Positions 1 to 64,000 of a stretch of DNA of 64,000 nucleotides are shown piece after piece. A program made the translations under genes and the position numbers. Positions within the stretch are counted from its first letter, which is position 1. The number at the start of each line of letters is the position of its first letter. This stretch comes from a virus: IMG/VR virus record IMGVR_UViG_3300022689_000130, positions 80,665 through 144,664 of that record; one strand, 5' to 3'. Below the pieces are notes generated by a model that saw only the letters and a list, made by a program, of their open reading frames with translations, was not told where the DNA came from and did not search any database.

Positions 1-296
1 CCACAGAGACCACGCTGCAACAAAATAACCTTGTATAGCCAGGAAAGGGCGGTTGAGCGATACCCTTTTACATTCAACTTATCAACGCAAGACCACCGAA
101 CGATGTTGCAGTTTCGTTCGGCTACTCGTAGGTTCCAATTGGTCAGGAGAGCCTACTCATTTCCCATGTGTCAGATGGGTGCTGTCAGACTGCGGCATGC
201 CAGATCCGTCAGCGCAAGCAATAGCTTACGCTTCCTCAAGGCGCGGGGTAGAGCCGCTATGGTCAGGGTTCCAGGATTGTCCTTGTTGAGCCTATC
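1..296. other. Gene-free, hairpin-rich segment; possible structured RNA
   Basis: No protein with a credible start or ribosome site is visible; two overlapping rightward open frames here have no Shine-Dalgarno sequence and no recognisable motif. The segment is unusually rich in inverted repeats: an 8-bp perfect stem (96-103 with 114-121), a 5+3 bp stem (128-136 with 148-156), a 5-bp stem with a 7-base loop (163-167 with 175-179) and a 9-bp stem with one G-U pair (211-219 with 224-232). It lies directly downstream of the leftward nuclease gene. It could be a noncoding RNA, a long 3' untranslated region or part of a structured element extending beyond the window. Strand is not determined. Confidence 0.35.
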
Positions 297-806
297 TTAG
301 CTGTGGACCTTTTCAAAGGTGGCCCTGTTGAGTTCGAAGAAACTGTCAAATTCAGTTAGTTTCCACTCAACCCCTTCCCGATCTGTATACTGGACGTGTC
401 TATGGGTTTCAAAATTCTGTGATGATTCGAAACCAACAAATCGTCCTACTCGGGTAATCTTCATAAAGAGGATATTGATATCCCCGGGATCGGCTGCGTC
501 TTTGATTTGTTGCAGCCATCCCTCTAGTAGAGGAATTTCCTTGTTGAACAACAAGTGATGAAACGGAAAACTACTATAGTTTTTACACTCGCAGTTGAAG
601 TGTTGCCAATTGTCTGGTGGCACCACATCGCCTTTCATGTGTCGAATTTGTCCATCACTCATGACAATTTTCCGGCTGGCATTGGTGCCTCCGGTGTAAG
701 CGCCTGAATTAGGGACGCGAATGAATGGTGCGCTATACGTTTCTGATAGGTATCGGGCAACGTCACGTTCCCACGCACCTCCCTTTGCCTTACTCTTGCT
801 AGTCAA
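297..806 (-). CDS. Holliday junction resolvase-like nuclease (PD-(D/E)XK type)
   Basis: A 169-residue protein with the spacing of a small PD-(D/E)XK nuclease: Glu13 in a WERD helix, Asp60 in KGDVV and Glu73-Cys-Lys75 as the E-x-K pair. A basic, glycine-containing N-terminus (KSKAKGGAWERD) and a PNSGAYTGG stretch resemble archaeal-Hjc and phage resolvase-like proteins. It probably cleaves branched DNA during recombination or packaging, which fits its place in the same leftward run as genes 46, 47 and 55. Its start overlaps the end of the upstream small gene by four bases (ATGA), indicating translational coupling. The nuclease fold is well supported by motif; the precise substrate is inferred. 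Confidence 0.65.
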   Translation of the reverse strand: MTSKSKAKGGAWERDVARYLSETYSAPFIRVPNSGAYTGGTNASRKIVMSDGQIRHMKGDVVPPDNWQHFNCECKNYSSFPFHHLLFNKEIPLLEGWLQQIKDAADPGDINILFMKITRVGRFVGFESSQNFETHRHVQYTDREGVEWKLTEFDSFFELNRATFEKVHS

Positions 807-1051
807 ATGTTGTTGATCATTTCTGCTAATATGATACCGCAGTCTTCGGATCTCGTCATTTTACGGCGTGATCCGTCGTTATCAGAAAACAAATCACTTA
901 TTGTCGTGGTAGCGTTTGGGATATGATAATTCCACTGACTGTTTGGTAACGTGTATGTGTTAATCTTTAAGGGGTCACCAACATGTGTGACATAATAGTC
1001 GCCTGTAATACATGATGATATTGTTGAATTTTTGATATGTTCTTCACTCAA
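803..1051 (-). CDS. Conserved-position hypothetical protein (82 aa)
   Basis: No family recognised. The frame is open from a TTG at 1057, but the TTG at 1051 is the better start because an AGGAG lies seven bases upstream of it (1063-1059 on this strand), whereas the first TTG is only one base away. The protein is soluble, with no signal or membrane segment. It overlaps the end of gene 46 by eight bases and ends in an ATGA overlap with the nuclease gene, so it is translated as part of that operon and may help recombination. There is no in-frame ATG until the last residues. Confidence 0.6.
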   Translation of the reverse strand: MSEEHIKNSTISSCITGDYYVTHVGDPLKINTYTLPNSQWNYHIPNATTTISDLFSDNDGSRRKMTRSEDCGIILAEMINNI

Positions 1052-2816
1052 TGTCAAACTCCTGGTCTGGGCTGAAGCTGGTAAAACCGTTTTCTTTAAC
1101 TACATAGAGTATGTTATTTACCCTTCCAATAAGCTCTTCTCTATGCGAGATGAGGAAGATGTTTTTGCTACGGTCTCGGTGCATCTTCTTGAGCACAACA
1201 AGGGCACTCTCCACACCGTTTGAGTCCATACCGCTATCAATCAGTTCGTCGATAGCCATGAAGTCGATTGGCATGTTGGTGCTCTCGTGCACATCACGAA
1301 AAGCCCAGCTAAGTCCGAGGATCAGCCTGTTTCTTTCTCCTCGGCTCAAATTATCAAAGTCCAACTCACGTCCAAGTTCTGTAATCTCCACTGTGAGGTC
1401 GCTCTGAAAGACAACCTCATGTGGCAGACCCAGCTTGTTGAGATAGTAGTTGAGACGGCTGTTGAGATACTGAAGGTTCTGCTCAATAATGCGCTTGCGA
1501 ATAAAGCTATCCTTGTTAGTGAGCAGCTTGAGTAGAAACTCCTGGTGCTCGCGCAAATTATGCAAGTTGTTCATCACTTCCCAGTCAATAGGCTGAATTC
1601 CTGTCTTCTCCAAACTTTCAATCTGTTCGGCGTAAGGGTCTTCTGCTTTTTGCAAGCCGTCCAGCTTGTCTTTCAGTGACGTTAGCTGGCTTTGCTGTTC
1701 ATACGCTTCTTGCGTCGTTGCGTATTTAGTATCGGGGATCTGCTCAGGAAGGATGATGTCATCAATTATTTCCTCAAGCTCTTTGATTGCGGCCAAGTCT
1801 TCTTCAATGGCTGCTTCAGATTCAGCAATGGCTTTACTTTTGGTCTCGATGATTTTGTTGTTTGAATCGTCGTGTAGATCTTGTCCACAGGCATAGCATT
1901 TATGTTTACGAGCTGCGTCCAGATCTTCTTCCGCTTTTTGTTTGCTGCGTCTCTCACGTTGAACATTAGCTTCAAGTTGGGCAGCGGCCTTCCTGGCGTC
2001 GGCGAGATCAGACTCAGCACGACGGTAATTATCGAGCGCCACATGCTGTGCAAGTTCTGTTTCAATGTCCAGGGCTTCAAGTTCAGCAATAGATCTCTGA
2101 ACTTCATCTGTGTCCTCTGTGTTCTTCTGATTCCAGATCCGCTGCCGCCTACGAAGGTCGTCGATGGATTTTTTGATTTGCTCATTCGCGTTCTCAACAC
2201 CTTTAATGCGATACTCTTCTTCCTTGATCTGATCTTTTGTGGTCTTGAGAAGTTCTTTAAGCACAACAGCCTTTTCTGATAGTAGCGTGATGCCGAGTAG
2301 GTTTTCGATGATGTCACGCTGATCGTTCGCTCGTAGTGCAAGGAAAGGTTCATTGTAGGTATTTAAGGCAATCAAGTGCTTGAACATGATGTGGTTCATA
2401 CCAAACACTCGCTCAATCTCTTGCTGGGTAAGGCGCATCTCACCCTGGCCTTCGTCAGTCTCTTCGACTGCATTCATATCGTTAACCAAGAACTTGAGCA
2501 TGTTTGGACTACGGCCACGCTCAATTCTGTAGTGCATATCGTTAACACTGAACTCAACTGTTACTAACATACCTTTGTTGTTGGTCTTGTTCACAAGATT
2601 CGCTTTTCTAATATTGCTTATGGCATTACCATACAATGCATAGCTCAGTGCATTAACAAGCGTTGTTTTACCAACCCCGTTCCTCGATCCATCTCCACCT
2701 AGATCAAGATTATTTCCAAGAACTAGTGTTAGACCTGCATTTTCAAAATTCACAGCTTGTGTCACATTCCCTACGGAGAGGAAATTTTTCATGGTAACAT
2801 TTTTTATACGAATCAT
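1044..2816 (-). CDS. 46: T4 gp46-like recombination endonuclease subunit (Rad50/SbcC type)
   Basis: SMC-like ATPase that with gp47 resects double-strand ends in recombination-dependent phage replication. Seen directly: the N-terminal beta strand and Walker A loop (GDGSRNGVGKTT, about residues 41-52), two long charged coiled-coil arms, a CxxC zinc hook (Cys307 and Cys310 in CYACGQ), the ABC signature LSRGE near the C-terminus, and Walker B ending in AIDE. At 590 residues it is close to T4 gp46 (560). It begins one base after a 92-residue gene that separates it from gene 47. Head-to-tail order 47, small gene, 46 matches other T4-like phages. Confidence 0.95.
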   Translation of the reverse strand: MIRIKNVTMKNFLSVGNVTQAVNFENAGLTLVLGNNLDLGGDGSRNGVGKTTLVNALSYALYGNAISNIRKANLVNKTNNKGMLVTVEFSVNDMHYRIERGRSPNMLKFLVNDMNAVEETDEGQGEMRLTQQEIERVFGMNHIMFKHLIALNTYNEPFLALRANDQRDIIENLLGITLLSEKAVVLKELLKTTKDQIKEEEYRIKGVENANEQIKKSIDDLRRRQRIWNQKNTEDTDEVQRSIAELEALDIETELAQHVALDNYRRAESDLADARKAAAQLEANVQRERRSKQKAEEDLDAARKHKCYACGQDLHDDSNNKIIETKSKAIAESEAAIEEDLAAIKELEEIIDDIILPEQIPDTKYATTQEAYEQQSQLTSLKDKLDGLQKAEDPYAEQIESLEKTGIQPIDWEVMNNLHNLREHQEFLLKLLTNKDSFIRKRIIEQNLQYLNSRLNYYLNKLGLPHEVVFQSDLTVEITELGRELDFDNLSRGERNRLILGLSWAFRDVHESTNMPIDFMAIDELIDSGMDSNGVESALVVLKKMHRDRSKNIFLISHREELIGRVNNILYVVKENGFTSFSPDQEFDIE

Positions 2817-3095
2817 TTAGTCGCGGCTGCCTTCATCACTACAGAGTTCTTCAATTTCATCAGCCATGCCTTCCATGATCCAGTCTGGCATAGTAGCGGA
2901 GCCTTCCATGACGGCTCGTTCAAGCAGAATCATCATGGTATCCATGTCCTGCTCCATGAGTTCTTGGATGAGTCCTTGAAATTCGTCGTCAGCTATGAGT
3001 GCATCATAATCTTGATCGATGCCAGTTTCAGTTGCACGTTCTCTCCATGCAGTAACGCGCTCGTGTAAGTCGTCAATTTTATCTTGGTCAGTCAT
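2817..3095 (-). CDS. Small acidic hypothetical protein between genes 47 and 46
   Basis: A 92-residue, strongly acidic protein with several Met residues, probably helical, ending in an acidic tail (SDEGSRD). Its ATG shares a base with the stop of gene 47 (TAATG overlap at 3095) and its stop directly abuts the gene 46 start, so it is translated with the nuclease pair. Small genes between 46 and 47 are common in T4-like phages (T4 itself has several). No domain is recognised; acidity might suggest a DNA mimic or an inhibitor of the nuclease complex, but that is speculation. Confidence 0.7.
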   Translation of the reverse strand: MTDQDKIDDLHERVTAWRERATETGIDQDYDALIADDEFQGLIQELMEQDMDTMMILLERAVMEGSATMPDWIMEGMADEIEELCSDEGSRD

Positions 3096-4114
3096 TATAA
3101 GTCCTTGTATATATCCATCAGCAGCTTCTGGTTGATCATCTCGCTTTCAACAGCTTGCAACTGGTTGTATACGATTTGATCAACACTCTCCACGACAAAG
3201 TCACCATCTTCAGCAGGATCAAAGCTTAGCTCTTCTTTCTTCTGAGGTAGCAGTGCCAATTCACGTGGGTTGAACTGCGATACAAATGTTTCCTTGATGA
3301 AGTTTGCTTCTTCATAGCTGATAGGCACATCAAGTATTGCTCTGCAATATGTTTTGTTGTTTAGGTAGTCCTCAGGGCTGTCAATCAGGTCGCTGAGATT
3401 GAGGCGGACGTAACGAGGCCCGTCGTAATTGACGTATTTTGGCTCGCCTCCCCATTCGAGGAACATGGCACCACGGTCATCGTCCCATGCGTCCGCATAG
3501 TTATGCGCAAAAGGACTACCTAAATAATGGACTTTGCCGCGGATCTGGCGCTTGTGGAAGTGTCCGCTGAAGACATAGTCCGCAGCCTTAAAATCATCTG
3601 CTTTGAGCTCGCCGTGGTCAGGCATTTCTACGATAGCATTCATCATGAAGTGCGGTAGCTCAAAGTGCCCAAAAACATACTTGCTTTTGAGCTTCTTCAT
3701 CTTCTTCCACTCATCACCAACGAGCCAGGGCACGAGTGCAACGTCGCCCTGCTCTACAATGTCGTCGTTGATGATGTGGATGTTGTCAAACATATCGCCA
3801 AACGGAAAACTGTTGATCTCGCGCTTTTCGCGGTAGAACAAGTCGTGGTTGCCGACAAGCATGTATACGTTTTCAAACGCCCGACTCAGGCGGGTGAAGT
3901 TACTGGTTGTGTAGTTGAGTGTGGACACGTTAACGCTAGCGCGATGGTGATGCCAGTCACCCAGGAAGATGCAGGTTTCACAGCCATGTGCTCGGGCTTC
4001 TGCAATGAACCAAATGAGGAATTCCTCACAGTCAATGTTGTGCTGGCGACTGTTGTTCTTGTTGCCAAAGTGGATGTCAGTGAAACACGCGGCGTGTTTA
4101 AATAAGTTTGTCAA
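3095..4114 (-). CDS. 47: T4 gp47-like recombination endonuclease subunit (Mre11/SbcD type)
   Basis: Metallophosphoesterase nuclease that partners gp46. All the metal-binding blocks are visible: D13-x-H15 (FTDIHFG), GDWHHH at about 52-57, GNHD at 88-91, GHFEL and SGHFHKRQ further on. The length, 339 residues, equals that of T4 gp47. The start is a TTG at 4114 rather than ATG; a GAGG ribosome site sits eight bases upstream, and no ATG lies nearby. The gap to the upstream small gene is 36 bases, so it is likely co-transcribed with gene 55. Confidence 0.95.
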   Translation of the reverse strand: MTNLFKHAACFTDIHFGNKNNSRQHNIDCEEFLIWFIAEARAHGCETCIFLGDWHHHRASVNVSTLNYTTSNFTRLSRAFENVYMLVGNHDLFYREKREINSFPFGDMFDNIHIINDDIVEQGDVALVPWLVGDEWKKMKKLKSKYVFGHFELPHFMMNAIVEMPDHGELKADDFKAADYVFSGHFHKRQIRGKVHYLGSPFAHNYADAWDDDRGAMFLEWGGEPKYVNYDGPRYVRLNLSDLIDSPEDYLNNKTYCRAILDVPISYEEANFIKETFVSQFNPRELALLPQKKEELSFDPAEDGDFVVESVDQIVYNQLQAVESEMINQKLLMDIYKDL

Positions 4115-4150
4115 GAGTGCGACCTCAGTTTATGTAATGATAATAACAGC

Positions 4151-4429
4151 TTATGTTCTAGCGGTCAACCGTTCAAGTTCCATCTGGATCTCAGTCTTCA
4201 TGATCTCCATGAGTTCACTTTCAGCATCGATTCCATGATCATCCTGTAAATCAGTGACAGCTTTACTCTGTAACCTAAGCTTTAGTGCACGATCTTCGCC
4301 TTGATATTCTGTCGAAAAACAATATTCGTTATATGTATCGTTTGATTCTGACAGAGATTTTATGACCACAAAGTCAACTCCGTTAACAGTGGTGCGTAAA
4401 AATTCTTCAGATTGTGTTGTATCCTGCAT
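4151..4429 (-). CDS. Hypothetical protein (92 aa) after the late sigma factor gene
   Basis: The frame is open upstream inside gene 55, but the ATG at 4429 is the likely start: it has an AGGAACT ribosome site about nine bases upstream and begins a well-behaved acidic protein (MQDTTQSEEF). The longer version would read 157 bases of gene 55 out of frame and give a cysteine-rich, unnatural N-terminus. It overlaps the end of gene 55 by 23 bases. The C-terminal half is a predicted helix rich in Glu and Met (ESELMEIMKTEIQMELERL). No family recognised; a cofactor of late transcription is possible by position only. Confidence 0.65.
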   Translation of the reverse strand: MQDTTQSEEFLRTTVNGVDFVVIKSLSESNDTYNEYCFSTEYQGEDRALKLRLQSKAVTDLQDDHGIDAESELMEIMKTEIQMELERLTART

Positions 4430-5300
4430 CTTTGAGTTCCTGACGCTGTTTCTCTTCGTCCTCTTCTCGAGCACGCTGTTGTGCAGCTTCATCGTCCAAC
4501 TGACGGTTGAAGCTGGGCATATAACCGCCATCTTGTAACATATCATCGCGAATACTTTGATTGCGCTTTTCAAGATTGAGGACACGAGTAAAACTGTTCG
4601 TTATTGTCGCAGTGTAGTAAGCAAATGGATTTTGACTACGAGCCTCGTTAAATTTAAGACCAACCTCGCTAAGCTGTAGCAGAGCAGCCCCCTGCATTTC
4701 AGAATTGTATGTATACCCGCGCCAGTTGCCCCTCATAGCATAACGTTCTACAAGCTTCATCATCATTTTTGCTAGATTTGGTGTTAACCCACCATGTGTG
4801 CAGTTGAAGTGACCGTTGTCAAACCCTCCTTCCCAATGGCTACGAACAACCTCGCGCCATTCACCATCTAGGAACGCATAATGCTTGAATGGTGGGAAGT
4901 TGACTTTGGTATGCAGATCAGCTTCGGTTTTAGGGTTCTTTTTCCTCTTTGGAGTTTCAGGAATGTGTTCATAAGTCATAACACGAAATACAATATCTTC
5001 ATCAGAAATTTTTTCAGGATCTACCCGAAAATCTGCTTGCTTGGGCTTGGTTGATCGTGATCCATTGTCGTCATACCATTTGTTAAGACCGGTTTCGTAG
5101 TCAAGGCTGCTAATACGAGCTGCCTGGTTTTCTTTCGCAGTGCGAATAGTTTTTGGATTGATTTGATCAACTGAGTCAATGATGCAGTCGAATTGATTGT
5201 AACGCTCATCTAATGAATAACAGTAACTAAGCTTACTGGCATGGATTTCTTTGAGCATATCTTTGTTGTTGAGATAATTGGTGGGTTTTTTACGGGCCAT
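4407..5300 (-). CDS. 55: T4 gp55-like late-transcription sigma factor
   Basis: Phage sigma factor that directs host RNA polymerase to late promoters. The core region with sigma region 2-like helices is visible in the second half (GAALLQLSEVGLKFNEARSQ, then AYYTATITNSFTRVLN), followed by the basic LEKRNQSIRDD stretch typical of gp55 proteins. At 297 residues it is longer than T4 gp55 (185), mostly through an N-terminal extension. It opens the leftward operon and has a near-consensus sigma70 promoter just upstream, as expected for a gene made before late transcription. The ATAAATAT boxes elsewhere in the window are its presumed targets. Confidence 0.8.
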   Translation of the reverse strand: MARKKPTNYLNNKDMLKEIHASKLSYCYSLDERYNQFDCIIDSVDQINPKTIRTAKENQAARISSLDYETGLNKWYDDNGSRSTKPKQADFRVDPEKISDEDIVFRVMTYEHIPETPKRKKNPKTEADLHTKVNFPPFKHYAFLDGEWREVVRSHWEGGFDNGHFNCTHGGLTPNLAKMMMKLVERYAMRGNWRGYTYNSEMQGAALLQLSEVGLKFNEARSQNPFAYYTATITNSFTRVLNLEKRNQSIRDDMLQDGGYMPSFNRQLDDEAAQQRAREEDEEKQRQELKDAGYNTI

Positions 5301-5323
5301 ATATTAGATTCCTATTGTTAATG

Positions 5324-5352
5324 AGTATAGTATTCTAAATCATTGATGTCAA
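5324..5352 (-). promoter_or_regulatory. Sigma70-type promoter for gene 55 and the leftward operon
   Basis: Reading leftward: TTGACA (5352-5347), 17-base spacer, TATACT (5329-5324), about 24 bases before the gene 55 ATG. This is a near-perfect host promoter and fits early or middle expression of the sigma factor and recombination genes. Confidence 0.75.
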
Positions 5353-5368
5353 GCCGAATTTTTGGTTG

Positions 5369-5376
5369 ATAAATAT
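5369..5376 (+). promoter_or_regulatory. Late promoter (ATAAATAT) opening the baseplate block
   Basis: ATAAATAT matches the T4 late-promoter box (TATAAATA) and recurs before several other late genes here. Start would be near 5383, giving a leader of about 40 bases to the 5423 ATG. The box is one arm of an inverted repeat with 5404-5412. Confidence 0.65.
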
Positions 5377-5403
5377 CAAATAGAAGTGTGAAATGCATCA
5401 CAC

Positions 5404-5411
5404 ATATTTAT
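5404..5411 (-). promoter_or_regulatory. Reverse-oriented ATAAATAT box
   Basis: The complement reads ATAAATAT and points toward gene 55, about 104 bases before its start. It could be a second, late promoter for the leftward operon, or merely the other arm of the 9-bp inverted repeat with 5368-5376. Confidence 0.35.
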
Positions 5412-5422
5412 CAGGGATTTTA

Positions 5423-6070
5423 ATGGTAAAAGCAGACCAAAGAGCAAGGCTCACGATGAAAACGTTAGGTTCAAACCAATTTGGTTTGAGCAATGCAATT
5501 ACAGGCGCGACGGCTGGGTATTACCTTCCTCTTGAAGGACCAGGATTGGCGTTACGTCGAACTAATGGCATTTTGTTCCCTTATACACCTAATATTTCAT
5601 TTGCACAACAGGTTGAATATAGCAGTTATGAATTAGTTCACACTAATTATCAACAGAATGCATATGGAAAAACACGTAACCCAAATATTCAAGTCACTGG
5701 TTTATTTGCTAGTCAAACTCCAGAGGAAGCAGCTTATACAGTTGGCGTAATGCATTTTTTGCGCGTTGTAACAAAAATGAACTTCGGAAACAACGACCAA
5801 GATGCAGGAACACCACCACCGGTTCTAGAATTTAGTGCGTATGGCGCATATAATTTTTACAAGGTCCCAGTGTTAGTTGGTAGTTTCAACTTTGTTTATG
5901 AAGACGGTGTTGATTATGTTGAAATAGAAACAAATGGTGATACTGTGCAAATACCAACTGTTATGACTATTGCTATCGACTTGCTACCGCAGTATTCGCC
6001 GGCTAAGCAAAATGAATTCAATATGGCCGAATTTGCTAGCGGTGAAGGATACAAGAAAGGGTTCATTTAA
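5423..6070 (+). CDS. Baseplate/tail-tube initiator-like protein (gp48/gp54 type)
   Basis: A 215-residue virion protein at the head of the baseplate block. The frame opens at 5393, but the ATG at 5423 has an AGGGA ribosome site at a good distance, and the upstream ATG lies inside an inverted repeat. Beta-rich segments (VEYSSYELVHTNYQQ; FYKVPVLVGSFNFVYEDG; VQIPTVMTIAIDLLPQYSP) resemble the tube-like fold of proteins that start the tail tube on the hub. It is shorter than T4 gp54 (320) or gp48 (364). Its stop overlaps the gp53 start (TAATG). Family membership is inferred from position and general pattern. Confidence 0.5.
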   Translation: MVKADQRARLTMKTLGSNQFGLSNAITGATAGYYLPLEGPGLALRRTNGILFPYTPNISFAQQVEYSSYELVHTNYQQNAYGKTRNPNIQVTGLFASQTPEEAAYTVGVMHFLRVVTKMNFGNNDQDAGTPPPVLEFSAYGAYNFYKVPVLVGSFNFVYEDGVDYVEIETNGDTVQIPTVMTIAIDLLPQYSPAKQNEFNMAEFASGEGYKKGFI

Positions 6071-6357
6071 TGGCATTTAAAAGAACTAGCAATTTGCGAG
6101 CAACTCCAGTAATTGATGGATATTTGGATATCTACAATCCTCCGATTATACCAGATTTTAATCAAACTGAAATTGTGGAAATTACACAAAAATATAACCG
6201 CCGCCCAGATCTTTTAGCTTACGATTTGTATGGCGAAGCACGTCTTTGGTGGTTATTCGCGCTCTACAATAAAAATGCAATTGTCGATCCAATAAATGAT
6301 TTTACAACTGGGACTAGCATTGTGGTCCCACTGCGTAGCTTCGTGACAGGAATCTAA
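6070..6357 (+). CDS. 53: Baseplate wedge protein gp53-like
   Basis: A 95-residue protein with the conserved core of gp53-type wedge proteins: RPDLLAYDLYG, then ARLWWLFALYN, then IVDPINDFTTGTSIVVP. This LysM-like fold clamps neighbouring baseplate wedges together. It is about half the length of T4 gp53 (196), keeping only the conserved domain, as is usual in marine T4-like phages. It is coupled to both neighbours by TAATG overlaps, so the three proteins are probably made in step. Confidence 0.8.
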   Translation: MAFKRTSNLRATPVIDGYLDIYNPPIIPDFNQTEIVEITQKYNRRPDLLAYDLYGEARLWWLFALYNKNAIVDPINDFTTGTSIVVPLRSFVTGI

Positions 6358-8417
6358 TGACCAATTTTCTTTCAAATGCTCTCAATGAATATGAGACGTA
6401 CACTTACAATATCAAACTTTGGCAAGTAGACCCAAGAGATTTTGGCCAAGGCGACAATTTAATCAAAACCGAACGAGCGATTTTGATTGCTGATAATGCG
6501 CGGCTCGCTGAATACAACATCGTTGATATGGAGCAAGTATTTACAGTCGGACACGGCCAGGTGCGCGAAGCCTTTGGTAACACTTTTCGTTTAACAGTCA
6601 ATGAACCCAACGGTGTCACATTGCTCAGCACAATAAAAGGTGCAAGCATTAACTTAGGAATCAATAATCATTTACAGGCTGGTTATTTAATTGAGGTCGA
6701 GTTCAATGGACGGGTTGCAGACGGTACAGCTAAAAAATTTCCACAAAAGTTCTACTACACTGGTAAAATTACTGATTTTACATTTCGCATTGATGAAGGT
6801 GGCAGCACATACACCATTGAAATTGTCGAACAAAGCGCAATTGGCTACCAGTATCTTAAAAATCGTGTGCCTGGACAAGTAACCGTGGTGGCGCAAACGG
6901 TTGGTGAATTTTTTTCAGAGTTTGAAAGATTGATCAACGAAACAATGATTGACCTTTGGGTTGCGAATCCCACTGCCCAGCAATATCCGACACAATATCG
7001 ATTTGAATTTGATGAAACGACTGAAAGCTGGCGGGATTGGCGTTTTCAAGTCTTAGATGAAGCACTCACTGTCAGCGGGATTGAGTTCGTTGGTGCACCA
7101 GGGCAAGACCCATCATTGCAGATTAGTGTTCCTAATGGCACACAAATGACCACGGTGTTTAGCTATGTATTGCAGCTTACAGAAGAATATAAACGGATAC
7201 TAGTTGAACAACGGGGATTCAGTCGCGAAGTCTATGCCCGTAGTCAGCCTAATTCGCGAGTAGATGATGTTGAGTTAGATAGCTTGCCTGTATTCATGAA
7301 AGTGCTCAGTAACATTGAGTATGGCGAGTTTGATCTTTTCGCGCAAGACTACGCTCATAACATTGTATACCGGCTTAAAGCATATACTGTAACTGATCTG
7401 GTTCTCGATGCAGACGTTTATTCACGAGGTATTACAAGTCAAAGCATTCAGAGCCGACGAGTAAGCAATATTGTAGCTGGTGGCTATCTGCGTAAGCGTT
7501 ATGATTATACGTTTACTGGCCGTAACACAGAAATTCTCAATTTGGATATGGATTTTAATTATGCTTACTACCAGATTTTGCCGTTCGGAGAAGGTTATTT
7601 TGGTGATCCAAGGGTGCAAGGCCCGCGGTTATTGCAAGACCAGCCAGAAATTCAAGGACGACTGGAGGCTATTGCCAGAGACACGCAAGCCGTTGCAGAC
7701 GCTCAGCGACAGCTAAACACGTTTCGTAATGAAGGACAACCAGAAAATATTATCCAAGCATCTGCAGGAGAACTAGCCAACTTACGGCTCTCCCTTAATC
7801 AGACAATTGAAAACGAAACAGCACAATTGCGTGAACAATACGGACTCACTGATCAGCAAATCGCAATGCCACTTCGCTGGGTTCAAGATGTTATCGGTGG
7901 TCAAGAAACCAATAGTAGTGACAACGATGAAAATAGTGGTGCATTAAAATTCGGCGGGGTGAGAGTCAACTTGGAAAGCTCGGCCGATTTCCACACAATC
8001 GAAATGGAGATACGCGGAGATCCATATTGGATGGGGAAGCCAAATAGTTTTCGTCAAGCCGAAAATAACGTTGAAGACTTAGCAGATTACGAAGCTGGTT
8101 CAATCAATTTCTTCTTGGTCATTAATTTCCCCACGGCCGAAGAAGACAGTTCAGGAAGGCGAGCGCCCAATCCAGATTATCAACTCAGCGGACTTTATCG
8201 CGTCATCAGTGTGATTAATCGTTTTCGTAACGGTCAGTTCGTGCAATATCTAGAAGCAACACGTGATCTAGGAACAAATATTCAGTCTGCCTGGGAAGCG
8301 TTGGCTGGTGATGATAACGTCGCCCGCGCCACGGAAGATTCAAGGCGGAGAGCTAATCAGCGTGATCTGGCCCAAGAACAGGACGAAAGTTATCGAAGAG
8401 CAGCAGGAATTGAATAA
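6357..8417 (+). CDS. Baseplate hub protein (gp27-like by position)
   Basis: A 686-residue structural protein preceding the gp5-like spike, the place of the hub cylinder. The N-terminal half is beta-rich (IEVEFNGRVADGT, then KFYYTGKITDFTFRIDEGG), as in hub tube domains. A helical, Gln/Ala-rich stretch (about residues 435-485) is likely coiled coil, and the C-terminus again is beta-rich and ends in a charged helix. It is longer than T4 gp27 (391). There is no signal or membrane segment. It is flanked by TAATG overlaps. The hub role rests on gene order and fold impression rather than on a diagnostic motif. Confidence 0.55.
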   Translation: MTNFLSNALNEYETYTYNIKLWQVDPRDFGQGDNLIKTERAILIADNARLAEYNIVDMEQVFTVGHGQVREAFGNTFRLTVNEPNGVTLLSTIKGASINLGINNHLQAGYLIEVEFNGRVADGTAKKFPQKFYYTGKITDFTFRIDEGGSTYTIEIVEQSAIGYQYLKNRVPGQVTVVAQTVGEFFSEFERLINETMIDLWVANPTAQQYPTQYRFEFDETTESWRDWRFQVLDEALTVSGIEFVGAPGQDPSLQISVPNGTQMTTVFSYVLQLTEEYKRILVEQRGFSREVYARSQPNSRVDDVELDSLPVFMKVLSNIEYGEFDLFAQDYAHNIVYRLKAYTVTDLVLDADVYSRGITSQSIQSRRVSNIVAGGYLRKRYDYTFTGRNTEILNLDMDFNYAYYQILPFGEGYFGDPRVQGPRLLQDQPEIQGRLEAIARDTQAVADAQRQLNTFRNEGQPENIIQASAGELANLRLSLNQTIENETAQLREQYGLTDQQIAMPLRWVQDVIGGQETNSSDNDENSGALKFGGVRVNLESSADFHTIEMEIRGDPYWMGKPNSFRQAENNVEDLADYEAGSINFFLVINFPTAEEDSSGRRAPNPDYQLSGLYRVISVINRFRNGQFVQYLEATRDLGTNIQSAWEALAGDDNVARATEDSRRRANQRDLAQEQDESYRRAAGIE

Positions 8418-10168
8418 TGGCACTTAATCGTAATATTGACAAATATACTAAACAAGTACGCCCAGCCTATAATCAAAATGAAATAGACGGCGGACTTAAG
8501 ATTCCTACTGGTGTTTACCGTGGCACTGTTGTTGACACAAATGATCCAAACCGTGAGGGACGGGTCAAAGTGCAGGTTGCCCGGTTCTACGGCACATTCA
8601 CGCCTGGTCAATCAACAGGAACAAATGTGGACCCAGAAAGCTACAAGGGCGCGATGTGGTGCCGAACGTTGCTATCACAAGGCGGAACCACTCCACCAGC
8701 AGAAGGACCAAACGGCACAGTTAGCCAAAACTCATATGGTATAACTGGTCAACCTCCTAGTCTTAACAACGAAGTCTTGGTGGCATTTGGAGAAGACTTA
8801 CACAGTGGTATTGTGCTGGGTGTGCTACCCGACCCACAAAAGATTAGAGGCATTAATGGTGCTGGTGTAACTCGGCAAACGGCAAGCGGTGAGACAACTA
8901 TTGGCCAAGAAATTTCTAGAACTAATTCATCACTTGACGATTTACCAGATGAGCACCCGCAAGCAGAAGCCTTGCGTAATCAAGGACTAGATCGTGACCG
9001 TATTCGTGGTCAAAATTTTTCAAGTCCTACGCGAGATCCTAGTTCGCGTACTATGGGTATGTCTACTCCAGCCGGCCACGCTATTACACTAGACGACGGT
9101 AGTCTTGAAGATGGCGATCAGTTAGGTATGCGTCTTCGCACTGCAGGCGGCGCACAAATACTCATGGATGATACAAATGGTCTTACATATATTATCAACC
9201 GCGAGGGTAATGTATGGATCGAAATGAACCGTAACGGTGATCTTGACATTTACGCTGGCAATTCTATTAATATGCATACACAAGGAGACTTCAACCTTCA
9301 CTGTGGCGGCAGTTTCAACCTACAAACAGGTAACGATATCAATATGAGAGCGTTGGGTGGTATTAAATATCAAGCGGTAGCTGGCCCCTTTGACATCACC
9401 AGCGGCGCCAACTTAAACCTCACCGCCGACGGCAATGGTAATGTTAGTGTTGCTGGAAATTATCGAGAAACTGCGGCACGTATTGACATGAATGGTCCTG
9501 CAGCTGAAGTTGCCGCGCAACCTCAGACAACTCAACTTACTGGGAATACCAACGTGACAGAAAGCGTGAGCCGTCGCGTTCCTGAATCAGAGCCATGGGC
9601 TGGGCATTTAGATGTTAGTGTGCTTGATACTTCTTCAGCGAGTGGTGCTGTGGCTCAAGGTGAAAGTGACAGTTACTATTATGGTAGCCCGACCGATTTC
9701 AGCAGCTACAATGACCAAACTGGCAGCTTTGACCTTAACAATTTCCCTCCAAGCACAGGTGGTAATTTTATAAGCTTTACAGGAAATGTAGACCGCCGTA
9801 TTGATCCAGATTTGCTGAGCAAAGTAGAAGAAGTTGCTCGGCGATTTGGCAGACCTCTTACAATTACAAGTGGATTTCGTTCACCAAGTTACAACGCAAG
9901 GGTTGGCGGGGCTAGACGTAGCCAACACCAATTAGGCCGCGCTGTAGACATTTCGGGTAGTGGCTTGACGAATCAGGACCGCTTGGATCTTATAGCAATT
10001 GCTAGTTCTATTGGCATAAAAGGAATCGGTGTTTACAATGGAGGCAGCTTGCATTTTGATAATCGTGATGGGGCAAGAGCAGGATGGGGTAGCGATTACA
10101 CCAGTCGCAGTATTCCTAGCTATGCAGTCGCCACTCTCAATAAACATCGAAGTGGAGGATTTGCATGA
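8417..10168 (+). CDS. 5: gp5-like baseplate spike with C-terminal M15 peptidase domain
   Basis: The N-terminal OB-fold (GVYRGTVVDTNDPNREGRV, about residues 32-50) and a middle region of short beta repeats (GNSINMHTQGDFNLHCGGSF and following) match the gp5/VgrG spike. Instead of the internal lysozyme of T4 gp5, the last 130 residues form a peptidase M15-type domain: TSGFRSPSYN, then SQHQLGRAVDI with His504 and Asp511, then LHFD with His546, the zinc triad of D-Ala-D-Ala carboxypeptidase-like enzymes. It probably trims peptide cross-links in host peptidoglycan as the tail tip penetrates. A linker rich in Ser and Gly (about 395-455) joins the two parts. The stop overlaps the next start by four bases. 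Confidence 0.8.
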   Translation: MALNRNIDKYTKQVRPAYNQNEIDGGLKIPTGVYRGTVVDTNDPNREGRVKVQVARFYGTFTPGQSTGTNVDPESYKGAMWCRTLLSQGGTTPPAEGPNGTVSQNSYGITGQPPSLNNEVLVAFGEDLHSGIVLGVLPDPQKIRGINGAGVTRQTASGETTIGQEISRTNSSLDDLPDEHPQAEALRNQGLDRDRIRGQNFSSPTRDPSSRTMGMSTPAGHAITLDDGSLEDGDQLGMRLRTAGGAQILMDDTNGLTYIINREGNVWIEMNRNGDLDIYAGNSINMHTQGDFNLHCGGSFNLQTGNDINMRALGGIKYQAVAGPFDITSGANLNLTADGNGNVSVAGNYRETAARIDMNGPAAEVAAQPQTTQLTGNTNVTESVSRRVPESEPWAGHLDVSVLDTSSASGAVAQGESDSYYYGSPTDFSSYNDQTGSFDLNNFPPSTGGNFISFTGNVDRRIDPDLLSKVEEVARRFGRPLTITSGFRSPSYNARVGGARRSQHQLGRAVDISGSGLTNQDRLDLIAIASSIGIKGIGVYNGGSLHFDNRDGARAGWGSDYTSRSIPSYAVATLNKHRSGGFA

Positions 10169-10881
10169 CGCAATTACGTTTGGTGGAAGCTGGCCGCCGT
10201 ATCCAATGGGATACATTTCAAGTTCAAGACGAGTATGCAACTCAGTTTCGTATCAATGTGGGTATTGCAATTGTAAGCGAAAGCATGACCGACCTCATGT
10301 TAAGTTACAAGACATGGTCGGGTATTCGGTATCTTAACGAAGATGGAGAATATGAGATAGGATATGGTGTAGGAGATCCAGATAGTCGTCAAGGCTACAC
10401 TGAAGAGCAAGCATATGGAGAATGGATTAGTTTTGTGCGAAATCGACAGCAAAGCCTTCGCAACCAGCTTCCTGTTGTAGCAATCACCCAGGCAGCGTAT
10501 GACGCATTACTCAGCCTTTACATTGATACTGGCACTTGGAGAACAGTAGTGGCTGAAGAAGGCACATATGATCTCGCGGATGCTGTAAAAAATTCTAACT
10601 GGTTACTTGTTGCAGACATAATTTCACGTGGAATCGTCAATCCTGATCTGCGCCGCGCCGAAGCAGGCGTTGTGCAGCTTGGCGCTTATCCTACATTCAA
10701 AACAAGACGTCAGCAGCGCACACAAGGCGTGCAAGAACTGCGTAAGCGTTACATCAACGGACTAACTAACGAATTTGAACGGACTCAGGCTGAGTTCGTT
10801 TATTACCGCCAATTGGGAATTTTCTTGCCAGGCATGAGTCAACTTCGTCAGCGCCGTGTCGTGGCTCAAGCTTTGACTTGA
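10165..10881 (+). CDS. GH24 lysozyme-like protein with degenerate active site
   Basis: The 238-residue protein keeps the T4-lysozyme-type outline: KTWSGIRYL aligns with the helix-1 DEGLRL segment, DGEYEIGYG with the beta hairpin, AITQAAYDALLSLYIDTGT with the middle helix, and NPDLRRAEAGVVQLGAY with the family's NRRxxE-type C-terminal helix. However, the catalytic Glu position is Ser52, and the position of T4 Thr26 is Glu64. An ordinary lysozyme mechanism is therefore unlikely. It follows the spike gene with an ATGA overlap, so a structural or wall-binding role in the baseplate is more plausible than lysis. Extra helical residues extend both ends. Confidence 0.6.
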   Translation: MTQLRLVEAGRRIQWDTFQVQDEYATQFRINVGIAIVSESMTDLMLSYKTWSGIRYLNEDGEYEIGYGVGDPDSRQGYTEEQAYGEWISFVRNRQQSLRNQLPVVAITQAAYDALLSLYIDTGTWRTVVAEEGTYDLADAVKNSNWLLVADIISRGIVNPDLRRAEAGVVQLGAYPTFKTRRQQRTQGVQELRKRYINGLTNEFERTQAEFVYYRQLGIFLPGMSQLRQRRVVAQALT

Positions 10882-11055
10882 ATTATGACACAATCTTTGC
10901 TTTGGGGGCAACTGCGGCGACCTCTGCAAGCAGGCTTTTTTCGTTTTGAAGTTGGAAATCCAGCTACGGAACAGAACGCCGTCCAGCTCAAGGTCAGCAG
11001 TCCAAGGCCGGCTCGAAGTCCAGTTGTCTTTGCGAATGTGAATGCAAACTTTCAT
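10762..11055 (-). CDS. Small leftward gene embedded in the late block
   Basis: A 97-residue frame on the minus strand that overlaps the end of the lysozyme-like gene by 120 bases. It is supported by signals rather than homology: AAAGGAG (11071-11065) nine bases before the ATG, and a sigma70 promoter with 17-base spacing just upstream. The first 40 residues (MKVCIHIRKDNW; ADLELDGVLFRSWISNF) look like a folded protein; the rest is low in hydrophobic residues and antisense to the neighbouring gene, so the true end could be different or the product could act as RNA. No family recognised. It would be transcribed early, against the late genes. Confidence 0.45.
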   Translation of the reverse strand: MKVCIHIRKDNWTSSRPWTADLELDGVLFRSWISNFKTKKACLQRSPQLPPKQRLCHNSSQSLSHDTALTKLTHAWQENSQLAVINELSLSPFKFVS

Positions 11056-11083
11056 ATGTCTTGTCTCCTTTGCTTACAATACC

Positions 11084-11112
11084 AATATAAGCAAAATGCC
11101 TTGGTTTGTCAA
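11084..11112 (-). promoter_or_regulatory. Sigma70-type promoter for the embedded leftward gene
   Basis: Reading leftward: TTGACA (11112-11107), exactly 17 bases, TATATT (11089-11084). The start would be near 11077, about 20 bases before the ATG at 11055, leaving room for the AAAGGAG site. Confidence 0.7.
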
Positions 11113-11147
11113 CAACTATTTTCAAAAATACGTAGTTTTTCTAGGAC

Positions 11148-11155
11148 ATAAATAT
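11148..11155 (+). promoter_or_regulatory. Late promoter (ATAAATAT) for gp25 and gp6
   Basis: Exact match to the box at 5369. It ends only five bases before the gp25 ATG, so initiation at the usual distance would fall on or inside the start codon. Confidence 0.6.
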
Positions 11156-11159
11156 TATT

Positions 11160-11525
11160 ATGGCAACTTTCGTAGGATTTTCCACATTTGGTAAACGCAC
11201 TGGTACTCGTAATTTAGAGGATAAGGAGTTGGCCAAGCGTGATCTGCTTAATAATTTTTATACCCGTCGGGGAGAACGTCTGGGTGAACCAGAGTTTGGT
11301 AGTATACTCCCAGAGCTAGTATTTGAGCAATTTGACCAACTTGTGATTGATGCAGCAGATGAAGATGTTCGTCGGATTATTGATCTAGACCCTCGGTGGA
11401 GGCTCATTGATTATCAAATTGATACTGGTGAAAATGAACTCACCATTGAAGTTCAACTTCAATATGTTCCAGACCTAAGTAACGATACGTTGCTTCTTGA
11501 ATACACAGGCACAGAAGAGATTTAA
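11160..11525 (+). CDS. 25: Baseplate wedge protein gp25-like
   Basis: The 121-residue protein has the gpW/gp25 lysozyme-like sheath-initiator pattern: RDLLNNFYTRRGERLGEPEFGSILP, then LVIDAADEDVRRIIDLDPRW, then TIEVQLQYV. The sheath initiator binds wedge proteins and starts sheath assembly. T4 gp25 is 132 residues. An AGGA sits 13 bases upstream, partly inside the late-promoter region. The gp6 gene begins one base after the stop, the standard T4-like order. Confidence 0.9.
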   Translation: MATFVGFSTFGKRTGTRNLEDKELAKRDLLNNFYTRRGERLGEPEFGSILPELVFEQFDQLVIDAADEDVRRIIDLDPRWRLIDYQIDTGENELTIEVQLQYVPDLSNDTLLLEYTGTEEI

Positions 11526-11526
11526 C

Positions 11527-14500
11527 ATGGCCCAAAGCGTAAGACAAAGAAATCTATTTTCAGCTGAAGATTTCCGATTGATTTATGACAGCTTCAAACA
11601 GGCAAACTTCCAAGCTTATGACTACGATTCAATACGTGGTGCATTGGTTGATTACGTCAAGCAACAATATCCAGAAAATTTCAACGACTGGATTCAATCA
11701 AGTGAGTTTGTTGCATTAATCGAGACCTTAGCATTCCTCGCACACAGTTTAGCATTTCGTATTGATCAGGCTGGACGAGAGAACTTTCTAAGTACCGCTG
11801 AGCGCCGCGCGAGTATTTTGCGCATTGCAGACTTTCTAGGCTACACACCAACACGTCATCAGCCAGCGCGCGGCGAGCTAAAAGTTGTCAGTATTCGCAC
11901 GACTCAAGACGTCTTTGATATAAACGGCAACTCACTTAAGAATAAGAGCGTGGATTTTGAAGATGATTTCCAGAACTTCTTGCTAGTTATGAACTCAGTA
12001 CTCAGTGAAAATAACAAGTTTGGTCGCCCAACTAGCAGTATTCGGATTGGAAATATCAAGAATGATATCTATGCGACAAATATCGCACCAGGCCGTGATG
12101 TAGTGTTTTCATTTAATGGCGAAGTTAATGGTGCTCGTAGACCATTTGAAGTGCATGGTTTAGAGATCAATCAAGCCACTAAATCATTGCAAGAAAGTGA
12201 ACCTAACCCAGAAGACAGTTTTGATCTTGTCTATAAAAATGACGGGCAAGGTTTAGGAAGTAACAATACCGGGTTTTTTGTGGGCTTCAAACAAGGCTCT
12301 TTACAGTTCAACGATGTAAATGCTGATAGCGCGATTAGTAACCTAATAATCGATATTGGCACAACCAATGTCAATAACAATGATGTTTGGGTTCAAGAAA
12401 TCAATAATGATGGACAAGTGCAAGAAACCTGGACCAAGGTTGACAGTAGTTTTGGTGCCAACACCGTGTTTAACAATATTCGCCAAGACAATCGTAAGCT
12501 TTACACAGTTAAAACTGTTGAAGATGATAATATCAACGTGGTATTTGGTGATGGCGTATTTAGCGACATACCGAACGGCCTAATAAGAATCTGGTATCGC
12601 AATGGATTGAATCAGACATACACACTCGATCCAGAAGACATTGGCACTGCAACGTTTGGATTCAAATACAATGCTGCCGATAATAACACGTATACAGTAA
12701 CATTTACCTTAGAATTGCAAGAGCCTGTCACAAATGCAGCGGCGCAGGAATCAGTCACTAGTATCAAAAATAATGCCGGCAGAGTTTTTGCAGCGCAGGA
12801 CCGTCTGATTACTGCCGAAGATTACTCTGCATACCCTCTAAGTGTTAGTGAAAATGTTAAAAAAATCAAAGCTATCAATCGCACTTATGCAGGCCATAGT
12901 CGCTTTATCAAACCACAGGATCCAACCGGCCAATACCAAAGTGTTGATATGTTGGCTGATGACGGTTATATCTACAGTGAGCCTGTCAATTATCGAACAA
13001 CCCTGCGTCTACCAAGCACACTTAACGCAGAACAAATTTACGAACGTTATGTTGCTGATGTTATCAAGAATCCGGAAGTTATCAATTTATTTTACGACAA
13101 ATTTGTAGAAACAGACATAGACTTTGAATTAGAATCTACTAGCTTTGAATGGCAGCAAATCACCAGTGGCTATCGCGGTTCAACTGGTTATTTTACACAG
13201 GACGGCGTGATCAAAAAAATTGGCAGCAACGCAACAACAGATATGAATATTGCCCGGCCCGGTAGCATTGTTGAGTTTATTGAAACTCCGTATAACAACG
13301 GCACAATCGGCACAATCGGGCAAACTCTGCAGATTATAAATGCAGGTAGCGGATACACTGCAACACCATTGGTCGAAATTTTAGGGACAGGCAATGGTGC
13401 AACAGCAGAAGCAACCATTGCCGGCGGTCAACTCTCGGCAGTTACAATCACAAATGGAGGCACTGGATATCAGAATCCAGTTGCAGTGAGAATTGTTGGC
13501 GGGGGCGGGACAGGTGCTGAAGTGGCAGCAACGGCTAGCAGTGCAACTCGAACTTGGGCTCGAGTGGTAGATGTTGTTCTCGACGGACAAGGAATCATTG
13601 ATAGCAACGGTAATCCAACTGGACTTACAACCAGAGGCCAAGGAGCAGTTGTTCTGAATAAAGCAATTCCGAATACTGCAAGAGTTACTCGAGTTTTCCC
13701 AGCATATGCGACCCAATTTTCATTAGACGAGCGTGACGCTATTATCACAGAAATTGAAGGACGTAATACATTTGGTTTACGTTTTGATGCTTTTGCAAGT
13801 GAATGGAAGATTGTCCGCGCGGGCGATCTTGCACCGACAAACGAAAATAGTCCAAACTTCTTTAGCTTTGATAATGCAGGCAATACATCAAGCAGTAACC
13901 TTGATAATAGCTGGATAGTTCGCGTTGAATACACTGCAGACGCTTGGACAATTGTCACACGTCGCACACGTTATGTATTTGGTAGCGACGAACGCATTCG
14001 TTTCTACAATCAGAATGGCAACATGAGATTCAATATTGAAACCAACAAACCAGAGCGTGATCGTATAATTGTTAAAGGAGTCAATACACGACCGAATGGC
14101 AACGGATTTTCAATTGGTAATGATCAGACATTTTTTGTTTACAAATATTACACTGAGCCTGACGGATACACAGATGGTCGTAAAGTAATCATTACAGTAG
14201 CCGATGTTGACAACGACAATTATCCAGACGATCCGTTAGCATTTAAGGATATAACTGGTGCAGATACAATCAATTTGAATACAATTTTCGAAGACGGATT
14301 CGCATATACTGTCCGTTCAGATACAGGAACGGCTGTGCCGGGCAGAGAATTTTTGGATTTCAAATGGAAACGAGTAAGCGCAAGCAATTATCGTATCGAC
14401 CCGAGCCTCAGCAATATTATTGATGTATTCGTGCTCAATCAAAATTATGATAACAACTTTCGCAAGTGGATCGCTGATAGCCGCCAGGCAGCAACTCGTC

Positions 14501-14955
14501 CAGAACCGCCAGATGCAGTTGATCTTGAACGTCAGTTTGCCAGCTTGAATACTAAAAAAGCAATAAGTGATAGCATTGTATATCGGGCTGCGGAATATAA
14601 AGTTTTGTTTGGTGAACTCGCAGATGTTGAACTGCAAGGAAAATTTAGGGTGGTTAAGGTAGCAGGCACAACACTTACTGACAACGAAATCAAATCACGT
14701 ATTCTAGCAATTATCAAAGATTTCTTCAATATCGAAAATTGGGATTTTGGTGAAATATTCTATTTTACTGAGTTGAGTGCATATATTCATCAGCAGATGC
14801 CAGGGGTAATAAGTAGCGTAGTAATCACCCCAATACAATCTAATAGCAAATTCGGTGATTTATTCCAGGTCATTCCAGAAAGTAACGAGTTGTTCATCCC
14901 GGACGTAACACTACAAGACATTGAAATTGTCAACTCATTAAATACATTAAGGTAA
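11527..14955 (+). CDS. 6: Baseplate wedge protein gp6-like (J-type), enlarged
   Basis: A 1,142-residue protein directly after gp25, the position of gp6. The ATG at 11527 is chosen because it follows the gp25 stop directly and begins the family-like MAQSVRQRNLFSAEDF. The N-terminal part (ALVDYVKQQYPENFNDWI, then SLAFRIDQAGRENFL, then RRASILRIADFLGYTP) is typical of gp6/baseplate J proteins, which close the baseplate ring and trigger sheath contraction. It is much longer than T4 gp6 (660). One insertion (about residues 604-672) is a glycine-rich module with two GxGY turns that also occurs in the next protein. Confidence 0.85.
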   Translation: MAQSVRQRNLFSAEDFRLIYDSFKQANFQAYDYDSIRGALVDYVKQQYPENFNDWIQSSEFVALIETLAFLAHSLAFRIDQAGRENFLSTAERRASILRIADFLGYTPTRHQPARGELKVVSIRTTQDVFDINGNSLKNKSVDFEDDFQNFLLVMNSVLSENNKFGRPTSSIRIGNIKNDIYATNIAPGRDVVFSFNGEVNGARRPFEVHGLEINQATKSLQESEPNPEDSFDLVYKNDGQGLGSNNTGFFVGFKQGSLQFNDVNADSAISNLIIDIGTTNVNNNDVWVQEINNDGQVQETWTKVDSSFGANTVFNNIRQDNRKLYTVKTVEDDNINVVFGDGVFSDIPNGLIRIWYRNGLNQTYTLDPEDIGTATFGFKYNAADNNTYTVTFTLELQEPVTNAAAQESVTSIKNNAGRVFAAQDRLITAEDYSAYPLSVSENVKKIKAINRTYAGHSRFIKPQDPTGQYQSVDMLADDGYIYSEPVNYRTTLRLPSTLNAEQIYERYVADVIKNPEVINLFYDKFVETDIDFELESTSFEWQQITSGYRGSTGYFTQDGVIKKIGSNATTDMNIARPGSIVEFIETPYNNGTIGTIGQTLQIINAGSGYTATPLVEILGTGNGATAEATIAGGQLSAVTITNGGTGYQNPVAVRIVGGGGTGAEVAATASSATRTWARVVDVVLDGQGIIDSNGNPTGLTTRGQGAVVLNKAIPNTARVTRVFPAYATQFSLDERDAIITEIEGRNTFGLRFDAFASEWKIVRAGDLAPTNENSPNFFSFDNAGNTSSSNLDNSWIVRVEYTADAWTIVTRRTRYVFGSDERIRFYNQNGNMRFNIETNKPERDRIIVKGVNTRPNGNGFSIGNDQTFFVYKYYTEPDGYTDGRKVIITVADVDNDNYPDDPLAFKDITGADTINLNTIFEDGFAYTVRSDTGTAVPGREFLDFKWKRVSASNYRIDPSLSNIIDVFVLNQNYDNNFRKWIADSRQAATRPEPPDAVDLERQFASLNTKKAISDSIVYRAAEYKVLFGELADVELQGKFRVVKVAGTTLTDNEIKSRILAIIKDFFNIENWDFGEIFYFTELSAYIHQQMPGVISSVVITPIQSNSKFGDLFQVIPESNELFIPDVTLQDIEIVNSLNTLR

Positions 14956-14963
14956 ATTAATAA

Positions 14964-17900
14964 ATGGCAAACAAATATCGAGCCAATCCAAAAGACGTAA
15001 AAAACTTTACTCAGAGCTCTGAAATAAAGCTGTCACAAGACTTTCAAGACTACAGTGAGTTTCTGCCGAATGTCAATCGCAGTGAATCATTGCAGAGATT
15101 CTTTGGTGCAACTGTCAATCAATTACTCAGCAGTGGATCGACACAAAGCATTGATACCTATTGGGGGCGTCTCGCCGGCCGCAATTATAATCCAAACAGT
15201 GAGCTATTCAATCCAGAAACAGATGCTATACGCCTCAATTATCAATTTCAGCCTGGCACAGTGAGTAAGTCGGAAGGCGAAACACAACAAACTGTGAGCT
15301 ATATCAATTGGCTTAAAAGACTTGAAAGCTTGGGGTCTGACCTAAACAATCATGATCGTCTATTTGCAGAGCCGGGATATGTTCTAGATCTTCCTATTAA
15401 TGCAGATATGTTCATTAATTACCGTAATTACTATTGGATTGAAGGTTTAATTCCGGTTATCGAAATTGAACCAACTAGTGCTGATCCGATCGTCTTAGAC
15501 GACATTGTATCGCAGAGCCAATATACTACACCTGAATTGAGTAATCACAAAGAAGTTACTTTTGTAAATGGTTTGTTGGTCAAGTTCACTGGACCGTATG
15601 TATCAAGCACCAGTGGAAATTGGTTCACAGATTGGACTTATTATATTGAAAATGTAGGCGGGGCAGATGGAATTCAACTCGTGCCTAAATTCGATGCGGC
15701 AGGAAATGATTTATTCCCAAGTTTAACACCATACGAAGTTCCGATTCGAGAAGGATGGGATACGGTTGAATGGGATACTACAGCATGGGATGGTACCGCG
15801 CCCTTTGCGTCTTATGATGTGAACACAACCTTTGAGCGCCAAGATCTCAATCTTAATAAGAGCTATATTGTTATGGAACGCTGGGCGGCGGACAAGAACG
15901 CTTGGGCCCGCAGCAATAAGTGGTTCAGTATTCATGCCCTGCGCCAGGCAACAGAATTCAATGATCTAGACCTTAATGCATATTTGAATGTGCGCACACG
16001 AGCTGATCGACCAATTCTTGAATATCGTGCAAACATGGAATTGTTCAAACACTGCAAAAACTATGTTGAAACTGTAGACTATGCTATTAGTCTCGACCAA
16101 GCTACTGAAATGCTAAGCGGTATTGATCAGTTTGCAATTGACGACGAAAATGTTATACAGAACGGCGATATAGTTCTTGTTGCAAAGATAAACGATGATG
16201 GCCCTGGCCCATTTAGTGGGGCATTTAGCAGCGCATTTAACGTCGGTGTGCAGAGCGTATATTTCGGAGATGCATTTGTAGTAGATGGTGTTGGTAGCAA
16301 TATAACATTGACGCCATATGCAAGTTACAGTGTCGACGATTACGTTATTGTTGGCAAAGGCACTGAGCGGGGTGCGGTCTATTGCCTTGAGCAAGAAGGC
16401 GAGGGCTGGAAGCTATCTCAAAACAAACTCAAGGCCGGCACCGCCCCGCTTTTCAATCTTTATGATCAGGATAACCATCCTCTGAGCGATCGCACAGAAA
16501 ACGACTTTGCTGGCGATCCTGTTTTCCGTTACAAGCCAAATCCAAATGGTGCTATTGATAAGGAATTGGGTTTCGCACCGACGTTTACCGAGCAAGGATC
16601 GTTCAATAATTATGATTTTGAATGGACGTTGAGTAATACCCGTTACAATGAAAACATCACAGTAGAGACTAGCGAAGAGATTCGTGGATACTACTTCTGG
16701 CGTGATCACGTTCGTAATGAATACTTTAATGGCTGGAGTAATATTCGTGGCGGTCAGCGTGTTCCTATTATACAAACCATTTTGGCTAATGGAGTGGATA
16801 ACCCAGAATTTGAGCTAGGCACCGATAAAGTCTCATACACAACTGAATACACAATTGAACTTAATGATGATGCATATCGTTTCAGCGAGCATAGCTATAT
16901 TGATGTACATCCAGTCGGTTATGCTAATCCAGAAATGATTTGGAAGACCGACACAGTATACACGGTTAACACACTAATTTCAGACCCTACACGCATGCCA
17001 GTATTTCTTGATGCCCAAGGAAATCCGAATGCAGAAATCGTTGTGACAGTTGTCAGCGATGTGTTGGCCGAGATCACGATTAATGACGCATATCCATTTG
17101 ATAAGTTGCGTTACCAAGATCCAAGTGATAGCACAAACTTTGGTGAGATCTTCCTCAGTAACACAAATCAAAATCGTTACACAGTTCAACTAAATGGACA
17201 ATATCTTAAAGAAGATGTAGACTATACCTTTTCTGGCACCAAAATTACAGTTACAGCCGAGACACAAGAAAATGACGTTCTAGAATTGATGTATGTTGCA
17301 GATGCTGACATTCAAAATGTTGTTTACGATGTTGCTCCAGTGCATTTCTTCAATAGTGAAAACCGTCCATTTGTTGGCGCCGGTTATGACGATTTGATTA
17401 AGCATTTTACCCGTCAGCTAACTGCATTGCCAGGCTTCGAAGGTGATTTAGGTGGCATCAACAACTACCACAATATTCTTCGACTTCATTCATATGATGG
17501 GTTAATTCGCCAGCAAATCTTCCAAACCAAAAAGGCGCAATACCTAATCGATCAAGAATCAATTAACCCGATTCGTGCACTCAAAAGTGTATCACGTGAC
17601 TATGATGACTTCAAAACAACTTTCAAGAACAAAGTTCGTCAATTATGGGAAAATGAAAGCTGGGAAAACGTGCGCGCAATTGTCGACCGTGCAGTAAGTG
17701 ATATCAATATCGGTAAGAATAAAGAATTCAAATACGCTTACAGTGACATGTTATATGCGCGCCGATTCCAAAGTTTTGCATACCTGATTGATAAAGATTC
17801 ACCAGCACTAATTTACGAGGTGCCAGAAACAATTAACTGTTATGGTGATAAAAAAAATCATCTGCAAATCTGGATCAAAGAATTTGATTTTGCATTAGAT

Positions 17901-20900
17901 CAATTTATCGAACGGCCGCTGGTAAAGGGCAAAGACTATATAATTGAAGGTAATCGTATCATATTGCAATTTGTTCCTGACGTTGGTGTAAGAAATGTTG
18001 TCAATGCTAGCGATAATGTTGTCAATGCAGCATATAATGTCATTGTTGGTAGAGAAATACCAGGCGAAGAGCCAACACTTGTTATTCGTTGGTATGATTA
18101 TCGTCAGACTAGTCATGTTCCATTCAGTGCAGTTAAACTCGGCTTCTTCCGTCCGACTTGCCCGGAAATTATTGACGGTGTTTTGATTGGACACGACAAT
18201 AGCCGTTACGCATTGACCGGCACAACAATTTTCGATCTTGACAGTCCAAACTTTGACATTGTCGCAGCTTGCCTATACGACTTTGAATTGCGTATTTTCA
18301 ATAACCTGGTGGATAAACATTTTGTCACACCAAACTTTGGTTTCGATATGCGTGAGTTCTATCCTAACCCGGTTGGAGAATTTCCATACGCTATAGCCGA
18401 TCTCAATAGTAGGCTGGATGATTGGTATAATCGTTATGCAATTCGTAATGGAATCGACGAAATCGACACAGATGATCGTTACGATGCAGCTGATCAATTT
18501 ACTTGGAATTACTCAACAGTGGGTCCTGGTCTAGGCAGTTGGCGCTCACTTTATGTTTACAACTTTGGGACCGACCGACCACACACTCACCCTTGGGAGA
18601 TGCTAGGCCACTATGTCAAACCAGACTGGTGGGATGACAATTACTCTTGGGATGCAGGACCGCGGCGCGATGCATTGATTAACGCGCTCAAGTATGGTGT
18701 AACTGGCAATAATCTAGGACCAGATTATGTCAACACCAAATATGCTCGTAGTCAATACGATTGGACTAATGATGTATTGGTAACTGATGATGGCAGCGCA
18801 ACTCTCAATCCACCTGTTGATGCAAATGTAGTTTCTGCGCCGACCAGCCAGGATGCATCAAGGCCATTTGTGTTTGGTGATTGGAGTGATATTGAAGACG
18901 AATGGCGTAAGAGTAGCGATTATTTGTTTGCACTTGCAGAGGTGTTTTTACAAGTTCGCCCATATCGAACACATGAACTATTTTGGATGCTTGATCGTTG
19001 GAATGTTAACCGAGCACCAACACAGGAACAATGGAGAAACGAAGACACGTGTCAGCGTATCGGCAGCACAGAAATTCACAACCAGCTATTAACCGAAGGA
19101 TTAGTTGTTGGTGTTCGTGTCCGTGAACCAGGCACTGGGTATTCAAGTCTTGGGTTGAAATTCCGTCCTAACCATATTTGTTATCGAAACGCCGAGGCCA
19201 CAGCCTATGTTGAAGCAGGGCAAGTAAGCAGTGTGTCAATAACTGATCCTGGTCGAGGATTTGTCAGTCAGCCAGAAGTAGAACTCACTGAACCATTTGG
19301 AAGTGAGGGTGTTGAACTTGAATATATAATTGATCGCAATTATCATCTTACCCAACTTGGCTTTAATAGTTTGCCAGGCGAAGAATTCCGTGTTAATGTG
19401 ACTGACACAAACGAACTCGCCACCACACTCAAGCAACTTGACATCAATTATATGCTGCATGTTGGTGGCTATACAGACAAGAGAATTCTTGCAATCGAAG
19501 CCGATGTTAATACCGGTGCAGATAGTATTCGTATTCCGGAAAGTAGCTACGATATTTTCATTGATCGCAATGCTCCAAATACAATTGCTTTCTATTCGGG
19601 TGTGCGTATTGAAAAGTTAGACGTTGGTTACCGCGTTACCGGATACAATTTAGACAGTCAGTTCTTCTACTACCTGAAGCCAAGCACTGCCGGCAAGCAA
19701 GTCGGTGTCGACATTGGCAATGTAACAGTCACCAAATATCTCAATTGGCGTAATGAAGTTGCGCGGGTGCCATATCGTACAATATTCCGTAAGCGCCAGG
19801 AATTGTATGATTTTCTTTTGGGTCTTGGTCAATACTATGAAACAATTGGTTTCAGTGTCAAAGATCAATGGGATACTGAAGCTAGAGCAGCGATTCGTTG
19901 GTCACTCGACAGCACCCAAGTTGACCCTTTTTATGCAAATGGTATTGCTGATACACTTGTTTATCGTCAAGGCGATCAAGGAGTGGTGCAAACAATCGAT
20001 GTAAATTATGACGGAATTCCCAACGTATTAGACAGTGACTTTAAGACGATCCGTCGTAATGAAATGCTGGTTTTGCGCAACGAAGATACGACTGAAATGT
20101 CTCTTAAAAGTGGTGATGATCGTCTATTTGGGGTAGGCGTACGAGTTGTCGAATTTGAGCACGTGATAACCTTTGATAATACTAGTGACTTCAATGACAT
20201 TCTTTATCAGCCAGAGATTGGTGTAGGGCAAAATCGTATTCGACTGATTGGCGAACGAACACGCAATTGGAATGGACGTATTGAAGCACCTGGTTATATT
20301 GTTCGAGATCGTGGATTGCTACTTAATATTGAAAGCAGTGTGCGCGAAATTGAAAATGACTGGATTACATCAGAAAGCAAAGCACTTGAAAGATTAACAA
20401 GACAGACGATAGGATTTAACGTTGGCTATGCAAAACCTACATATATGAAGGATACCTTTGTAGGCGATCGTTCTGCTTATAATTTTGAAAAGGGTGCGCG
20501 AAAATACAAAGGTACTGAAAGTGCATTGGAAGCGTTTACGCGCAATAAGAATATTTTTGGTTCTGAGTTTGAGCATGAGTTATACGAAGACTGGATGGTG
20601 CGATTGGGAGATTATGGTGATACAAGTGAGAGAAACCCATTACAATTCCAAGTTGTGCATGACAAAATTAAGGGTGATCCGCAACAATTCCGCTTTAGCG
20701 ATACGTTTGTAAGTGATAAGAGTGATGACCTTGTTATTGACCTATTCAAAGGCGGCAATGAAGCCATCAGCGGCAACTATTCTGCACCGTTTAGCCAATA
20801 TCCTGTTTTGCGATTGGACAATCAAAGTATCAATGACCTAGAGCTGTTACAAGAGTTTACTCGTGATGCCGGCCTGCCTCTCGTGACTGAAATTGATAAT

Positions 20901-23900
20901 TTTTTGGGCTCAATCGATGACATCGAAGACATTTATGATCCGACAGCACCATACGCATTGATTCCGAATTGGTCAGAATCAACTGCATATGTGCAAGGTG
21001 ATCTCGTACGTTATTTTGGTCGTGTATATCGCTTAGCAGTTGAATCTACGGGGCTGACTAATCTCAATGATGATATTGTCCTGCGAGGAACCCAGATATT
21101 CCCGCAGGTTGCAAACGGACTAACATTCATCGCAAATGGTGAAACAGTCACATTCGAAAAACAAGAAACACAAGTTACATTTGACCAAATTGTGACCAAT
21201 GGCACTGTTACTAATCCAGTTGTTCCGAGTGGTGACCGCTTGGTGATTGATGGTGTTAACGTTGATTTGATCAATTCAGTGACTACAACGACGTATGCTG
21301 ATATCACCATTTTAGGTAATGTTAGCAACCCAACTATCGAGAACGAACCTGGACGACAAATTATTATCGGCTATGCTGACGATATAAGTTCTCCACTTAC
21401 AACTGTTACGGTTGATTTTGATGAAGTAGATCCAACTTTGACAATGCAGACCATTTTGGCTAATGCACTCACAACCGCTGGTGCATCGAATGTTATCGCA
21501 CAGACAAACACTCGTATTGCTGCACTCGAAGCACTACGTTCAGCATATGTTAGTGCTAACGGTGTGCTGGGTTGGCAAAGCTTTATCAATGATTACTATG
21601 ATAGCGCACCGTCACCAGATCGTTTTGTCAATCCAGAGTATTTGGGCGCGCAAGTCGCCGCTAACCTAGGCGCAGCATGGGAAGCCGCTGCCAGAAATCT
21701 TATTGACCTCGATCTTAACCTGTTATCAGATTTGGGAGGAACAAATACACTCGACCAAGCAGATATGGTTGCTGGACGCGGGATTGGAAACTTTACCGGC
21801 CCGCAAGAAATTCAGTTTGATGCTGATATAATTGCCGCCAATGACCTTCTTGATAATGTGGTTACGCCAAATAACCAGAATGAAAACCTAGCCGATTTTG
21901 TTGGCTTTGTAGAAAACAATGGTAATACTAGTATTGCAGCAGGTCAACGAATTACAGTAACTAACCCAACCGAATATGTAACTGATAACATAACAGATAT
22001 TACAAACAAAATTAATGCTGCTCTCGCTTTGGCCGGCGCTCCCGCCGATATCTCGGCGAGCCCAAGCGGGCAGATTGTAACGTTGGTGCGCGAGAATAAT
22101 CTTGCTGGATATCGTTTGGGTGTGGTAAATGATGTTGATATCGGTTGGAGTGGAGCCAATGATGTTGAAACACAAGGCTCAACTGTTACTGAAGGCCAGC
22201 CTCTTGATCTCGATCTGGTTGTGCAGCGTATCAACCAGTTCTCAATTACCGGTGTAACGGCACAGAATATCAATAATCGCCTCCGCCTCACAAGCACTAA
22301 TCAAACATTGGTATTAGGCAATGGAACCGCAAATAGTGATCTGGGACTATCGTCTGGATCATTCCAGGCAGTCCCAAATACTACAGTGGTTCCTGTCGAT
22401 CTACTGATTGGTGACGTTGTAACACAAATTAACAATGCGGAAATTGAAAATCTAGTTGCTAGTCAGATTGGTGGGGCATTGTTGCTCACATTCAACGGCG
22501 ATTCATTGGAAATCGGTGAAGGTACGGCTAACAGTGTATTGGGCCTACAAGCTGGAACATTTGAAAGTTTTACAGATGCTGTAAAAAACCAATTCAATGA
22601 GGATGACTGGACGGTAGTGGCTGATCCTCTCAACTTTAATATTTGGACAATCGACAACATTGGCAGCAACCCAATTGAGCCGCAAACAAGTATCAATCGT
22701 TATGACGTCTTGCAAACATTAGATTTCCAAATTGGTGTTCTTGAAATTTGTGCAGGTGAAGAAAATGGAGATGATGCGCTCGTGTTTTGTGACACCGATC
22801 ACACACTTAGCGTCGGTGACTTTGTGGTAATAGTCAATTCAACTTGTATTCCAAGTGTTGATGGTATTCACCGAGTCACAGCAATACAAAATGATCAAGC
22901 GTTCTTCATCGATCGATATATAGAACAAAAAGGATTCACCGGCAAGGTATTTCCATTGCGATCAGTTCGTTTCCCTAATTCAAACCTTGCATTTGGGGCG
23001 ATGTTTGATACACAGTATGTTCAGGGTAACCTAGGATTGCCAGTGGGCGCTTATGTTTACGTTGACGATTTATATAATAGGGCAGGAGACAGTCGTGGTT
23101 TCGGTGCAGTGTTTGAGGTAACCCGTTCAAGCGGTCAAGCAGGCTTGGTTGAAGTTCGGCAGGAAACAGGTAAAACTGATAATAGTGAAATTCGTAACGG
23201 CGTCCTCTACAGTAAAGAAAGCGGCGAGACAGTTATCCGTCACGAAGTATATGATCCACTCAAAGGCATTATTCCTGGCATCGCCGCAGCCGAAATCGAT
23301 ATTCGCAGCGATAATGATTTTGCCTATTATAACAACTCAACTGACCCAGAGCAAGAACTTCGAAACGATATCAGCTGGGGTCAATTACAGGTTGGTACAG
23401 TCTGGTGGGATTTGAGCACAGCAATTTATATCAACTACGACCAAAGCACACCAGAGTATCGCCAAGAGTATTGGGGAGAACTATTTCCGACCGCGAGCAT
23501 CGATATTTACGAATGGACAAAAAGTCCGGTAACACCAGAACAGTATGAAAGTGCAGTGCAGAGTGGCACCATTGTGGATGGTGTAGAATTGACCGGACAA
23601 CCTTATGTAATCGTAAACCAATTTGGTGAAGAGCAGTTCAACTGGAGTGAAGAAATTGAAATCAACCCCAATACCAATCAGGTTGAGACTTATTTTTACT
23701 TCTGGGTTAAAAACAAAACAACCACACCTACTTTGGAGCGTGAACTTAGCACAATACAAATTGCAGAAGTTATACAAGATCCAACCAGTCAGCAAATTGA
23801 TTGGCTAGCAGCAACTAGTTCGAATACACTCTTGGTCAGTAGCCTAGGCAACGCAAGCGGATATAATGATCTAGTAATGCAAGTTAATTTCGACACCGAT

Positions 23901-25712
23901 CCAGGTAGCTATCACCAGGAATATATGCTGATTTCAGAAAACGATCCTAATCTACAAATTCCTGAGTGGCTGCATGTAAGCTTGCGAGATAGTCTTGCGG
24001 GATTTGTACAAGACACCGTGCAGGAAACTTTTGAATCATGGAACCCGGCAAAGACTTATTTTCCTCCTCAAATTGTCAAAAGCGGTAATGATCTATTCTA
24101 TCGTTGTCACACTGAATCATTTAACAACGATCCTGACGCAGACACAGACAATGATTTTTGGACCTTGCAAACAGTCGTGAACGAAAATCCAGACGGTGAT
24201 TTTACAGGACAGAACACTGTTGAACTGTCAATGCCACAACAGATTCCTGATTTGGATCTGCATCCATTCGTTCGTTATGGATTAGAGACACGTCCACATC
24301 AAACATGGTTTGAAAATATAGATCATGCTCGACGTGAATTAGTCAGTAAGATTAACGATCAAATTCTCTCAATCAACTTGGTCGATAGCGACATACCTTG
24401 GAGAGAAGAATTTGATCGCACATTCGATATGGGCAACGGATTAATTTTTGACATAACCGATTATTGGAATTACACTGACTGGAATGCAGAAGGATTTAGT
24501 TACGATATTGGTACTGGTGATTACTTTGTCGAAAATACATCAGATCTAGCAGAACTTGTTCCAAACGAAGGAGAAATAGCACAAGTTGAAGTCAGTATGG
24601 ATCAAGACGATCGAAACCGCCGCCAAGCTTATCAATATCAAGCTGGTGAATGGGTAATTGTGTTTAAGGAAAAAGCCACCATACAGTTCAATGAACTCTT
24701 ATGGAATAATGAACTAGCCAATACAGGTTGGGATATTGCGAAGTGGGATACTAATGGATGGGACTTGAATTCAAGTGGTGTTATTGTTGAAATTCTAGAA
24801 AGCTTCTATCGTGTAATTTGGACAGGTGAACGGGCCGGCCATTATGGAGACCTATGGATGCATATGGCTAAGCACGTTATTCGAGAGCAGGGAGAACCGG
24901 ATTGGATCTTCAAAACCAGTTACTTTAACTTTATAGCACAGGATTCATTGGAAAAGCGTTTCAACAAATACTTTGAACAGAACATTGATCAGCTATTCGA
25001 ATATATTAACACAGTGAAGCCTTTCCGAAGTAAATTACGAGATGCTATCATTCGTAAAACAGCCGACGATTTCACCACCGTACAAACACTTGATACCCTA
25101 GAACTTCGAGTGCAGACAAATCCTGTTAACGAAACAGTAGACGATACCGAAACTCGTAGCTTCCGTATCAGTGTTAGTAGCGACAATCTCAATTATTCGA
25201 GCCAGATCGTTGACGAGCACAAAGTTCTACTCGCTATGGATATCGGTGCAGAAGATGTAGTTATTCCGTATTTGCTAGATACCGGAACGATTCCAGAAAC
25301 GTCGGGTGCAGTTTGGATTAATGGTGAGCGGATTGAATATACCAATGTCGAAGCGCCGCCAGCGGCTGGAATCGGTGATGGCTTTAATTCAGGGTTCTCA
25401 AGCGGGTTTGGTGGCATTTCATTGTTGACTGGTATTACTCGAGGAACACAGGGCACACTTGCGCGATCCCATCGTTATGCAGATATCATTGAAGACGAAA
25501 CCAATCTTGAATTGATTGAAAATACTACATTGAGCGATTGGGAGGATGCTCTCCGACCATCATGGGGTGAGTTAGGTGTTAGTATGCTAGACAACTCAGC
25601 CAATAGTGAACCAAACGCGATTACAATACGTGGTGAAGGTTTTGGAACCATTGAACCTGACGGTGAAATTTTAGCAGCACAGTTAAGTGCAAGAGCACAG
25701 AATGACAATTAA
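14964..25712 (+). CDS. Giant virion structural protein (3,582 aa), gp7-position
   Basis: A single uninterrupted frame of 10.7 kb after gp6, where T4 has wedge genes 7 and 8. The N-terminus (MANKYRANPKDVKNFTQSSE; FFGATVNQLLSSGS) resembles large virion proteins of marine T4-like phages. Visible internal structure: Trp-Asp repeats near both ends (about residues 264 and 3254), a GxGY beta module (about 1389-1440), and near residues 2310-2530 several copies of an IN-rich unit (VVTQINNAEIENLVAS; LEIGEGTANSVLGLQAG) like flagellar hook IN motifs. The C-terminus has a repeated tail-protein pattern (WINGERIEYT, then LTGITRGTQGT). Probably the outer baseplate or long fibre attachment; exact role unknown. 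Confidence 0.8.
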   Translation: MANKYRANPKDVKNFTQSSEIKLSQDFQDYSEFLPNVNRSESLQRFFGATVNQLLSSGSTQSIDTYWGRLAGRNYNPNSELFNPETDAIRLNYQFQPGTVSKSEGETQQTVSYINWLKRLESLGSDLNNHDRLFAEPGYVLDLPINADMFINYRNYYWIEGLIPVIEIEPTSADPIVLDDIVSQSQYTTPELSNHKEVTFVNGLLVKFTGPYVSSTSGNWFTDWTYYIENVGGADGIQLVPKFDAAGNDLFPSLTPYEVPIREGWDTVEWDTTAWDGTAPFASYDVNTTFERQDLNLNKSYIVMERWAADKNAWARSNKWFSIHALRQATEFNDLDLNAYLNVRTRADRPILEYRANMELFKHCKNYVETVDYAISLDQATEMLSGIDQFAIDDENVIQNGDIVLVAKINDDGPGPFSGAFSSAFNVGVQSVYFGDAFVVDGVGSNITLTPYASYSVDDYVIVGKGTERGAVYCLEQEGEGWKLSQNKLKAGTAPLFNLYDQDNHPLSDRTENDFAGDPVFRYKPNPNGAIDKELGFAPTFTEQGSFNNYDFEWTLSNTRYNENITVETSEEIRGYYFWRDHVRNEYFNGWSNIRGGQRVPIIQTILANGVDNPEFELGTDKVSYTTEYTIELNDDAYRFSEHSYIDVHPVGYANPEMIWKTDTVYTVNTLISDPTRMPVFLDAQGNPNAEIVVTVVSDVLAEITINDAYPFDKLRYQDPSDSTNFGEIFLSNTNQNRYTVQLNGQYLKEDVDYTFSGTKITVTAETQENDVLELMYVADADIQNVVYDVAPVHFFNSENRPFVGAGYDDLIKHFTRQLTALPGFEGDLGGINNYHNILRLHSYDGLIRQQIFQTKKAQYLIDQESINPIRALKSVSRDYDDFKTTFKNKVRQLWENESWENVRAIVDRAVSDINIGKNKEFKYAYSDMLYARRFQSFAYLIDKDSPALIYEVPETINCYGDKKNHLQIWIKEFDFALDQFIERPLVKGKDYIIEGNRIILQFVPDVGVRNVVNASDNVVNAAYNVIVGREIPGEEPTLVIRWYDYRQTSHVPFSAVKLGFFRPTCPEIIDGVLIGHDNSRYALTGTTIFDLDSPNFDIVAACLYDFELRIFNNLVDKHFVTPNFGFDMREFYPNPVGEFPYAIADLNSRLDDWYNRYAIRNGIDEIDTDDRYDAADQFTWNYSTVGPGLGSWRSLYVYNFGTDRPHTHPWEMLGHYVKPDWWDDNYSWDAGPRRDALINALKYGVTGNNLGPDYVNTKYARSQYDWTNDVLVTDDGSATLNPPVDANVVSAPTSQDASRPFVFGDWSDIEDEWRKSSDYLFALAEVFLQVRPYRTHELFWMLDRWNVNRAPTQEQWRNEDTCQRIGSTEIHNQLLTEGLVVGVRVREPGTGYSSLGLKFRPNHICYRNAEATAYVEAGQVSSVSITDPGRGFVSQPEVELTEPFGSEGVELEYIIDRNYHLTQLGFNSLPGEEFRVNVTDTNELATTLKQLDINYMLHVGGYTDKRILAIEADVNTGADSIRIPESSYDIFIDRNAPNTIAFYSGVRIEKLDVGYRVTGYNLDSQFFYYLKPSTAGKQVGVDIGNVTVTKYLNWRNEVARVPYRTIFRKRQELYDFLLGLGQYYETIGFSVKDQWDTEARAAIRWSLDSTQVDPFYANGIADTLVYRQGDQGVVQTIDVNYDGIPNVLDSDFKTIRRNEMLVLRNEDTTEMSLKSGDDRLFGVGVRVVEFEHVITFDNTSDFNDILYQPEIGVGQNRIRLIGERTRNWNGRIEAPGYIVRDRGLLLNIESSVREIENDWITSESKALERLTRQTIGFNVGYAKPTYMKDTFVGDRSAYNFEKGARKYKGTESALEAFTRNKNIFGSEFEHELYEDWMVRLGDYGDTSERNPLQFQVVHDKIKGDPQQFRFSDTFVSDKSDDLVIDLFKGGNEAISGNYSAPFSQYPVLRLDNQSINDLELLQEFTRDAGLPLVTEIDNFLGSIDDIEDIYDPTAPYALIPNWSESTAYVQGDLVRYFGRVYRLAVESTGLTNLNDDIVLRGTQIFPQVANGLTFIANGETVTFEKQETQVTFDQIVTNGTVTNPVVPSGDRLVIDGVNVDLINSVTTTTYADITILGNVSNPTIENEPGRQIIIGYADDISSPLTTVTVDFDEVDPTLTMQTILANALTTAGASNVIAQTNTRIAALEALRSAYVSANGVLGWQSFINDYYDSAPSPDRFVNPEYLGAQVAANLGAAWEAAARNLIDLDLNLLSDLGGTNTLDQADMVAGRGIGNFTGPQEIQFDADIIAANDLLDNVVTPNNQNENLADFVGFVENNGNTSIAAGQRITVTNPTEYVTDNITDITNKINAALALAGAPADISASPSGQIVTLVRENNLAGYRLGVVNDVDIGWSGANDVETQGSTVTEGQPLDLDLVVQRINQFSITGVTAQNINNRLRLTSTNQTLVLGNGTANSDLGLSSGSFQAVPNTTVVPVDLLIGDVVTQINNAEIENLVASQIGGALLLTFNGDSLEIGEGTANSVLGLQAGTFESFTDAVKNQFNEDDWTVVADPLNFNIWTIDNIGSNPIEPQTSINRYDVLQTLDFQIGVLEICAGEENGDDALVFCDTDHTLSVGDFVVIVNSTCIPSVDGIHRVTAIQNDQAFFIDRYIEQKGFTGKVFPLRSVRFPNSNLAFGAMFDTQYVQGNLGLPVGAYVYVDDLYNRAGDSRGFGAVFEVTRSSGQAGLVEVRQETGKTDNSEIRNGVLYSKESGETVIRHEVYDPLKGIIPGIAAAEIDIRSDNDFAYYNNSTDPEQELRNDISWGQLQVGTVWWDLSTAIYINYDQSTPEYRQEYWGELFPTASIDIYEWTKSPVTPEQYESAVQSGTIVDGVELTGQPYVIVNQFGEEQFNWSEEIEINPNTNQVETYFYFWVKNKTTTPTLERELSTIQIAEVIQDPTSQQIDWLAATSSNTLLVSSLGNASGYNDLVMQVNFDTDPGSYHQEYMLISENDPNLQIPEWLHVSLRDSLAGFVQDTVQETFESWNPAKTYFPPQIVKSGNDLFYRCHTESFNNDPDADTDNDFWTLQTVVNENPDGDFTGQNTVELSMPQQIPDLDLHPFVRYGLETRPHQTWFENIDHARRELVSKINDQILSINLVDSDIPWREEFDRTFDMGNGLIFDITDYWNYTDWNAEGFSYDIGTGDYFVENTSDLAELVPNEGEIAQVEVSMDQDDRNRRQAYQYQAGEWVIVFKEKATIQFNELLWNNELANTGWDIAKWDTNGWDLNSSGVIVEILESFYRVIWTGERAGHYGDLWMHMAKHVIREQGEPDWIFKTSYFNFIAQDSLEKRFNKYFEQNIDQLFEYINTVKPFRSKLRDAIIRKTADDFTTVQTLDTLELRVQTNPVNETVDDTETRSFRISVSSDNLNYSSQIVDEHKVLLAMDIGAEDVVIPYLLDTGTIPETSGAVWINGERIEYTNVEAPPAAGIGDGFNSGFSSGFGGISLLTGITRGTQGTLARSHRYADIIEDETNLELIENTTLSDWEDALRPSWGELGVSMLDNSANSEPNAITIRGEGFGTIEPDGEILAAQLSARAQNDN

Positions 25713-25721
25713 TTTTTACAA

Positions 25722-25729
25722 TAAATAGT
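25722..25729 (+). promoter_or_regulatory. Late promoter (ATAAATAG)
   Basis: One-base variant of the ATAAATAT box, 21 bases before the ATG at 25751, in a 38-base gap after the giant structural gene. Confidence 0.6.
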
Positions 25730-25750
25730 GTATATTCAAGAAAGATAAGA

Positions 25751-26380
25751 ATGGCCCAGATTAGTAGAACATATTTTAAAGCAAATACCATTGCATTGTA
25801 TCCTGATAATTTAAGCGGTGAGATTTCACCAGCTGATCTTCGTGAACAGATGGATAATCTTGCTGATAGCACTGGATTTTTGACAATCAAAATTGCGCCT
25901 CCAACTGTCACTGATGACAGCGCCGGCACTGCTGGTAATGGTAGTTTTGGTGTAGGTGATATTTGGGTTGATGAAACTGGAAATGCGGCTTATATTTGTG
26001 TTGATGCTACTGCCGGCGCCTCAGTCTGGAATAAAATTACATCTCCTAGATCACCAGTTGATATAAATGTTCAATCTGCTAGTTATACATTAGCACTCAT
26101 TCATGCCGGGTCGATTCAAGAAATCGACGCCCTCGCAGGACCGATAACAGTAACTATTCCGACAGATGCATCAGTTTCATTTCCGATCGGAACAGTAATC
26201 GATATTACCAATATTGATAATGCCAATGCTATCAGTATTGCAGGCGATGTTGGAGTGACATTAAATGGTGTTTCTGCTGGTAGTGGTAATCTAAATGGAA
26301 CACTTTATGAAAAAGTGTCGCTTTACAAACGTGCAACCAATGAATGGGTTGCACAAGGTGCAATTGGAGTAGTGGCTTAA
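25751..26380 (+). CDS. Tail fibre/structural protein, short paralogue
   Basis: A 209-residue beta-rich protein. Its first 95 residues (TYFKANTIALYPDNLSG, then GNGSFGVGDIWVDETGNAAY) and last 75 residues (VTIPTDASVSFPIGTVIDI, then SLYKRATNEWVAQGAIGVVA) both match the ends of the next gene's protein, so the two are paralogues; this one lacks the central domain. GDIWVDETGNAAYICVD is the kind of turn seen in phage fibre and collar proteins. It has its own late promoter. It probably forms trimers in a fibre or collar. Confidence 0.65.
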   Translation: MAQISRTYFKANTIALYPDNLSGEISPADLREQMDNLADSTGFLTIKIAPPTVTDDSAGTAGNGSFGVGDIWVDETGNAAYICVDATAGASVWNKITSPRSPVDINVQSASYTLALIHAGSIQEIDALAGPITVTIPTDASVSFPIGTVIDITNIDNANAISIAGDVGVTLNGVSAGSGNLNGTLYEKVSLYKRATNEWVAQGAIGVVA

Positions 26381-26418
26381 TGCAAGATAAAGGATTCTGG
26401 CTTTATTGACAAGGCACT

Positions 26419-26426
26419 ATAAATAT
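26419..26426 (+). promoter_or_regulatory. Late promoter (TATAAATAT)
   Basis: Best match to the T4 box in the window, 16 bases before the ATG at 26443, with AGGA between them. Confidence 0.7.
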
Positions 26427-26442
26427 CGAGATAGGATAACAC

Positions 26443-27753
26443 ATGACACAAGTTGATCGCACCACATTCAAAGATAGCACTGCAACTATGTATGCTGATA
26501 ACTCCACTGGAAATATTGGAGCATCTGACTTGCGATTTCAGATGAACAATATTGCAGATAGTGTAACGTTCAAGAGAACAGGAAAAATCACAGATCCAAA
26601 TAACAACGACGATGATGTGAATACGAATGGTAACGGCACATTCGGGATCGGAGATATTTGGATAAACGAATCTACAAATAATGCATTTGTATGTACTGAC
26701 AACACTACCGGCAATGCAGTTTGGATCAAAATGACTTTTACCGACTTGAGTCCTATATCTAGCGCATTTGGCCCTCTTGACGGACAGCTTGCCGTTTGGG
26801 ACGGAAATGGGGCTGATACATTGCGTGGGTTTGCCAATATTTTTTGGGACAACGATAATGGACTCTTGACAATTGACGGAAATTTAGAAATTACCGGAAC
26901 AGTTGGAGGACGCGATATTGCTGTTGACGGAGCAAAATTAGATGGGCTTCCGGCTGATGCAATCAATTCGGTTGCATTTGAAGCAGATGTGGTAGATGGT
27001 AGCGGCGCAGCAGGTTTTACTGCTACCAAACTCACTGTTGACGTTACTTCTCAAGACAGCGGCCTTACAATTGTCAATGACAGCGGAGACGCCAGATTGT
27101 CATTCAAAGCGAATGTAGTGGTTAGTGACACTGCAGATCGTGCTCTAGATACCAACGATAATTTTACACATGTAAACAATGCCGGAGCGGCTGGTGCGGT
27201 TCGTTGGACACTGCCGACAATTACAAATGATGAAGATCTAATTGTTACCTTTTTTAAGGTCGAAGACCAACCAATGGAATTGATTGGATCCAATACCGTT
27301 ACAATAAACGGCAATACTGAAAATGGCGGCGGGGAATCTTTGCTTACTATCTGCCCTACTCCACATAATAGTTTTGCAACAATTTTACGCACTGGTGTTA
27401 ATACTTACCGTGTTTTTACCAGCCAGGATCCTGAAATACAGTTCAGCACACAAACTGGTGCAGCTTACACTTTGACATTGACAGACCGCTATAAAATTAT
27501 TACAATGAACGACCCTGGCGCAAACGTCCTAACTATTCCAGACAATACAACTGTGCCTCTTCCAGTAGGTACTGAGATTCGTGTTATACAGATTGGCGCT
27601 GGAGTAACTAGTATAACAGCCAGTGCAGGTGTTGATTTGAATAGCGTGACAGCAGGTAGCGGCGATATTCAAAAGCAATGGGGCGAAGTTCGCCTATACA
27701 AAACAGCAACAGATGAATGGTATGTGGCCGGCGATGTCGGGTTGGTAGCGTAA
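26443..27753 (+). CDS. Tail fibre/structural protein, long paralogue
   Basis: A 436-residue protein sharing its N-terminal (TTFKDSTATMYADNSTG, GNGTFGIGDIWINEST) and C-terminal (NVLTIPDNTTVPLPVGTEI, VRLYKTATDEWYVAGDVGLVA) parts with the gene before it, with about 230 extra residues between. The insert contains LTIDGNLEITGTVGGRDIAVDGAKLDGL, a common phage fibre segment before a receptor-binding region. The duplication suggests two fibres with a shared anchor and cap but different middle domains. It has its own late promoter and an AGGA ribosome site. Confidence 0.65.
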   Translation: MTQVDRTTFKDSTATMYADNSTGNIGASDLRFQMNNIADSVTFKRTGKITDPNNNDDDVNTNGNGTFGIGDIWINESTNNAFVCTDNTTGNAVWIKMTFTDLSPISSAFGPLDGQLAVWDGNGADTLRGFANIFWDNDNGLLTIDGNLEITGTVGGRDIAVDGAKLDGLPADAINSVAFEADVVDGSGAAGFTATKLTVDVTSQDSGLTIVNDSGDARLSFKANVVVSDTADRALDTNDNFTHVNNAGAAGAVRWTLPTITNDEDLIVTFFKVEDQPMELIGSNTVTINGNTENGGGESLLTICPTPHNSFATILRTGVNTYRVFTSQDPEIQFSTQTGAAYTLTLTDRYKIITMNDPGANVLTIPDNTTVPLPVGTEIRVIQIGAGVTSITASAGVDLNSVTAGSGDIQKQWGEVRLYKTATDEWYVAGDVGLVA

Positions 27754-27763
27754 TTTTAGAATC

Positions 27764-27771
27764 ATAAATAT
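27764..27771 (+). promoter_or_regulatory. Late promoter (ATAAATAT)
   Basis: Exact box 20 bases before the GTG start at 27792, in a short gap after the long fibre paralogue. Confidence 0.65.
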
Positions 27772-27791
27772 TAGAATGGGTAGAAAACCTT

Positions 27792-28367
27792 GTGGATCAT
27801 TTAAAAGTAAGAATTGAAGGACATGTGTGCATACGTGATTTAGATTCTGGCGAAGTCATTTTGAATCGCCGCAATGCGATCCACCGTGAAAATATGAGTT
27901 TCGCGCTCGCTAGTGCTTTGGGTGATGTTACAAATACTCGAAATACAAAAGGTTTTATCGATAGATTGGCTTTTGGAAACGGCGGGGTAGTTGTCGATGG
28001 TAGCGGAAATATCACATACAACACTGTCAATGTAGATAATGTAACCGACGAGTTATACAATCAGACTTATAGTAAGCAGGTAAACTTCAGCGATGTTGAA
28101 GATGCCGGCAATAATATGGGAGTGGTGCACGAAGCAGGAACCACTTTCAGTGACATCGTTGTCACATGCACATTGGACTATGGTGAGCCTGTCGGGCAAG
28201 ATCCATTGGATGACACTGCCAACCAAGAGGGTGAGTTTGTGTTTGATGAGATCGGTCTAGTGTCACAACAAGGTAGATTGCTAACACATTTAATCTTTCA
28301 TCCTGTGCAAAAAAGCGCAAATAGAAAGATACAAGTGGTCTACACAGTAAGATTTTTGGTAGGATAA
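27792..28367 (+). CDS. Virion structural protein (191 aa)
   Basis: GTG start, just downstream of a late promoter. The protein is beta-rich (HLKVRIEGHVCIRDLDSGE; RLAFGNGGVVVDGSGN) and ends with a pattern, FDEIGLVSQQGRLLTHLIFH, then KIQVVYTVRFLVG, seen in structural proteins of marine T4-like phages. No catalytic motif. Its position between fibre genes suggests a baseplate-fibre connector, without proof. The next ATG follows three bases after its stop. Confidence 0.6.
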   Translation: MDHLKVRIEGHVCIRDLDSGEVILNRRNAIHRENMSFALASALGDVTNTRNTKGFIDRLAFGNGGVVVDGSGNITYNTVNVDNVTDELYNQTYSKQVNFSDVEDAGNNMGVVHEAGTTFSDIVVTCTLDYGEPVGQDPLDDTANQEGEFVFDEIGLVSQQGRLLTHLIFHPVQKSANRKIQVVYTVRFLVG

Positions 28368-28370
28368 TAT

Positions 28371-29441
28371 ATGGCATATACAGTAGATTTTACAGACGGA
28401 ACCAAAACCGCCATTTCCGTATCAAATGGTGGAGTTGAGACTTCAACTAGCCTAGGTCTTGTCGGACGAGGTTTCAATGGTTACGGTGAAACCGTAGCTG
28501 AAAACTTCCTTCATTTGCTAGAAAACTTTGCGTCAGGTTCCGCGCCAAGCAAGCCGATTGAAGGACAGCTTTGGTACGACTCAGCTAACAACTCACTCAA
28601 GTATTTTGATGATACAGTAGAGAACAGCGGCAACTGGAAGCCAGTTGCTAGCATGACTGTGCAAGGCACTGCACCAACAACCGTTGGAGAAACTGATGGT
28701 CATTTTTGGCTCGATAGCGATACTGGTCTGCTATATCTTTATTATAACGGTAGTTGGTTGAACATTGCAGATGCTTCAAGCGACACTCGTCTTGTGGCTC
28801 GGACACGATGGGATAACCTAGGTAGCAGCCATCGCACTTTGGAAATGCTCGTAGCAGGAGAAATTGTAAGTATTGTGAGCAGTGATGATTCTTGGCAACC
28901 AGCTGATGTCACGGTTGGCGTTAATGGTCCTGAATATTTGGAAGATGGTTCCACACTACTTTCAACACAATATCCAACCATCGGTAAGGGTATTACAATG
29001 ACAAATCAATCAAACTATTTCTTTGCTGGCACCGCTTCCCGCGCGCAATATGCTGACCTTGCAGAACGTTATCATGCTGATCAGGTATATGAAGCAGGGA
29101 CAGTTGTTAAAATTGGCGGCGTGAACGAAGTTACCCAGACTGACCAAGAGTTCTGCACAGATGTCTTTGGTGTTGTATCTGCAGAGCCTGCATTTGGTAT
29201 GAACGCTGCCGCCGGAACGGATGAAACCCATCCGTTTGTCGCGCTCAGCGGACGACTACCAGTGAAGGTTATAGGAAAGGTAAGTAAAGGTGATCGTCTA
29301 GTGTCAAGTAATCTGCCAGGTCATGCAATGAGTACTGGTAATACAACTGGGTTTGACTGGCAATTTGTAATTGGACGAGCACTTGAAGATAAAGATACGG
29401 ATGGACCAGGAACCATTGAAGTAGTAGTAGGAACAAAGTAA
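28371..29441 (+). CDS. Tail fibre protein with C-terminal autoproteolytic-type domain
   Basis: 356 residues. The N-terminal third has repeated virion turns (PIEGQLWYDSANNSLKYF, then GHFWLDSDTGLLYLYYNGSW), each likely one fibre repeat. The C-terminal part (ADLAERYHADQVYEAGTVVKI, then FGVVSAEPAFGMN, then VALSGRLPVKVIGKVSKGDRL, then NLPGHA) matches the peptidase G2/IMC-like domain found at the ends of phage fibres, where it folds the trimer and can release itself. The serine in the nearby VSSNLPG stretch may be relevant, but cleavage is not proven. Read in the late operon. Confidence 0.65.
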   Translation: MAYTVDFTDGTKTAISVSNGGVETSTSLGLVGRGFNGYGETVAENFLHLLENFASGSAPSKPIEGQLWYDSANNSLKYFDDTVENSGNWKPVASMTVQGTAPTTVGETDGHFWLDSDTGLLYLYYNGSWLNIADASSDTRLVARTRWDNLGSSHRTLEMLVAGEIVSIVSSDDSWQPADVTVGVNGPEYLEDGSTLLSTQYPTIGKGITMTNQSNYFFAGTASRAQYADLAERYHADQVYEAGTVVKIGGVNEVTQTDQEFCTDVFGVVSAEPAFGMNAAAGTDETHPFVALSGRLPVKVIGKVSKGDRLVSSNLPGHAMSTGNTTGFDWQFVIGRALEDKDTDGPGTIEVVVGTK

Positions 29442-30689
29442 GTGAATCTAGTCCAAGGCGGTTTAATTGAAACAGCAGACTACAACGATATCGCGTTGGA
29501 GATCAATCGCCTATTCAGTGATAACACGGTTGGACTGGTGTATTCGACATCAGATCTATTGTTAAACACTACATTAGCATCGCCACTTGGTACGAATGTG
29601 CCGGTTGATCTTTCTAGTAATCCTCTTGAAACAGATTTTTTAGTGGTAATTGTAGATACTGGCAGTGGCTTTGAAACCCTACAATCAAGCAACGGCGATT
29701 ATACTATAAATTATATCGCAGATCCAGTAACTATTCAATTTCCTATCCTGTATGCAGCAGGCACGTCAATAAGAGTATATAATCGAACTGATCACCGTTA
29801 TGGATGGGGACAGCAAGCAAGTGTCACACCAGTTGTAGTTGGTAATTTGGTTTATGCGGATGAGCCTGATTTGCAAGCATATATTGAAGCAAATACAAAC
29901 AATTTGATCGACAAGATCAATATTGCTGAAGAACGAATCGGAGGTCCAAGTGAGTTTAGTCGTATTTCTCCAAGCTCATTGATCCGTGCAACTGATATCA
30001 CCAGTTTACGTGATGCAATTAATACCGAGATTCTTACTCTCGATAACTATTGGAAGAACGTGATAGCAACAACAATCAATCCTGTCGAGAGTTTCACACG
30101 TGACCTCGATTGGGACAATATTTTGATTGGAGAAATGCGTCATACATGGTCCAGTTATAACAGCATGAGATATTTCTTTAATAGTGGTGGCGAACTACGT
30201 GCCAACATTGCGCTTACAGGCGACCCAGACAATCAAGGATTTTACAACTGGAACTTAGTTGCCAATCAGATGGGCGAATTGATAGTTAATTTTGATACAA
30301 CTTTTCAAAGTGGCACCGGCGGCATATCAGAGCAGATCGGCGCATATGAGTTGACTGATACCTATCAATTACTATTCACATCAACTAGCCCATCTGCTCC
30401 TGTTGCACCCGGCGGAGAGTATGATGAATACAGCGATTTTACCGATCTTGTAATTCGCTGGGAAGGACGAATCTTCGAAAACACACCGAGTGCAGGTGAG
30501 GTAAGTATCGATATTCGAGTTACGCTAGATGACGTAAACTTGAATACTACAACAGAAGGCACAACCACATATAACGGTGGTTACAAGATTGCTGATTCGA
30601 TTACTGAAAACTCAGCTGTATTTGACATGACGTCAAATGCACCAACCCTTAGCATATTGAATGATTTCGAAAGTGGTGATGACAGCTAA
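29442..30689 (+). CDS. Virion structural protein (415 aa), last of the late block
   Basis: GTG start directly after the preceding stop. The N-terminal part (LIETADYNDIALEINRLFSD; HRYGWGQQASV) is a recurring start of structural proteins in marine T4-like phages, and a middle MRHTWSSYNSMRYFFNSGGELR segment is typical too. Mostly beta strands with several Asn and Thr; no enzyme motif. It closes the late run: the following gap holds a sigma70-type promoter rather than a late box. Exact position in the virion unknown. Confidence 0.6.
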   Translation: MNLVQGGLIETADYNDIALEINRLFSDNTVGLVYSTSDLLLNTTLASPLGTNVPVDLSSNPLETDFLVVIVDTGSGFETLQSSNGDYTINYIADPVTIQFPILYAAGTSIRVYNRTDHRYGWGQQASVTPVVVGNLVYADEPDLQAYIEANTNNLIDKINIAEERIGGPSEFSRISPSSLIRATDITSLRDAINTEILTLDNYWKNVIATTINPVESFTRDLDWDNILIGEMRHTWSSYNSMRYFFNSGGELRANIALTGDPDNQGFYNWNLVANQMGELIVNFDTTFQSGTGGISEQIGAYELTDTYQLLFTSTSPSAPVAPGGEYDEYSDFTDLVIRWEGRIFENTPSAGEVSIDIRVTLDDVNLNTTTEGTTTYNGGYKIADSITENSAVFDMTSNAPTLSILNDFESGDDS

Positions 30690-30703
30690 CCCACAGATAT
30701 CAT

Positions 30704-30732
30704 TTGACTTTGGCAACTAAATCAATTATCAT
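30704..30732 (+). promoter_or_regulatory. Sigma70-type promoter opening the accessory region
   Basis: TTGACT (30704-30709), 17-base spacer, TATCAT (30727-30732), then AAGGAG before the ATG at 30761. Good match at both hexamers, so the next genes are probably early or middle. Confidence 0.6.
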
Positions 30733-30760
30733 CTAACTCACTATATCCTAAGGAGTCACT

Positions 30761-31108
30761 ATGGACGAAAGACTTGAACGCGCGCTAGCGTTTGGAAACT
30801 ATCGTATTACGATAGAAAACCGACGTAAAGCTATTGTACGCCGGTTTGAAAATATGTTGACTGTGTATCATCATAATGGCATGTTCGTTGCTAATCAAGA
30901 AACTATTGCATTTGTTGACACATTGATTAGACAAAATCATAAAGACGCTATTTTGCTTGATAGTAAAAACAACCCTATCGAAATCGATGATCTTGTTGCG
31001 TTTCGAGATGTGCTGTTTGATGCATATTTTGCAGCCACCAACGAATACTTGACTGAAGTCAGGAAATTGAAAAAAGCGCGCGATGTGAAAAAAGCAATGG
31101 ATTGGTGA
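30761..31108 (+). CDS. Hypothetical phage protein (115 aa)
   Basis: A well-supported small gene: consensus AAGGAG, ATG, and its own sigma70 promoter. The protein is a mix of charged helices (MDERLERALAFGNYR; EVRKLKKARDVKKAMDW) with no membrane segment or metal motif, and the C-terminal Lys/Arg-rich helix is striking. I do not recognise the family. It leads an operon of glycosyltransferase-like genes; the downstream ATG follows two bases after its stop. Confidence 0.65.
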   Translation: MDERLERALAFGNYRITIENRRKAIVRRFENMLTVYHHNGMFVANQETIAFVDTLIRQNHKDAILLDSKNNPIEIDDLVAFRDVLFDAYFAATNEYLTEVRKLKKARDVKKAMDW

Positions 31109-31110
31109 TC

Positions 31111-31986
31111 ATGACCCGCGGTGTTGCATTCTTTGCTTACAATACAAGTCAAATAGATTACGTCAAGCTCGCCATTTTAGCGGCTAGATATTCTAAGAGA
31201 CACATGCCCAGTCTTCCAACTTGCTTGATCACCGATTCAGGATCATGGGACTGGTGTCAGCGCAGTTATAAAAAAGAAGTTGAGTTGGCATTTGATGAGA
31301 TTACTCTGGCTGAGCCAGCTCAACAGAACAACAAACGAGTGCATCATGACTCGCCCTACCATAAATTTGTTAGCGATTTCAAAAACGGAAACAAACATCG
31401 TGTATTCGAATACACCCCGTTTGATCAAACTTTATTGTTGGATATCGATTACATCATACAAAACAAGGATTTTGAATATGTGTTTGAAACCGATAATGCT
31501 GTTACATTGTTTCATAAGGCCGAATATCTTACTCGGAATTCTCCAGCACAGGCACAACGTTATTTAAACGATCAAGGTATCCCTATGCTCTGGAGCACAG
31601 TTGTCTATTTTGATCGTCGCAACCCAACAGCAAAAATGTTTTTTGATCTCTGGGCTCACATTGGTGAAAACTACGATTTTTATAAATTTATCTACGGACT
31701 TCCTGGTAAATTATATCGCACAGATTTTTGTGTAAGTATTGCAACACACATTATGAATGGTATGGGGCCAGGAAGTGTGATTGACGAATTCCCCGGGCGC
31801 ATGATTAACATGAGTCAGCATGATGATATCGTTAAAATCAACGACGTCGACGATTGGATTTATATGGTGAACAATCGAGAAGAGCAGTGGAAAGATACAC
31901 TCACCCGCATTGCGGGTGAAAACGTTCATGTCATGAATAAGCGGTCGCTTGATCGGCATTGGGATGATTTAATGGAGAAATTATGA
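31111..31986 (+). CDS. Glycosyltransferase-like protein with DxD motif
   Basis: The 291-residue protein starts at the ATG at 31111 (a TTG at 31102 would overlap the previous gene and looks less likely). GT-A features are visible: a beta-alpha start (GVAFFAYNTSQIDYVKLAI), then LPTCLITD, then TPFDQTLLLDIDYI with Asp111 and Asp113 as the metal/nucleotide-sugar DxD. The central WSTVVYFDRRNPTAK and later KLYRTDFCVSIA fit an acceptor-binding half. It likely transfers a sugar to a phage or host product. It overlaps the next gene by four bases (ATGA); the pair are homologous. Confidence 0.6.
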   Translation: MTRGVAFFAYNTSQIDYVKLAILAARYSKRHMPSLPTCLITDSGSWDWCQRSYKKEVELAFDEITLAEPAQQNNKRVHHDSPYHKFVSDFKNGNKHRVFEYTPFDQTLLLDIDYIIQNKDFEYVFETDNAVTLFHKAEYLTRNSPAQAQRYLNDQGIPMLWSTVVYFDRRNPTAKMFFDLWAHIGENYDFYKFIYGLPGKLYRTDFCVSIATHIMNGMGPGSVIDEFPGRMINMSQHDDIVKINDVDDWIYMVNNREEQWKDTLTRIAGENVHVMNKRSLDRHWDDLMEKL

Positions 31987-32843
31987 CGCAAGGGTATGTT
32001 TTTTTCGGAGTCGACGATGATGGTAGCACACAAAATCTAGACTGTGCCCATGCGTTGAATTCTACTCTCAAGCTGGCTGATCCAGATCGAAAAACATGTG
32101 TAATCATCAATGCATTTGATCAAATGCCTGAACATATTGAAGATGATTTTGACTATATAGCTGAGCTGCCATTTGGCCGCAATGCAAGCGATTCTACTGA
32201 CCCAATGGTTGACTTTTGGCAAATGATCCATTGTACACCGTTCGATGAAAGTATGTTTCTTAATACTTTCAGCCTGGCTATAAACAATATGAACAGTCTA
32301 TGGGAGGTAGCCAGCCAGAGAGAAATGACATTTGCGAAAGCAAGAGATTTCCGTGGAGAATGCACTATCGACGTTAGACGTATTTCATCTCTCGAGGCGG
32401 TAAATATCAAACCATTTGATACAGACTGTATCTACGTTCCCAAGACAGAACGCACATATGAATTTTTCAAGATGGCGGATCCAGTTTTGAAGGGCTGGAG
32501 AGATGTTTATCGTGAAGTGCTGACCGAAACTAGACCAGCTAACTTCGTCCACTCAGTGATGTCTAATATTACTATGCATTTACTCGGTGAGCAACCTAAT
32601 CTTAGTGATACCTTTGACTATCAAGACATCAGCCTCGATTTTCTATATGATTCTGAGAATGACGAAAATCCAGACTGGCTAGACACACTTAATGTATGGC
32701 TGACAGATGACCTGCGTCTGAAAATTAATAATTACAATCAGAATGGATTGGTTGTTTACCGAGACAGAAAATTTCTAACAGATTCAATGAAAACAAAAAT
32801 TAATGAGCATTATAAAAAGAGCAAGATCAAAATCAAAGCCTAA
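31983..32843 (+). CDS. Glycosyltransferase-like paralogue lacking the DxD motif
   Basis: 286 residues, similar in layout to the preceding protein (GYVFFGVDDDGS for GVAFFAYNTSQ; TCVIINAFDQ; TPFDESMFLNTF for TPFDQTLLLDID). At the DxD position it has Asn94-Thr-Phe96, so it is probably not an ordinary metal-dependent transferase; it may be a partner, an acceptor-recognition subunit or a relic. It is translationally coupled at both ends, by ATGA to the previous gene and with 41 bases of overlap into the next one. Confidence 0.5.
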   Translation: MTQGYVFFGVDDDGSTQNLDCAHALNSTLKLADPDRKTCVIINAFDQMPEHIEDDFDYIAELPFGRNASDSTDPMVDFWQMIHCTPFDESMFLNTFSLAINNMNSLWEVASQREMTFAKARDFRGECTIDVRRISSLEAVNIKPFDTDCIYVPKTERTYEFFKMADPVLKGWRDVYREVLTETRPANFVHSVMSNITMHLLGEQPNLSDTFDYQDISLDFLYDSENDENPDWLDTLNVWLTDDLRLKINNYNQNGLVVYRDRKFLTDSMKTKINEHYKKSKIKIKA

Positions 32844-33765
32844 GTTCTACGTCTATTTTAACGACTGGACTGGTGAAATTATTTCTGTTGGGCGCAGCAA
32901 AAGAAACAGCCCGGCAACTTGTATTGTCACTGATGATGCTATTGCCGAACAAATCGTCGATGGTGATGCCAACGTAAGTGACTACCTTGTGAGCTCTGAT
33001 CGTAATCGTAATGAGCGCATTGTAGCTAAAAGCGATGTGTTGCAGCTACGCAAGCAAGAAGACAGTTTGTTCTTACTTCCTGAAGGTCGTATAAAAGACT
33101 GGGAGATCCGTGCTCGGCTATTTCGCCATAATATGATGTTTGTTGTAGAAACCAACAGGAAGATGTTGAGTAGGTTAATTGGACACAATAGGCGTCAAGA
33201 AATTCATCTAGAAAAATCAGCAACATTTGATTTCTATATCATACGCCGAGATCATCCAGATTATTTAATCAAAACGGTGAGCATCGATGCTGAAACACTT
33301 GTTAATCAGCCACGTGTAGCTGTTGATGTGCAAGATATCGTTAAATATGTGACATTAGATCAAATTAGTGTTATGACACGTCGATATTTTGAAAAATACT
33401 ATTTTGATTCGCTATACGATCGCTATGTTGATCCCGACAATGTCAAACATAGTCCCCAATTTCTTAAATGGCAGTGGGCTGATCAGTGGCCAGAATATCA
33501 TCTCGAAGCTGTTCAACATGGTAATTTAGTCACCTTTACCAGCGCAGTAAGTGCTGAACAGTTGACAGACATAGGGTTTACAAAACGCTACAAGTCATTT
33601 TATGTGGTCGGAGAAACACCAGACCAATTAATAGGAAAATTTATGCTAGATGTCGAACGTCTGCGAACAGGACAACCACAGAAGTTCAAAGTAGACTTCA
33701 ATATAATGCATGTGAATATAATGTTTGGCGGTAGCCAAATCAAATTGAATAAGAGAGCAGTATAA
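32803..33765 (+). CDS. Unknown protein (320 aa) in the glycosyltransferase operon
   Basis: No family recognised. The start overlaps the preceding gene by 41 bases and no good ribosome site is visible, but the frame runs 320 residues and connects neatly to the next gene (TAATG at 33765). Composition is that of a soluble cytosolic protein with many basic residues in the first 40, then beta strands (KPKFYVYFNDWTGEIISVG). No signal or membrane segment. Its association with glycosyltransferase genes suggests a related function, nothing more specific. Confidence 0.6.
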   Translation: MSIIKRARSKSKPKFYVYFNDWTGEIISVGRSKRNSPATCIVTDDAIAEQIVDGDANVSDYLVSSDRNRNERIVAKSDVLQLRKQEDSLFLLPEGRIKDWEIRARLFRHNMMFVVETNRKMLSRLIGHNRRQEIHLEKSATFDFYIIRRDHPDYLIKTVSIDAETLVNQPRVAVDVQDIVKYVTLDQISVMTRRYFEKYYFDSLYDRYVDPDNVKHSPQFLKWQWADQWPEYHLEAVQHGNLVTFTSAVSAEQLTDIGFTKRYKSFYVVGETPDQLIGKFMLDVERLRTGQPQKFKVDFNIMHVNIMFGGSQIKLNKRAV

Positions 33766-34754
33766 TGACTATCACACCAATCAATGATTTTGATATTGTT
33801 TTTATCAGTTATGATGAACCTAATGCTGACGAGCACTGGTATGACCTACAAGAAAAATGTCCATGGGCAACGCGCAGCCATGGTGTGCATGGTAGTGACG
33901 CGGCACACAAAGCCGCCGCCAAATTATGTGAAACCGAGCGCATTATCACTGTAGATGCAGACAACATTGTCGACCCAGAATTCTTTAATTTGGAGTTAGA
34001 CTTAGATAAAATCGGACGTAATGATGTTATTAGCTGGGCTGCAAAGAACGAGATCAACGGACTGGTATACGGCAACGGCGGTATCAAGTGTTGGCCAAGG
34101 CATGTGATTGAAAACATGCGCACACACGAAGCAGCGCCAGCCAACGACAAACGTGCGCAGGTTGACTTCTGTTGGAACATCAACTATGTGCAAATGAACA
34201 ACGTCTATAGCCACGTCTACAACAATGGATCACCATTACAAGCTTGGCGCGCTGGCTTCCGTGAAGGCGTTAAGATGACTCTTGAAGGCGGTGATACAGT
34301 AGAGCGCAGTCGTGTCAAGAAAGTTCACCGCAAGAACTATCAGCGTTTGTTGGTTTGGCAAACTGTTGGTGCAGACGCAACTAACGGTTTGTGGGCTATA
34401 TACGGTGCTCGCCTTGGCTGTGTGATGGCAAATTTGCGGCGCGACGAGTGGGATTGGCGCAATGTGCGTGACTTTGAATGGCTCAACGCATTTTGGCAAG
34501 ATAACATTCAGCCAGAGTTTGTCACTGACTCAGGCGAACATATATGTGAACGAACAGGCTACGCTTGGAATCGAGGGCGGTTGCTCGAAGTAATCGGTAG
34601 TTTAGGTGAAGAACTTCGCAGAGAATTGGATTTAGAGATTGCAGAAATGCCAGCTCAAACGAGTCGGTTTTTTAAAGAGGTTTACGTTAACCCGGCCCGT
34701 GTCCATCCAATGGCTCGCGAAGAGATCGTGATAAACGAAATTGAAAATGCATGA
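33765..34754 (+). CDS. GT-A-type glycosyltransferase-like protein
   Basis: 329 residues with the start of a GT2-like fold: DFDIVFISYDEPNADEHWYDL, then CETERIITVDADNIVDPEFF with the DxD (VDADN), then NGLVYGNGGIKCWPRHVI. A shorter paralogue lies at 48054 (FFLSYDESFADENFEIL; YVIDADAVIEEEF; NDLLYGYGGAKLFPKKKLL), so these are a family in this phage. The C-terminal half (RRDEWDWRNVRDFEWLNAF) is unusual for GT2. It precedes the first radical SAM gene by 30 bases. Donor and acceptor are unknown. Confidence 0.6.
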   Translation: MTITPINDFDIVFISYDEPNADEHWYDLQEKCPWATRSHGVHGSDAAHKAAAKLCETERIITVDADNIVDPEFFNLELDLDKIGRNDVISWAAKNEINGLVYGNGGIKCWPRHVIENMRTHEAAPANDKRAQVDFCWNINYVQMNNVYSHVYNNGSPLQAWRAGFREGVKMTLEGGDTVERSRVKKVHRKNYQRLLVWQTVGADATNGLWAIYGARLGCVMANLRRDEWDWRNVRDFEWLNAFWQDNIQPEFVTDSGEHICERTGYAWNRGRLLEVIGSLGEELRRELDLEIAEMPAQTSRFFKEVYVNPARVHPMAREEIVINEIENA

Positions 34755-34784
34755 ACGTGAAACTATTCTGAAACGAGGTATTGT

Positions 34785-36353
34785 ATGTCAGCAAAACTAG
34801 ATGACAAAGATTGGCTAAAAGAGCCAAGCGGTTTTATCGCAAACAACGAACACAATATCCAGAACATGAAAGAGCTACTAGATAAAACTGGATGTGGCAT
34901 GTGTTTGGCAAAGTTTCGTCAGGTAACACTGCACCTGGGAACTGGCATGACACATAGTTGTCACCATCCAACACCACACAAGATCGATCCAAAGGAAGTG
35001 CAGAAGAATCCTAACTTGCTCTTCAACACACCTCGCCTCAAAGAGGCTCGCAGACAGATGCTCAACAACGAGCGTCCAGACGAATGCGACTATTGCTGGC
35101 GCATTGAAGACGACGGTAACACAAGCGACCGCGCCTTCAAAAGCTTGGAGCACTGGGCTCTACCAGACCACGACGAGATCACCGCGCTGGACGGCAGTGA
35201 AGACATCTTCCCCAGCTACCTTGAGGTCAGCTTTTCAAACGTATGTAACATGAAGTGTACATATTGTGGCCCAGAGTTTTCAAGCAAATGGGTAGAAGAA
35301 CTCAAGCAGTATGGCCCGCTTGAGGTGATGTCTGACACACCACACAAGCAATGGATCCAGGGTTATCAGGACTTGGATACATTAAACTACAAGCACAGAG
35401 AGTTCAATCCCTACATTGATGCGTTCTGGAAGTGGTTCCCCCGTGCCCTGCCCCACCTCAAGCACTATCGGATTACAGGCGGTGAACCGCTCATGAGCAA
35501 GGAAACGTTCAAGAGCATGGACTGGTTGATTGAAAATCCCAACGAAGATCTAGAGTTCAGCATCAACTCCAACTTTAGTGTGCCTGACAAGCTATGGGAT
35601 CAGTTCATCGAACGCCTTGAAGTGTTACGCTTTGACCGTGTCAAAAAAGTTACTATCTACACTAGCATTGAGGGCTGGGGCAAACGCGCGGAGTACGCCC
35701 GCACAGGACTGGATTTTGAACTGCTTCGTAAGCGTTACGAGCAGATCCTTGCAATGGGCAATGTGCGGTGTGTAATCATGGCCGCTTACAACATCTTCTC
35801 AATCACTAGTATGAAGGATATGCTCGAATGGGTGTATGAGATGAAGACCAAATACAATCCCAACAACTCAAGTGTTCACCTGGAAGAGAACACAGGATTT
35901 GAATTGGTGACAGGCAGCTATGGCGCCCGCCGTGATGCTAACCCTGAGCATCACGTTACAGCAGGCATTGACATTCCTTATTTGCGTAGTCCAGAACATC
36001 TGGACGCACAGTATTGTGACGCCGACATGGTTGAGCGTTATATGATACCTACAATGGACTTTATGGCCAGCCATGCAGCCAGCAGCGTGTGGGGAGACCA
36101 CCAAGGCTTTGAAAACTACGAGATTGAAAAGCTCAAGCGTATCATTGTCCACCGTATGTATTTCAATCGCAAGACACGAGACGACCAGGACAGCAGACAT
36201 GATATCATGAAAAACCGTGCCAAGTTTTACGACTTTGTAAATAGCATGGATAAACGACGAGGCACAAACTTCCTTGAGACTTTCCCTGAAATGACAGACT
36301 TTTACGAGCTATGCTGTGAGAGCAAACAAGCCTTGGTCAAAATCAACAGCTAA
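34785..36353 (+). CDS. Radical SAM protein 1 (N-terminal twitch-like, SCHHP type)
   Basis: 522 residues. The radical SAM CxxxCxxC is Cys154-158-161 (CNMKCTYC), with GGEP at 232-235 for SAM binding and a full partial TIM-barrel. Before it, a cysteine module (Cys37, Cys40, Cys59 in SCHHP, Cys101 and Cys104 in CDYCW) probably binds an auxiliary iron-sulfur cluster, as in the N-terminal-twitch radical SAM family. GC-richer and better matched in codon use than its neighbours. A close relative is the third radical SAM gene (37479). Substrate unknown; probably a sugar, peptide or nucleotide intermediate. Confidence 0.8.
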   Translation: MSAKLDDKDWLKEPSGFIANNEHNIQNMKELLDKTGCGMCLAKFRQVTLHLGTGMTHSCHHPTPHKIDPKEVQKNPNLLFNTPRLKEARRQMLNNERPDECDYCWRIEDDGNTSDRAFKSLEHWALPDHDEITALDGSEDIFPSYLEVSFSNVCNMKCTYCGPEFSSKWVEELKQYGPLEVMSDTPHKQWIQGYQDLDTLNYKHREFNPYIDAFWKWFPRALPHLKHYRITGGEPLMSKETFKSMDWLIENPNEDLEFSINSNFSVPDKLWDQFIERLEVLRFDRVKKVTIYTSIEGWGKRAEYARTGLDFELLRKRYEQILAMGNVRCVIMAAYNIFSITSMKDMLEWVYEMKTKYNPNNSSVHLEENTGFELVTGSYGARRDANPEHHVTAGIDIPYLRSPEHLDAQYCDADMVERYMIPTMDFMASHAASSVWGDHQGFENYEIEKLKRIIVHRMYFNRKTRDDQDSRHDIMKNRAKFYDFVNSMDKRRGTNFLETFPEMTDFYELCCESKQALVKINS

Positions 36354-37486
36354 TGCTACCATATGAACACATAAGACGCTTACACATTGAGGTAAGCAGC
36401 ATTTGCAATGCCGCTTGCCCTAACTGTCCACGAAATGTCCATGGCGGATATGTCCTGCCTGATCTCATAGAGCGGTCAGTGACGTTTGATGAGTTTAAAC
36501 AGATGTTTGCTGTTGATACAATTGTTCAACTTGAGCAGATTCGTTTTTGTGGCAACTATGGTGATCCGGTAAGTGCAAGAGACCTTCCACAAATTATAGA
36601 GTGGATTTACAGCTATAATCCAGACATACATATTGAGATTAACACAAATGGCGGTGCCCGTAGCACTTCATGGTGGGAAAGATTAGGTCGCCTCATGAAG
36701 GGTCACACTGGATTTGTTGTGTTCAGTGTTGACGGTTTAGAAGATACCAATCACATCTATCGTCGTGGTGTTGTGTGGAAGAAGCTCTATGCGAACATGG
36801 AAGCTTATGTGAAGGGTGGCGGTCGAGCAGTGTGGGAGTTTTTGGTGTTCCAGCACAATGAGCACCAAATTAATGAGGCACGAGAACTGAGTCGCCAGTT
36901 AGACTTTGACAAATTTCGCGTCAAGAAGCCTTTTGGTTTTAACGATAGCTATAAGAGCACACCATACATGCTGGTTTTGGATCGTGAAGGCAATTTTGAG
37001 AGAACATTGTGGCCGCGTGGTGTTGAGCCTGTTGAATTAGAATCACGTGACATGGACTTAGAGGCGTATCTCCGCGATCTCGCACTCGCACACAAGGCAG
37101 CATTTGAAGACCCTGAAGAACGTGAGATGTATTTTGAATACATGGACACTGCCCGCCCAACTGGAATTGACTGCATGAGTATCAGGGACAAAGAGATTTA
37201 TGTAGACAGTCAGGGTTACATGTATCCGTGTTGTTTCTTAGGTCACGGCGGTCAAATGCAGCGCGGCCGGGAAACATTATTTTTCCGCCGCTGGGTAACA
37301 AAGAATGTGGGATGGGATAACATCAGCCTGTTCAAACGCAGCGTGAAAGAAATTGCTGAAAGCGAATACTTTAGCTTGATTGAGCAAACGTGGGACAAGA
37401 CCCATCGCGAAGGCAAGATGGCAATGTGTTCGCTCATGTGCTCAAGCGACTGCGCCCGTAACACCATGAGGAATCTATATGACTAA
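36353..37486 (+). CDS. Radical SAM/SPASM-like protein 2
   Basis: 377 residues with the core at the very N-terminus, Cys18-22-25 (CNAACPNC), and a C-terminal cysteine region (MYPCCF, then CSLMCSSDC) that suits an auxiliary cluster, the arrangement of SPASM or twitch enzymes. The SAM-binding segment reads GNYGDP instead of GGEP. A paralogue is at 52095, sharing FSVDGL and the HNEHQ stretch. It overlaps the previous stop (TAATG at 36353) and the next gene starts inside it, so the three are one translated unit. Confidence 0.8.
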   Translation: MLPYEHIRRLHIEVSSICNAACPNCPRNVHGGYVLPDLIERSVTFDEFKQMFAVDTIVQLEQIRFCGNYGDPVSARDLPQIIEWIYSYNPDIHIEINTNGGARSTSWWERLGRLMKGHTGFVVFSVDGLEDTNHIYRRGVVWKKLYANMEAYVKGGGRAVWEFLVFQHNEHQINEARELSRQLDFDKFRVKKPFGFNDSYKSTPYMLVLDREGNFERTLWPRGVEPVELESRDMDLEAYLRDLALAHKAAFEDPEEREMYFEYMDTARPTGIDCMSIRDKEIYVDSQGYMYPCCFLGHGGQMQRGRETLFFRRWVTKNVGWDNISLFKRSVKEIAESEYFSLIEQTWDKTHREGKMAMCSLMCSSDCARNTMRNLYD

Positions 37487-38960
37487 ACGTAGTGCAACTA
37501 TAAATTGGATGGATACAGTTGTTAACAGTAAAAGTCGCACTTTCTGCGGCGCCAAGTGGTATAATGCAACTATCTGGCTAGGGAATGGTGCAACTGCTAG
37601 CTGTCACCATCCTCCACCTCACCAAATTGACGCAGAAGAAGTTCAGCGTAACCCTCGTGCACTGCACAACACTGAATACAAGAAGCTAGTGCGCAAACAC
37701 ATGCAAGAAGGGGTGCAAACTAAAGAATGTGACTATTGCTGGCGCATCGAGAACATGGACAGCAATGTGGTAAGTGATCGTTATTACAAGAGCAGCATCT
37801 ATTCTGAGGAAGAGCTGCAAGAGGCGTTTGACACGCCTTGGGATGCAGATATCAGCCTCAAACAGCTAGAAATTGCATTTGATAACAATTGTAACTTCGC
37901 TTGTTCTTATTGCAACGCAGGGTTCAGCACAACCTGGGCACATGATATCAACAAGAATGGTGCGTATCAGGACCTCACCAGCGATGGATGGGGTGCCTAT
38001 GCACACAATGGCAATTGGGCCCATCCATATGGAGTGACCAACAAGGACAACCCATATGTAGAGGCGTTTTGGAAGTGGTGGGAAAGCGAACTACAGCACA
38101 CATTGCGTGAGTTGCGTGTTACAGGTGGCGAAGCAACTGTAAGTCCGGACTTCTGGAAACTAGTTGCATGGTATGAGGCCAATCCTCAATGCCAGGTTGA
38201 GCTCAGTGTTAACACCAACCTGGGTATCAAGAAGAGACCTCTTGACAGGCTATGCAGACTTAGCCAAGAGATACCTACGTTTAACTTGTTTACAAGCAAC
38301 GAGAGCATGGGCAGCAATGCTGAATACATTCGTGACGGACTTGAGTGGGTAGCATGGCAAGAAAACCTGCGCTATGCAATGACACATGGACGCTTCCGCT
38401 ACATTCATGTCATGATGACAATCAACGCACTCTGCTTGGCTAGCTTTACTGACTTTCATGACTTCTTGCTAGACTTGCGTGAAGGTTCAGATACACGAAT
38501 TGAGTTCAGTCACAATATTCTTCGCTTTCCTAGCTTCCAAAGCATTACAACACTGCCCAGGCATCTAAGAGAGCAGCAGACAGAGGCGATCACAGCTTGG
38601 CTAGCGGATAACGAGCATCGTATGCAGCCACATGAGATCGATAGCTTCCACCGCACCATACGCTATGTGCAGGAGATTGATGAAGGACACAACATTGGCA
38701 ACTTGCACAGCAATTTAGAGAAGCGTCAACGAGACTTCCGTAACTTTTACGCACAGTATGACCGCCGTCGTGAAAAGAGCTTTGCACAAAGCTTTGCTAA
38801 CTGGCCCGAATTGGTTGAATGGTATGAAGGTGTAGACGGCCGCGCCAACGTAAATAAGATTGACGAACTGATTGTGGGTGATGCAACTGAATGGGGCCGC
38901 CCAATATTCGACGAAGTGCTCGCTGAAGCCCGAGACAAGAAAATAATTGATGATGAGTAA
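37479..38960 (+). CDS. Radical SAM protein 3 (SCHHP type)
   Basis: 493 residues. Cys138-142-145 (CNFACSYC) is the radical SAM motif; GGEA replaces GGEP in TGGEATV. The N-terminal module has Cys23, Cys42 (SCHHPPPH) and Cys84/Cys87 (CDYCW), nearly the same as in the gene at 34785, so the two are paralogues separated by the SPASM-like gene. The overlap with its neighbour is eight bases. A likely auxiliary-cluster enzyme acting on the same or a related intermediate. Confidence 0.8.
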   Translation: MTKRSATINWMDTVVNSKSRTFCGAKWYNATIWLGNGATASCHHPPPHQIDAEEVQRNPRALHNTEYKKLVRKHMQEGVQTKECDYCWRIENMDSNVVSDRYYKSSIYSEEELQEAFDTPWDADISLKQLEIAFDNNCNFACSYCNAGFSTTWAHDINKNGAYQDLTSDGWGAYAHNGNWAHPYGVTNKDNPYVEAFWKWWESELQHTLRELRVTGGEATVSPDFWKLVAWYEANPQCQVELSVNTNLGIKKRPLDRLCRLSQEIPTFNLFTSNESMGSNAEYIRDGLEWVAWQENLRYAMTHGRFRYIHVMMTINALCLASFTDFHDFLLDLREGSDTRIEFSHNILRFPSFQSITTLPRHLREQQTEAITAWLADNEHRMQPHEIDSFHRTIRYVQEIDEGHNIGNLHSNLEKRQRDFRNFYAQYDRRREKSFAQSFANWPELVEWYEGVDGRANVNKIDELIVGDATEWGRPIFDEVLAEARDKKIIDDE

Positions 38961-40104
38961 GACTAGATGCCCAATGCCGTTTGCAGGTTTTGATATTGAA
39001 ACAAACGGCACAGTGAAGCCGTGCTGCATTTATGAAGGCAGTATTGGCAACGTCAATGACGAGAACATTGACGATATTTGGCATGGCGATAGGCTCAAAA
39101 AGATACGCGAGGATTTAGAAGCAGGACATCGCATCCCTGGATGCCGTCAGTGCTGGGTAGAAGAAGAAAGCACCGGGTATAGCAAACGCATACGCGAGCA
39201 AGACTGGTTCCCTGACACAGTATACGATAACCCGCAAGTCAAACGATTGGATATTAAACTGGGCAATACCTGCAACCTCAAATGTCGCATATGCAACTAT
39301 GAGAGTAGCAGCATCTTCAACAGTGAGAACAGACAGATTGCCAGCCGCTTTCCAGATGCAAAAATCAACTTCATTGCAAATGACCGTGTGGACCGTTACA
39401 AGTGGTATCGTGATGAAGATTTTTGGCACGTTATTCTCAAGTATGGTCCTGAGATCGAACAGATTGATTTCATGGGTGGCGAGCCATTGTTGGATCGCAC
39501 ACACAAGCGCATCTTAGAGAAACTTGTTGAACAAGGACTGGCGCCAAACATCATCATCAACTATACCACAAACGGAACCATTGTTCCTGACTTTGAACTG
39601 CTACGCAACTTCAACAAGGTGCTGTTTACTGTGAGTGGCGACGCGATCGAGCGCCGCTTTGAATATAATCGCTATCCAGTGCGTTGGGCAGACTTCAAGA
39701 ACAACATATTTGACATACGTGCAAGTGCAGACAGCTTTCTTATCAGCTACAGCGTCAGCAGCTATAGTCTATTTGGAATTCCTGATGCACTTGACTATTA
39801 CATGGAGAACGGATATATAGTATGGTTCAACTATGTGCATTTGACTGAAGCCAGCAATGCACGTAACTTGCCGCCCGAGCTTAAGCAACAGTTTAGAGAA
39901 TTGGTCGCTGATCGCCACCGCGATGAGTGGCTATGGACACGAGCAAACATACAAGAGGTCTTGGACTTTATCGACGTTGATGACAACCCCAAACACTTCC
40001 AAGACTTTATTTACGATTGCAAATTGAGGGATCAATTCCGCTATCAAGATTTTAGAGATTACCTGCCAGAATATGCCCCCTACGCCGATCTTGCACAAGT
40101 GTAA
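38950..40104 (+). CDS. Radical SAM protein 4 (N-terminal twitch-like)
   Basis: 384 residues from the first of two adjacent ATGs inside the preceding stop. The N-terminus (CPMPFAGFDIETNGTVKPCC, then CRQCW) is a classical twitch/SPASM-like module: Cys7, Cys25, Cys26, Cys65, Cys68. The core is Cys108-112-115 (CNLKCRIC), followed by MGGEPLLD and TVSGD. Similar to genes at 41996, 54674 and 56790 in layout. Expected to abstract a hydrogen atom from a substrate and modify it; substrate is not visible. Confidence 0.8.
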   Translation: MMSKTRCPMPFAGFDIETNGTVKPCCIYEGSIGNVNDENIDDIWHGDRLKKIREDLEAGHRIPGCRQCWVEEESTGYSKRIREQDWFPDTVYDNPQVKRLDIKLGNTCNLKCRICNYESSSIFNSENRQIASRFPDAKINFIANDRVDRYKWYRDEDFWHVILKYGPEIEQIDFMGGEPLLDRTHKRILEKLVEQGLAPNIIINYTTNGTIVPDFELLRNFNKVLFTVSGDAIERRFEYNRYPVRWADFKNNIFDIRASADSFLISYSVSSYSLFGIPDALDYYMENGYIVWFNYVHLTEASNARNLPPELKQQFRELVADRHRDEWLWTRANIQEVLDFIDVDDNPKHFQDFIYDCKLRDQFRYQDFRDYLPEYAPYADLAQV

Positions 40105-40924
40105 CAACCAGAGCCGCACATTGATGATGACGTGTCTTTACAAAGGACACCTCTATGATCTCTATCGCGAATACAGTGCTGACATTGTGCGTAGCCATGA
40201 GGAATTTGCACAATTCAACAACTGGGACTATTTTGTTATGGGCGACGAGATCAACAACATTTACAGGCTTGAGTCCTGGCGTGATACAAACATTGATGCA
40301 CGTTGTGATTGCTTGGGAATGAACAAGTGGTATGCGATGAACTGGGTATTTGAGAATACTGACTATGATGAAATTCTGCTTATAGACTTTGACAGCAAGT
40401 TTATTTACAACACTGCATTAGACTTGGGAGACTGCGACATAAAAGCCACATATCTTACACTCAGCCCATACTATGATACTGTATGGTTCCTCTACTATTG
40501 CATGTATCGTGGTGTTACATTTGAGCAACTTAATCAGGCAGTGCCAAACAAGTTCAATACAGGGTTTATCAAGGTTCGTCGTGGATTTTTCACACAAGAA
40601 GACTTGGATAACTTTGTGGACTTTGCCTGCCAGACATTGAGTGATGTTAAATATAGCGAACGCAAAAGCTGGATACACATGAGCAACGCTGACATGGGAC
40701 GTATCCACGAAATACACAACACAACACTCACGCCATTTGATGAAGTGTTTCTAGTTTACCAGATTATGAAGCAACATCCTGTAATAGAACCATTTGACAA
40801 GAGATTTAATGTCAACAGAACTGAGCTTGTGGAGAGCAATACAGCGCATGTGCACTTCTGCGTGAACAAAGAGCGTGACATTCAAACCCTATGCGAGCCT
40901 GGCGTTGCGAAGTTTCTAAAATGA
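40073..40924 (+). CDS. Glycosyltransferase-like protein (nucleotide-diphospho-sugar type)
   Basis: Frame of 283 residues that starts inside the previous gene; an alternative ATG at 40124 gives a shorter protein beginning MMTCLYKGHLYD, which may be the real one because nothing upstream of 40073 resembles a ribosome site. The DxD is in DEILLIDFDSKF, and FNTGFIKVRRGFF matches the acceptor half of capsule-type galactosyltransferases. It overlaps the next radical SAM gene by ATGA. It sits between radical SAM genes and may glycosylate their product. Confidence 0.55.
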   Translation: MPPTPILHKCNNQSRTLMMTCLYKGHLYDLYREYSADIVRSHEEFAQFNNWDYFVMGDEINNIYRLESWRDTNIDARCDCLGMNKWYAMNWVFENTDYDEILLIDFDSKFIYNTALDLGDCDIKATYLTLSPYYDTVWFLYYCMYRGVTFEQLNQAVPNKFNTGFIKVRRGFFTQEDLDNFVDFACQTLSDVKYSERKSWIHMSNADMGRIHEIHNTTLTPFDEVFLVYQIMKQHPVIEPFDKRFNVNRTELVESNTAHVHFCVNKERDIQTLCEPGVAKFLK

Positions 40925-41946
40925 GTGCCCCACAAAATCTCGAACAGTATCTTAAGGATCACATCTGTTTCAAGCCTTGGGATAGTATAAGTATTGAGCC
41001 TAATGGTGATGTAATCAATTGTTGTATGCCTTGGCTACCTAAACCCATTGGTAACTTGTTTGAGAACACTATGGACGAAATCCTCAGCAGCGAGGCAAGC
41101 CAAGAAGTTCAAGCTAGTATCCTGGATGGAAGTTATCGTTACTGCAACAAGGACATGTGCAGTGAGATTTATGGTGGTCGTTTGCCTAAACGACCACAAG
41201 AGATGAAACTACCGCAACGGCCCTACAAGATTCGATTTAACAACGATAGAAGTTGCAATCTATGGTGCCCTAGCTGTCGCTTGCGACGTGTGCAGCACAA
41301 CGAGGGTCCGGCATATGAGAAGGCTAAGTGGCTAAACGACAGAATTTATGAATTCATGTTGGAACAAGCCTCCCGTGGCCCAGTTGAGATTTGGGTAACA
41401 GGAAGCGGCGACGCAATTGGCAGCCGCATCTACCGTGACATGCTCAAACGCATTGACGGTTCGGAGTTTCCAGACCTTAAAATCAATCTCATGACCAATG
41501 GCGTATTGTTTACTCCCAAGACTTGGGAAAGCCTGCATCGTATCTGGAACAATATCACACTGGTTGATATCAGTGTGGACGCAGGCACAAAAAGCGTCTA
41601 CCAAAAGATGCGACCACCTGGCAAGTGGGATCAACTACTCAGCAACGTCAAATATTTAGGTGAGTGTGCGCAAGAATATGACAACATCAATATCAACTAC
41701 GGCTTTGTGGTGCAACATGGAAACTATACAGATATGGTCAACTTTGTGCATACGTTTAGCCAATTTGAGCGTTACCACTTGCTCAACTTCACGTTAGTTA
41801 ACGACTGGAATACATGGGAAGATTTCGGAAGCCATGCAGTATGGAAGCGCAGCCATCCAGAACATGAAGCGTTCTTAGAAATGGTTCGCCGTCCAGAATT
41901 AGTTGATGAACGAGTGTTTATGGGCTCGCTTAAACGTTTTCTCTAA
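40921..41946 (+). CDS. Radical SAM protein 5 with altered SAM-binding motif
   Basis: 341 residues from the ATG at 40921, coupled by ATGA to the previous gene. Core Cys112-116-119 (CNLWCPSC). In the position of GGEP stands GSGD, an unusual variant. The N-terminus has the twitch-like pattern (CFKPWDSISIEPNGDVINCC, then CNKDMC). The remaining barrel (MTNGV; DISVDAGTKS) is intact. Unknown substrate. It ends the first rightward array; a perfect inverted repeat follows. Confidence 0.75.
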   Translation: MSAPQNLEQYLKDHICFKPWDSISIEPNGDVINCCMPWLPKPIGNLFENTMDEILSSEASQEVQASILDGSYRYCNKDMCSEIYGGRLPKRPQEMKLPQRPYKIRFNNDRSCNLWCPSCRLRRVQHNEGPAYEKAKWLNDRIYEFMLEQASRGPVEIWVTGSGDAIGSRIYRDMLKRIDGSEFPDLKINLMTNGVLFTPKTWESLHRIWNNITLVDISVDAGTKSVYQKMRPPGKWDQLLSNVKYLGECAQEYDNININYGFVVQHGNYTDMVNFVHTFSQFERYHLLNFTLVNDWNTWEDFGSHAVWKRSHPEHEAFLEMVRRPELVDERVFMGSLKRFL

Positions 41947-41964
41947 TCACTTGTAAATGAACGC

Positions 41965-41993
41965 AACCTTTTTGACGAATCGTCAAAAAGGTT
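41965..41993. terminator. Inverted repeat between convergent genes; possible two-way terminator
   Basis: Arms 41965-41978 and 41980-41993 are perfectly complementary (14 bp). The gap lies between two genes that meet tail to tail, which fits a two-way stop, but there is no T-run after the hairpin on either strand; the Ts are within the stem. Confidence 0.55.
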
Positions 41994-41995
41994 GA

Positions 41996-43264
41996 TCACT
42001 CCACGTCTCCAAAATCTATGTTGCATAGCAAATCAGCAAGTTCAGGCAAACTACGTTTCCAGTCAAGGTCGGCAGTTTCGTCAAACATATCTAGTCGTAT
42101 CTTAGCGTGTTTCATTTCATGTAGCCAGTTTTTATTGTTGCCGTCGCTTTCATACATGAAGTTAATGCAGTTCTGCATTGCATCAGCAGCACTCTTCACG
42201 TCAGCTTTGAGGAAACCATCGCGACGTTCTGTCAACATTTCCTTGAGTGTGTCTTTGTAATCAGGCGGAAGATGCTTAAGGCTGAACAGTGTGGGGTAGG
42301 TAACAAAGTTGGTATAGAGGGTGTAGCAATCTTCAATCCAACGATTATCAACGCACCACTGCACAAAGTCTGGAAACTGGTGGATATTGAGAATGCTCAC
42401 CGTAACACTGGGATAAATGAACAGGTTGAGGTCTGGACATTCGAACTTGAGGAAGTTGAAGTTGTCGCGTGTCTTATCCCACTTGGCGCCAGTGCGGATA
42501 TACTCAAATACATCATCCATGCCGTCAATGCTAGCCGCAACAGTGATATGGTGGAAGTGCTTCCACCACTCCACGATGTTCTTTCGCTTGTAAGTGATTG
42601 AGCTCATGTTGGTGTTATAGCTGAGGTGAACCTCTGGTGCATTGCCAATCTCAATGAGGTGCTCGAGTGTGTAATAATGTTGCTTTTCCATTAAGGGTTC
42701 GCCACCAGCCCAATACATGCGGTCTACAGTGCTGAGAAATGGCTTAATTTTGTCAAATTCGTCAGCACGTATGAATTTTTGAATGTTGCTTGTATCAGTG
42801 CCAGGGCTCTGACGCTTGATAATTTCCTTCTGCTCATCATACCAAGTGCTACTGAGTTCATGTCCACAAGTTCGGCACTTGAGATTGCAGTGGTTGCTGA
42901 AGCGCAGATCTACATAGCTGAGGCGTATATTGTCAATGCTACCGTCCTTATTTGTATCTGAGATTTCCTTTTCGTAACGATGCAAGTAAGCTTTGTTCAT
43001 TTGCGATCGCATACTGTCCAAACCAGCACGTTCTCTGTCAAAGCAGATGCGGCAAGCATCATGTTCACCATCAGCAAGCATTGTCCGGCGCATTTCTTTC
43101 ATGCCCTCGCTGTTCATGGCATCAAGAAGATTGACGCCATCACGCTTGAGATTGCTAAACTTTTTACGGTCAAGGCGATACATGTCTGTCATACAGCATG
43201 GCAAGACTTGGCCTGTTGGATACAAGTGTAAATGCATCCATGGATAAACACATAATTTGCTCAT
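41996..43264 (-). CDS. Radical SAM protein 6, reverse orientation
   Basis: 422 residues. The N-terminal module is Cys5, Cys23/24 and Cys71/74 (LCVYPWMHL; LPCCMTD; CRICF), the core Cys126-130-133 (CNLKCRTC), with AGGEPLM and a substrate-binding AASIDG segment. It is the only radical SAM gene on the minus strand in the window and has its own divergent late-type promoter. A decayed N-terminal copy lies at 46361-46185. Substrate unknown; the layout is the same as for the genes at 54674 and 56790. Confidence 0.8.
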   Translation of the reverse strand: MSKLCVYPWMHLHLYPTGQVLPCCMTDMYRLDRKKFSNLKRDGVNLLDAMNSEGMKEMRRTMLADGEHDACRICFDRERAGLDSMRSQMNKAYLHRYEKEISDTNKDGSIDNIRLSYVDLRFSNHCNLKCRTCGHELSSTWYDEQKEIIKRQSPGTDTSNIQKFIRADEFDKIKPFLSTVDRMYWAGGEPLMEKQHYYTLEHLIEIGNAPEVHLSYNTNMSSITYKRKNIVEWWKHFHHITVAASIDGMDDVFEYIRTGAKWDKTRDNFNFLKFECPDLNLFIYPSVTVSILNIHQFPDFVQWCVDNRWIEDCYTLYTNFVTYPTLFSLKHLPPDYKDTLKEMLTERRDGFLKADVKSAADAMQNCINFMYESDGNNKNWLHEMKHAKIRLDMFDETADLDWKRSLPELADLLCNIDFGDVE

Positions 43265-43287
43265 GGGGTTCCTAACATTTGTTGCGT

Positions 43288-43295
43288 CTATTTAG
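43288..43295 (-). promoter_or_regulatory. Late-type promoter (CTAAATAG), leftward
   Basis: Variant of the late box, reading toward the radical SAM gene whose ATG is at 43264 (23 bases away). It is half of a divergent pair with 43310. Confidence 0.5.
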
Positions 43296-43309
43296 TGCTG
43301 ACTTAATTA

Positions 43310-43317
43310 CTAAATAT
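43310..43317 (+). promoter_or_regulatory. Late-type promoter (CTAAATAT), rightward
   Basis: Late-box variant overlapping the first ATG (43316) of the SGNH-like gene, so transcription would begin at or inside the reading frame; the ATG at 43322 or leaderless initiation is then more likely. Confidence 0.45.
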
Positions 43318-44083
43318 GAATATGACTAAAAATTGGATCGTGGCCTTCGGAGACAGCTTTACTTATGGTGACGAGCTGCCAGATGATGATCTGGCAATAG
43401 AAAACCATCATTTACGCAAGACACTCACATTAGCTCGCTCATATACCCGCTACGCAAACATTCCTCATCAGTTATTTGATCAACGCAATGAGCATATTCG
43501 TCTCATGTGGCGCAACGACGGGCTTGATTATCAAGGCTTGTGTAATAGCTATTCTTACATAAACCGCGCATGTGTGCAAGAAAGAATCGGCTGCCGAAAC
43601 CTAGCAGCACCTGGTCGCAGTTTTGAACACATACTGATTGATTTGATCAAGTATTTTGAGTTCAATGAACCTAGTGGAGAATTGTTCGTGATTGGCACAG
43701 GACTTACACGCCGCCACACTGTTTTCAACGAGGGAACAGACGAGTATCAAAGCATCAATTATCGTTTCATGTTTGACTTATACAATAACGCAGCCAACAT
43801 CGACAAAATTGATGACGAGTTCATTAACTATATGGTTGAATATACCAACAATACCAAATACCATGAATATATGCATGATGCAGTGACAGGTGAAATCAAA
43901 AACTTGCTGGAGCGCAAAGGTCGTCCATACTATCTTTTTGATGTCAAGAAACGTCTAGATCAGATTACCGATGAACACAAATTGGATCGTTGTGCATTTG
44001 GTCATAATGATAAGCAGGCGCATGTTATCTTAGCTGAAGAAATGATACCAATCATTCAAGAGTTGAGGGCACAAGACAAATGA
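43316..44083 (+). CDS. SGNH/GDSL hydrolase-like protein
   Basis: 255 residues. Block I is FGDSFTYG with Ser14; the following AAPGRSFEH matches block II, and GHNDKQAH (His230, His236) near the C-terminus fits block V, so an esterase/acetyl-hydrolase function is plausible. Such enzymes often remove or add O-acetyl groups on glycans. No signal peptide. It may start at ATG 43316 or 43322, because a late-type box overlaps the first. The gene is the first of an ATGA-coupled run (43316-46164). Confidence 0.6.
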   Translation: MNMTKNWIVAFGDSFTYGDELPDDDLAIENHHLRKTLTLARSYTRYANIPHQLFDQRNEHIRLMWRNDGLDYQGLCNSYSYINRACVQERIGCRNLAAPGRSFEHILIDLIKYFEFNEPSGELFVIGTGLTRRHTVFNEGTDEYQSINYRFMFDLYNNAANIDKIDDEFINYMVEYTNNTKYHEYMHDAVTGEIKNLLERKGRPYYLFDVKKRLDQITDEHKLDRCAFGHNDKQAHVILAEEMIPIIQELRAQDK

Positions 44084-44598
44084 TTATACCTGAATACGTC
44101 TATCTTTATGGTAATCACAATCCATTTTCAGCAGAGCAGTTGGAACGATATCCTATTATTGATAGGACTCGCAGCGATCGCATTTCATTATTTCAAATAA
44201 TTGATGATGTAGAACGTTATAACTACACGGAATATGATCTGTTGGTAGTGCTTGACCCAGGATGGCAGTCTGTTGGATTGCATCCTCCAAGGTCTATTCA
44301 ATATCAAAGAGAACAGTTTGCCAAATTGGGGAGCAACCATGTAACCAATGATGACACTGTTTTAGTACTACAGCATTTGTGTGCATTGCGCCGCCTTCGC
44401 CGAAACTTTTCACGTGATCAATTACACATACATACAGACGAAAGTTATCGTGATGTATTAGAAGCCGCTGACTATCCCAAAGACAAGCAGATAGTATCAA
44501 CCTATTGCGCATATGAATTGTGTAATGTTACTGACAGTCGAACGCTTGAGCAATTGGATAATGATTTGAATCATAAATTGGGAATGTTGACACGATGA
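44080..44598 (+). CDS. Unknown protein (172 aa) in decoration operon
   Basis: A 172-residue protein coupled by ATGA to both neighbours. No catalytic motif or membrane segment is recognised. It begins IIPEYVYLYGNHNPFS and has a middle DLLVVLDPGWQSVGL segment that might be a Rossmann-like or glycosyltransferase-like strand-turn, but the evidence is too thin for a call. Its place between a GDSL-like hydrolase and a sulfotransferase-like gene suggests a role in the same modification step. Confidence 0.55.
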   Translation: MIIPEYVYLYGNHNPFSAEQLERYPIIDRTRSDRISLFQIIDDVERYNYTEYDLLVVLDPGWQSVGLHPPRSIQYQREQFAKLGSNHVTNDDTVLVLQHLCALRRLRRNFSRDQLHIHTDESYRDVLEAADYPKDKQIVSTYCAYELCNVTDSRTLEQLDNDLNHKLGMLTR

Positions 44599-45329
44599 AG
44601 ATACAATTGATTGCTCATGCCCGTAGTGGTTCAACCTATGTATATGAGATATTGCACAATACCCTTGAAGTAAGAAAACCCGGCATGTTTATGGTAAATG
44701 AACCATTTAATATGCCGCATTTGTCGCAAATCAAAATAAGTCCAAATGAAAAGGACTTTTTGTTACAACAACAGTTGGAAAAATGTGTTAAGTTGCCTTA
44801 TGTATTTCAAAAATCACACATACAACATTATAGGTTTTTGAGTGCGGCGCAAATGGAATTATTCAAAAGCGTGGAATGGTATAATATATTTCTCTACCGC
44901 AGAGATCTATTCGAAAGCACAATGAGTCAAGTAATTAGCGACAAGACTAACATGTGGATTCGTTATAATGAGTTGCCTAACAAACCAATTATCACGTCCA
45001 GGGAATTTGCTCGTATTCTCAAAGTGCAAATTGAAGCTAGAGAAGAATTGTTTGCAATGAAAAACGTACGGCCAGATGAAATCTTGATATACGAAGATCT
45101 TACCTTTAATCAAAAAAAGGACTACAGCAAGATTGAACTGAGCAAAGAGATAGGGCGCTATGCTAAAGGAGATCCCATCGTTCAAAAAGCACCACCCAAA
45201 GATGAATTGGTAGAAAACTATGACCAATTATTGGACCAGTATTACAAAATCATCAAAGGCAAGACGTTTGAAAATTTTGACTTGGACGGCAAAATGATTA
45301 CAGCAACCCGCTTAGAGGAGACCAAATGA
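44595..45329 (+). CDS. Sulfotransferase-like protein
   Basis: 244 residues. The N-terminal P-loop-like AHARSGSTYVYEIL (residues 7-20) resembles the 5'-phosphosulfate-binding loop, and FLYRRDLFESTMSQV resembles the 3'-phosphate-binding segment. A paralogue is at 49710 (SNSRNGSSYLYSVI; LYRKNIFESSLSLA). Sulfotransferases transfer sulfate from PAPS to hydroxyls, often on glycans. Other P-loop kinases with a similar loop are possible. ATGA overlap with the following fragment gene. Confidence 0.6.
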   Translation: MKIQLIAHARSGSTYVYEILHNTLEVRKPGMFMVNEPFNMPHLSQIKISPNEKDFLLQQQLEKCVKLPYVFQKSHIQHYRFLSAAQMELFKSVEWYNIFLYRRDLFESTMSQVISDKTNMWIRYNELPNKPIITSREFARILKVQIEAREELFAMKNVRPDEILIYEDLTFNQKKDYSKIELSKEIGRYAKGDPIVQKAPPKDELVENYDQLLDQYYKIIKGKTFENFDLDGKMITATRLEETK

Positions 45330-45577
45330 ACATTTGGGGTGTGAGTGCGATGAGCCACGACGCAGCTCTTGCAGTATACCAAAACAACAAGATTGTCTAC
45401 GCAAGCCATGGCGAGCGTTACAGTAGGATCAAGAATGACCGCAACCTGCATCCAGATCAGCTCGCCGAGGCGATGCAGTATGGTCGGCCTGAGCGCATAT
45501 TCTTCTACGAAAACACAACAAAAAAGAAGATACGGCAAGCAATTTGCATTCCAGGCATTGTGGATTTTCTCAAATGA
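45326..45577 (+). CDS. Truncated carbamoyltransferase N-terminal fragment
   Basis: 83 residues that match the first 70 residues of the full-length carbamoyltransferase at 46431 (WGVSAMSHDAALAV; ASHGERYSRIKND; FYENTT) and then end early. The ATG overlaps the upstream stop and the downstream ATG overlaps its stop (ATGA both sides), so it is still translated, but the metal-binding and catalytic regions further on are absent. It is best read as a decaying duplicate, though a regulatory role cannot be excluded. Confidence 0.65.
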   Translation: MNIWGVSAMSHDAALAVYQNNKIVYASHGERYSRIKNDRNLHPDQLAEAMQYGRPERIFFYENTTKKKIRQAICIPGIVDFLK

Positions 45578-46164
45578 GAGCTAATTTAAAAGAACACTTT
45601 GACACTATCTACAAAAACAAATCGTGGGTCCTAGAGGAAGGTGATCCGCTAAGTGGCCCAGGCAGTCGCCCAGACTACTGCAAACCGTTTGTTGATTGGT
45701 TTTGCTCATACGTCGCTGATAACAACGTGACACGCATGGTGGATTACGGATGTGGTGACGGAGCGATGTGGTATCGCTTTCCAGAGATTGACTACGTTGG
45801 AATAGATGTGTCGCAAGTGGCTCTTGATGCAGCATCAGCCAGGCATCCAGGAAAGAAATATCAACTGTTGTCTGAGCCAATTCTGTCTGCTGAATTAGTT
45901 CTGATTAAGGACGTGATGATCCATTTGTCTGATGATGAAATACGAGGCTGGATTGATACAGTGTCAACCAAATTTGACACTGTTGTCATTGTTGAGCGTG
46001 ACATGAACAATGCCGCTGACAGATCGTTTAGGCAATATGACCGCCATGAATATTTGTCATATTGGGGATATTGTCCGATAGATATCACCCGCTTTTATCA
46101 GGATTATGAAAGAGTTGACTTACCAGAATTGGTAGCAGACGTGTTCATTATCAATCGTAAATGA
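45574..46164 (+). CDS. Class I SAM-dependent methyltransferase
   Basis: 196 residues from the ATG at 45574 (the longer frame from 45544 would begin inside the fragment gene). Motif I is VDYGCGDGAMW (about 56-66), then YVGIDVS with the acidic residue at 78, then a late ELVLIKDVMIHLSDDE strand, all typical of a Rossmann-fold methyltransferase. Target not identified: sugar, peptide or small molecule fit the neighbours. It ends 20 bases before the remnant of a radical SAM gene on the other strand. Confidence 0.7.
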   Translation: MRANLKEHFDTIYKNKSWVLEEGDPLSGPGSRPDYCKPFVDWFCSYVADNNVTRMVDYGCGDGAMWYRFPEIDYVGIDVSQVALDAASARHPGKKYQLLSEPILSAELVLIKDVMIHLSDDEIRGWIDTVSTKFDTVVIVERDMNNAADRSFRQYDRHEYLSYWGYCPIDITRFYQDYERVDLPELVADVFIINRK

Positions 46165-46184
46165 ACGGGTCCTTTTTCTTGATC

Positions 46185-46361
46185 TTACGGAATCGCCTCC
46201 AATTGCGTAGCTGTTTGATCTTTTCTCTCAGTATACATTATGTTGATATTTGCGAACGTGTCTCGGTTCACCTTTGCATCATCCATCATACAGCATGGAA
46301 GAACTCTTCCTGTTGGGTGTAGGTGGATATGCATCCATGGATAAGCGCAGAGCTTTGACAT
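46185..46361 (-). pseudogene. Remnant of a radical SAM gene (N-terminal 58 codons)
   Basis: Reading leftward from ATG 46361, the frame gives SKLCAYPWMHIHLHPTGRV, then LPCCM, which matches the start of the intact gene at 41996 (SKLCVYPWMHLHLYPTGQV; LPCCM). After about residue 26 the likeness ends, and a TAA closes the frame at 46185. The radical SAM CxxxCxxC is missing. The flanking bases (GTAAATGAACG after the previous gene, and the divergent promoter on the other side) resemble those of the intact locus, so this is a duplicate with an internal deletion. Confidence 0.75.
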
Positions 46362-46383
46362 TATTGGTTCCTTTTGCTATATT
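46355..46383 (+). promoter_or_regulatory. Sigma70-type promoter for the carbamoyltransferase
   Basis: TTGACA (46355-46360), 17-base spacer, TATATT (46378-46383). The -35 box overlaps the start codon of the opposite-strand remnant. With the late box at 46402 it gives the gene two kinds of promoter. Confidence 0.65.
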
Positions 46384-46401
46384 TGTGAGTTAAGTTAGTA
46401 G

Positions 46402-46409
46402 ATAAATAT
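46402..46409 (+). promoter_or_regulatory. Late promoter (ATAAATAT)
   Basis: Exact box 28 bases before the carbamoyltransferase ATG at 46431, with a GGAG ribosome site (46421-46424) between them. Confidence 0.65.
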
Positions 46410-46430
46410 TGAGACACAACGGAGAACATG

Positions 46431-47912
46431 ATGATACAATGGGGCGTCTCAGCCATGAGCCACGATGCTGCACTAGCAGTGGTTCAAGATGCCAAGCTAG
46501 TTTATGCAAGCCACAGTGAACGTTACAGCCGGATCAAAAACGACAAAAATCTCCACACAGATCAAATCAAAGAGGCGCTTGCTTATGGTGAGCCAGATGA
46601 GGTTCTGTTCTACGAAAACACCACGCTTAAAAAGCTACGGCAACTAACAGCACAGCAGTTCAAACTATTGCTCAAGCAGGGGCCACGCTCTTACATGCGA
46701 GGCCTAGGCATCTGTGCACCGGTTAGGCTGACCGGCCATCATGAAAGCCATGCAGCTTATGGTGCTCACACAAGCGGTCTTGACGAAGCAGACGTGATTG
46801 TGATTGACAGCATAGGTGAGTTTGAGACGCTCACAATATGGGCATACCGCAGCGATTACGGGCTGACAAAGATTGCTCGACAGACCTACCCCCATAGCGT
46901 AGGATTGTGGTATAGCGCGATGACCCAACGTCTCGGCCTTAAACCGCAAGAGCACGAATACATTCTTATGGGTATGGCGGCGCTAGGCGACCCCAATCGT
47001 TTCTACAACGAAATCAAGCAGGATTTCTTCACAGCGTTTCCAGGTATCAACAGCCCTGTGGTGACCTTCAAAGAGAACCTCCACCGTGGCTGTCTCTGGT
47101 GGCGCCCAGACATCGTCAGCATCAACGACTACGTTGACGTAGCAGCCGCCGTCCAACGCATCTACGAGGAGATTCTCGTAGGGGTCTTGCGCTGGGCTAG
47201 CCACCGCTCTTACTCAAACAACGTCGTGCTGGTCGGCGGTTGTGCGCTCAACTGCGTCGCCAACACGCTTGCCTACCGTTACTACCGCCGTGTCTGGGTC
47301 CCACCCAACCCTGGTGATGCCGGTAGCAGCGTGGGCGCTGTGTTAGCCCACCACCCTCGCCACGTTGACCTAGACCACGCCTACCTTGGCACTGACATCT
47401 CTGGCGACTATCCTGTAGACGATATCATCGCAGACCTGAAGGCAACAGGCGTCAGCGCCGTAGTGGCCGGGCGGGCGGAGTTCGGTCCCCGCGCTCTTGG
47501 TCATCGCAGCATCTTAGCTGACCCGCGCTTGCCTGACATCAAGGACCGAGTTAACGCCATCAAGCACCGTGAAGAGTTTCGACCATTCGCGCCAATGATC
47601 CTTGCAGAGCACGCCACCAACTACTTTGACGTCCCTAACGTTACGTGGAACGCACCGTTTATGCAGTTTGCCATCCCATGCAAGGAGCCAGCAACCTACC
47701 CAGGCATTGTCCACGTAGACGGCACAAGCCGTGTGCAGACCGTAACTCACGGAGGGCCGAGAAGGCTGCTCGAGCGTTGGTATGCTGAGACTGGGTGCCC
47801 TATGTTGCTCAATACCAGCCTCAATGTCAAAGGCGAGCCATTGGTAAATACACGTAGTGATGCTGAACGTTGGTCAGTAATACACAATCTACCAGTTAGG
47901 ATGCCAAAATGA
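46431..47912 (+). CDS. Carbamoyltransferase (NodU/CmcH/TobZ family)
   Basis: 493 residues. Two adjacent ATGs exist; the second (46431) has the better GGAG spacing and matches the start of the truncated copy. The N-terminal Kae1-like half has SMSHDAAL-type start (SAMSHDAALAV), then GHHESHAAYGAH with the His/Glu/His metal site (about 103-108), VIDSIGE, and GGCALNC; the C-terminal part has FGPRALGHRSIL, typical of the carbamoyl-transfer half. These enzymes use carbamoyl phosphate and ATP to carbamoylate hydroxyls on sugars or antibiotics. The central part is GC-richer than neighbouring genes (33 of 60 bases at 47161-47220), pointing to different origin or selection. Confidence 0.85.
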   Translation: MIQWGVSAMSHDAALAVVQDAKLVYASHSERYSRIKNDKNLHTDQIKEALAYGEPDEVLFYENTTLKKLRQLTAQQFKLLLKQGPRSYMRGLGICAPVRLTGHHESHAAYGAHTSGLDEADVIVIDSIGEFETLTIWAYRSDYGLTKIARQTYPHSVGLWYSAMTQRLGLKPQEHEYILMGMAALGDPNRFYNEIKQDFFTAFPGINSPVVTFKENLHRGCLWWRPDIVSINDYVDVAAAVQRIYEEILVGVLRWASHRSYSNNVVLVGGCALNCVANTLAYRYYRRVWVPPNPGDAGSSVGAVLAHHPRHVDLDHAYLGTDISGDYPVDDIIADLKATGVSAVVAGRAEFGPRALGHRSILADPRLPDIKDRVNAIKHREEFRPFAPMILAEHATNYFDVPNVTWNAPFMQFAIPCKEPATYPGIVHVDGTSRVQTVTHGGPRRLLERWYAETGCPMLLNTSLNVKGEPLVNTRSDAERWSVIHNLPVRMPK

Positions 47913-48013
47913 TTAAATGGATCAAAAACAAATGGAGCGACTATCGTCGTCGTAAAGCTTTCAAAAAGCGTCTTAAAGAACTAAAAAAGCAAGACCCATT
48001 CATTTACGATTGA
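47909..48013 (+). CDS. Small basic protein (34 aa)
   Basis: Coupled by ATGA to the carbamoyltransferase. The product is very basic at its centre (YRRRKAFKKRLKELKKQ) and ends DPFIYD, a pattern I associate with short conserved proteins of marine T4-like phages. No domain. It could bind nucleic acid or a polymerase; a precursor peptide for a radical SAM enzyme is possible but has no specific support. Confidence 0.55.
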   Translation: MIKWIKNKWSDYRRRKAFKKRLKELKKQDPFIYD

Positions 48014-48037
48014 CAAAAGTTAATGATCACATATACT
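48010..48037 (+). promoter_or_regulatory. Sigma70-type promoter for the 48054 gene
   Basis: TTGACA (48010-48015), 16-base spacer, TATACT (48032-48037). It overlaps the stop of the small basic protein gene. AAAGGA follows before the ATG at 48054. Confidence 0.7.
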
Positions 48038-48053
48038 TCAATAAAGGACAAAT

Positions 48054-48767
48054 ATGCTTGATGTATTCTTTTTGAGCTACGATGAATCGTTTGCTGATGA
48101 AAACTTCGAAATCCTAAAAATGTTCGCACCTAATGCACGTCGTGTGAATGGAATCAAAGGTATTTTCGAAGCACATCAAGAATGTGCCCGCCAAAGCAAG
48201 ACCTCAAACTTCTACGTGATTGACGCTGATGCGGTGATCGAGGAAGAGTTCACATTTAAGTTCACACCCCGTGCTGACCGTTTCGTTTACGAGACTGTTC
48301 CTGAGACAGAGTGTGTTTTCGTATGGCGCAGCCGTAACCCAGTAAACGATTTGCTTTACGGATATGGCGGCGCGAAGCTATTCCCCAAGAAAAAATTGCT
48401 CGAAGCCGAACATTGGAACATAGATATGACCACCACAATCGGCGCGCCATTCGTTCCTAAGTTTCAAATTTCAAATGTTACAGCATTTAATACAGATCCC
48501 TATAACACTTGGAAAAGTGCATTTCGAGAATGTGCCAAGCTTGCAAGCTCGATTATACCCAATGGAAATAACATTGACAATGAATATCGCCTTCAGGTTT
48601 GGACTGAAAGAGGACGTGACCGCCCTTTTGGAAAATATGCTATTTTAGGTGCACAACAAGGACGTGATTTTGGTGAACGTTATAGTTCAAAACCACATAT
48701 CTTGGAGAAAATTAATGATTTCGAATGGCTAAAGGAAATATTTGACACACATGTTACTCAAGAATGA
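48054..48767 (+). CDS. GT-A-type glycosyltransferase-like protein (short paralogue)
   Basis: 237 residues, a shortened relative of the protein at 33765: FFLSYDESFADENFEIL, then FYVIDADAVIEEEF with the DxD, then NDLLYGYGGAKLFPKKKLL. Preceded by a near-consensus sigma70 promoter, unlike the earlier copy. The next gene starts inside its end. Possibly transfers a sugar to the same acceptor class with a different specificity. Confidence 0.6.
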   Translation: MLDVFFLSYDESFADENFEILKMFAPNARRVNGIKGIFEAHQECARQSKTSNFYVIDADAVIEEEFTFKFTPRADRFVYETVPETECVFVWRSRNPVNDLLYGYGGAKLFPKKKLLEAEHWNIDMTTTIGAPFVPKFQISNVTAFNTDPYNTWKSAFRECAKLASSIIPNGNNIDNEYRLQVWTERGRDRPFGKYAILGAQQGRDFGERYSSKPHILEKINDFEWLKEIFDTHVTQE

Positions 48768-49713
48768 ACTGCTAGACAGAATGGAGATATTGTTTCCATA
48801 CGAACCAAAATTCGCAGATTTGCGGCGCGCATACATTGATCGAGACCTGTCAAGTCTTTTCAGATTGTTTGTCAATGACTATGGAGACGAGGCAAACGAG
48901 TTTCGCAAGGCGGTTATGGAACAAAATTTACATAGTATTTTTCGTATATTTGAAGATGGTTTTGATTTACAACACAGAGAAACTAGTGCAGAGTTAGAAC
49001 TTACTGATCTGCGCAAATTTATTCTTGAAGACAATACGTGGAGTCTTTACAGGCTGTTACTTGATGCTACCAATACGCAGATTGTTTATGCGATAAAAAG
49101 TATGCATGCCAATGGAATCCGATGGGATAAAGACGCGATGAGTCAAGGGCAATTAAAAAGCAAAATGTGGCTGATTGACGAGCTCAAAATCCTGGATGTT
49201 AAACTAGGTAATGTGTTTTTGTGTGCTGGTTGGTATGGCATTCTTGCTACTTTACTTTTTGAGCATGATTTTGATATTGATTCGATTCGCAGTTTTGATA
49301 TCGATCCGACCGTTCAGGAAATCGCTGAAAAATTTAATTTGCCTTGGTTTAGCGACAATTGGCGTTTCAAAGCAATTACAGAAGATATTCACAATCTTGA
49401 TTTCGACGCCCATGAGTGGACTTCGTGGAGCAATAAAAACAGACGCATGAGTAAGCCAATTACTGACAAACCAGATACTATCATTAACACCAGCTGCGAG
49501 CATGTTGCTGACTTTGGCAAATGGTATAACAAAATACCCAGCGGAAAATTGCTGGTGCTGCAAAGCAACGACTTCGAAGACATAGACGAACACGTAAATA
49601 CAAGCAAGACACTCGAAGTATTTGAACACAAGACTCCCATGAAAGAAGTGCTATACAGCGGCGAGCTCGATCTCGTTGCATACAAGCGTTTCATGCGTAT
49701 TGGATATAAATGA
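48751..49713 (+). CDS. Methyltransferase-like protein
   Basis: 320 residues from the ATG at 48751 (a TTG at 48742 with an AAGGA site five to seven bases upstream is an alternative). The C-terminal half resembles a SAM-binding Rossmann fold: GNVFLCAGWYGILATLLFE, then IRSFDIDPTVQEIAEKFN. The N-terminal 130 residues are helical and charged, with no clear family. Next gene starts by ATGA overlap. Target unknown. A related fold without methyltransferase activity is also possible. Confidence 0.5.
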   Translation: MLLKNELLDRMEILFPYEPKFADLRRAYIDRDLSSLFRLFVNDYGDEANEFRKAVMEQNLHSIFRIFEDGFDLQHRETSAELELTDLRKFILEDNTWSLYRLLLDATNTQIVYAIKSMHANGIRWDKDAMSQGQLKSKMWLIDELKILDVKLGNVFLCAGWYGILATLLFEHDFDIDSIRSFDIDPTVQEIAEKFNLPWFSDNWRFKAITEDIHNLDFDAHEWTSWSNKNRRMSKPITDKPDTIINTSCEHVADFGKWYNKIPSGKLLVLQSNDFEDIDEHVNTSKTLEVFEHKTPMKEVLYSGELDLVAYKRFMRIGYK

Positions 49714-50408
49714 ACCGCGTCAATCTTATCAGCAATTCGAGAAATGGTTCAAGCTATTTGTATTCGGTTATTACCGCCTATCATTCCTATGACTTGAAAA
49801 TATCTGAACCATTTGGAGATAATAGATTTGAGGATTCAGGCATAAAAGATCAAAAATGTTTCCTACACAACCAAGTCGAAAAGATAAAAAATTCACAGCT
49901 AACCATATTAAAAAATCATACATATCATCTTGATTTAATTTTTGATCATGGTTTCTGGGATTATTTCGGCGTCAATTCTTTTTACAACATCGTTTTGTAT
50001 CGTAAGAATATCTTTGAATCCTCATTGAGTTTAGCATTAGCTCTTGAGACAGGCATGTGGTCATCTTATAAGAATTACCCACAATCAATAACTGTAAATG
50101 AGGACATATTTAAGACTTGCATAGCGCAGCAATACAACGGCTTGCTTTGGTTCTTGCATAACAGTAAACAGATTCGATTCGATTGCGTCATGTCATATGA
50201 AGAACTTTGTTATTCGCCATTGGATGATTACAATCGATTAAAAATAGGCCAAGCAACCGTAGAATCAGATTCGAAACAACAAAAAGCACCAAGTAAATCA
50301 AGTGTTGTGAATAATTATGAAACTCTACGATCTATATGCTATGATGAGTGTGATAAACGTAATAATCTCACGTTTGAAAATTTTTTGTTACAGGACGTTA
50401 TATCATGA
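49710..50408 (+). CDS. Sulfotransferase-like protein (paralogue)
   Basis: 232 residues. The loop SNSRNGSSYLYSVI and LYRKNIFESSLSLA correspond to the nucleotide-binding segments in the 44595 protein, with the rest diverged. It may sulfate a different position or substrate. Coupled by ATGA on both ends. The nucleotide-binding loop has Asn-Gly-Ser-Ser rather than Ser-Gly-Ser-Thr, and retains the loop shape. Confidence 0.55.
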   Translation: MNRVNLISNSRNGSSYLYSVITAYHSYDLKISEPFGDNRFEDSGIKDQKCFLHNQVEKIKNSQLTILKNHTYHLDLIFDHGFWDYFGVNSFYNIVLYRKNIFESSLSLALALETGMWSSYKNYPQSITVNEDIFKTCIAQQYNGLLWFLHNSKQIRFDCVMSYEELCYSPLDDYNRLKIGQATVESDSKQQKAPSKSSVVNNYETLRSICYDECDKRNNLTFENFLLQDVIS

Positions 50409-50632
50409 GGACATTAGAAAATTTAAACCTAAGAGAATTGCAGATTTTGAGTGCTAGAGTATTAGCGGTAATTGAAGCAACCAATAACACGTTATGGAAA
50501 TTCAATAAGCAAGCATTTCATGACAGTCAAAATTGGTATAGAACTGTGATACAATGGTATATTGATGAATATGGCGGCTGGCCAGACGAAGTCGGCCCAG
50601 GAAAAAACGTCGAGTTGTTATACGATGAATAA
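50405..50632 (+). CDS. Hypothetical protein (75 aa)
   Basis: A short gene coupled by ATGA to the previous one and overlapping the next by eight bases. The first half is a helix with leucine repeats (LENLNLRELQILSARVLAV), the second has Trp and Tyr and an acidic end (NVELLYDE). No family recognised. It could be a partner protein or a precursor for modification; no sequence feature decides this. Confidence 0.55.
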   Translation: MRTLENLNLRELQILSARVLAVIEATNNTLWKFNKQAFHDSQNWYRTVIQWYIDEYGGWPDEVGPGKNVELLYDE

Positions 50633-51308
50633 AATTGTTTGCGTAGGGTGCAGTTGGACAGACCAGCTTGATAAGAACAGGCACAAGTCAACGTATCCAT
50701 ACATAATAAAGCAGCGTCACCCAGACTGGACAGTTTATAATCTAGGTGTAAAAGGTGCAAACAATTTCTTCATCAATATGATGTTAGAGACGGCTATTAG
50801 AGAACTCTTGCCAGATTTTGTTATCAGGCAAGTTACCGGTTGGAATCGGTGGATGTGGTTTGATGATAATTATAAGTGCGAATTAAACTTTACCGAAGTA
50901 GAAGAAGGATATTTTCAAAGTGACCATGACAAATATGTCGAAGATTTGGTATTATGGACTGCTAGTGGTTTATCTCATCCGTTTGATAATCAACTTACTC
51001 GCCAAGAACTTTTACGCCGCGACAGACTCCGCCTTGAGCATTATTCAACTATGCCGCCTAATTTTGCGCTCGAATTAGAAGATTCGGCGTTATATAAAAC
51101 AAGGGCATTGCTTGAAGACATACCACATCTAATTCTTTTTTGGAGAGATAATACACACAAATTGTCTGGATATGATCTTTGGAAAACATATCCATGTATA
51201 GAACGTGATATTGGATTTGACTTAGTTATTGACGCCGGTGACCATTTTGATTCACGAGGAAATACCTTATTGGTAGAACAAATTATTGATTATGGGAGAA
51301 ATTTATGA
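50625..51308 (+). CDS. SGNH hydrolase-like protein 2
   Basis: 227 residues from the ATG at 50625; an upstream in-frame ATG (50562) lies inside the previous gene. It starts with a GDSx-like loop, VCVGCSWTDQL, followed by YNLGVKGANN (block II-like) and ends with DAGDHFDSRGNTLL, where the Asp-x-x-Asp-His segment may be the block V. The catalytic pattern is weaker than in the first SGNH gene, so it may be a divergent member. ATGA coupling to the next gene. Confidence 0.5.
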   Translation: MNKIVCVGCSWTDQLDKNRHKSTYPYIIKQRHPDWTVYNLGVKGANNFFINMMLETAIRELLPDFVIRQVTGWNRWMWFDDNYKCELNFTEVEEGYFQSDHDKYVEDLVLWTASGLSHPFDNQLTRQELLRRDRLRLEHYSTMPPNFALELEDSALYKTRALLEDIPHLILFWRDNTHKLSGYDLWKTYPCIERDIGFDLVIDAGDHFDSRGNTLLVEQIIDYGRNL

Positions 51309-52102
51309 GTTTTGAAAAAAGAAAAATTATCTGTGATAATTTTTATCATAACCTTAAAAAAATACCATATGATTATAAAAAAGGGCAAGATAATAAAGTG
51401 TCTTATTGGGGTCATGATGAATTTCATTTGTATCAAAAAGCTAAAGCTAATAATGTGATTGGTAATGAATATGATGATTATGAGACCCGGCCAATAGTTT
51501 ATAATCAAAATAAATTTGGATTTCGTAGTGAAATTTGTGATCCAACGGACTTGCATGAATATGGGATAGCTGTTGGGTCAAGCAATACGTGGGGGTCTGG
51601 GATTCATTTAGAAGATAGATTCGATACATTAATTCAAAAAGAAATAGCAATTAATATTATTAATATTGGATGGCCTGGGGGGTCTATTGATTATGTAAGT
51701 GATCAAATTACACATATTATTTTAAACAATAAAAATAAACCAAAATTCTTTATAATTGAATGGCCTCCTTTGACGCGACGAACCATGTGGGGGTTAAATG
51801 CGTTTATGTCTATAACACCACATAGTATTAAAATTCAAAAAGAAATTTTTGAAAATATTCTTGACGAAGGCATTGAATATTTTTATGGTGAGGCAATTAA
51901 ATCAAGATTTATAACGCAAAAATTATTAGACCATTTTAATATTCCTTATTATGAATGGTCTATAACACCTGACTCGTCTTCAGTATTTGATATAGAAATG
52001 CAAGAATATATCGATTATGCGCGAGATGGTATACACCCAGGACCTAAAACTAATTTAGAAATTAAAAATAAATTTATTGATTTTTATAATAAAAATGTAT
52101 AG
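51305..52102 (+). CDS. SGNH hydrolase-like protein 3, AT-rich
   Basis: 265 residues. AVGSSNTWGSGI resembles block I, INIGWPGGSIDYVSDQ block II, and DGIHPGPKTN the block V Asp-x-x-His. Base composition is strikingly lower in GC than its neighbours (18 of 60 bases are G or C at 51361-51420) and lysines and asparagines are favoured, so this is probably a recent acquisition. It overlaps the next radical SAM gene by eight bases. Likely an esterase-like modifier of a sugar. Confidence 0.5.
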   Translation: MSFEKRKIICDNFYHNLKKIPYDYKKGQDNKVSYWGHDEFHLYQKAKANNVIGNEYDDYETRPIVYNQNKFGFRSEICDPTDLHEYGIAVGSSNTWGSGIHLEDRFDTLIQKEIAINIINIGWPGGSIDYVSDQITHIILNNKNKPKFFIIEWPPLTRRTMWGLNAFMSITPHSIKIQKEIFENILDEGIEYFYGEAIKSRFITQKLLDHFNIPYYEWSITPDSSSVFDIEMQEYIDYARDGIHPGPKTNLEIKNKFIDFYNKNV

Positions 52103-53177
52103 CTACGATAAAATAAAAACAGTTCACCTTGAGATCACGCAACGCTGTCAGGCAGCTTGCCCAATGTGTGACCGTAACGAAAATGGTGGACGTGATAACC
52201 GTCATATTACCAATGCTGAATTGTCTATCGCTGACTGTCAAAAAATATTTGAGCCAGAATTCATTCGACAGCTTAACACCATGTATATGTGCGGCAATTT
52301 GGGCGATCCAATCGTGGCTCGTGATACACTAGAGGTATTCCGTTACTTTCGCAAGCATAACGATCGCATGTGGTTGAGTATGAATACAAATGCGGGGGCA
52401 AAGGATGTCAAGTGGTGGCAGGAATTAGCTCAGGTTTACGGAAATATGGGTGCAGTCATTTTTAGCGTTGATGGGCTGGCCGATACTAACCACCTTTATC
52501 GTCAAAATGTCGTTTGGGAGAATGTCGAGCGAAACATGAGAGCATTTATTGCAGCAGGCGGACGAGCACGTTGGGACTTTATTGTGTTTGGACACAACGA
52601 GCACCAAGTAGACGAGGCGCGTGAGCTAGCAGAGTCGTGGGGTGTAGAGCGTTTTCAACTAAAGAAGAGCGCCCGCTTCTTTTCAGCCAATAGTAAGCTC
52701 AAAGACCAGCACCAAGCACAGAACCGCAAAGGACAAGAGACGCAATTGATTGAAAAGCCCAAGCGCAAAGAAAATCAAAACCTTGCACTGCTAAAGACTC
52801 GAGAGATTGAAAAGACCTACGGCAGCATGAAGGACTATTACGACCGCTGTGGTATTCAGTGCAAGGTGGCCAAGGAGCGGAACATCTTCATCACAGCAGA
52901 AGGACTCTTGATGCCATGCTGTTGGACCGCAGGCCGCATGTATAAGTGGTGGCACAAGGATTATCGCGTTGAGCAGATATGGGATTTTATCGATCGTGCT
53001 GGTGGAAAACAAGGCATAAGCGTGATCGAAAACAGTTTGCGTGATGTTATGGATGGCCCGCTGCTCAAAGACATTGAAGCTAGCTGGACCCTTTCAAGTC
53101 TTGAGGCTGGCAAGCTTGGCGTCTGTGCTATGAAATGCGGGGATGAATTTGATCCATTTGCGGAGCAATTTAAATGA
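52095..53177 (+). CDS. Radical SAM/SPASM-like protein 7
   Basis: 360 residues from the ATG at 52095. Core Cys18-22-25 (CQAACPMC), SAM segment CGNLGDP, then FSVDGLADTNHLYR and HNEHQVDEARELA, shared with the 36353 protein, its paralogue. The C-terminal part adds a Lys/Gln-rich linker and cysteines (GIQCKVAKER, LMPCCW, CAMKC) that fit an auxiliary cluster. It resumes the radical SAM array on the far side of the decoration genes. Confidence 0.8.
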   Translation: MYSYDKIKTVHLEITQRCQAACPMCDRNENGGRDNRHITNAELSIADCQKIFEPEFIRQLNTMYMCGNLGDPIVARDTLEVFRYFRKHNDRMWLSMNTNAGAKDVKWWQELAQVYGNMGAVIFSVDGLADTNHLYRQNVVWENVERNMRAFIAAGGRARWDFIVFGHNEHQVDEARELAESWGVERFQLKKSARFFSANSKLKDQHQAQNRKGQETQLIEKPKRKENQNLALLKTREIEKTYGSMKDYYDRCGIQCKVAKERNIFITAEGLLMPCCWTAGRMYKWWHKDYRVEQIWDFIDRAGGKQGISVIENSLRDVMDGPLLKDIEASWTLSSLEAGKLGVCAMKCGDEFDPFAEQFK

Positions 53178-53725
53178 TACTTAACCTTGAGAAAATATCT
53201 CATCACAAAAAACCATTTGAGTTTATCACTTTATATGACGTTGTTACACCAGACATGTTTGAACGTTTGTGTAGCGAAGCACAGCGACATCCATATTTTC
53301 GAGTAGAACAAACCAGAACAAGCAACCCCAATCGTGTGTGGCTTAACCAAACACCAGGCTGGCTCAGCGCACTAGCATATGAGTTTGACCGTCGTGACGT
53401 CAAGAGTGCGCTAGGATTTAACTTGGGTGGTAGCTTTGTTGATCTCAGAACACGAGTTGAATTGTGTATGGACAGTGTAGGCAGTTGGCTTAACCCTCAC
53501 AAAGATGATGCTGCAAAAGAAATGACATTGCAGCTTTATCTGGATGGACAAGGACGCGGCACGTCAATGGGCAATATTGACACCCAAATTATGCCAAACA
53601 CAGCATGGGCGTTTAACAACACAAATCAACCCGTGCATAGTTTACATCCACTTAAATATAACCGTGCAAGTATTATCGTCAACTATGTTAATGATCAATG
53701 GAGAGACTCATCAGTTCTAGTGTAA
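53174..53725 (+). CDS. 2-oxoglutarate/Fe(II) oxygenase-like protein
   Basis: 183 residues. The double-stranded beta-helix core and metal ligands are visible: His109-x-Asp111 in NPHKDDAA, a distal His in QPVHSLHPL (155 or 158), and Arg164 in KYNRASIIVNY that would hold 2-oxoglutarate. Enzymes of this type hydroxylate amino acids or small molecules. It sits between two radical SAM genes and shares bases with both, so it is likely a step in the same pathway. Confidence 0.7.
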   Translation: MILNLEKISHHKKPFEFITLYDVVTPDMFERLCSEAQRHPYFRVEQTRTSNPNRVWLNQTPGWLSALAYEFDRRDVKSALGFNLGGSFVDLRTRVELCMDSVGSWLNPHKDDAAKEMTLQLYLDGQGRGTSMGNIDTQIMPNTAWAFNNTNQPVHSLHPLKYNRASIIVNYVNDQWRDSSVLV

Positions 53726-54687
53726 AATCGTTGTATTTCAAACAACGAAACATGTATATTGATTGGCAACTTAGCGATGTCTGTAATTTTCATTGCAGCT
53801 ATTGCAATTTTGCGAGTATGGGCGGCGTTGAAGGTTGGCCTACGTATGAGCAAGCAACAAAATTAATAGACCAAATCCTCAGTCATTCCAAGCACGAGTA
53901 TCGTACCTATAATTTATTGGGCGGCGAACCAACATTATGGAAACATTTTAGTGATCTTTGCACCTACATAAAACATAACGACAAAAATAGTGTTATACAA
54001 GTGCTAACTAATGGTAGCAGAACCATACGTTGGTGGGATCAGTATGCAGCTTATATGGACAAGGTAGTTATAAGTCATCATTCGCATACAGCGAAACCAG
54101 ATCATACTGTAGCAGTAATTGCAGCTTGTCAACCATACAATTCAGTCAGTGTTCAGCTATTGATGGATTATTACAATTTTGATAATTGTTTAGATCATTT
54201 TTATTATATACTTGACCGCGCGCCTGGCATCAGCGTGACCGTTAAAAAAGCCGAGACAGAATTAGGAAGTGGACAATGGCAGCCATATACTGATCAACAG
54301 CTAGCAGCTCTTGAAAAAGCTCATCAAGATTCCAAGCTAAACAATGCCAAATCATCTAAAATCGATAGGCTACCACAATACAAAAAGAAATTCGATAGGG
54401 TATTGTATGGAAGTGATGGAAATGAAGAGTGGATTACAAGCAACAAAGATTTGATAATTTCCAAACAAAATTACTTCAAAGGATGGCGTTGTAACATAGG
54501 CATTGACATGTTGTGTGTCAAATCCAATGGCGATTTAAAACCAGCTAGTGCCTGTTTTAAAGATGAATTGCTAGGAAATTATCGAACCGAAACAGAGATA
54601 AGATGGCCGTCTGAATCTTATGTTTGCGACTATGATGCTTGTTTTTGTGGCGCCGATATTGAGGTTGAAAAACATGCACCGAAGTGA
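53698..54687 (+). CDS. Radical SAM protein 8
   Basis: 329 residues if the overlapping ATG at 53698 is the start; an ATG at 53752 that begins MYIDWQLSDVCNFHC is an alternative. Core Cys29-33-36 (CNFHCSYC) with LLGGEPTLW; the C-terminus adds cysteines (GWRCNIGIDMLCV, SACFKD, CDYDACFCG) compatible with an auxiliary cluster. No N-terminal cysteine module, so it differs from the twitch-first members. Substrate unknown. Confidence 0.75.
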   Translation: MERLISSSVKSLYFKQRNMYIDWQLSDVCNFHCSYCNFASMGGVEGWPTYEQATKLIDQILSHSKHEYRTYNLLGGEPTLWKHFSDLCTYIKHNDKNSVIQVLTNGSRTIRWWDQYAAYMDKVVISHHSHTAKPDHTVAVIAACQPYNSVSVQLLMDYYNFDNCLDHFYYILDRAPGISVTVKKAETELGSGQWQPYTDQQLAALEKAHQDSKLNNAKSSKIDRLPQYKKKFDRVLYGSDGNEEWITSNKDLIISKQNYFKGWRCNIGIDMLCVKSNGDLKPASACFKDELLGNYRTETEIRWPSESYVCDYDACFCGADIEVEKHAPK

Positions 54688-55867
54688 TACATTTTGCATA
54701 TTGCCCTGGATGCATGTTGCAACCTCGCCCGGGGGGTCTTATCGTGTATGCTGCAATTCTGATTCCAAAAACAATCAGCTTAAAATAAACGGCGAACAGC
54801 TAAAATTACATAAGCATTCACCTAGCCTGTTACATCATAGTGAAACCCTAAGGGAAATTCGTGAGCAAATGCTGGCTGGCGAACGTCCTGCAACATGCAA
54901 TCGTTGCTTTGCACAGGAAGATGCTGGAGTGCGTAGTAGCAGGCAGATCTATAACGATGTGTGGGATGATGGTGCGGAGCATGACTTGGATGATCCTGTA
55001 ACACCACGCTATCTCGATTTGCGGCTTGGTAACTTGTGCAACCTCAAATGCCGTATGTGCAATCCGTATTCAAGCAACCAGTGGGTTGAAGAATGGGAAC
55101 AGATACACGGCGAGTTTCCTGAAAACGAGCGCAAATGGTTGCAAGATATGGAATGGCCAAATTTTGCGGGCACTGACCGTCACCTGCGTGAAATGATGGA
55201 CACAGTGGAAGAGATTTACTTTACAGGTGGAGAACCCACAATTATCAAACGCCACGAACAGTTGCTTGACTACTGTATTGAAAATAAATTAGCTGGCAAT
55301 ATTCGATTGAAATACAATACCAATTTGACAAATACTCCAGTTAAATTAATTGATAAGTGGGCACACTTTAAATTCCTCAGACTGAATTGTTCAATTGATG
55401 GCGTGGGTGATTTGAATGATTATATTCGTTATCCTAGCAAATGGCGTGGCGTATGGAAAAATTATAATCAGGTTTTGAAACGAACATCTAACCGGGTGCT
55501 GGATATCCATACGACTGTTCAAGTCACTAATATTCTGCATCTGCACAAATTACTTGAGATGTTTGTCCGACCACGTGAAGAAGCAGGTGGTGTTGATGTG
55601 CCCTTTATTTTCTTTAATTTGCTCCAAAATCCAAATTACCTCAACATCAAGATTTTGCCTGAGCCCCTTAAACAACTGGCGCAAGAGAGACTTGAACCTT
55701 GGTTAGGCCATCCTGATTTGGAAACATTGCCTGGTGTGCTAGATTATATGTGGCACGAGGATTGGAGTGATTGCTGGTCAGAGTTTGTCGAGCACACACA
55801 TCAACTTGATGATATGCGCAGCCAAAACTTAATCTCTGTCGTGCCCGAGTTCGAAGGTTGGTTATGA
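54674..55867 (+). CDS. Radical SAM protein 9 (N-terminal twitch-like)
   Basis: 397 residues from the ATG at 54674; GAGG lies nine bases upstream, whereas the longer frame from 54620 would begin with an out-of-family hydrophobic stretch. N-terminal module FCILPWMHV, then VCCNSD, then CNRCF; core Cys122-126-129 (CNLKCRMC), TGGEPTI, NCSIDG. Close relative of the next radical SAM gene (56790) and of 41996. The last codons overlap the following gene by ATGA. Confidence 0.8.
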   Translation: MHRSDTFCILPWMHVATSPGGSYRVCCNSDSKNNQLKINGEQLKLHKHSPSLLHHSETLREIREQMLAGERPATCNRCFAQEDAGVRSSRQIYNDVWDDGAEHDLDDPVTPRYLDLRLGNLCNLKCRMCNPYSSNQWVEEWEQIHGEFPENERKWLQDMEWPNFAGTDRHLREMMDTVEEIYFTGGEPTIIKRHEQLLDYCIENKLAGNIRLKYNTNLTNTPVKLIDKWAHFKFLRLNCSIDGVGDLNDYIRYPSKWRGVWKNYNQVLKRTSNRVLDIHTTVQVTNILHLHKLLEMFVRPREEAGGVDVPFIFFNLLQNPNYLNIKILPEPLKQLAQERLEPWLGHPDLETLPGVLDYMWHEDWSDCWSEFVEHTHQLDDMRSQNLISVVPEFEGWL

Positions 55868-56790
55868 CGAATTTTTTAGACGATAGCAATTTGGATCGAA
55901 TTGATCCTGCTTTAGAGCAGATATTTGATCAATATTCCCTAACCTATTTTCCAAATTGGAAATTATCTGAGGTTCCTGTTCAGCGTTGTTCTGATGACAA
56001 ATATATATCAGATAACCAAGTCTTGGATTATTATCGAAACTTGCATTATGAGCTAATACGTTTTCGTGATTATCCAAATCGTGTAATCGAGGGCATGGTA
56101 GATTTTAGCTTTTGGCTTGTTACGAGCATGAGTCAAAAAGGCATACAATCGCCACTCAACATGTATCATTGGACAAATATTCATCCGGGGAAAAAGAGAT
56201 ACATCATATCAAACTATATTCAATTTGACGATATTCCTATTTTGGTTCAGCATAGGCCGAATGATGTTCAAAAAGATGGCGGAATCCCCGTCACGTCTGT
56301 TGATCAATTGATAGCACTTTATGGACACAATGTAAGCATTAAGCTGAGAAAGAAGTCTGATGAACTTCTTGTCGAATGTTCATGGCATGGAGAAACACAA
56401 AAACGTGATCGTAATGGTTATGACAATTGGTATAGGGCGGCAGCTGAAAGCGTATCTGAAGAAAACATTTTGTTGCCATACCTGCTTGAACATGGATTGA
56501 GAGTCAAAACTGATGTTAAAAGTTACAGCATAAATACCGGTGTGTTTAAAACACATGCATCTCGTGATTTAGAAGAGTCAGGGTTTTTCCTTTCAGTCCC
56601 AGCTTTGGATTATTTAAATTATGATTTATGGAAGCTTTATTTCCATTTTGATCCGCGTGTTGGAATTAAACGCTGCAAGACTACTGGTATTGAAATACAC
56701 AATGAATTTGGCGATCCAAATTGGGTTGTGGATAATTTAGACTTTAAACGAACATTAAATAGACCATGGTTGCATGATCCGGAGAAATAA
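55864..56790 (+). CDS. Unknown protein (308 aa) between radical SAM genes
   Basis: 308 residues from the ATG at 55864 (ATGA with the previous gene); a TTG at 55858 is also in frame. I recognise no family: no cysteine motif, no membrane segment. Charged and aromatic, with a central WTNIHPGKKRYIISNYI segment and a C-terminal FHFDPRVGIKRCKTTGIEIH stretch. Its TAATG overlap with the next gene makes it part of the same translated unit. A substrate-handling or structural partner is conceivable. Confidence 0.55.
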   Translation: MTNFLDDSNLDRIDPALEQIFDQYSLTYFPNWKLSEVPVQRCSDDKYISDNQVLDYYRNLHYELIRFRDYPNRVIEGMVDFSFWLVTSMSQKGIQSPLNMYHWTNIHPGKKRYIISNYIQFDDIPILVQHRPNDVQKDGGIPVTSVDQLIALYGHNVSIKLRKKSDELLVECSWHGETQKRDRNGYDNWYRAAAESVSEENILLPYLLEHGLRVKTDVKSYSINTGVFKTHASRDLEESGFFLSVPALDYLNYDLWKLYFHFDPRVGIKRCKTTGIEIHNEFGDPNWVVDNLDFKRTLNRPWLHDPEK

Positions 56791-58211
56791 TGACTAAAAA
56801 AGCACCAAGCGAAACCTTTTGTATTCTTCCTTGGATTCATTTATCAACGAGGCCGTCTGGAGAAATGCGGGTGTGCTGCACTGCGAACGCTAGCAGCGTT
56901 GGACCCACAAACGATAAAGAGCACGGCGGGCAAGTTGGCGTCCTCAAAGATGAAATGGGGCGTCCAAACAATCTTAACGTGAGTGATTTCCAAACAGCGT
57001 GGAATTCAACTTACATGCGAAATGTTCGTAAGCAAATGCTCGCAGGTGAAAAACCGCCTAGCTGTCTCAAGTGCTATAAAGAAGAAGACGCCGGACATAA
57101 TTCAAAGCGTATGTGGGAAACACGATATTGGAGCGAACGCTTTGATATTGATCAACTGGTTGAAGAAACAAATGAGGATGGATCAATTCCGCCAAAACTT
57201 CGTTACATTGATTTGCGCTTTGGAACAAAGTGTCAACTGGCATGTGTGATGTGCTCACCGCACGATTCATCAGGATGGATCAAAGAGCACACTAAAATGT
57301 TTCCGCAAGTGCAAAATGAGTCTTTGAAGGAAACAATGCAATGGCGAGATAAGGGATCTATTAACGGTAGTTCATATAACTGGCACAAAAACAATCCAGT
57401 GTTTTGGAAGCAGTTTAACGAACAAATTCCAAACATGGCACAGCTTTATTTCGCAGGCGGCGAATCATTGATCATTGAGGAACACTATGAAATACTTGAA
57501 GAAGCAATTCGTTCAGGTCATGCAAAAGACTTGGAACTTCGTTACAACTCAAATGGAGTTGAATGGCGAGAGGATTTATTTGATCTATGGCGAGAATTTA
57601 GGTTGGTGCGTTTCCATTACTCTGTAGACGATATTGGTGCACGAAATGAATACGTGCGTTACCCAAGCAAGTGGGAACGTACCGAAGAAGTATTTCACAT
57701 CTTAGACAACGAAACAAGTGACAACGTAGAAATAACAATTGCTTGCGCAGTGCAAGCACTCAACATCTATTATATTCCTGACTTCATTAAGTGGAAGCTA
57801 ACACAAGGCTTTCGTAAAATCAACATGTGGCCGTTTGGCGCGGGCGGCATCAACTATCACTTTGTATATCACCCACCACACCTCAACGTTAAAAGCTTGC
57901 CTGCATGGTTCAAAGACGAAGTAGATCGCAAATATGAGGACTTTATTCCGTGGTGGGAAGAGAACTGGGAGCTCGGTATTCCTGAATGGCATCGTGGTAA
58001 AGTAACACAAGAACAGTGGCGTGAAGCGGGCTATGGGATCAAGCGTCTACGGGGTATGGTAAATTTCATGAAGAGTGAAGATTGGTCAGTGCGTATGCCA
58101 GAGTTTCAAGAATACATCAGGCTGATTGATCGAACACGCGGCTTGGATTTTGCCACTGTGTATCCAGAGATGAAAGATATTTTGAATGAACAGAACTTAA
58201 AGAATGTTTGA
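56790..58211 (+). CDS. Radical SAM protein 10 (N-terminal twitch-like)
   Basis: 473 residues. N-terminal module FCILPWIHL, then VCCTAN, then CLKCY; core Cys148-152-155 (CQLACVMC), AGGESLI in place of GGEP, and the RFHYSVDDIG strand. The best match inside the window is the gene at 54674. The region after the core is longer. It overlaps the next gene by eight bases. Substrate unknown; the repeated use of this layout suggests several related reactions in one pathway. Confidence 0.8.
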   Translation: MTKKAPSETFCILPWIHLSTRPSGEMRVCCTANASSVGPTNDKEHGGQVGVLKDEMGRPNNLNVSDFQTAWNSTYMRNVRKQMLAGEKPPSCLKCYKEEDAGHNSKRMWETRYWSERFDIDQLVEETNEDGSIPPKLRYIDLRFGTKCQLACVMCSPHDSSGWIKEHTKMFPQVQNESLKETMQWRDKGSINGSSYNWHKNNPVFWKQFNEQIPNMAQLYFAGGESLIIEEHYEILEEAIRSGHAKDLELRYNSNGVEWREDLFDLWREFRLVRFHYSVDDIGARNEYVRYPSKWERTEEVFHILDNETSDNVEITIACAVQALNIYYIPDFIKWKLTQGFRKINMWPFGAGGINYHFVYHPPHLNVKSLPAWFKDEVDRKYEDFIPWWEENWELGIPEWHRGKVTQEQWREAGYGIKRLRGMVNFMKSEDWSVRMPEFQEYIRLIDRTRGLDFATVYPEMKDILNEQNLKNV

Positions 58212-59523
58212 ACAATTACACTGTCCAATGAGCTATGCAGTTTATAAATTCCAGCCGGAGATCGGCGACTTTTCTGCATGTTGTGATGCAACAAGCTATA
58301 AATTTGATGCCAAGTTGTTTGATGAATTAGGCGGCGATTATTTTGAGAAACACCCAAAACTAGTTGAACGAAAGCAAGCATTGTATGATAATATCAAACA
58401 TAGCGACTGCTCACAATGCTGGATAAAGGAAGAGCAAGGGCTCAATTCAATGAGAATGGAATTAGGACCCCACCAGCCTGAATTATTCAATAACAGAACA
58501 CTTGACATTAACTCTGCATACCCTAGTAGATTTGAATTGTGGATGAACTCTACTTGTAACTTAGGTTGCTTTATGTGCCACATAGGAAATTCAAATACGC
58601 TTCGAAAGATTTGGTATACAGACTTTGATTCATACGGTAACGACGGCAAAGGTTACGATGTGTATATCAATGAAAAGCAATATACAAGAGAGAATTATCA
58701 GCCTAAATATACAGAAGCAATGTTGAATTTTATTGTTAAACATATAAAGAATTTAGAGTCATATGCATTAAACATTGCGTATTTAGGAGGAGAACCAACG
58801 CTGCATCATGAAATGTATGAACATGCTGACCTATTCATTGAGGCAGGCCGAGAAGCAATTAAAGCAGGTAAAGAATTAAAAATTGAAATCACAACAAATG
58901 GCACCAGTAAAGATAAACTGAATGAGCGATTCTATCGCATGTATGAAAGGTATAAGCAAGCTGGGTGGTCCACACGTATTATGGTTAGCCAAGACGGTGC
59001 TAATGAATATGCACAAGTCAGACACGGAGCAGACTTTCAGCAAATTGCACAAAACTATGGTAATTGGTTAAAACCAGACTCGGTAGTCGATGAAGTTACT
59101 AGCTTTACAGTTGTGAGTGCAATCAATCTACCATATATTGATCAAATGGCAGACTATATCAATGACGCAGTTAGAAATAACTATAGAGGTAACAAAAAGA
59201 TAGCAATTCGTTTTAACACGCTTATTGACCCGAAATGGATGAGAGTTGAAAATTTACCCAGGCATTATGCCGAGTCTAGCATATCTCATGCAAGACGTGT
59301 ATTCACTGAATTACAAGAAGATTACCCTAATCTAAAATACAATTATTCATTGTTTGAAAATATCGCAGAAACTCTCAAAGAAACTATTCAACCAGACAAA
59401 GTAGAGAATTTTTTTGAACGCATAGATTACACTAACAGTATCTATCAAAAAACATACCCAGAATGGGACTTTTACAAGCAATTCCCATTTCTGACAGAAT
59501 ACAGAAAAGAATATGGTATTTAA
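58204..59523 (+). CDS. Radical SAM protein 11 (N-terminal twitch-like)
   Basis: 439 residues. N-terminal Cys7, Cys26/27 and Cys69/72 (CPMSYA; ACCDAT; CSQCW), core Cys118-122-125 (CNLGCFMC), YLGGEPTL and MVSQDGANEY. It is of the same general layout but less similar to the others, with Lys- and Asn-rich segments in the C-terminal half. Its codon use is somewhat more AT-rich than the gene that follows. Confidence 0.75.
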   Translation: MFEQLHCPMSYAVYKFQPEIGDFSACCDATSYKFDAKLFDELGGDYFEKHPKLVERKQALYDNIKHSDCSQCWIKEEQGLNSMRMELGPHQPELFNNRTLDINSAYPSRFELWMNSTCNLGCFMCHIGNSNTLRKIWYTDFDSYGNDGKGYDVYINEKQYTRENYQPKYTEAMLNFIVKHIKNLESYALNIAYLGGEPTLHHEMYEHADLFIEAGREAIKAGKELKIEITTNGTSKDKLNERFYRMYERYKQAGWSTRIMVSQDGANEYAQVRHGADFQQIAQNYGNWLKPDSVVDEVTSFTVVSAINLPYIDQMADYINDAVRNNYRGNKKIAIRFNTLIDPKWMRVENLPRHYAESSISHARRVFTELQEDYPNLKYNYSLFENIAETLKETIQPDKVENFFERIDYTNSIYQKTYPEWDFYKQFPFLTEYRKEYGI

Positions 59524-59526
59524 CAA

Positions 59527-60795
59527 ATGGGCCTTTGCGCAGTAGACGACAAAAACGAAAAACAATTGATGGTGATATGGGACCTTGGGCGCCGCTGCAC
59601 GTTCGCTTGCTCATACTGCCCACCACATAGAAAGAACAACTGGAGTGATACAGCTAGTTATGATGAACTGGTAAAGACTGCTGACGCACTAGAACGTTAC
59701 AGTGAAATTTACAACCGTCACCGTAACGAACCTTTCCGTGTTGCTGCTAGCTTTACCGGCGGCGAGCCTACAGTCAATCCGGCATTTTTTCGCTTCTTGG
59801 AATACTTACAAGAGAAATACCCACATTGGAAGCGAACTTTAACAACTAACGGTTTCTATTCAGATCGTAAGCTACAAACTGTGATGAAGAACACCAACTT
59901 TACCACAGTAAGTTATCATTGCGAAAGCACTGACACAAACAAAGCGCAAGTGCGCCGTAATCTTCAAACCATGCTTGATGCTGGATATGGATTCAAGATT
60001 AACATTATGTTCCACGAGCGTCCTGAATATTATCAAGAATGTATTGACCTTGCGCAATGGTGTGATGACAACGGTGTGATGTATACCCCGCGTGTTATTG
60101 GAGACCAGGGCGACATCAAGCAAGGTCTTAAAGACAAAACAGTGCACACCTATACTGAAGAGCAGGTAGCATGGATGAAGCGTTACTGGGATGCAAAGCG
60201 ATCAGGAGACACACGACCAGCTCACACCGCTAGTCAGAAGCCACGTGGAGCACAGGCCCCTGAGAGTGCAATGGCTATGGCAACCCAGCAGCCCAAGAAG
60301 GTGGTTGGTCAGAACATTGGCCGTCCGTGCTGCGGTGGCCGCCAGCTTGATCTCAAAGTTGACGATGAGTGGAGCGTGGGAAGCTTTGTGGAGAACAATA
60401 ACTTCCAGGGCTGGAGTTGTATGATCAACTGGTATTTTCTCTACATCCATCAAGAGATTGACAAGATTTGGCACCACCAGACTTGTCAGGTAAATATGGA
60501 CGGCAACGTAGGTCCTATCTGCAAAGTTAGCGAGTTTGACGAATATTGTGACCGGATAGATGCACAATTTGCCACTGGTGGCATACCTTTCATCCGTTGT
60601 CCCAAGACACATTGCGGTTGTGGTTTATGTGTGCCAAAAGCCAAGAACGACAACTTAGCGGAGTCTATCTTCCGCTATCATGCGCCAGGCGTCGAGCCAG
60701 AGTTTATGGAGCAACAGCAAAACGTAAACATGGGCGGCAGCCTCAAGGCCTTGGTATACAAATTTGATGAGGAAAACGGAAATGAAACTGTCTGA
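59527..60795 (+). CDS. Radical SAM protein 12 with long C-terminal cysteine region
   Basis: 422 residues. Core near the N-terminus, Cys24-28-31 (CTFACSYC), with TGGEPTV. The C-terminal third has many cysteines in pairs or clusters: RPCCGG, SCMINW, TCQVNMDGNVGPIC, CPKTHCGCGLC, probably one or more auxiliary clusters. A Gln/Ala/Pro-rich linker (about residues 232-265) separates the two parts. It overlaps the start of the PP-loop gene by 14 bases. Confidence 0.75.
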   Translation: MGLCAVDDKNEKQLMVIWDLGRRCTFACSYCPPHRKNNWSDTASYDELVKTADALERYSEIYNRHRNEPFRVAASFTGGEPTVNPAFFRFLEYLQEKYPHWKRTLTTNGFYSDRKLQTVMKNTNFTTVSYHCESTDTNKAQVRRNLQTMLDAGYGFKINIMFHERPEYYQECIDLAQWCDDNGVMYTPRVIGDQGDIKQGLKDKTVHTYTEEQVAWMKRYWDAKRSGDTRPAHTASQKPRGAQAPESAMAMATQQPKKVVGQNIGRPCCGGRQLDLKVDDEWSVGSFVENNNFQGWSCMINWYFLYIHQEIDKIWHHQTCQVNMDGNVGPICKVSEFDEYCDRIDAQFATGGIPFIRCPKTHCGCGLCVPKAKNDNLAESIFRYHAPGVEPEFMEQQQNVNMGGSLKALVYKFDEENGNETV

Positions 60796-61480
60796 TACTT
60801 ACGGACAAACAATTGATTTTGAAATCCCCGAGCAGCACACACGAATCGGTGTCAACTGTTCAGGTGGCGCAGATAGCGCCATTTTGCTTTATATAATAGC
60901 AGATTATCTCAAGCAGAACAATAGAACAGATGTCGAACTCAACGTGCTCAGTTGTGCAAACGATAAAAAGCATCGGTGGAACGTGCGCAAAGCAGCCGAT
61001 GTCATCAACTATACGATTGACAAACTAGATTGGAATCAATTTGGATGCCATTATGCATACTATCGTGATGTGCAAGCTGAAGAATATTTCCACGAGTTTG
61101 AAATGAAAATGTTTAAAGATGACAGAATATCATTCTTGATCAGCGGCGTGACTGCCACACCAAAAATTGATGCCGTTGTTGAAAACAGCAAGGGTGTAAT
61201 GGTTGATCTTCGTGAGCATGAAGATTGTCTTGGTAACCGCGATCCTAACAAACAGCGTCCTCTTTTGAATGTGTCTGGACATTTCTACACACCATTAACC
61301 AACGTTGATAAACGATTTGTTGCTGACATGTATGATCATTATGATGTGCGTGACATGTTCTATTTGACTCGTAGCTGTGAAGCTATTCCAGATGGCCGTT
61401 ATGATCCAGACTTTGAGCAACACCCTTGTGGTGAATGTTGGTGGTGTCTTGAACGCAAGTGGGCGTTTGGAGAGTTTTAA
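60782..61480 (+). CDS. PP-loop ATPase, QueC-like in outline
   Basis: 232 residues from ATG 60782. The PP-loop is Ser27-Gly-Gly-Ala-Asp-Ser32 (CSGGADSAILL), which activates a substrate by adenylation; a four-residue-spaced Cys set near the C-terminus, CGECWWCLERKWAFG, resembles the zinc site of 7-cyano-7-deazaguanine synthase (QueC). The other residues of the QueC family cannot be checked here, so a related N-type ATP pyrophosphatase is equally possible. It lies between radical SAM genes, and QueE (a radical SAM enzyme) normally accompanies QueC, but none of the neighbours is obviously QueE. Confidence 0.65.
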   Translation: MKLSDTYGQTIDFEIPEQHTRIGVNCSGGADSAILLYIIADYLKQNNRTDVELNVLSCANDKKHRWNVRKAADVINYTIDKLDWNQFGCHYAYYRDVQAEEYFHEFEMKMFKDDRISFLISGVTATPKIDAVVENSKGVMVDLREHEDCLGNRDPNKQRPLLNVSGHFYTPLTNVDKRFVADMYDHYDVRDMFYLTRSCEAIPDGRYDPDFEQHPCGECWWCLERKWAFGEF

Positions 61481-62698
61481 GTGACTCGCTATGTGTGCAG
61501 TAAGATGTTTACAGATGTAAACATCAAGTTCCCCTATGAAACAGTCAAAAACTGTTGTAAGAGTAATGATTATCAGCTAACTCTTGAAGAAATGCAAGAG
61601 CTAGAACAACGTGGCGAAAACATCTTCACACACAATCGCGAATATGTACGACGCAAGCGCAGCATGTTATTTGACAATCGCTTGCCAGAAAACGGCTGCG
61701 ACACCTGCATACATGCCGAACCAAACAGTTTGTTTCGTAGTTGGAACAGGTGGGGCGACTGCAAAATTGATGCTGAAGAAATTTTAAAGAAAGACAACTT
61801 TAACGTCTATGAATTTGTATTGTCCAGCGCCTGTGATCTCAAATGTGTTTATTGTGCACCTAAGGATTCAACTAGCTGGGCTAAAGAACTCGGCGTACCT
61901 ATCAACCGCGGCCGTGACGAATGGAAAGAAACCGTAATACGTCATTTTATGCAACATTTACGTGAAAAAGAATACGATCCTAAACAAACGTATTGGTTCT
62001 TTTTCAGCGGTGGTGAACCCACATATAATCCTGAAACACTACCAATGATTGAAGAGATTATCAGTATCGTCCCACATGCTACGATCGTAATCAGTACAAA
62101 TGGTAATACCAAATCCAACGTATTGGAACGTTATTTGCAGGCCGTGCGCAGCAACCAAAAAACACAATGGGTCTTTGATTGTAGTGTTGACAGCATTGGA
62201 GACCGTGCTGAAGCCATTCGCTATGGCCTAGATTGGAAACGGTTCAATTACAATCTCAAAACCATTATGCGTGAATCCAATACTCGCGTTCGAATCAGCC
62301 CAACAGTAAATTTATATGCATTACCTACAATGTTGGAATTCGTTCAGCACTTTCATGATCTATTTCTAGAAATGAATCAATCAACTCAAGGGTTGTTCAA
62401 TTTTAACATGGTTCAAGAGTCACCTCTTAGCCCGTGGAGTGCCCCGCCACATTATGCTGAACTGTTAGAACCAGCAGTTGAGTATTGTGAGCAACATAAT
62501 ATTAAATTTGGCATACATTTGCGCAGTGTGCAACGATTGATTGGTAGCAAAATAAATGCTAAAACGTGGCAACAAGTAGAATCACAATGGCAATATTTTC
62601 AACGTATGCGTCCGGAAATAGACTGGGCCAGACTATTCCCGCACGTACCAGATATAATTGAGGAATTGAAAAATGAAGATCCTGATCTCAGGCAATAG
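61481..62698 (+). CDS. Radical SAM protein 13 (N-terminal twitch-like)
   Basis: 405 residues from a GTG start directly after the previous stop. N-terminal module Cys6, Cys25/26, Cys73/76 (YVCSKMF; KNCCKSN; CDTCIH), core Cys118-122-125 (CDLKCVYC), FSGGEPTY, and DCSVDSIGD. It shows no clear C-terminal cluster. Substrate unknown. The next gene starts inside its last 26 bases. Confidence 0.8.
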   Translation: MTRYVCSKMFTDVNIKFPYETVKNCCKSNDYQLTLEEMQELEQRGENIFTHNREYVRRKRSMLFDNRLPENGCDTCIHAEPNSLFRSWNRWGDCKIDAEEILKKDNFNVYEFVLSSACDLKCVYCAPKDSTSWAKELGVPINRGRDEWKETVIRHFMQHLREKEYDPKQTYWFFFSGGEPTYNPETLPMIEEIISIVPHATIVISTNGNTKSNVLERYLQAVRSNQKTQWVFDCSVDSIGDRAEAIRYGLDWKRFNYNLKTIMRESNTRVRISPTVNLYALPTMLEFVQHFHDLFLEMNQSTQGLFNFNMVQESPLSPWSAPPHYAELLEPAVEYCEQHNIKFGIHLRSVQRLIGSKINAKTWQQVESQWQYFQRMRPEIDWARLFPHVPDIIEELKNEDPDLRQ

Positions 62699-63239
62699 TG
62701 AATACGGATTGAGCGCAGCCGTCGGCCGCAAGTTTCCAGGACAGGTTGAATTCGCCAGTCGTAGAACGGGATACGACCTAACGTCACATGATGGCAGACA
62801 AGCGTTCTCCGAGCTCTCTACGCAGGCTGATGTAGTCATTGTATGTGCAGCACTGTGGCAGTTTCAACAGACAGTGCTGCTAGACAGCGTGAGTAAGGCG
62901 TGCCGTGCAACAGGTGCGGCACCACACATTATTGTGGTAGGCAGCACAACAGACCGTGTCAAGGGCGGCAAAGCATGGCTTTACAACGCTGAGAAAAAAG
63001 CCCTACGTGACTACAGCAACACACTAGCTATAGGCGGGGTATGGGATAACAACTTGCCCAAAGTCAGTTATATAAGCTTTGGCACGTTGAGCAATAATCA
63101 AGAAAAGCATCCTGATCGACGATGTTTAGATATCGATGAGGCAGCAAAATATATTAAGTGGTTGATAGAGCAGCCAAAATGTGTTACGATAAATGAAATA
63201 AGCATCGATCCGATGCAAGGTGATATTTGGTATGAATGA
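62673..63239 (+). CDS. SDR-like oxidoreductase
   Basis: 188 residues, starting inside the previous gene with a GAGGA ribosome site. A nucleotide-binding loop GNSEYGLSAAVGR (about residues 7-19), then VVIVCAALWQ, then Ser91 in GSTTD, then Tyr104-x-x-x-Lys108 (YNAEK), the catalytic Ser-Tyr-Lys of short-chain dehydrogenases. Somewhat shorter than typical SDRs (about 250). It could oxidise or reduce a sugar or other intermediate. The stop overlaps the start of the following radical SAM gene. Confidence 0.65.
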   Translation: MKILISGNSEYGLSAAVGRKFPGQVEFASRRTGYDLTSHDGRQAFSELSTQADVVIVCAALWQFQQTVLLDSVSKACRATGAAPHIIVVGSTTDRVKGGKAWLYNAEKKALRDYSNTLAIGGVWDNNLPKVSYISFGTLSNNQEKHPDRRCLDIDEAAKYIKWLIEQPKCVTINEISIDPMQGDIWYE

Positions 63240-64000
63240 TGATTTAAAATGGAGTGAATACGATTTCACAAAAATTCCATATGATGATTTAGTAAGTGTT
63301 GGGCAACGCACAATGCTCTATCGCGACATCTTTACCGTGAGCTGGTTACTAGGTCGCTTTTGTAATTATCGTTGCAGCTATTGCTGGCCCTATGCCCGCA
63401 GCAACACCAAGGACCATCGTCCAACCAAATTGTGTTTGAAAACTATTGACGAGATTAAGAGGCAAGCACGTGAAAACGGATTTAACTCATTCCATTTCAG
63501 TCTTTCTGGAGGAGAGCCGACATTCCATCCTGGCTACCTTGATATTCTCAGTCATCTTGCAGATGATGTCGCCAATACCAACTACACCAGCATACACAAA
63601 ACCAGCAACTGCTCTAGACCAATCCGCTGGTATGAGGACTTCGTTGAGCGCGCCAAGCCATTCCACCGCGCCAGCATTACTGCGAGCTTGCACACAGAGC
63701 ATGTTGACACACTAAAGAAGATGCAAGACTTTGCTGATAAGCTCGTCCTATGCCAAGAGCACGATGTTCAAGTGACTATCAACATGGTTATGGTTCCGGA
63801 ATGGTTTGAGCGCGACTGGGAGAACGCCTTGTTCTTCCACGAGCAAGGCATCAACGTAACACTCAAGCCGCAGAGCGATCCTACCGCTAGCCGTGTTGTT
63901 GATGGCTATACTGATGAGATGCTACAGCGTTTGTGGAATGGTATGCCGCAACGCGCTTATACAGAAATGAAACGCAAGTGGGAAGGCAGGCCTAAACCAG
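63232..64000 (+). CDS. Radical SAM protein 14 (cut by window edge)
   Basis: The frame runs from ATG 63232 (overlapping the previous stop) to the edge with no stop, 256 codons visible. Core Cys44-48-51 (CNYRCSYC), LSGGEPTF, HKTSNC and an intact barrel start, similar in layout to the genes at 53698 and 59527 (core near the N-terminus, no twitch module before it). The C-terminal part, where an auxiliary cluster would lie, is outside the window. Confidence 0.75.
   Translation, partial: MNDDLKWSEYDFTKIPYDDLVSVGQRTMLYRDIFTVSWLLGRFCNYRCSYCWPYARSNTKDHRPTKLCLKTIDEIKRQARENGFNSFHFSLSGGEPTFHPGYLDILSHLADDVANTNYTSIHKTSNCSRPIRWYEDFVERAKPFHRASITASLHTEHVDTLKKMQDFADKLVLCQEHDVQVTINMVMVPEWFERDWENALFFHEQGINVTLKPQSDPTASRVVDGYTDEMLQRLWNGMPQRAYTEMKRKWEGRPKP

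Follow-up and report, generated by a model that had tools for sequence, protein, structure and literature searches.

Directly after the tail genes of a 144.7-kb record of an aquatic bacterial virus lie 14 different radical SAM (rSAM) genes in a row, and the likeliest role of this array is to decorate sugars, either of the host surface or of the virus particle. The window, the 64,000-nucleotide stretch analysed here, comprises bases 80665-144664 of the 144664-base viral record IMGVR_UViG_3300022689_000130 (Table 1; genes are named by their start positions in the window). A sequence-only reading had described 14 rSAM genes, each with a CxxxCxxC motif, in a phage context. This was confirmed: the open reading frames were located at the positions given, and both the motif and a PF04055 core match are present in 14 of 14 proteins. 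In a Pfam search of the whole record PF04055 gave exactly 14 matches, all within the block (E = 4.8e-17 to 2.1e-4), of which 12 exceed the curated cut-off. Across the 144.7 kb the CxxxCxxC motif is restricted to these genes; letter-shuffled proteins gave a mean of 0.25 such ORFs and a maximum of 2 over 200 runs. The record also encodes portal, terminase and DnaB-type helicase proteins, together with baseplate hub and tail proteins. Some 17 non-rSAM genes also lie inside the block, and four starts are uncertain (40891/40921, 52077/52095, 53698/53746 and 54620/54674). The last gene is indeed truncated, but where the viral record itself stops and not just the window, so further genes may belong to the array. 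No RNA-structure signal was seen at the start of the array (z 0.43), and promoter and terminator scans showed no clear excess over shuffles.

Table 1. Genes of the array and its flank, in window coordinates.
Feature	Coordinates	Strand	Remarks
GT-A-like protein	33765..34754	+	first gene before array; paralogue of 48054; invariant DxD; homologues in 50 loci
radical SAM, N-terminal twitch	34785..36353	+	NF033640 322.9 bits; 61% to viral locus L110
radical SAM, core first, SPASM-like end	36353..37486	+	PF04055 32.7 bits, SPASM 21.1 bits
radical SAM, N-terminal twitch	37479..38960	+	NF033640 287.9 bits
radical SAM, N-terminal twitch	38950..40104	+	NF033640 293 bits
possible glycosyltransferase-like	40073..40924	+	DFD motif by eye; no Pfam/PHROG match, no homologue in compared loci
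radical SAM, divergent N-terminal twitch	40921..41946, start maybe 40891	+	NF033640 56 bits; PF04055 35.5 bits
radical SAM, N-terminal twitch	41996..43264	-	NF033640 358.3 bits; sole minus-strand rSAM
SGNH-hydrolase-like	43316..44083	+	GDSFTYG by eye; no Pfam/PHROG match, no homologue in compared loci
sulfotransferase-like	44595..45329	+	PF13469 E 0.0045, below cut-off; paralogue of 49710, 26%
truncated carbamoyltransferase N-terminus copy	45326..45577	+	74% over 68 aa to 46428
carbamoyltransferase, NodU/TobZ type	46428..47912	+	PF16861 161.5 bits, PF02543 114.9 bits
34-aa peptide ending DPFIYD	47909..48013	+	homologues adjoin carbamoyltransferase or GT-like gene in many viral loci
predicted GT-A-fold protein, conserved core	48054..48767	+	AlphaFold pLDDT 90.6; in 37 viral loci
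class I SAM methyltransferase-like, conserved core	48742..49713	+	AlphaFold pLDDT 88.7; in 32 viral loci
sulfotransferase-like	49710..50408	+	paralogue of 44595; no Pfam match
S75, 75-aa conserved protein	50405..50632	+	related ORF in ~25 viral loci; absent from first ORF listing
SGNH-like (by eye)	50562..51308	+	54% to locus L094; overlaps S75 if begun at TTG, a later start being more probable
SGNH-like / DUF6473-like	51305..52102	+	PF20078 E 0.0022, below cut-off
core radical SAM, core first, SPASM-like end	52077..53177, ATG maybe 52095	+	77-80% in several viral contigs
possible 2OG-Fe(II) oxygenase	53174..53725	+	weak: homologue in L094 has PF13640 E 0.059
radical SAM, core first	53698..54687, start maybe 53746	+	PF04055 47.8 bits
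radical SAM, N-terminal twitch	54674..55867	+	NF033640 383.1 bits; 42-51% in ~30/80 viral loci
function-unknown protein	55858..56790	+	homologues in 5 viral loci only; no Pfam/PHROG match
core radical SAM, N-terminal twitch	56790..58211	+	NF033640 424.9 bits; >=50% in 64 viral loci
radical SAM, N-terminal twitch	58204..59523	+	NF033640 152.6 bits
radical SAM, core first, Cys-rich C-terminus	59527..60795	+	PF04055 44.5 bits; 61-75% in 12 viral loci
QueC-like N-type ATP pyrophosphatase, C-terminal CxxCWWCxER	60764..61480	+	PF06508 24.7 bits
radical SAM, N-terminal twitch	61481..62698	+	NF033640 150.4 bits
short-chain dehydrogenase-like (by eye)	62673..63239	+	57-84% in viral contigs; no Pfam match
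core radical SAM, core first, record-end truncated	63220..64000	+	85-88% to viral L094/L043

The three rSAM layouts recognised from the sequence were upheld by profile comparison. Six proteins (34785, 37479, 38950, 41996, 54674 and 56790) exceed the curated cut-off of 170 bits for NF033640 (N_Twi_rSAM, NCBIfam) with full-length matches of 288-425 bits, and show the family's arrangement of an N-terminal twitch followed by the core; 58204 and 61481 fall just under the cut-off, and 40921 gives a weaker match. In all nine of these proteins the match starts at the N-terminal twitch, whereas the other five of the 14 are without this module and match the core part only (27.8-42.6 bits). NF033640 is defined by sequence and has no reaction attached to it. 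The C-terminal SPASM domain (PF13186) is borderline in 36353 (21.1 bits against a cut-off of 21.5) and a partial, weak match in 52095 (14.4 bits). Pairwise identity among the 14 rSAMs does not exceed 32%, the best counterparts in other phages share 30-88% identity, and each of the 14 has a nearer relative in another virus than among its siblings. Recent tandem duplication was rejected on these grounds.

Many independent viral contigs contain part or all of the array in collinear order, which supports the proposal of a phage system. Of the 40 viral loci with both 52077 and 56790, 36 preserve the order of the core genes. The structural-region genes preceding the array, at a distance of 2.6-4.5 kb, are also the same in at least 13 loci, so the expected position near structural genes holds in relatives too. 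The second half retains its order, with core rSAMs up to 80-88% identical, in contigs from different metagenomes; the first half varies among phages, and for a number of the genes in 36353-45577 collinear relatives are few or absent. In favour of a false join of host and phage DNA, the record ends within the array. However, an independent 202.7-kb record is collinear with it over approximately 50 kb, a stretch that runs from the fibre gene through to the last rSAM, and each of the 45 related viral records (45 of 45) has between 5 and 22 rSAM genes. The array is thus not confined to a single joined assembly, and a chimera was rejected as extremely improbable.

The conserved core consists of rSAMs 52077, 56790 and 63220, the GT-A-like protein 48054 and the methyltransferase-like protein 48742. 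Bdellovibrionota chromosomes contain the same core, with further rSAM genes alongside, and its members there are 34-66% identical to those of the window (41-48% for 52077, 53-62% for 56790 and 54-66% for 63220), and carbamoyltransferase homologues are also found near rSAM genes there. The label of a phage system therefore stands in that the block is phage-borne, but is too narrow in scope. The chromosomal arrays, set among 8-20 N_Twi genes per genome, differ in their scattered orientation and in their added GT2 enzymes and HTTM-like membrane proteins; in six Bdellovibrionota genomes, 17 GT2 glycosyltransferases were counted no more than 5 kb from an N_Twi rSAM gene, 6 times the 2.8 expected. 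An orthologue of 56790 occurs in 5 of 114 sampled Bdellovibrionota genomes. Bacterial-MAG matches that resemble phage contigs binned with bacteria (L115, L139, L140, L173 and L176-L179) were set aside. The phage might have acquired the set from the chromosome of its own host, but the 56790 tree is compatible with transfer in either direction: the phage sequences form one group (87/100), and an AU test does not reject a single bacterial clade (p 0.129). It is conceivable, if rather unlikely, that large phages and predatory-lineage Bdellovibrionota, which both attack bacteria but are otherwise unrelated, have in common a hitherto undescribed rSAM-built surface chemistry, moved between them as a cassette, that builds a decorated adhesin or envelope polymer.

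Our best explanation, held tentatively, is that the array is a conserved phage tailoring operon acting on a glycan. We infer a common biosynthetic function, in which the genes of the block would work together on a sugar substrate. The infecting phage would make a set of non-redundant rSAM enzymes that perform C-H chemistry on glycan units (dehydrogenation, epimerisation, deoxygenation or C-C/C-S bond formation); GT-A-like proteins would transfer the units, and the carbamoyltransferase and the methyltransferase-, sulfotransferase- and SGNH-type proteins would finish them. The glycan itself may be a remodelled host envelope glycan, giving superinfection exclusion or receptor masking, or one attached to the fibre proteins of the phage itself; the latter would account for the constant location after the tail genes.

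This glycan reading is drawn from the carbamoyltransferase, GT-A-fold, sulfotransferase-like and SGNH-like neighbours together with the place behind the tail genes. In the NodU/TobZ-type protein 46428 the N- and C-terminal carbamoyltransferase domains (PF02543 and PF16861) both score over cut-off. By its predicted GT-A fold and its DxD (D57, D59), invariant across 30 homologues, 48054 is a putative GT-A glycosyltransferase; all 28 PDB structures matched by the model at E <= 0.001 are glycosyltransferases (best E 4.7e-5), but the TM-scores are modest (~0.4). The model of 48742 matched mostly class I SAM-dependent enzymes, and PDB sequence searches with 48054 and 48742 returned no matches. Support also comes from the kept core order, the recurrent position behind structural-region genes and the GT2 enrichment in Bdellovibrionota, and from NDP-sugar-epimerase-type proteins (PF01370) in 16 of 28 related viral records. 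Fe-S assembly factors, expected if Fe-S enzymes act during infection, occur in five of six array-bearing records >200 kb. A published pelagimyophage island likewise combines rSAM genes with tail fibres and glycosyltransferases (PMC7029224). Against the glycan reading, this record lacks canonical GT2 enzymes, which are also rare among its phage relatives (3 of 28); a PF01370 epimerase was not found in this record, the block showed no recognisable polymerase or flippase, and the sulfotransferase-like and SGNH-like assignments are either weak or made by eye.

The main rival is peptide or protein modification of a RiPP-like kind, possible but doubtful, in which the rSAMs crosslink or epimerise S75 or tail and fibre proteins and the other enzymes add groups. 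Most characterised SPASM/twitch enzymes act on peptides, and the nearest PDB sequence is the peptide maturase SkfB (E 5.6e-11). The array sits behind fibre genes, and S75-related ORFs, found in ~25 viral loci, usually lie directly or one gene upstream of a 52077- or 63220-type rSAM gene; a small ORF before a SPASM-type rSAM gene has the look of a peptide system. However, S75 has no cysteine, is conserved over its entire length with no variable core region and was not seen in the Bdellovibrionota loci compared. No PqqD/RRE, peptidase or exporter was recognised by general Pfam models in the genes scanned, which were most non-rSAM block genes and several rSAMs, and the neighbours resemble carbamoyl-, glycosyl- and methyltransferases.

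It is quite unlikely that the product is a modified nucleotide or a small molecule that diffuses, a reading that would also cover DNA hypermodification and counter-defence chemistry. Carbamoyltransferases acting on phage DNA are known, and the block encodes the QueC-like protein 60764, which scores over the PF06508 cut-off of 22 bits and has C-terminal zinc cysteines (CxxC) conserved among homologues and a PP-loop whose SGG and DS are invariant in 20 homologues. The rSAM read from 53746 shows a weak QueE match and a match to prokaryotic viperin (NF038283), but the latter covers residues 4-117 only and reaches 50.6 bits against a cut-off of 180; the PADLOC pVip match is likewise to the rSAM core only, so that viperin-type antiviral enzymes were rejected. 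Neither the QueC-like protein nor the non-rSAM core proteins gave a PADLOC match, the block sits with tail genes, away from replication genes, and we know of no nucleotide pathway with as many as 14 distinct rSAMs. A hypervariable island in which auxiliary genes have loosely piled up without being related or sharing a pathway would suit the variable first half, and a five-rSAM module is swapped among Campylobacter phages (PMC2853527). The ordered second half and the recurrence of the same core in Bdellovibrionota make such a pile-up rather improbable.

Islands rich in rSAM genes have been reported from Campylobacter phages in 2010, a T4-like ocean phage in 2017 and pelagimyophages in 2020 (PMC2853527, PMC5332604, PMC7029224), so the description of the system as undescribed applies to the conserved cassette and not to such islands. 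In the literature no earlier report was found of the cassette or of its sharing with Bdellovibrionota; a search on Bdellovibrio and radical SAM gave nothing relevant by title and abstract, and no isolate phage carrying the cassette was found among the isolate records searched. The islands have thus been noted since 2010 without explanation. The ordered core, nameable gene by gene, offers a small testable set (three rSAMs and the GT-A-like, methyltransferase-like and S75 proteins), and a product that proved to be a new surface glycan or a modified fibre would bring new enzymology and add a layer to the interplay between phage and host or between predator and prey.

The T4-type Campylobacter phages CP220 and CPt10 resemble the present virus in carrying many rSAM genes (11-12, five of them in an exchangeable module) with no demonstrated function, but their modules include a putative glycine amidinotransferase, unlike the window array (PMC2853527). 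Similarity is weak: 52077 matched CP220 at 23.6% (E 4e-6), and queries with 54674 and 56790 matched no Campylobacter phage. The T4-like ocean phage TARA_ERS488813_N000010 has 12 rSAM genes and Fe-S assembly genes (PMC5332604). As described there it is a large T4-like marine phage, possibly of the same broad group; the paper gives the rSAM count and an Fe-S interpretation, with no cassette, product or Bdellovibrionota link. In pelagimyophages the host-recognition cluster is a hypervariable island of tail genes, glycosyltransferases and rSAM cassettes, the last named in passing only (PMC7029224). One isolate record, that of Pelagibacter phage Mosig, showed 23% similarity to 52077.

All 14 radical SAM (rSAM) ORFs claimed by the sequence-only reading (window 34785-64000) were present, in an array that lies behind the tail genes. 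A Pfam search of the whole record, G000 (144,664 bases, of which the window is 80665-144664; the record's end cuts the last array gene), gave exactly 14 PF04055 matches, one to each of these cores and every one inside the block. No record ORF beyond the rSAM genes contains CxxxCxxC (shuffled expectation 0.25 ORFs). Nine of the 14 carry an N-terminal twitch matched by the N_Twi_rSAM profile NF033640, six exceeding its cut-off, and the remaining five are core first. The portal, terminase, helicase, ribonucleotide reductase, baseplate hub and tail protein genes support a phage origin for the record. Its terminase matches those of large phages, e.g. Agrobacterium phage Atu_ph07, at ∼50%, so the earlier label ‘T4-like’ holds broadly but not in its narrower sense. 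The terminase-like ORF leaves part of the family profile uncovered and overlaps a 359-aa ORF; a homing-endonuclease-like ORF was also seen, and the terminase gene may be split. A 3582-aa ORF separates the baseplate region from the fibre genes.

Two scans of viral contigs gave 92 loci. Contigs of different metagenomes are collinear over the array's right half, from 48054 to 63220 (genes are named by window start). An independent 202.7 kb record, G010, is collinear with ∼50 kb of the window, from fibre gene through last rSAM, which argues against an artefact of a single assembly. Identity to the nearest viral contigs is 77-80% for 52077, 81-84% for 56790 and 83-88% for 63220. Both 52077 and 56790 occur in 40 viral loci, 36 of which keep the order 48054-48742-52077-56790-63220 for whichever of these genes they contain. 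Moreover, at no fewer than 13 loci the same structural-region genes lie 2.6-4.5 kb from where the array begins, and a protein of the 33765 type (a GT-A-like paralogue of 48054, the first gene before the array) is there too; the earlier reading had said that such a placement would favour a phage system. All 45 related records counted hold 5-22 rSAM genes, a figure that reflects clustering and not frequency among phages, the records having been retrieved by rSAM query. The best identity between any two window rSAMs is 32%, and each is nearer to some other phage's gene than to its array neighbours; by these comparisons the set is old and non-redundant.

A single scan across bacterial and archaeal genomes turned up relatives mostly in Bdellovibrionota. 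There the core recurs at 53-62% (56790), 41-48% (52077), 54-66% (63220), 36-47% (48742) and 34-45% (48054/33765) identity. It is patchy: of 114 genomes sampled from the phylum, five have 56790. In the tree of 56790, all phage sequences fall into a single group. Each of eight Bdellovibrionota genomes chosen for having the core has 8-20 N_Twi rSAM genes, located on contigs of up to 936 kb; a core-less Halobacteriovorax genome holds seven, and 14 control genomes none. Viral contigs and two Bdellovibrionota genomes also share, in collinear form, a second rSAM cassette of five genes that the window lacks (39-58% identity for most genes). B12-binding radical SAM proteins lie within or adjoining the arrays of viral contigs and of Bdellovibrionota alike, and Bdellovibrionota arrays L194, L195 and L198 contain membrane proteins that look HTTM-type by eye, adjoined by a recurrent ∼160-aa partner. 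MAG contigs L115, L139, L140, L173 and L176-L179, labelled Gammaproteobacteria, Neisseriaceae, Rickettsiales, Pelagibacter, Betaproteobacteria and Verrucomicrobia, resemble phage contigs of this group and are probably mis-binned.

The best-supported reading takes the array for a glycan-tailoring operon, given its enzyme families, its ordered core and its place behind the tail genes. The genes would act jointly and their substrate would be a sugar; these steps, like the target, are inferred. Sequence comparison solidly predicts a carbamoyltransferase and a QueC-like pyrophosphatase, and modelling supports a GT-A-like assignment for 48054 and, for 48742, that of a class I SAM-dependent enzyme. 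Weak or by-eye resemblances hint at sulfotransferase-like (44595, 49710), SGNH-like (43316, 50562, 51305), SDR-like (62673) and 2OG-oxygenase-like (53174) proteins. The carbamoyltransferase N-terminus is also present as a cut-down second copy, a decaying duplicate with a methyltransferase-like ORF overlapping it. At another locus, L109, one protein apparently contains several tandem GT-A-like units, the last being a 48054 homologue.

In Bdellovibrionota, 17 GT2 enzymes lie within 5 kb of N_Twi rSAM genes, against 2.8 expected. Fe-S assembly factors occur in five of six large array-bearing records; none was found in G000, an incomplete record. Counting against a glycan, GT2 enzymes are uncommon in related phages (3 of 28), and PF01370 epimerase, present in 16 of 28 viral records searched, was not found in G000. 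The main rival is that the array modifies a peptide or protein, either S75, a conserved 75-aa protein, or the fibre proteins; S75, however, lacks cysteine and is evenly conserved along its sequence, both of which argue against a classical precursor peptide.

Coordinates of small genes, cassettes and additional ORFs
Feature	Location	Remark
S75	50405-50632	small gene added to block listing
34-aa peptide	47909-48013	small gene added to block listing
Partial carbamoyltransferase copy	window 45326-45577	74% over 68 aa to 46428
Apparently tandem GT-A-like protein	L109 3216-5657	813 aa
Terminase-like ORF	G000 47895-48983	before window
359-aa ORF	G000 48931-50010	
Homing-endonuclease-like ORF	G000 57478-59127	
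3582-aa ORF	window 14964-25712 (G000 95628-106376)	
Second multi-gene rSAM cassette	Bdellovibrionota L192 11754-16723, L196 11447-17621	viral L033, L034, L060
B12-binding radical SAM proteins	L022/L043 12296-14149, L122 6278-7822	
Vibrio phage K566 rSAM region	L200 11705-29072	isolate

The system had also been called a candidate undescribed one. rSAM-rich phage islands are already known: Campylobacter phages carry 11-12 rSAM genes (PMC2853527), a T4-like ocean phage 12 plus Fe-S genes (PMC5332604), and the pelagimyophage host-recognition cluster contains rSAM cassettes (PMC7029224). What is new, as far as the searched literature shows, is the conserved core, its gene order and its presence in Bdellovibrionota. 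Since 56790, 52077, 63220 and 48054 have distant matches at most in 50,697 phage records, no isolate phage with the cassette was found among them. In the isolate Vibrio phage K566, four rSAM genes are annotated, and a gene for PagP (lipid A acylation) lies nearby.
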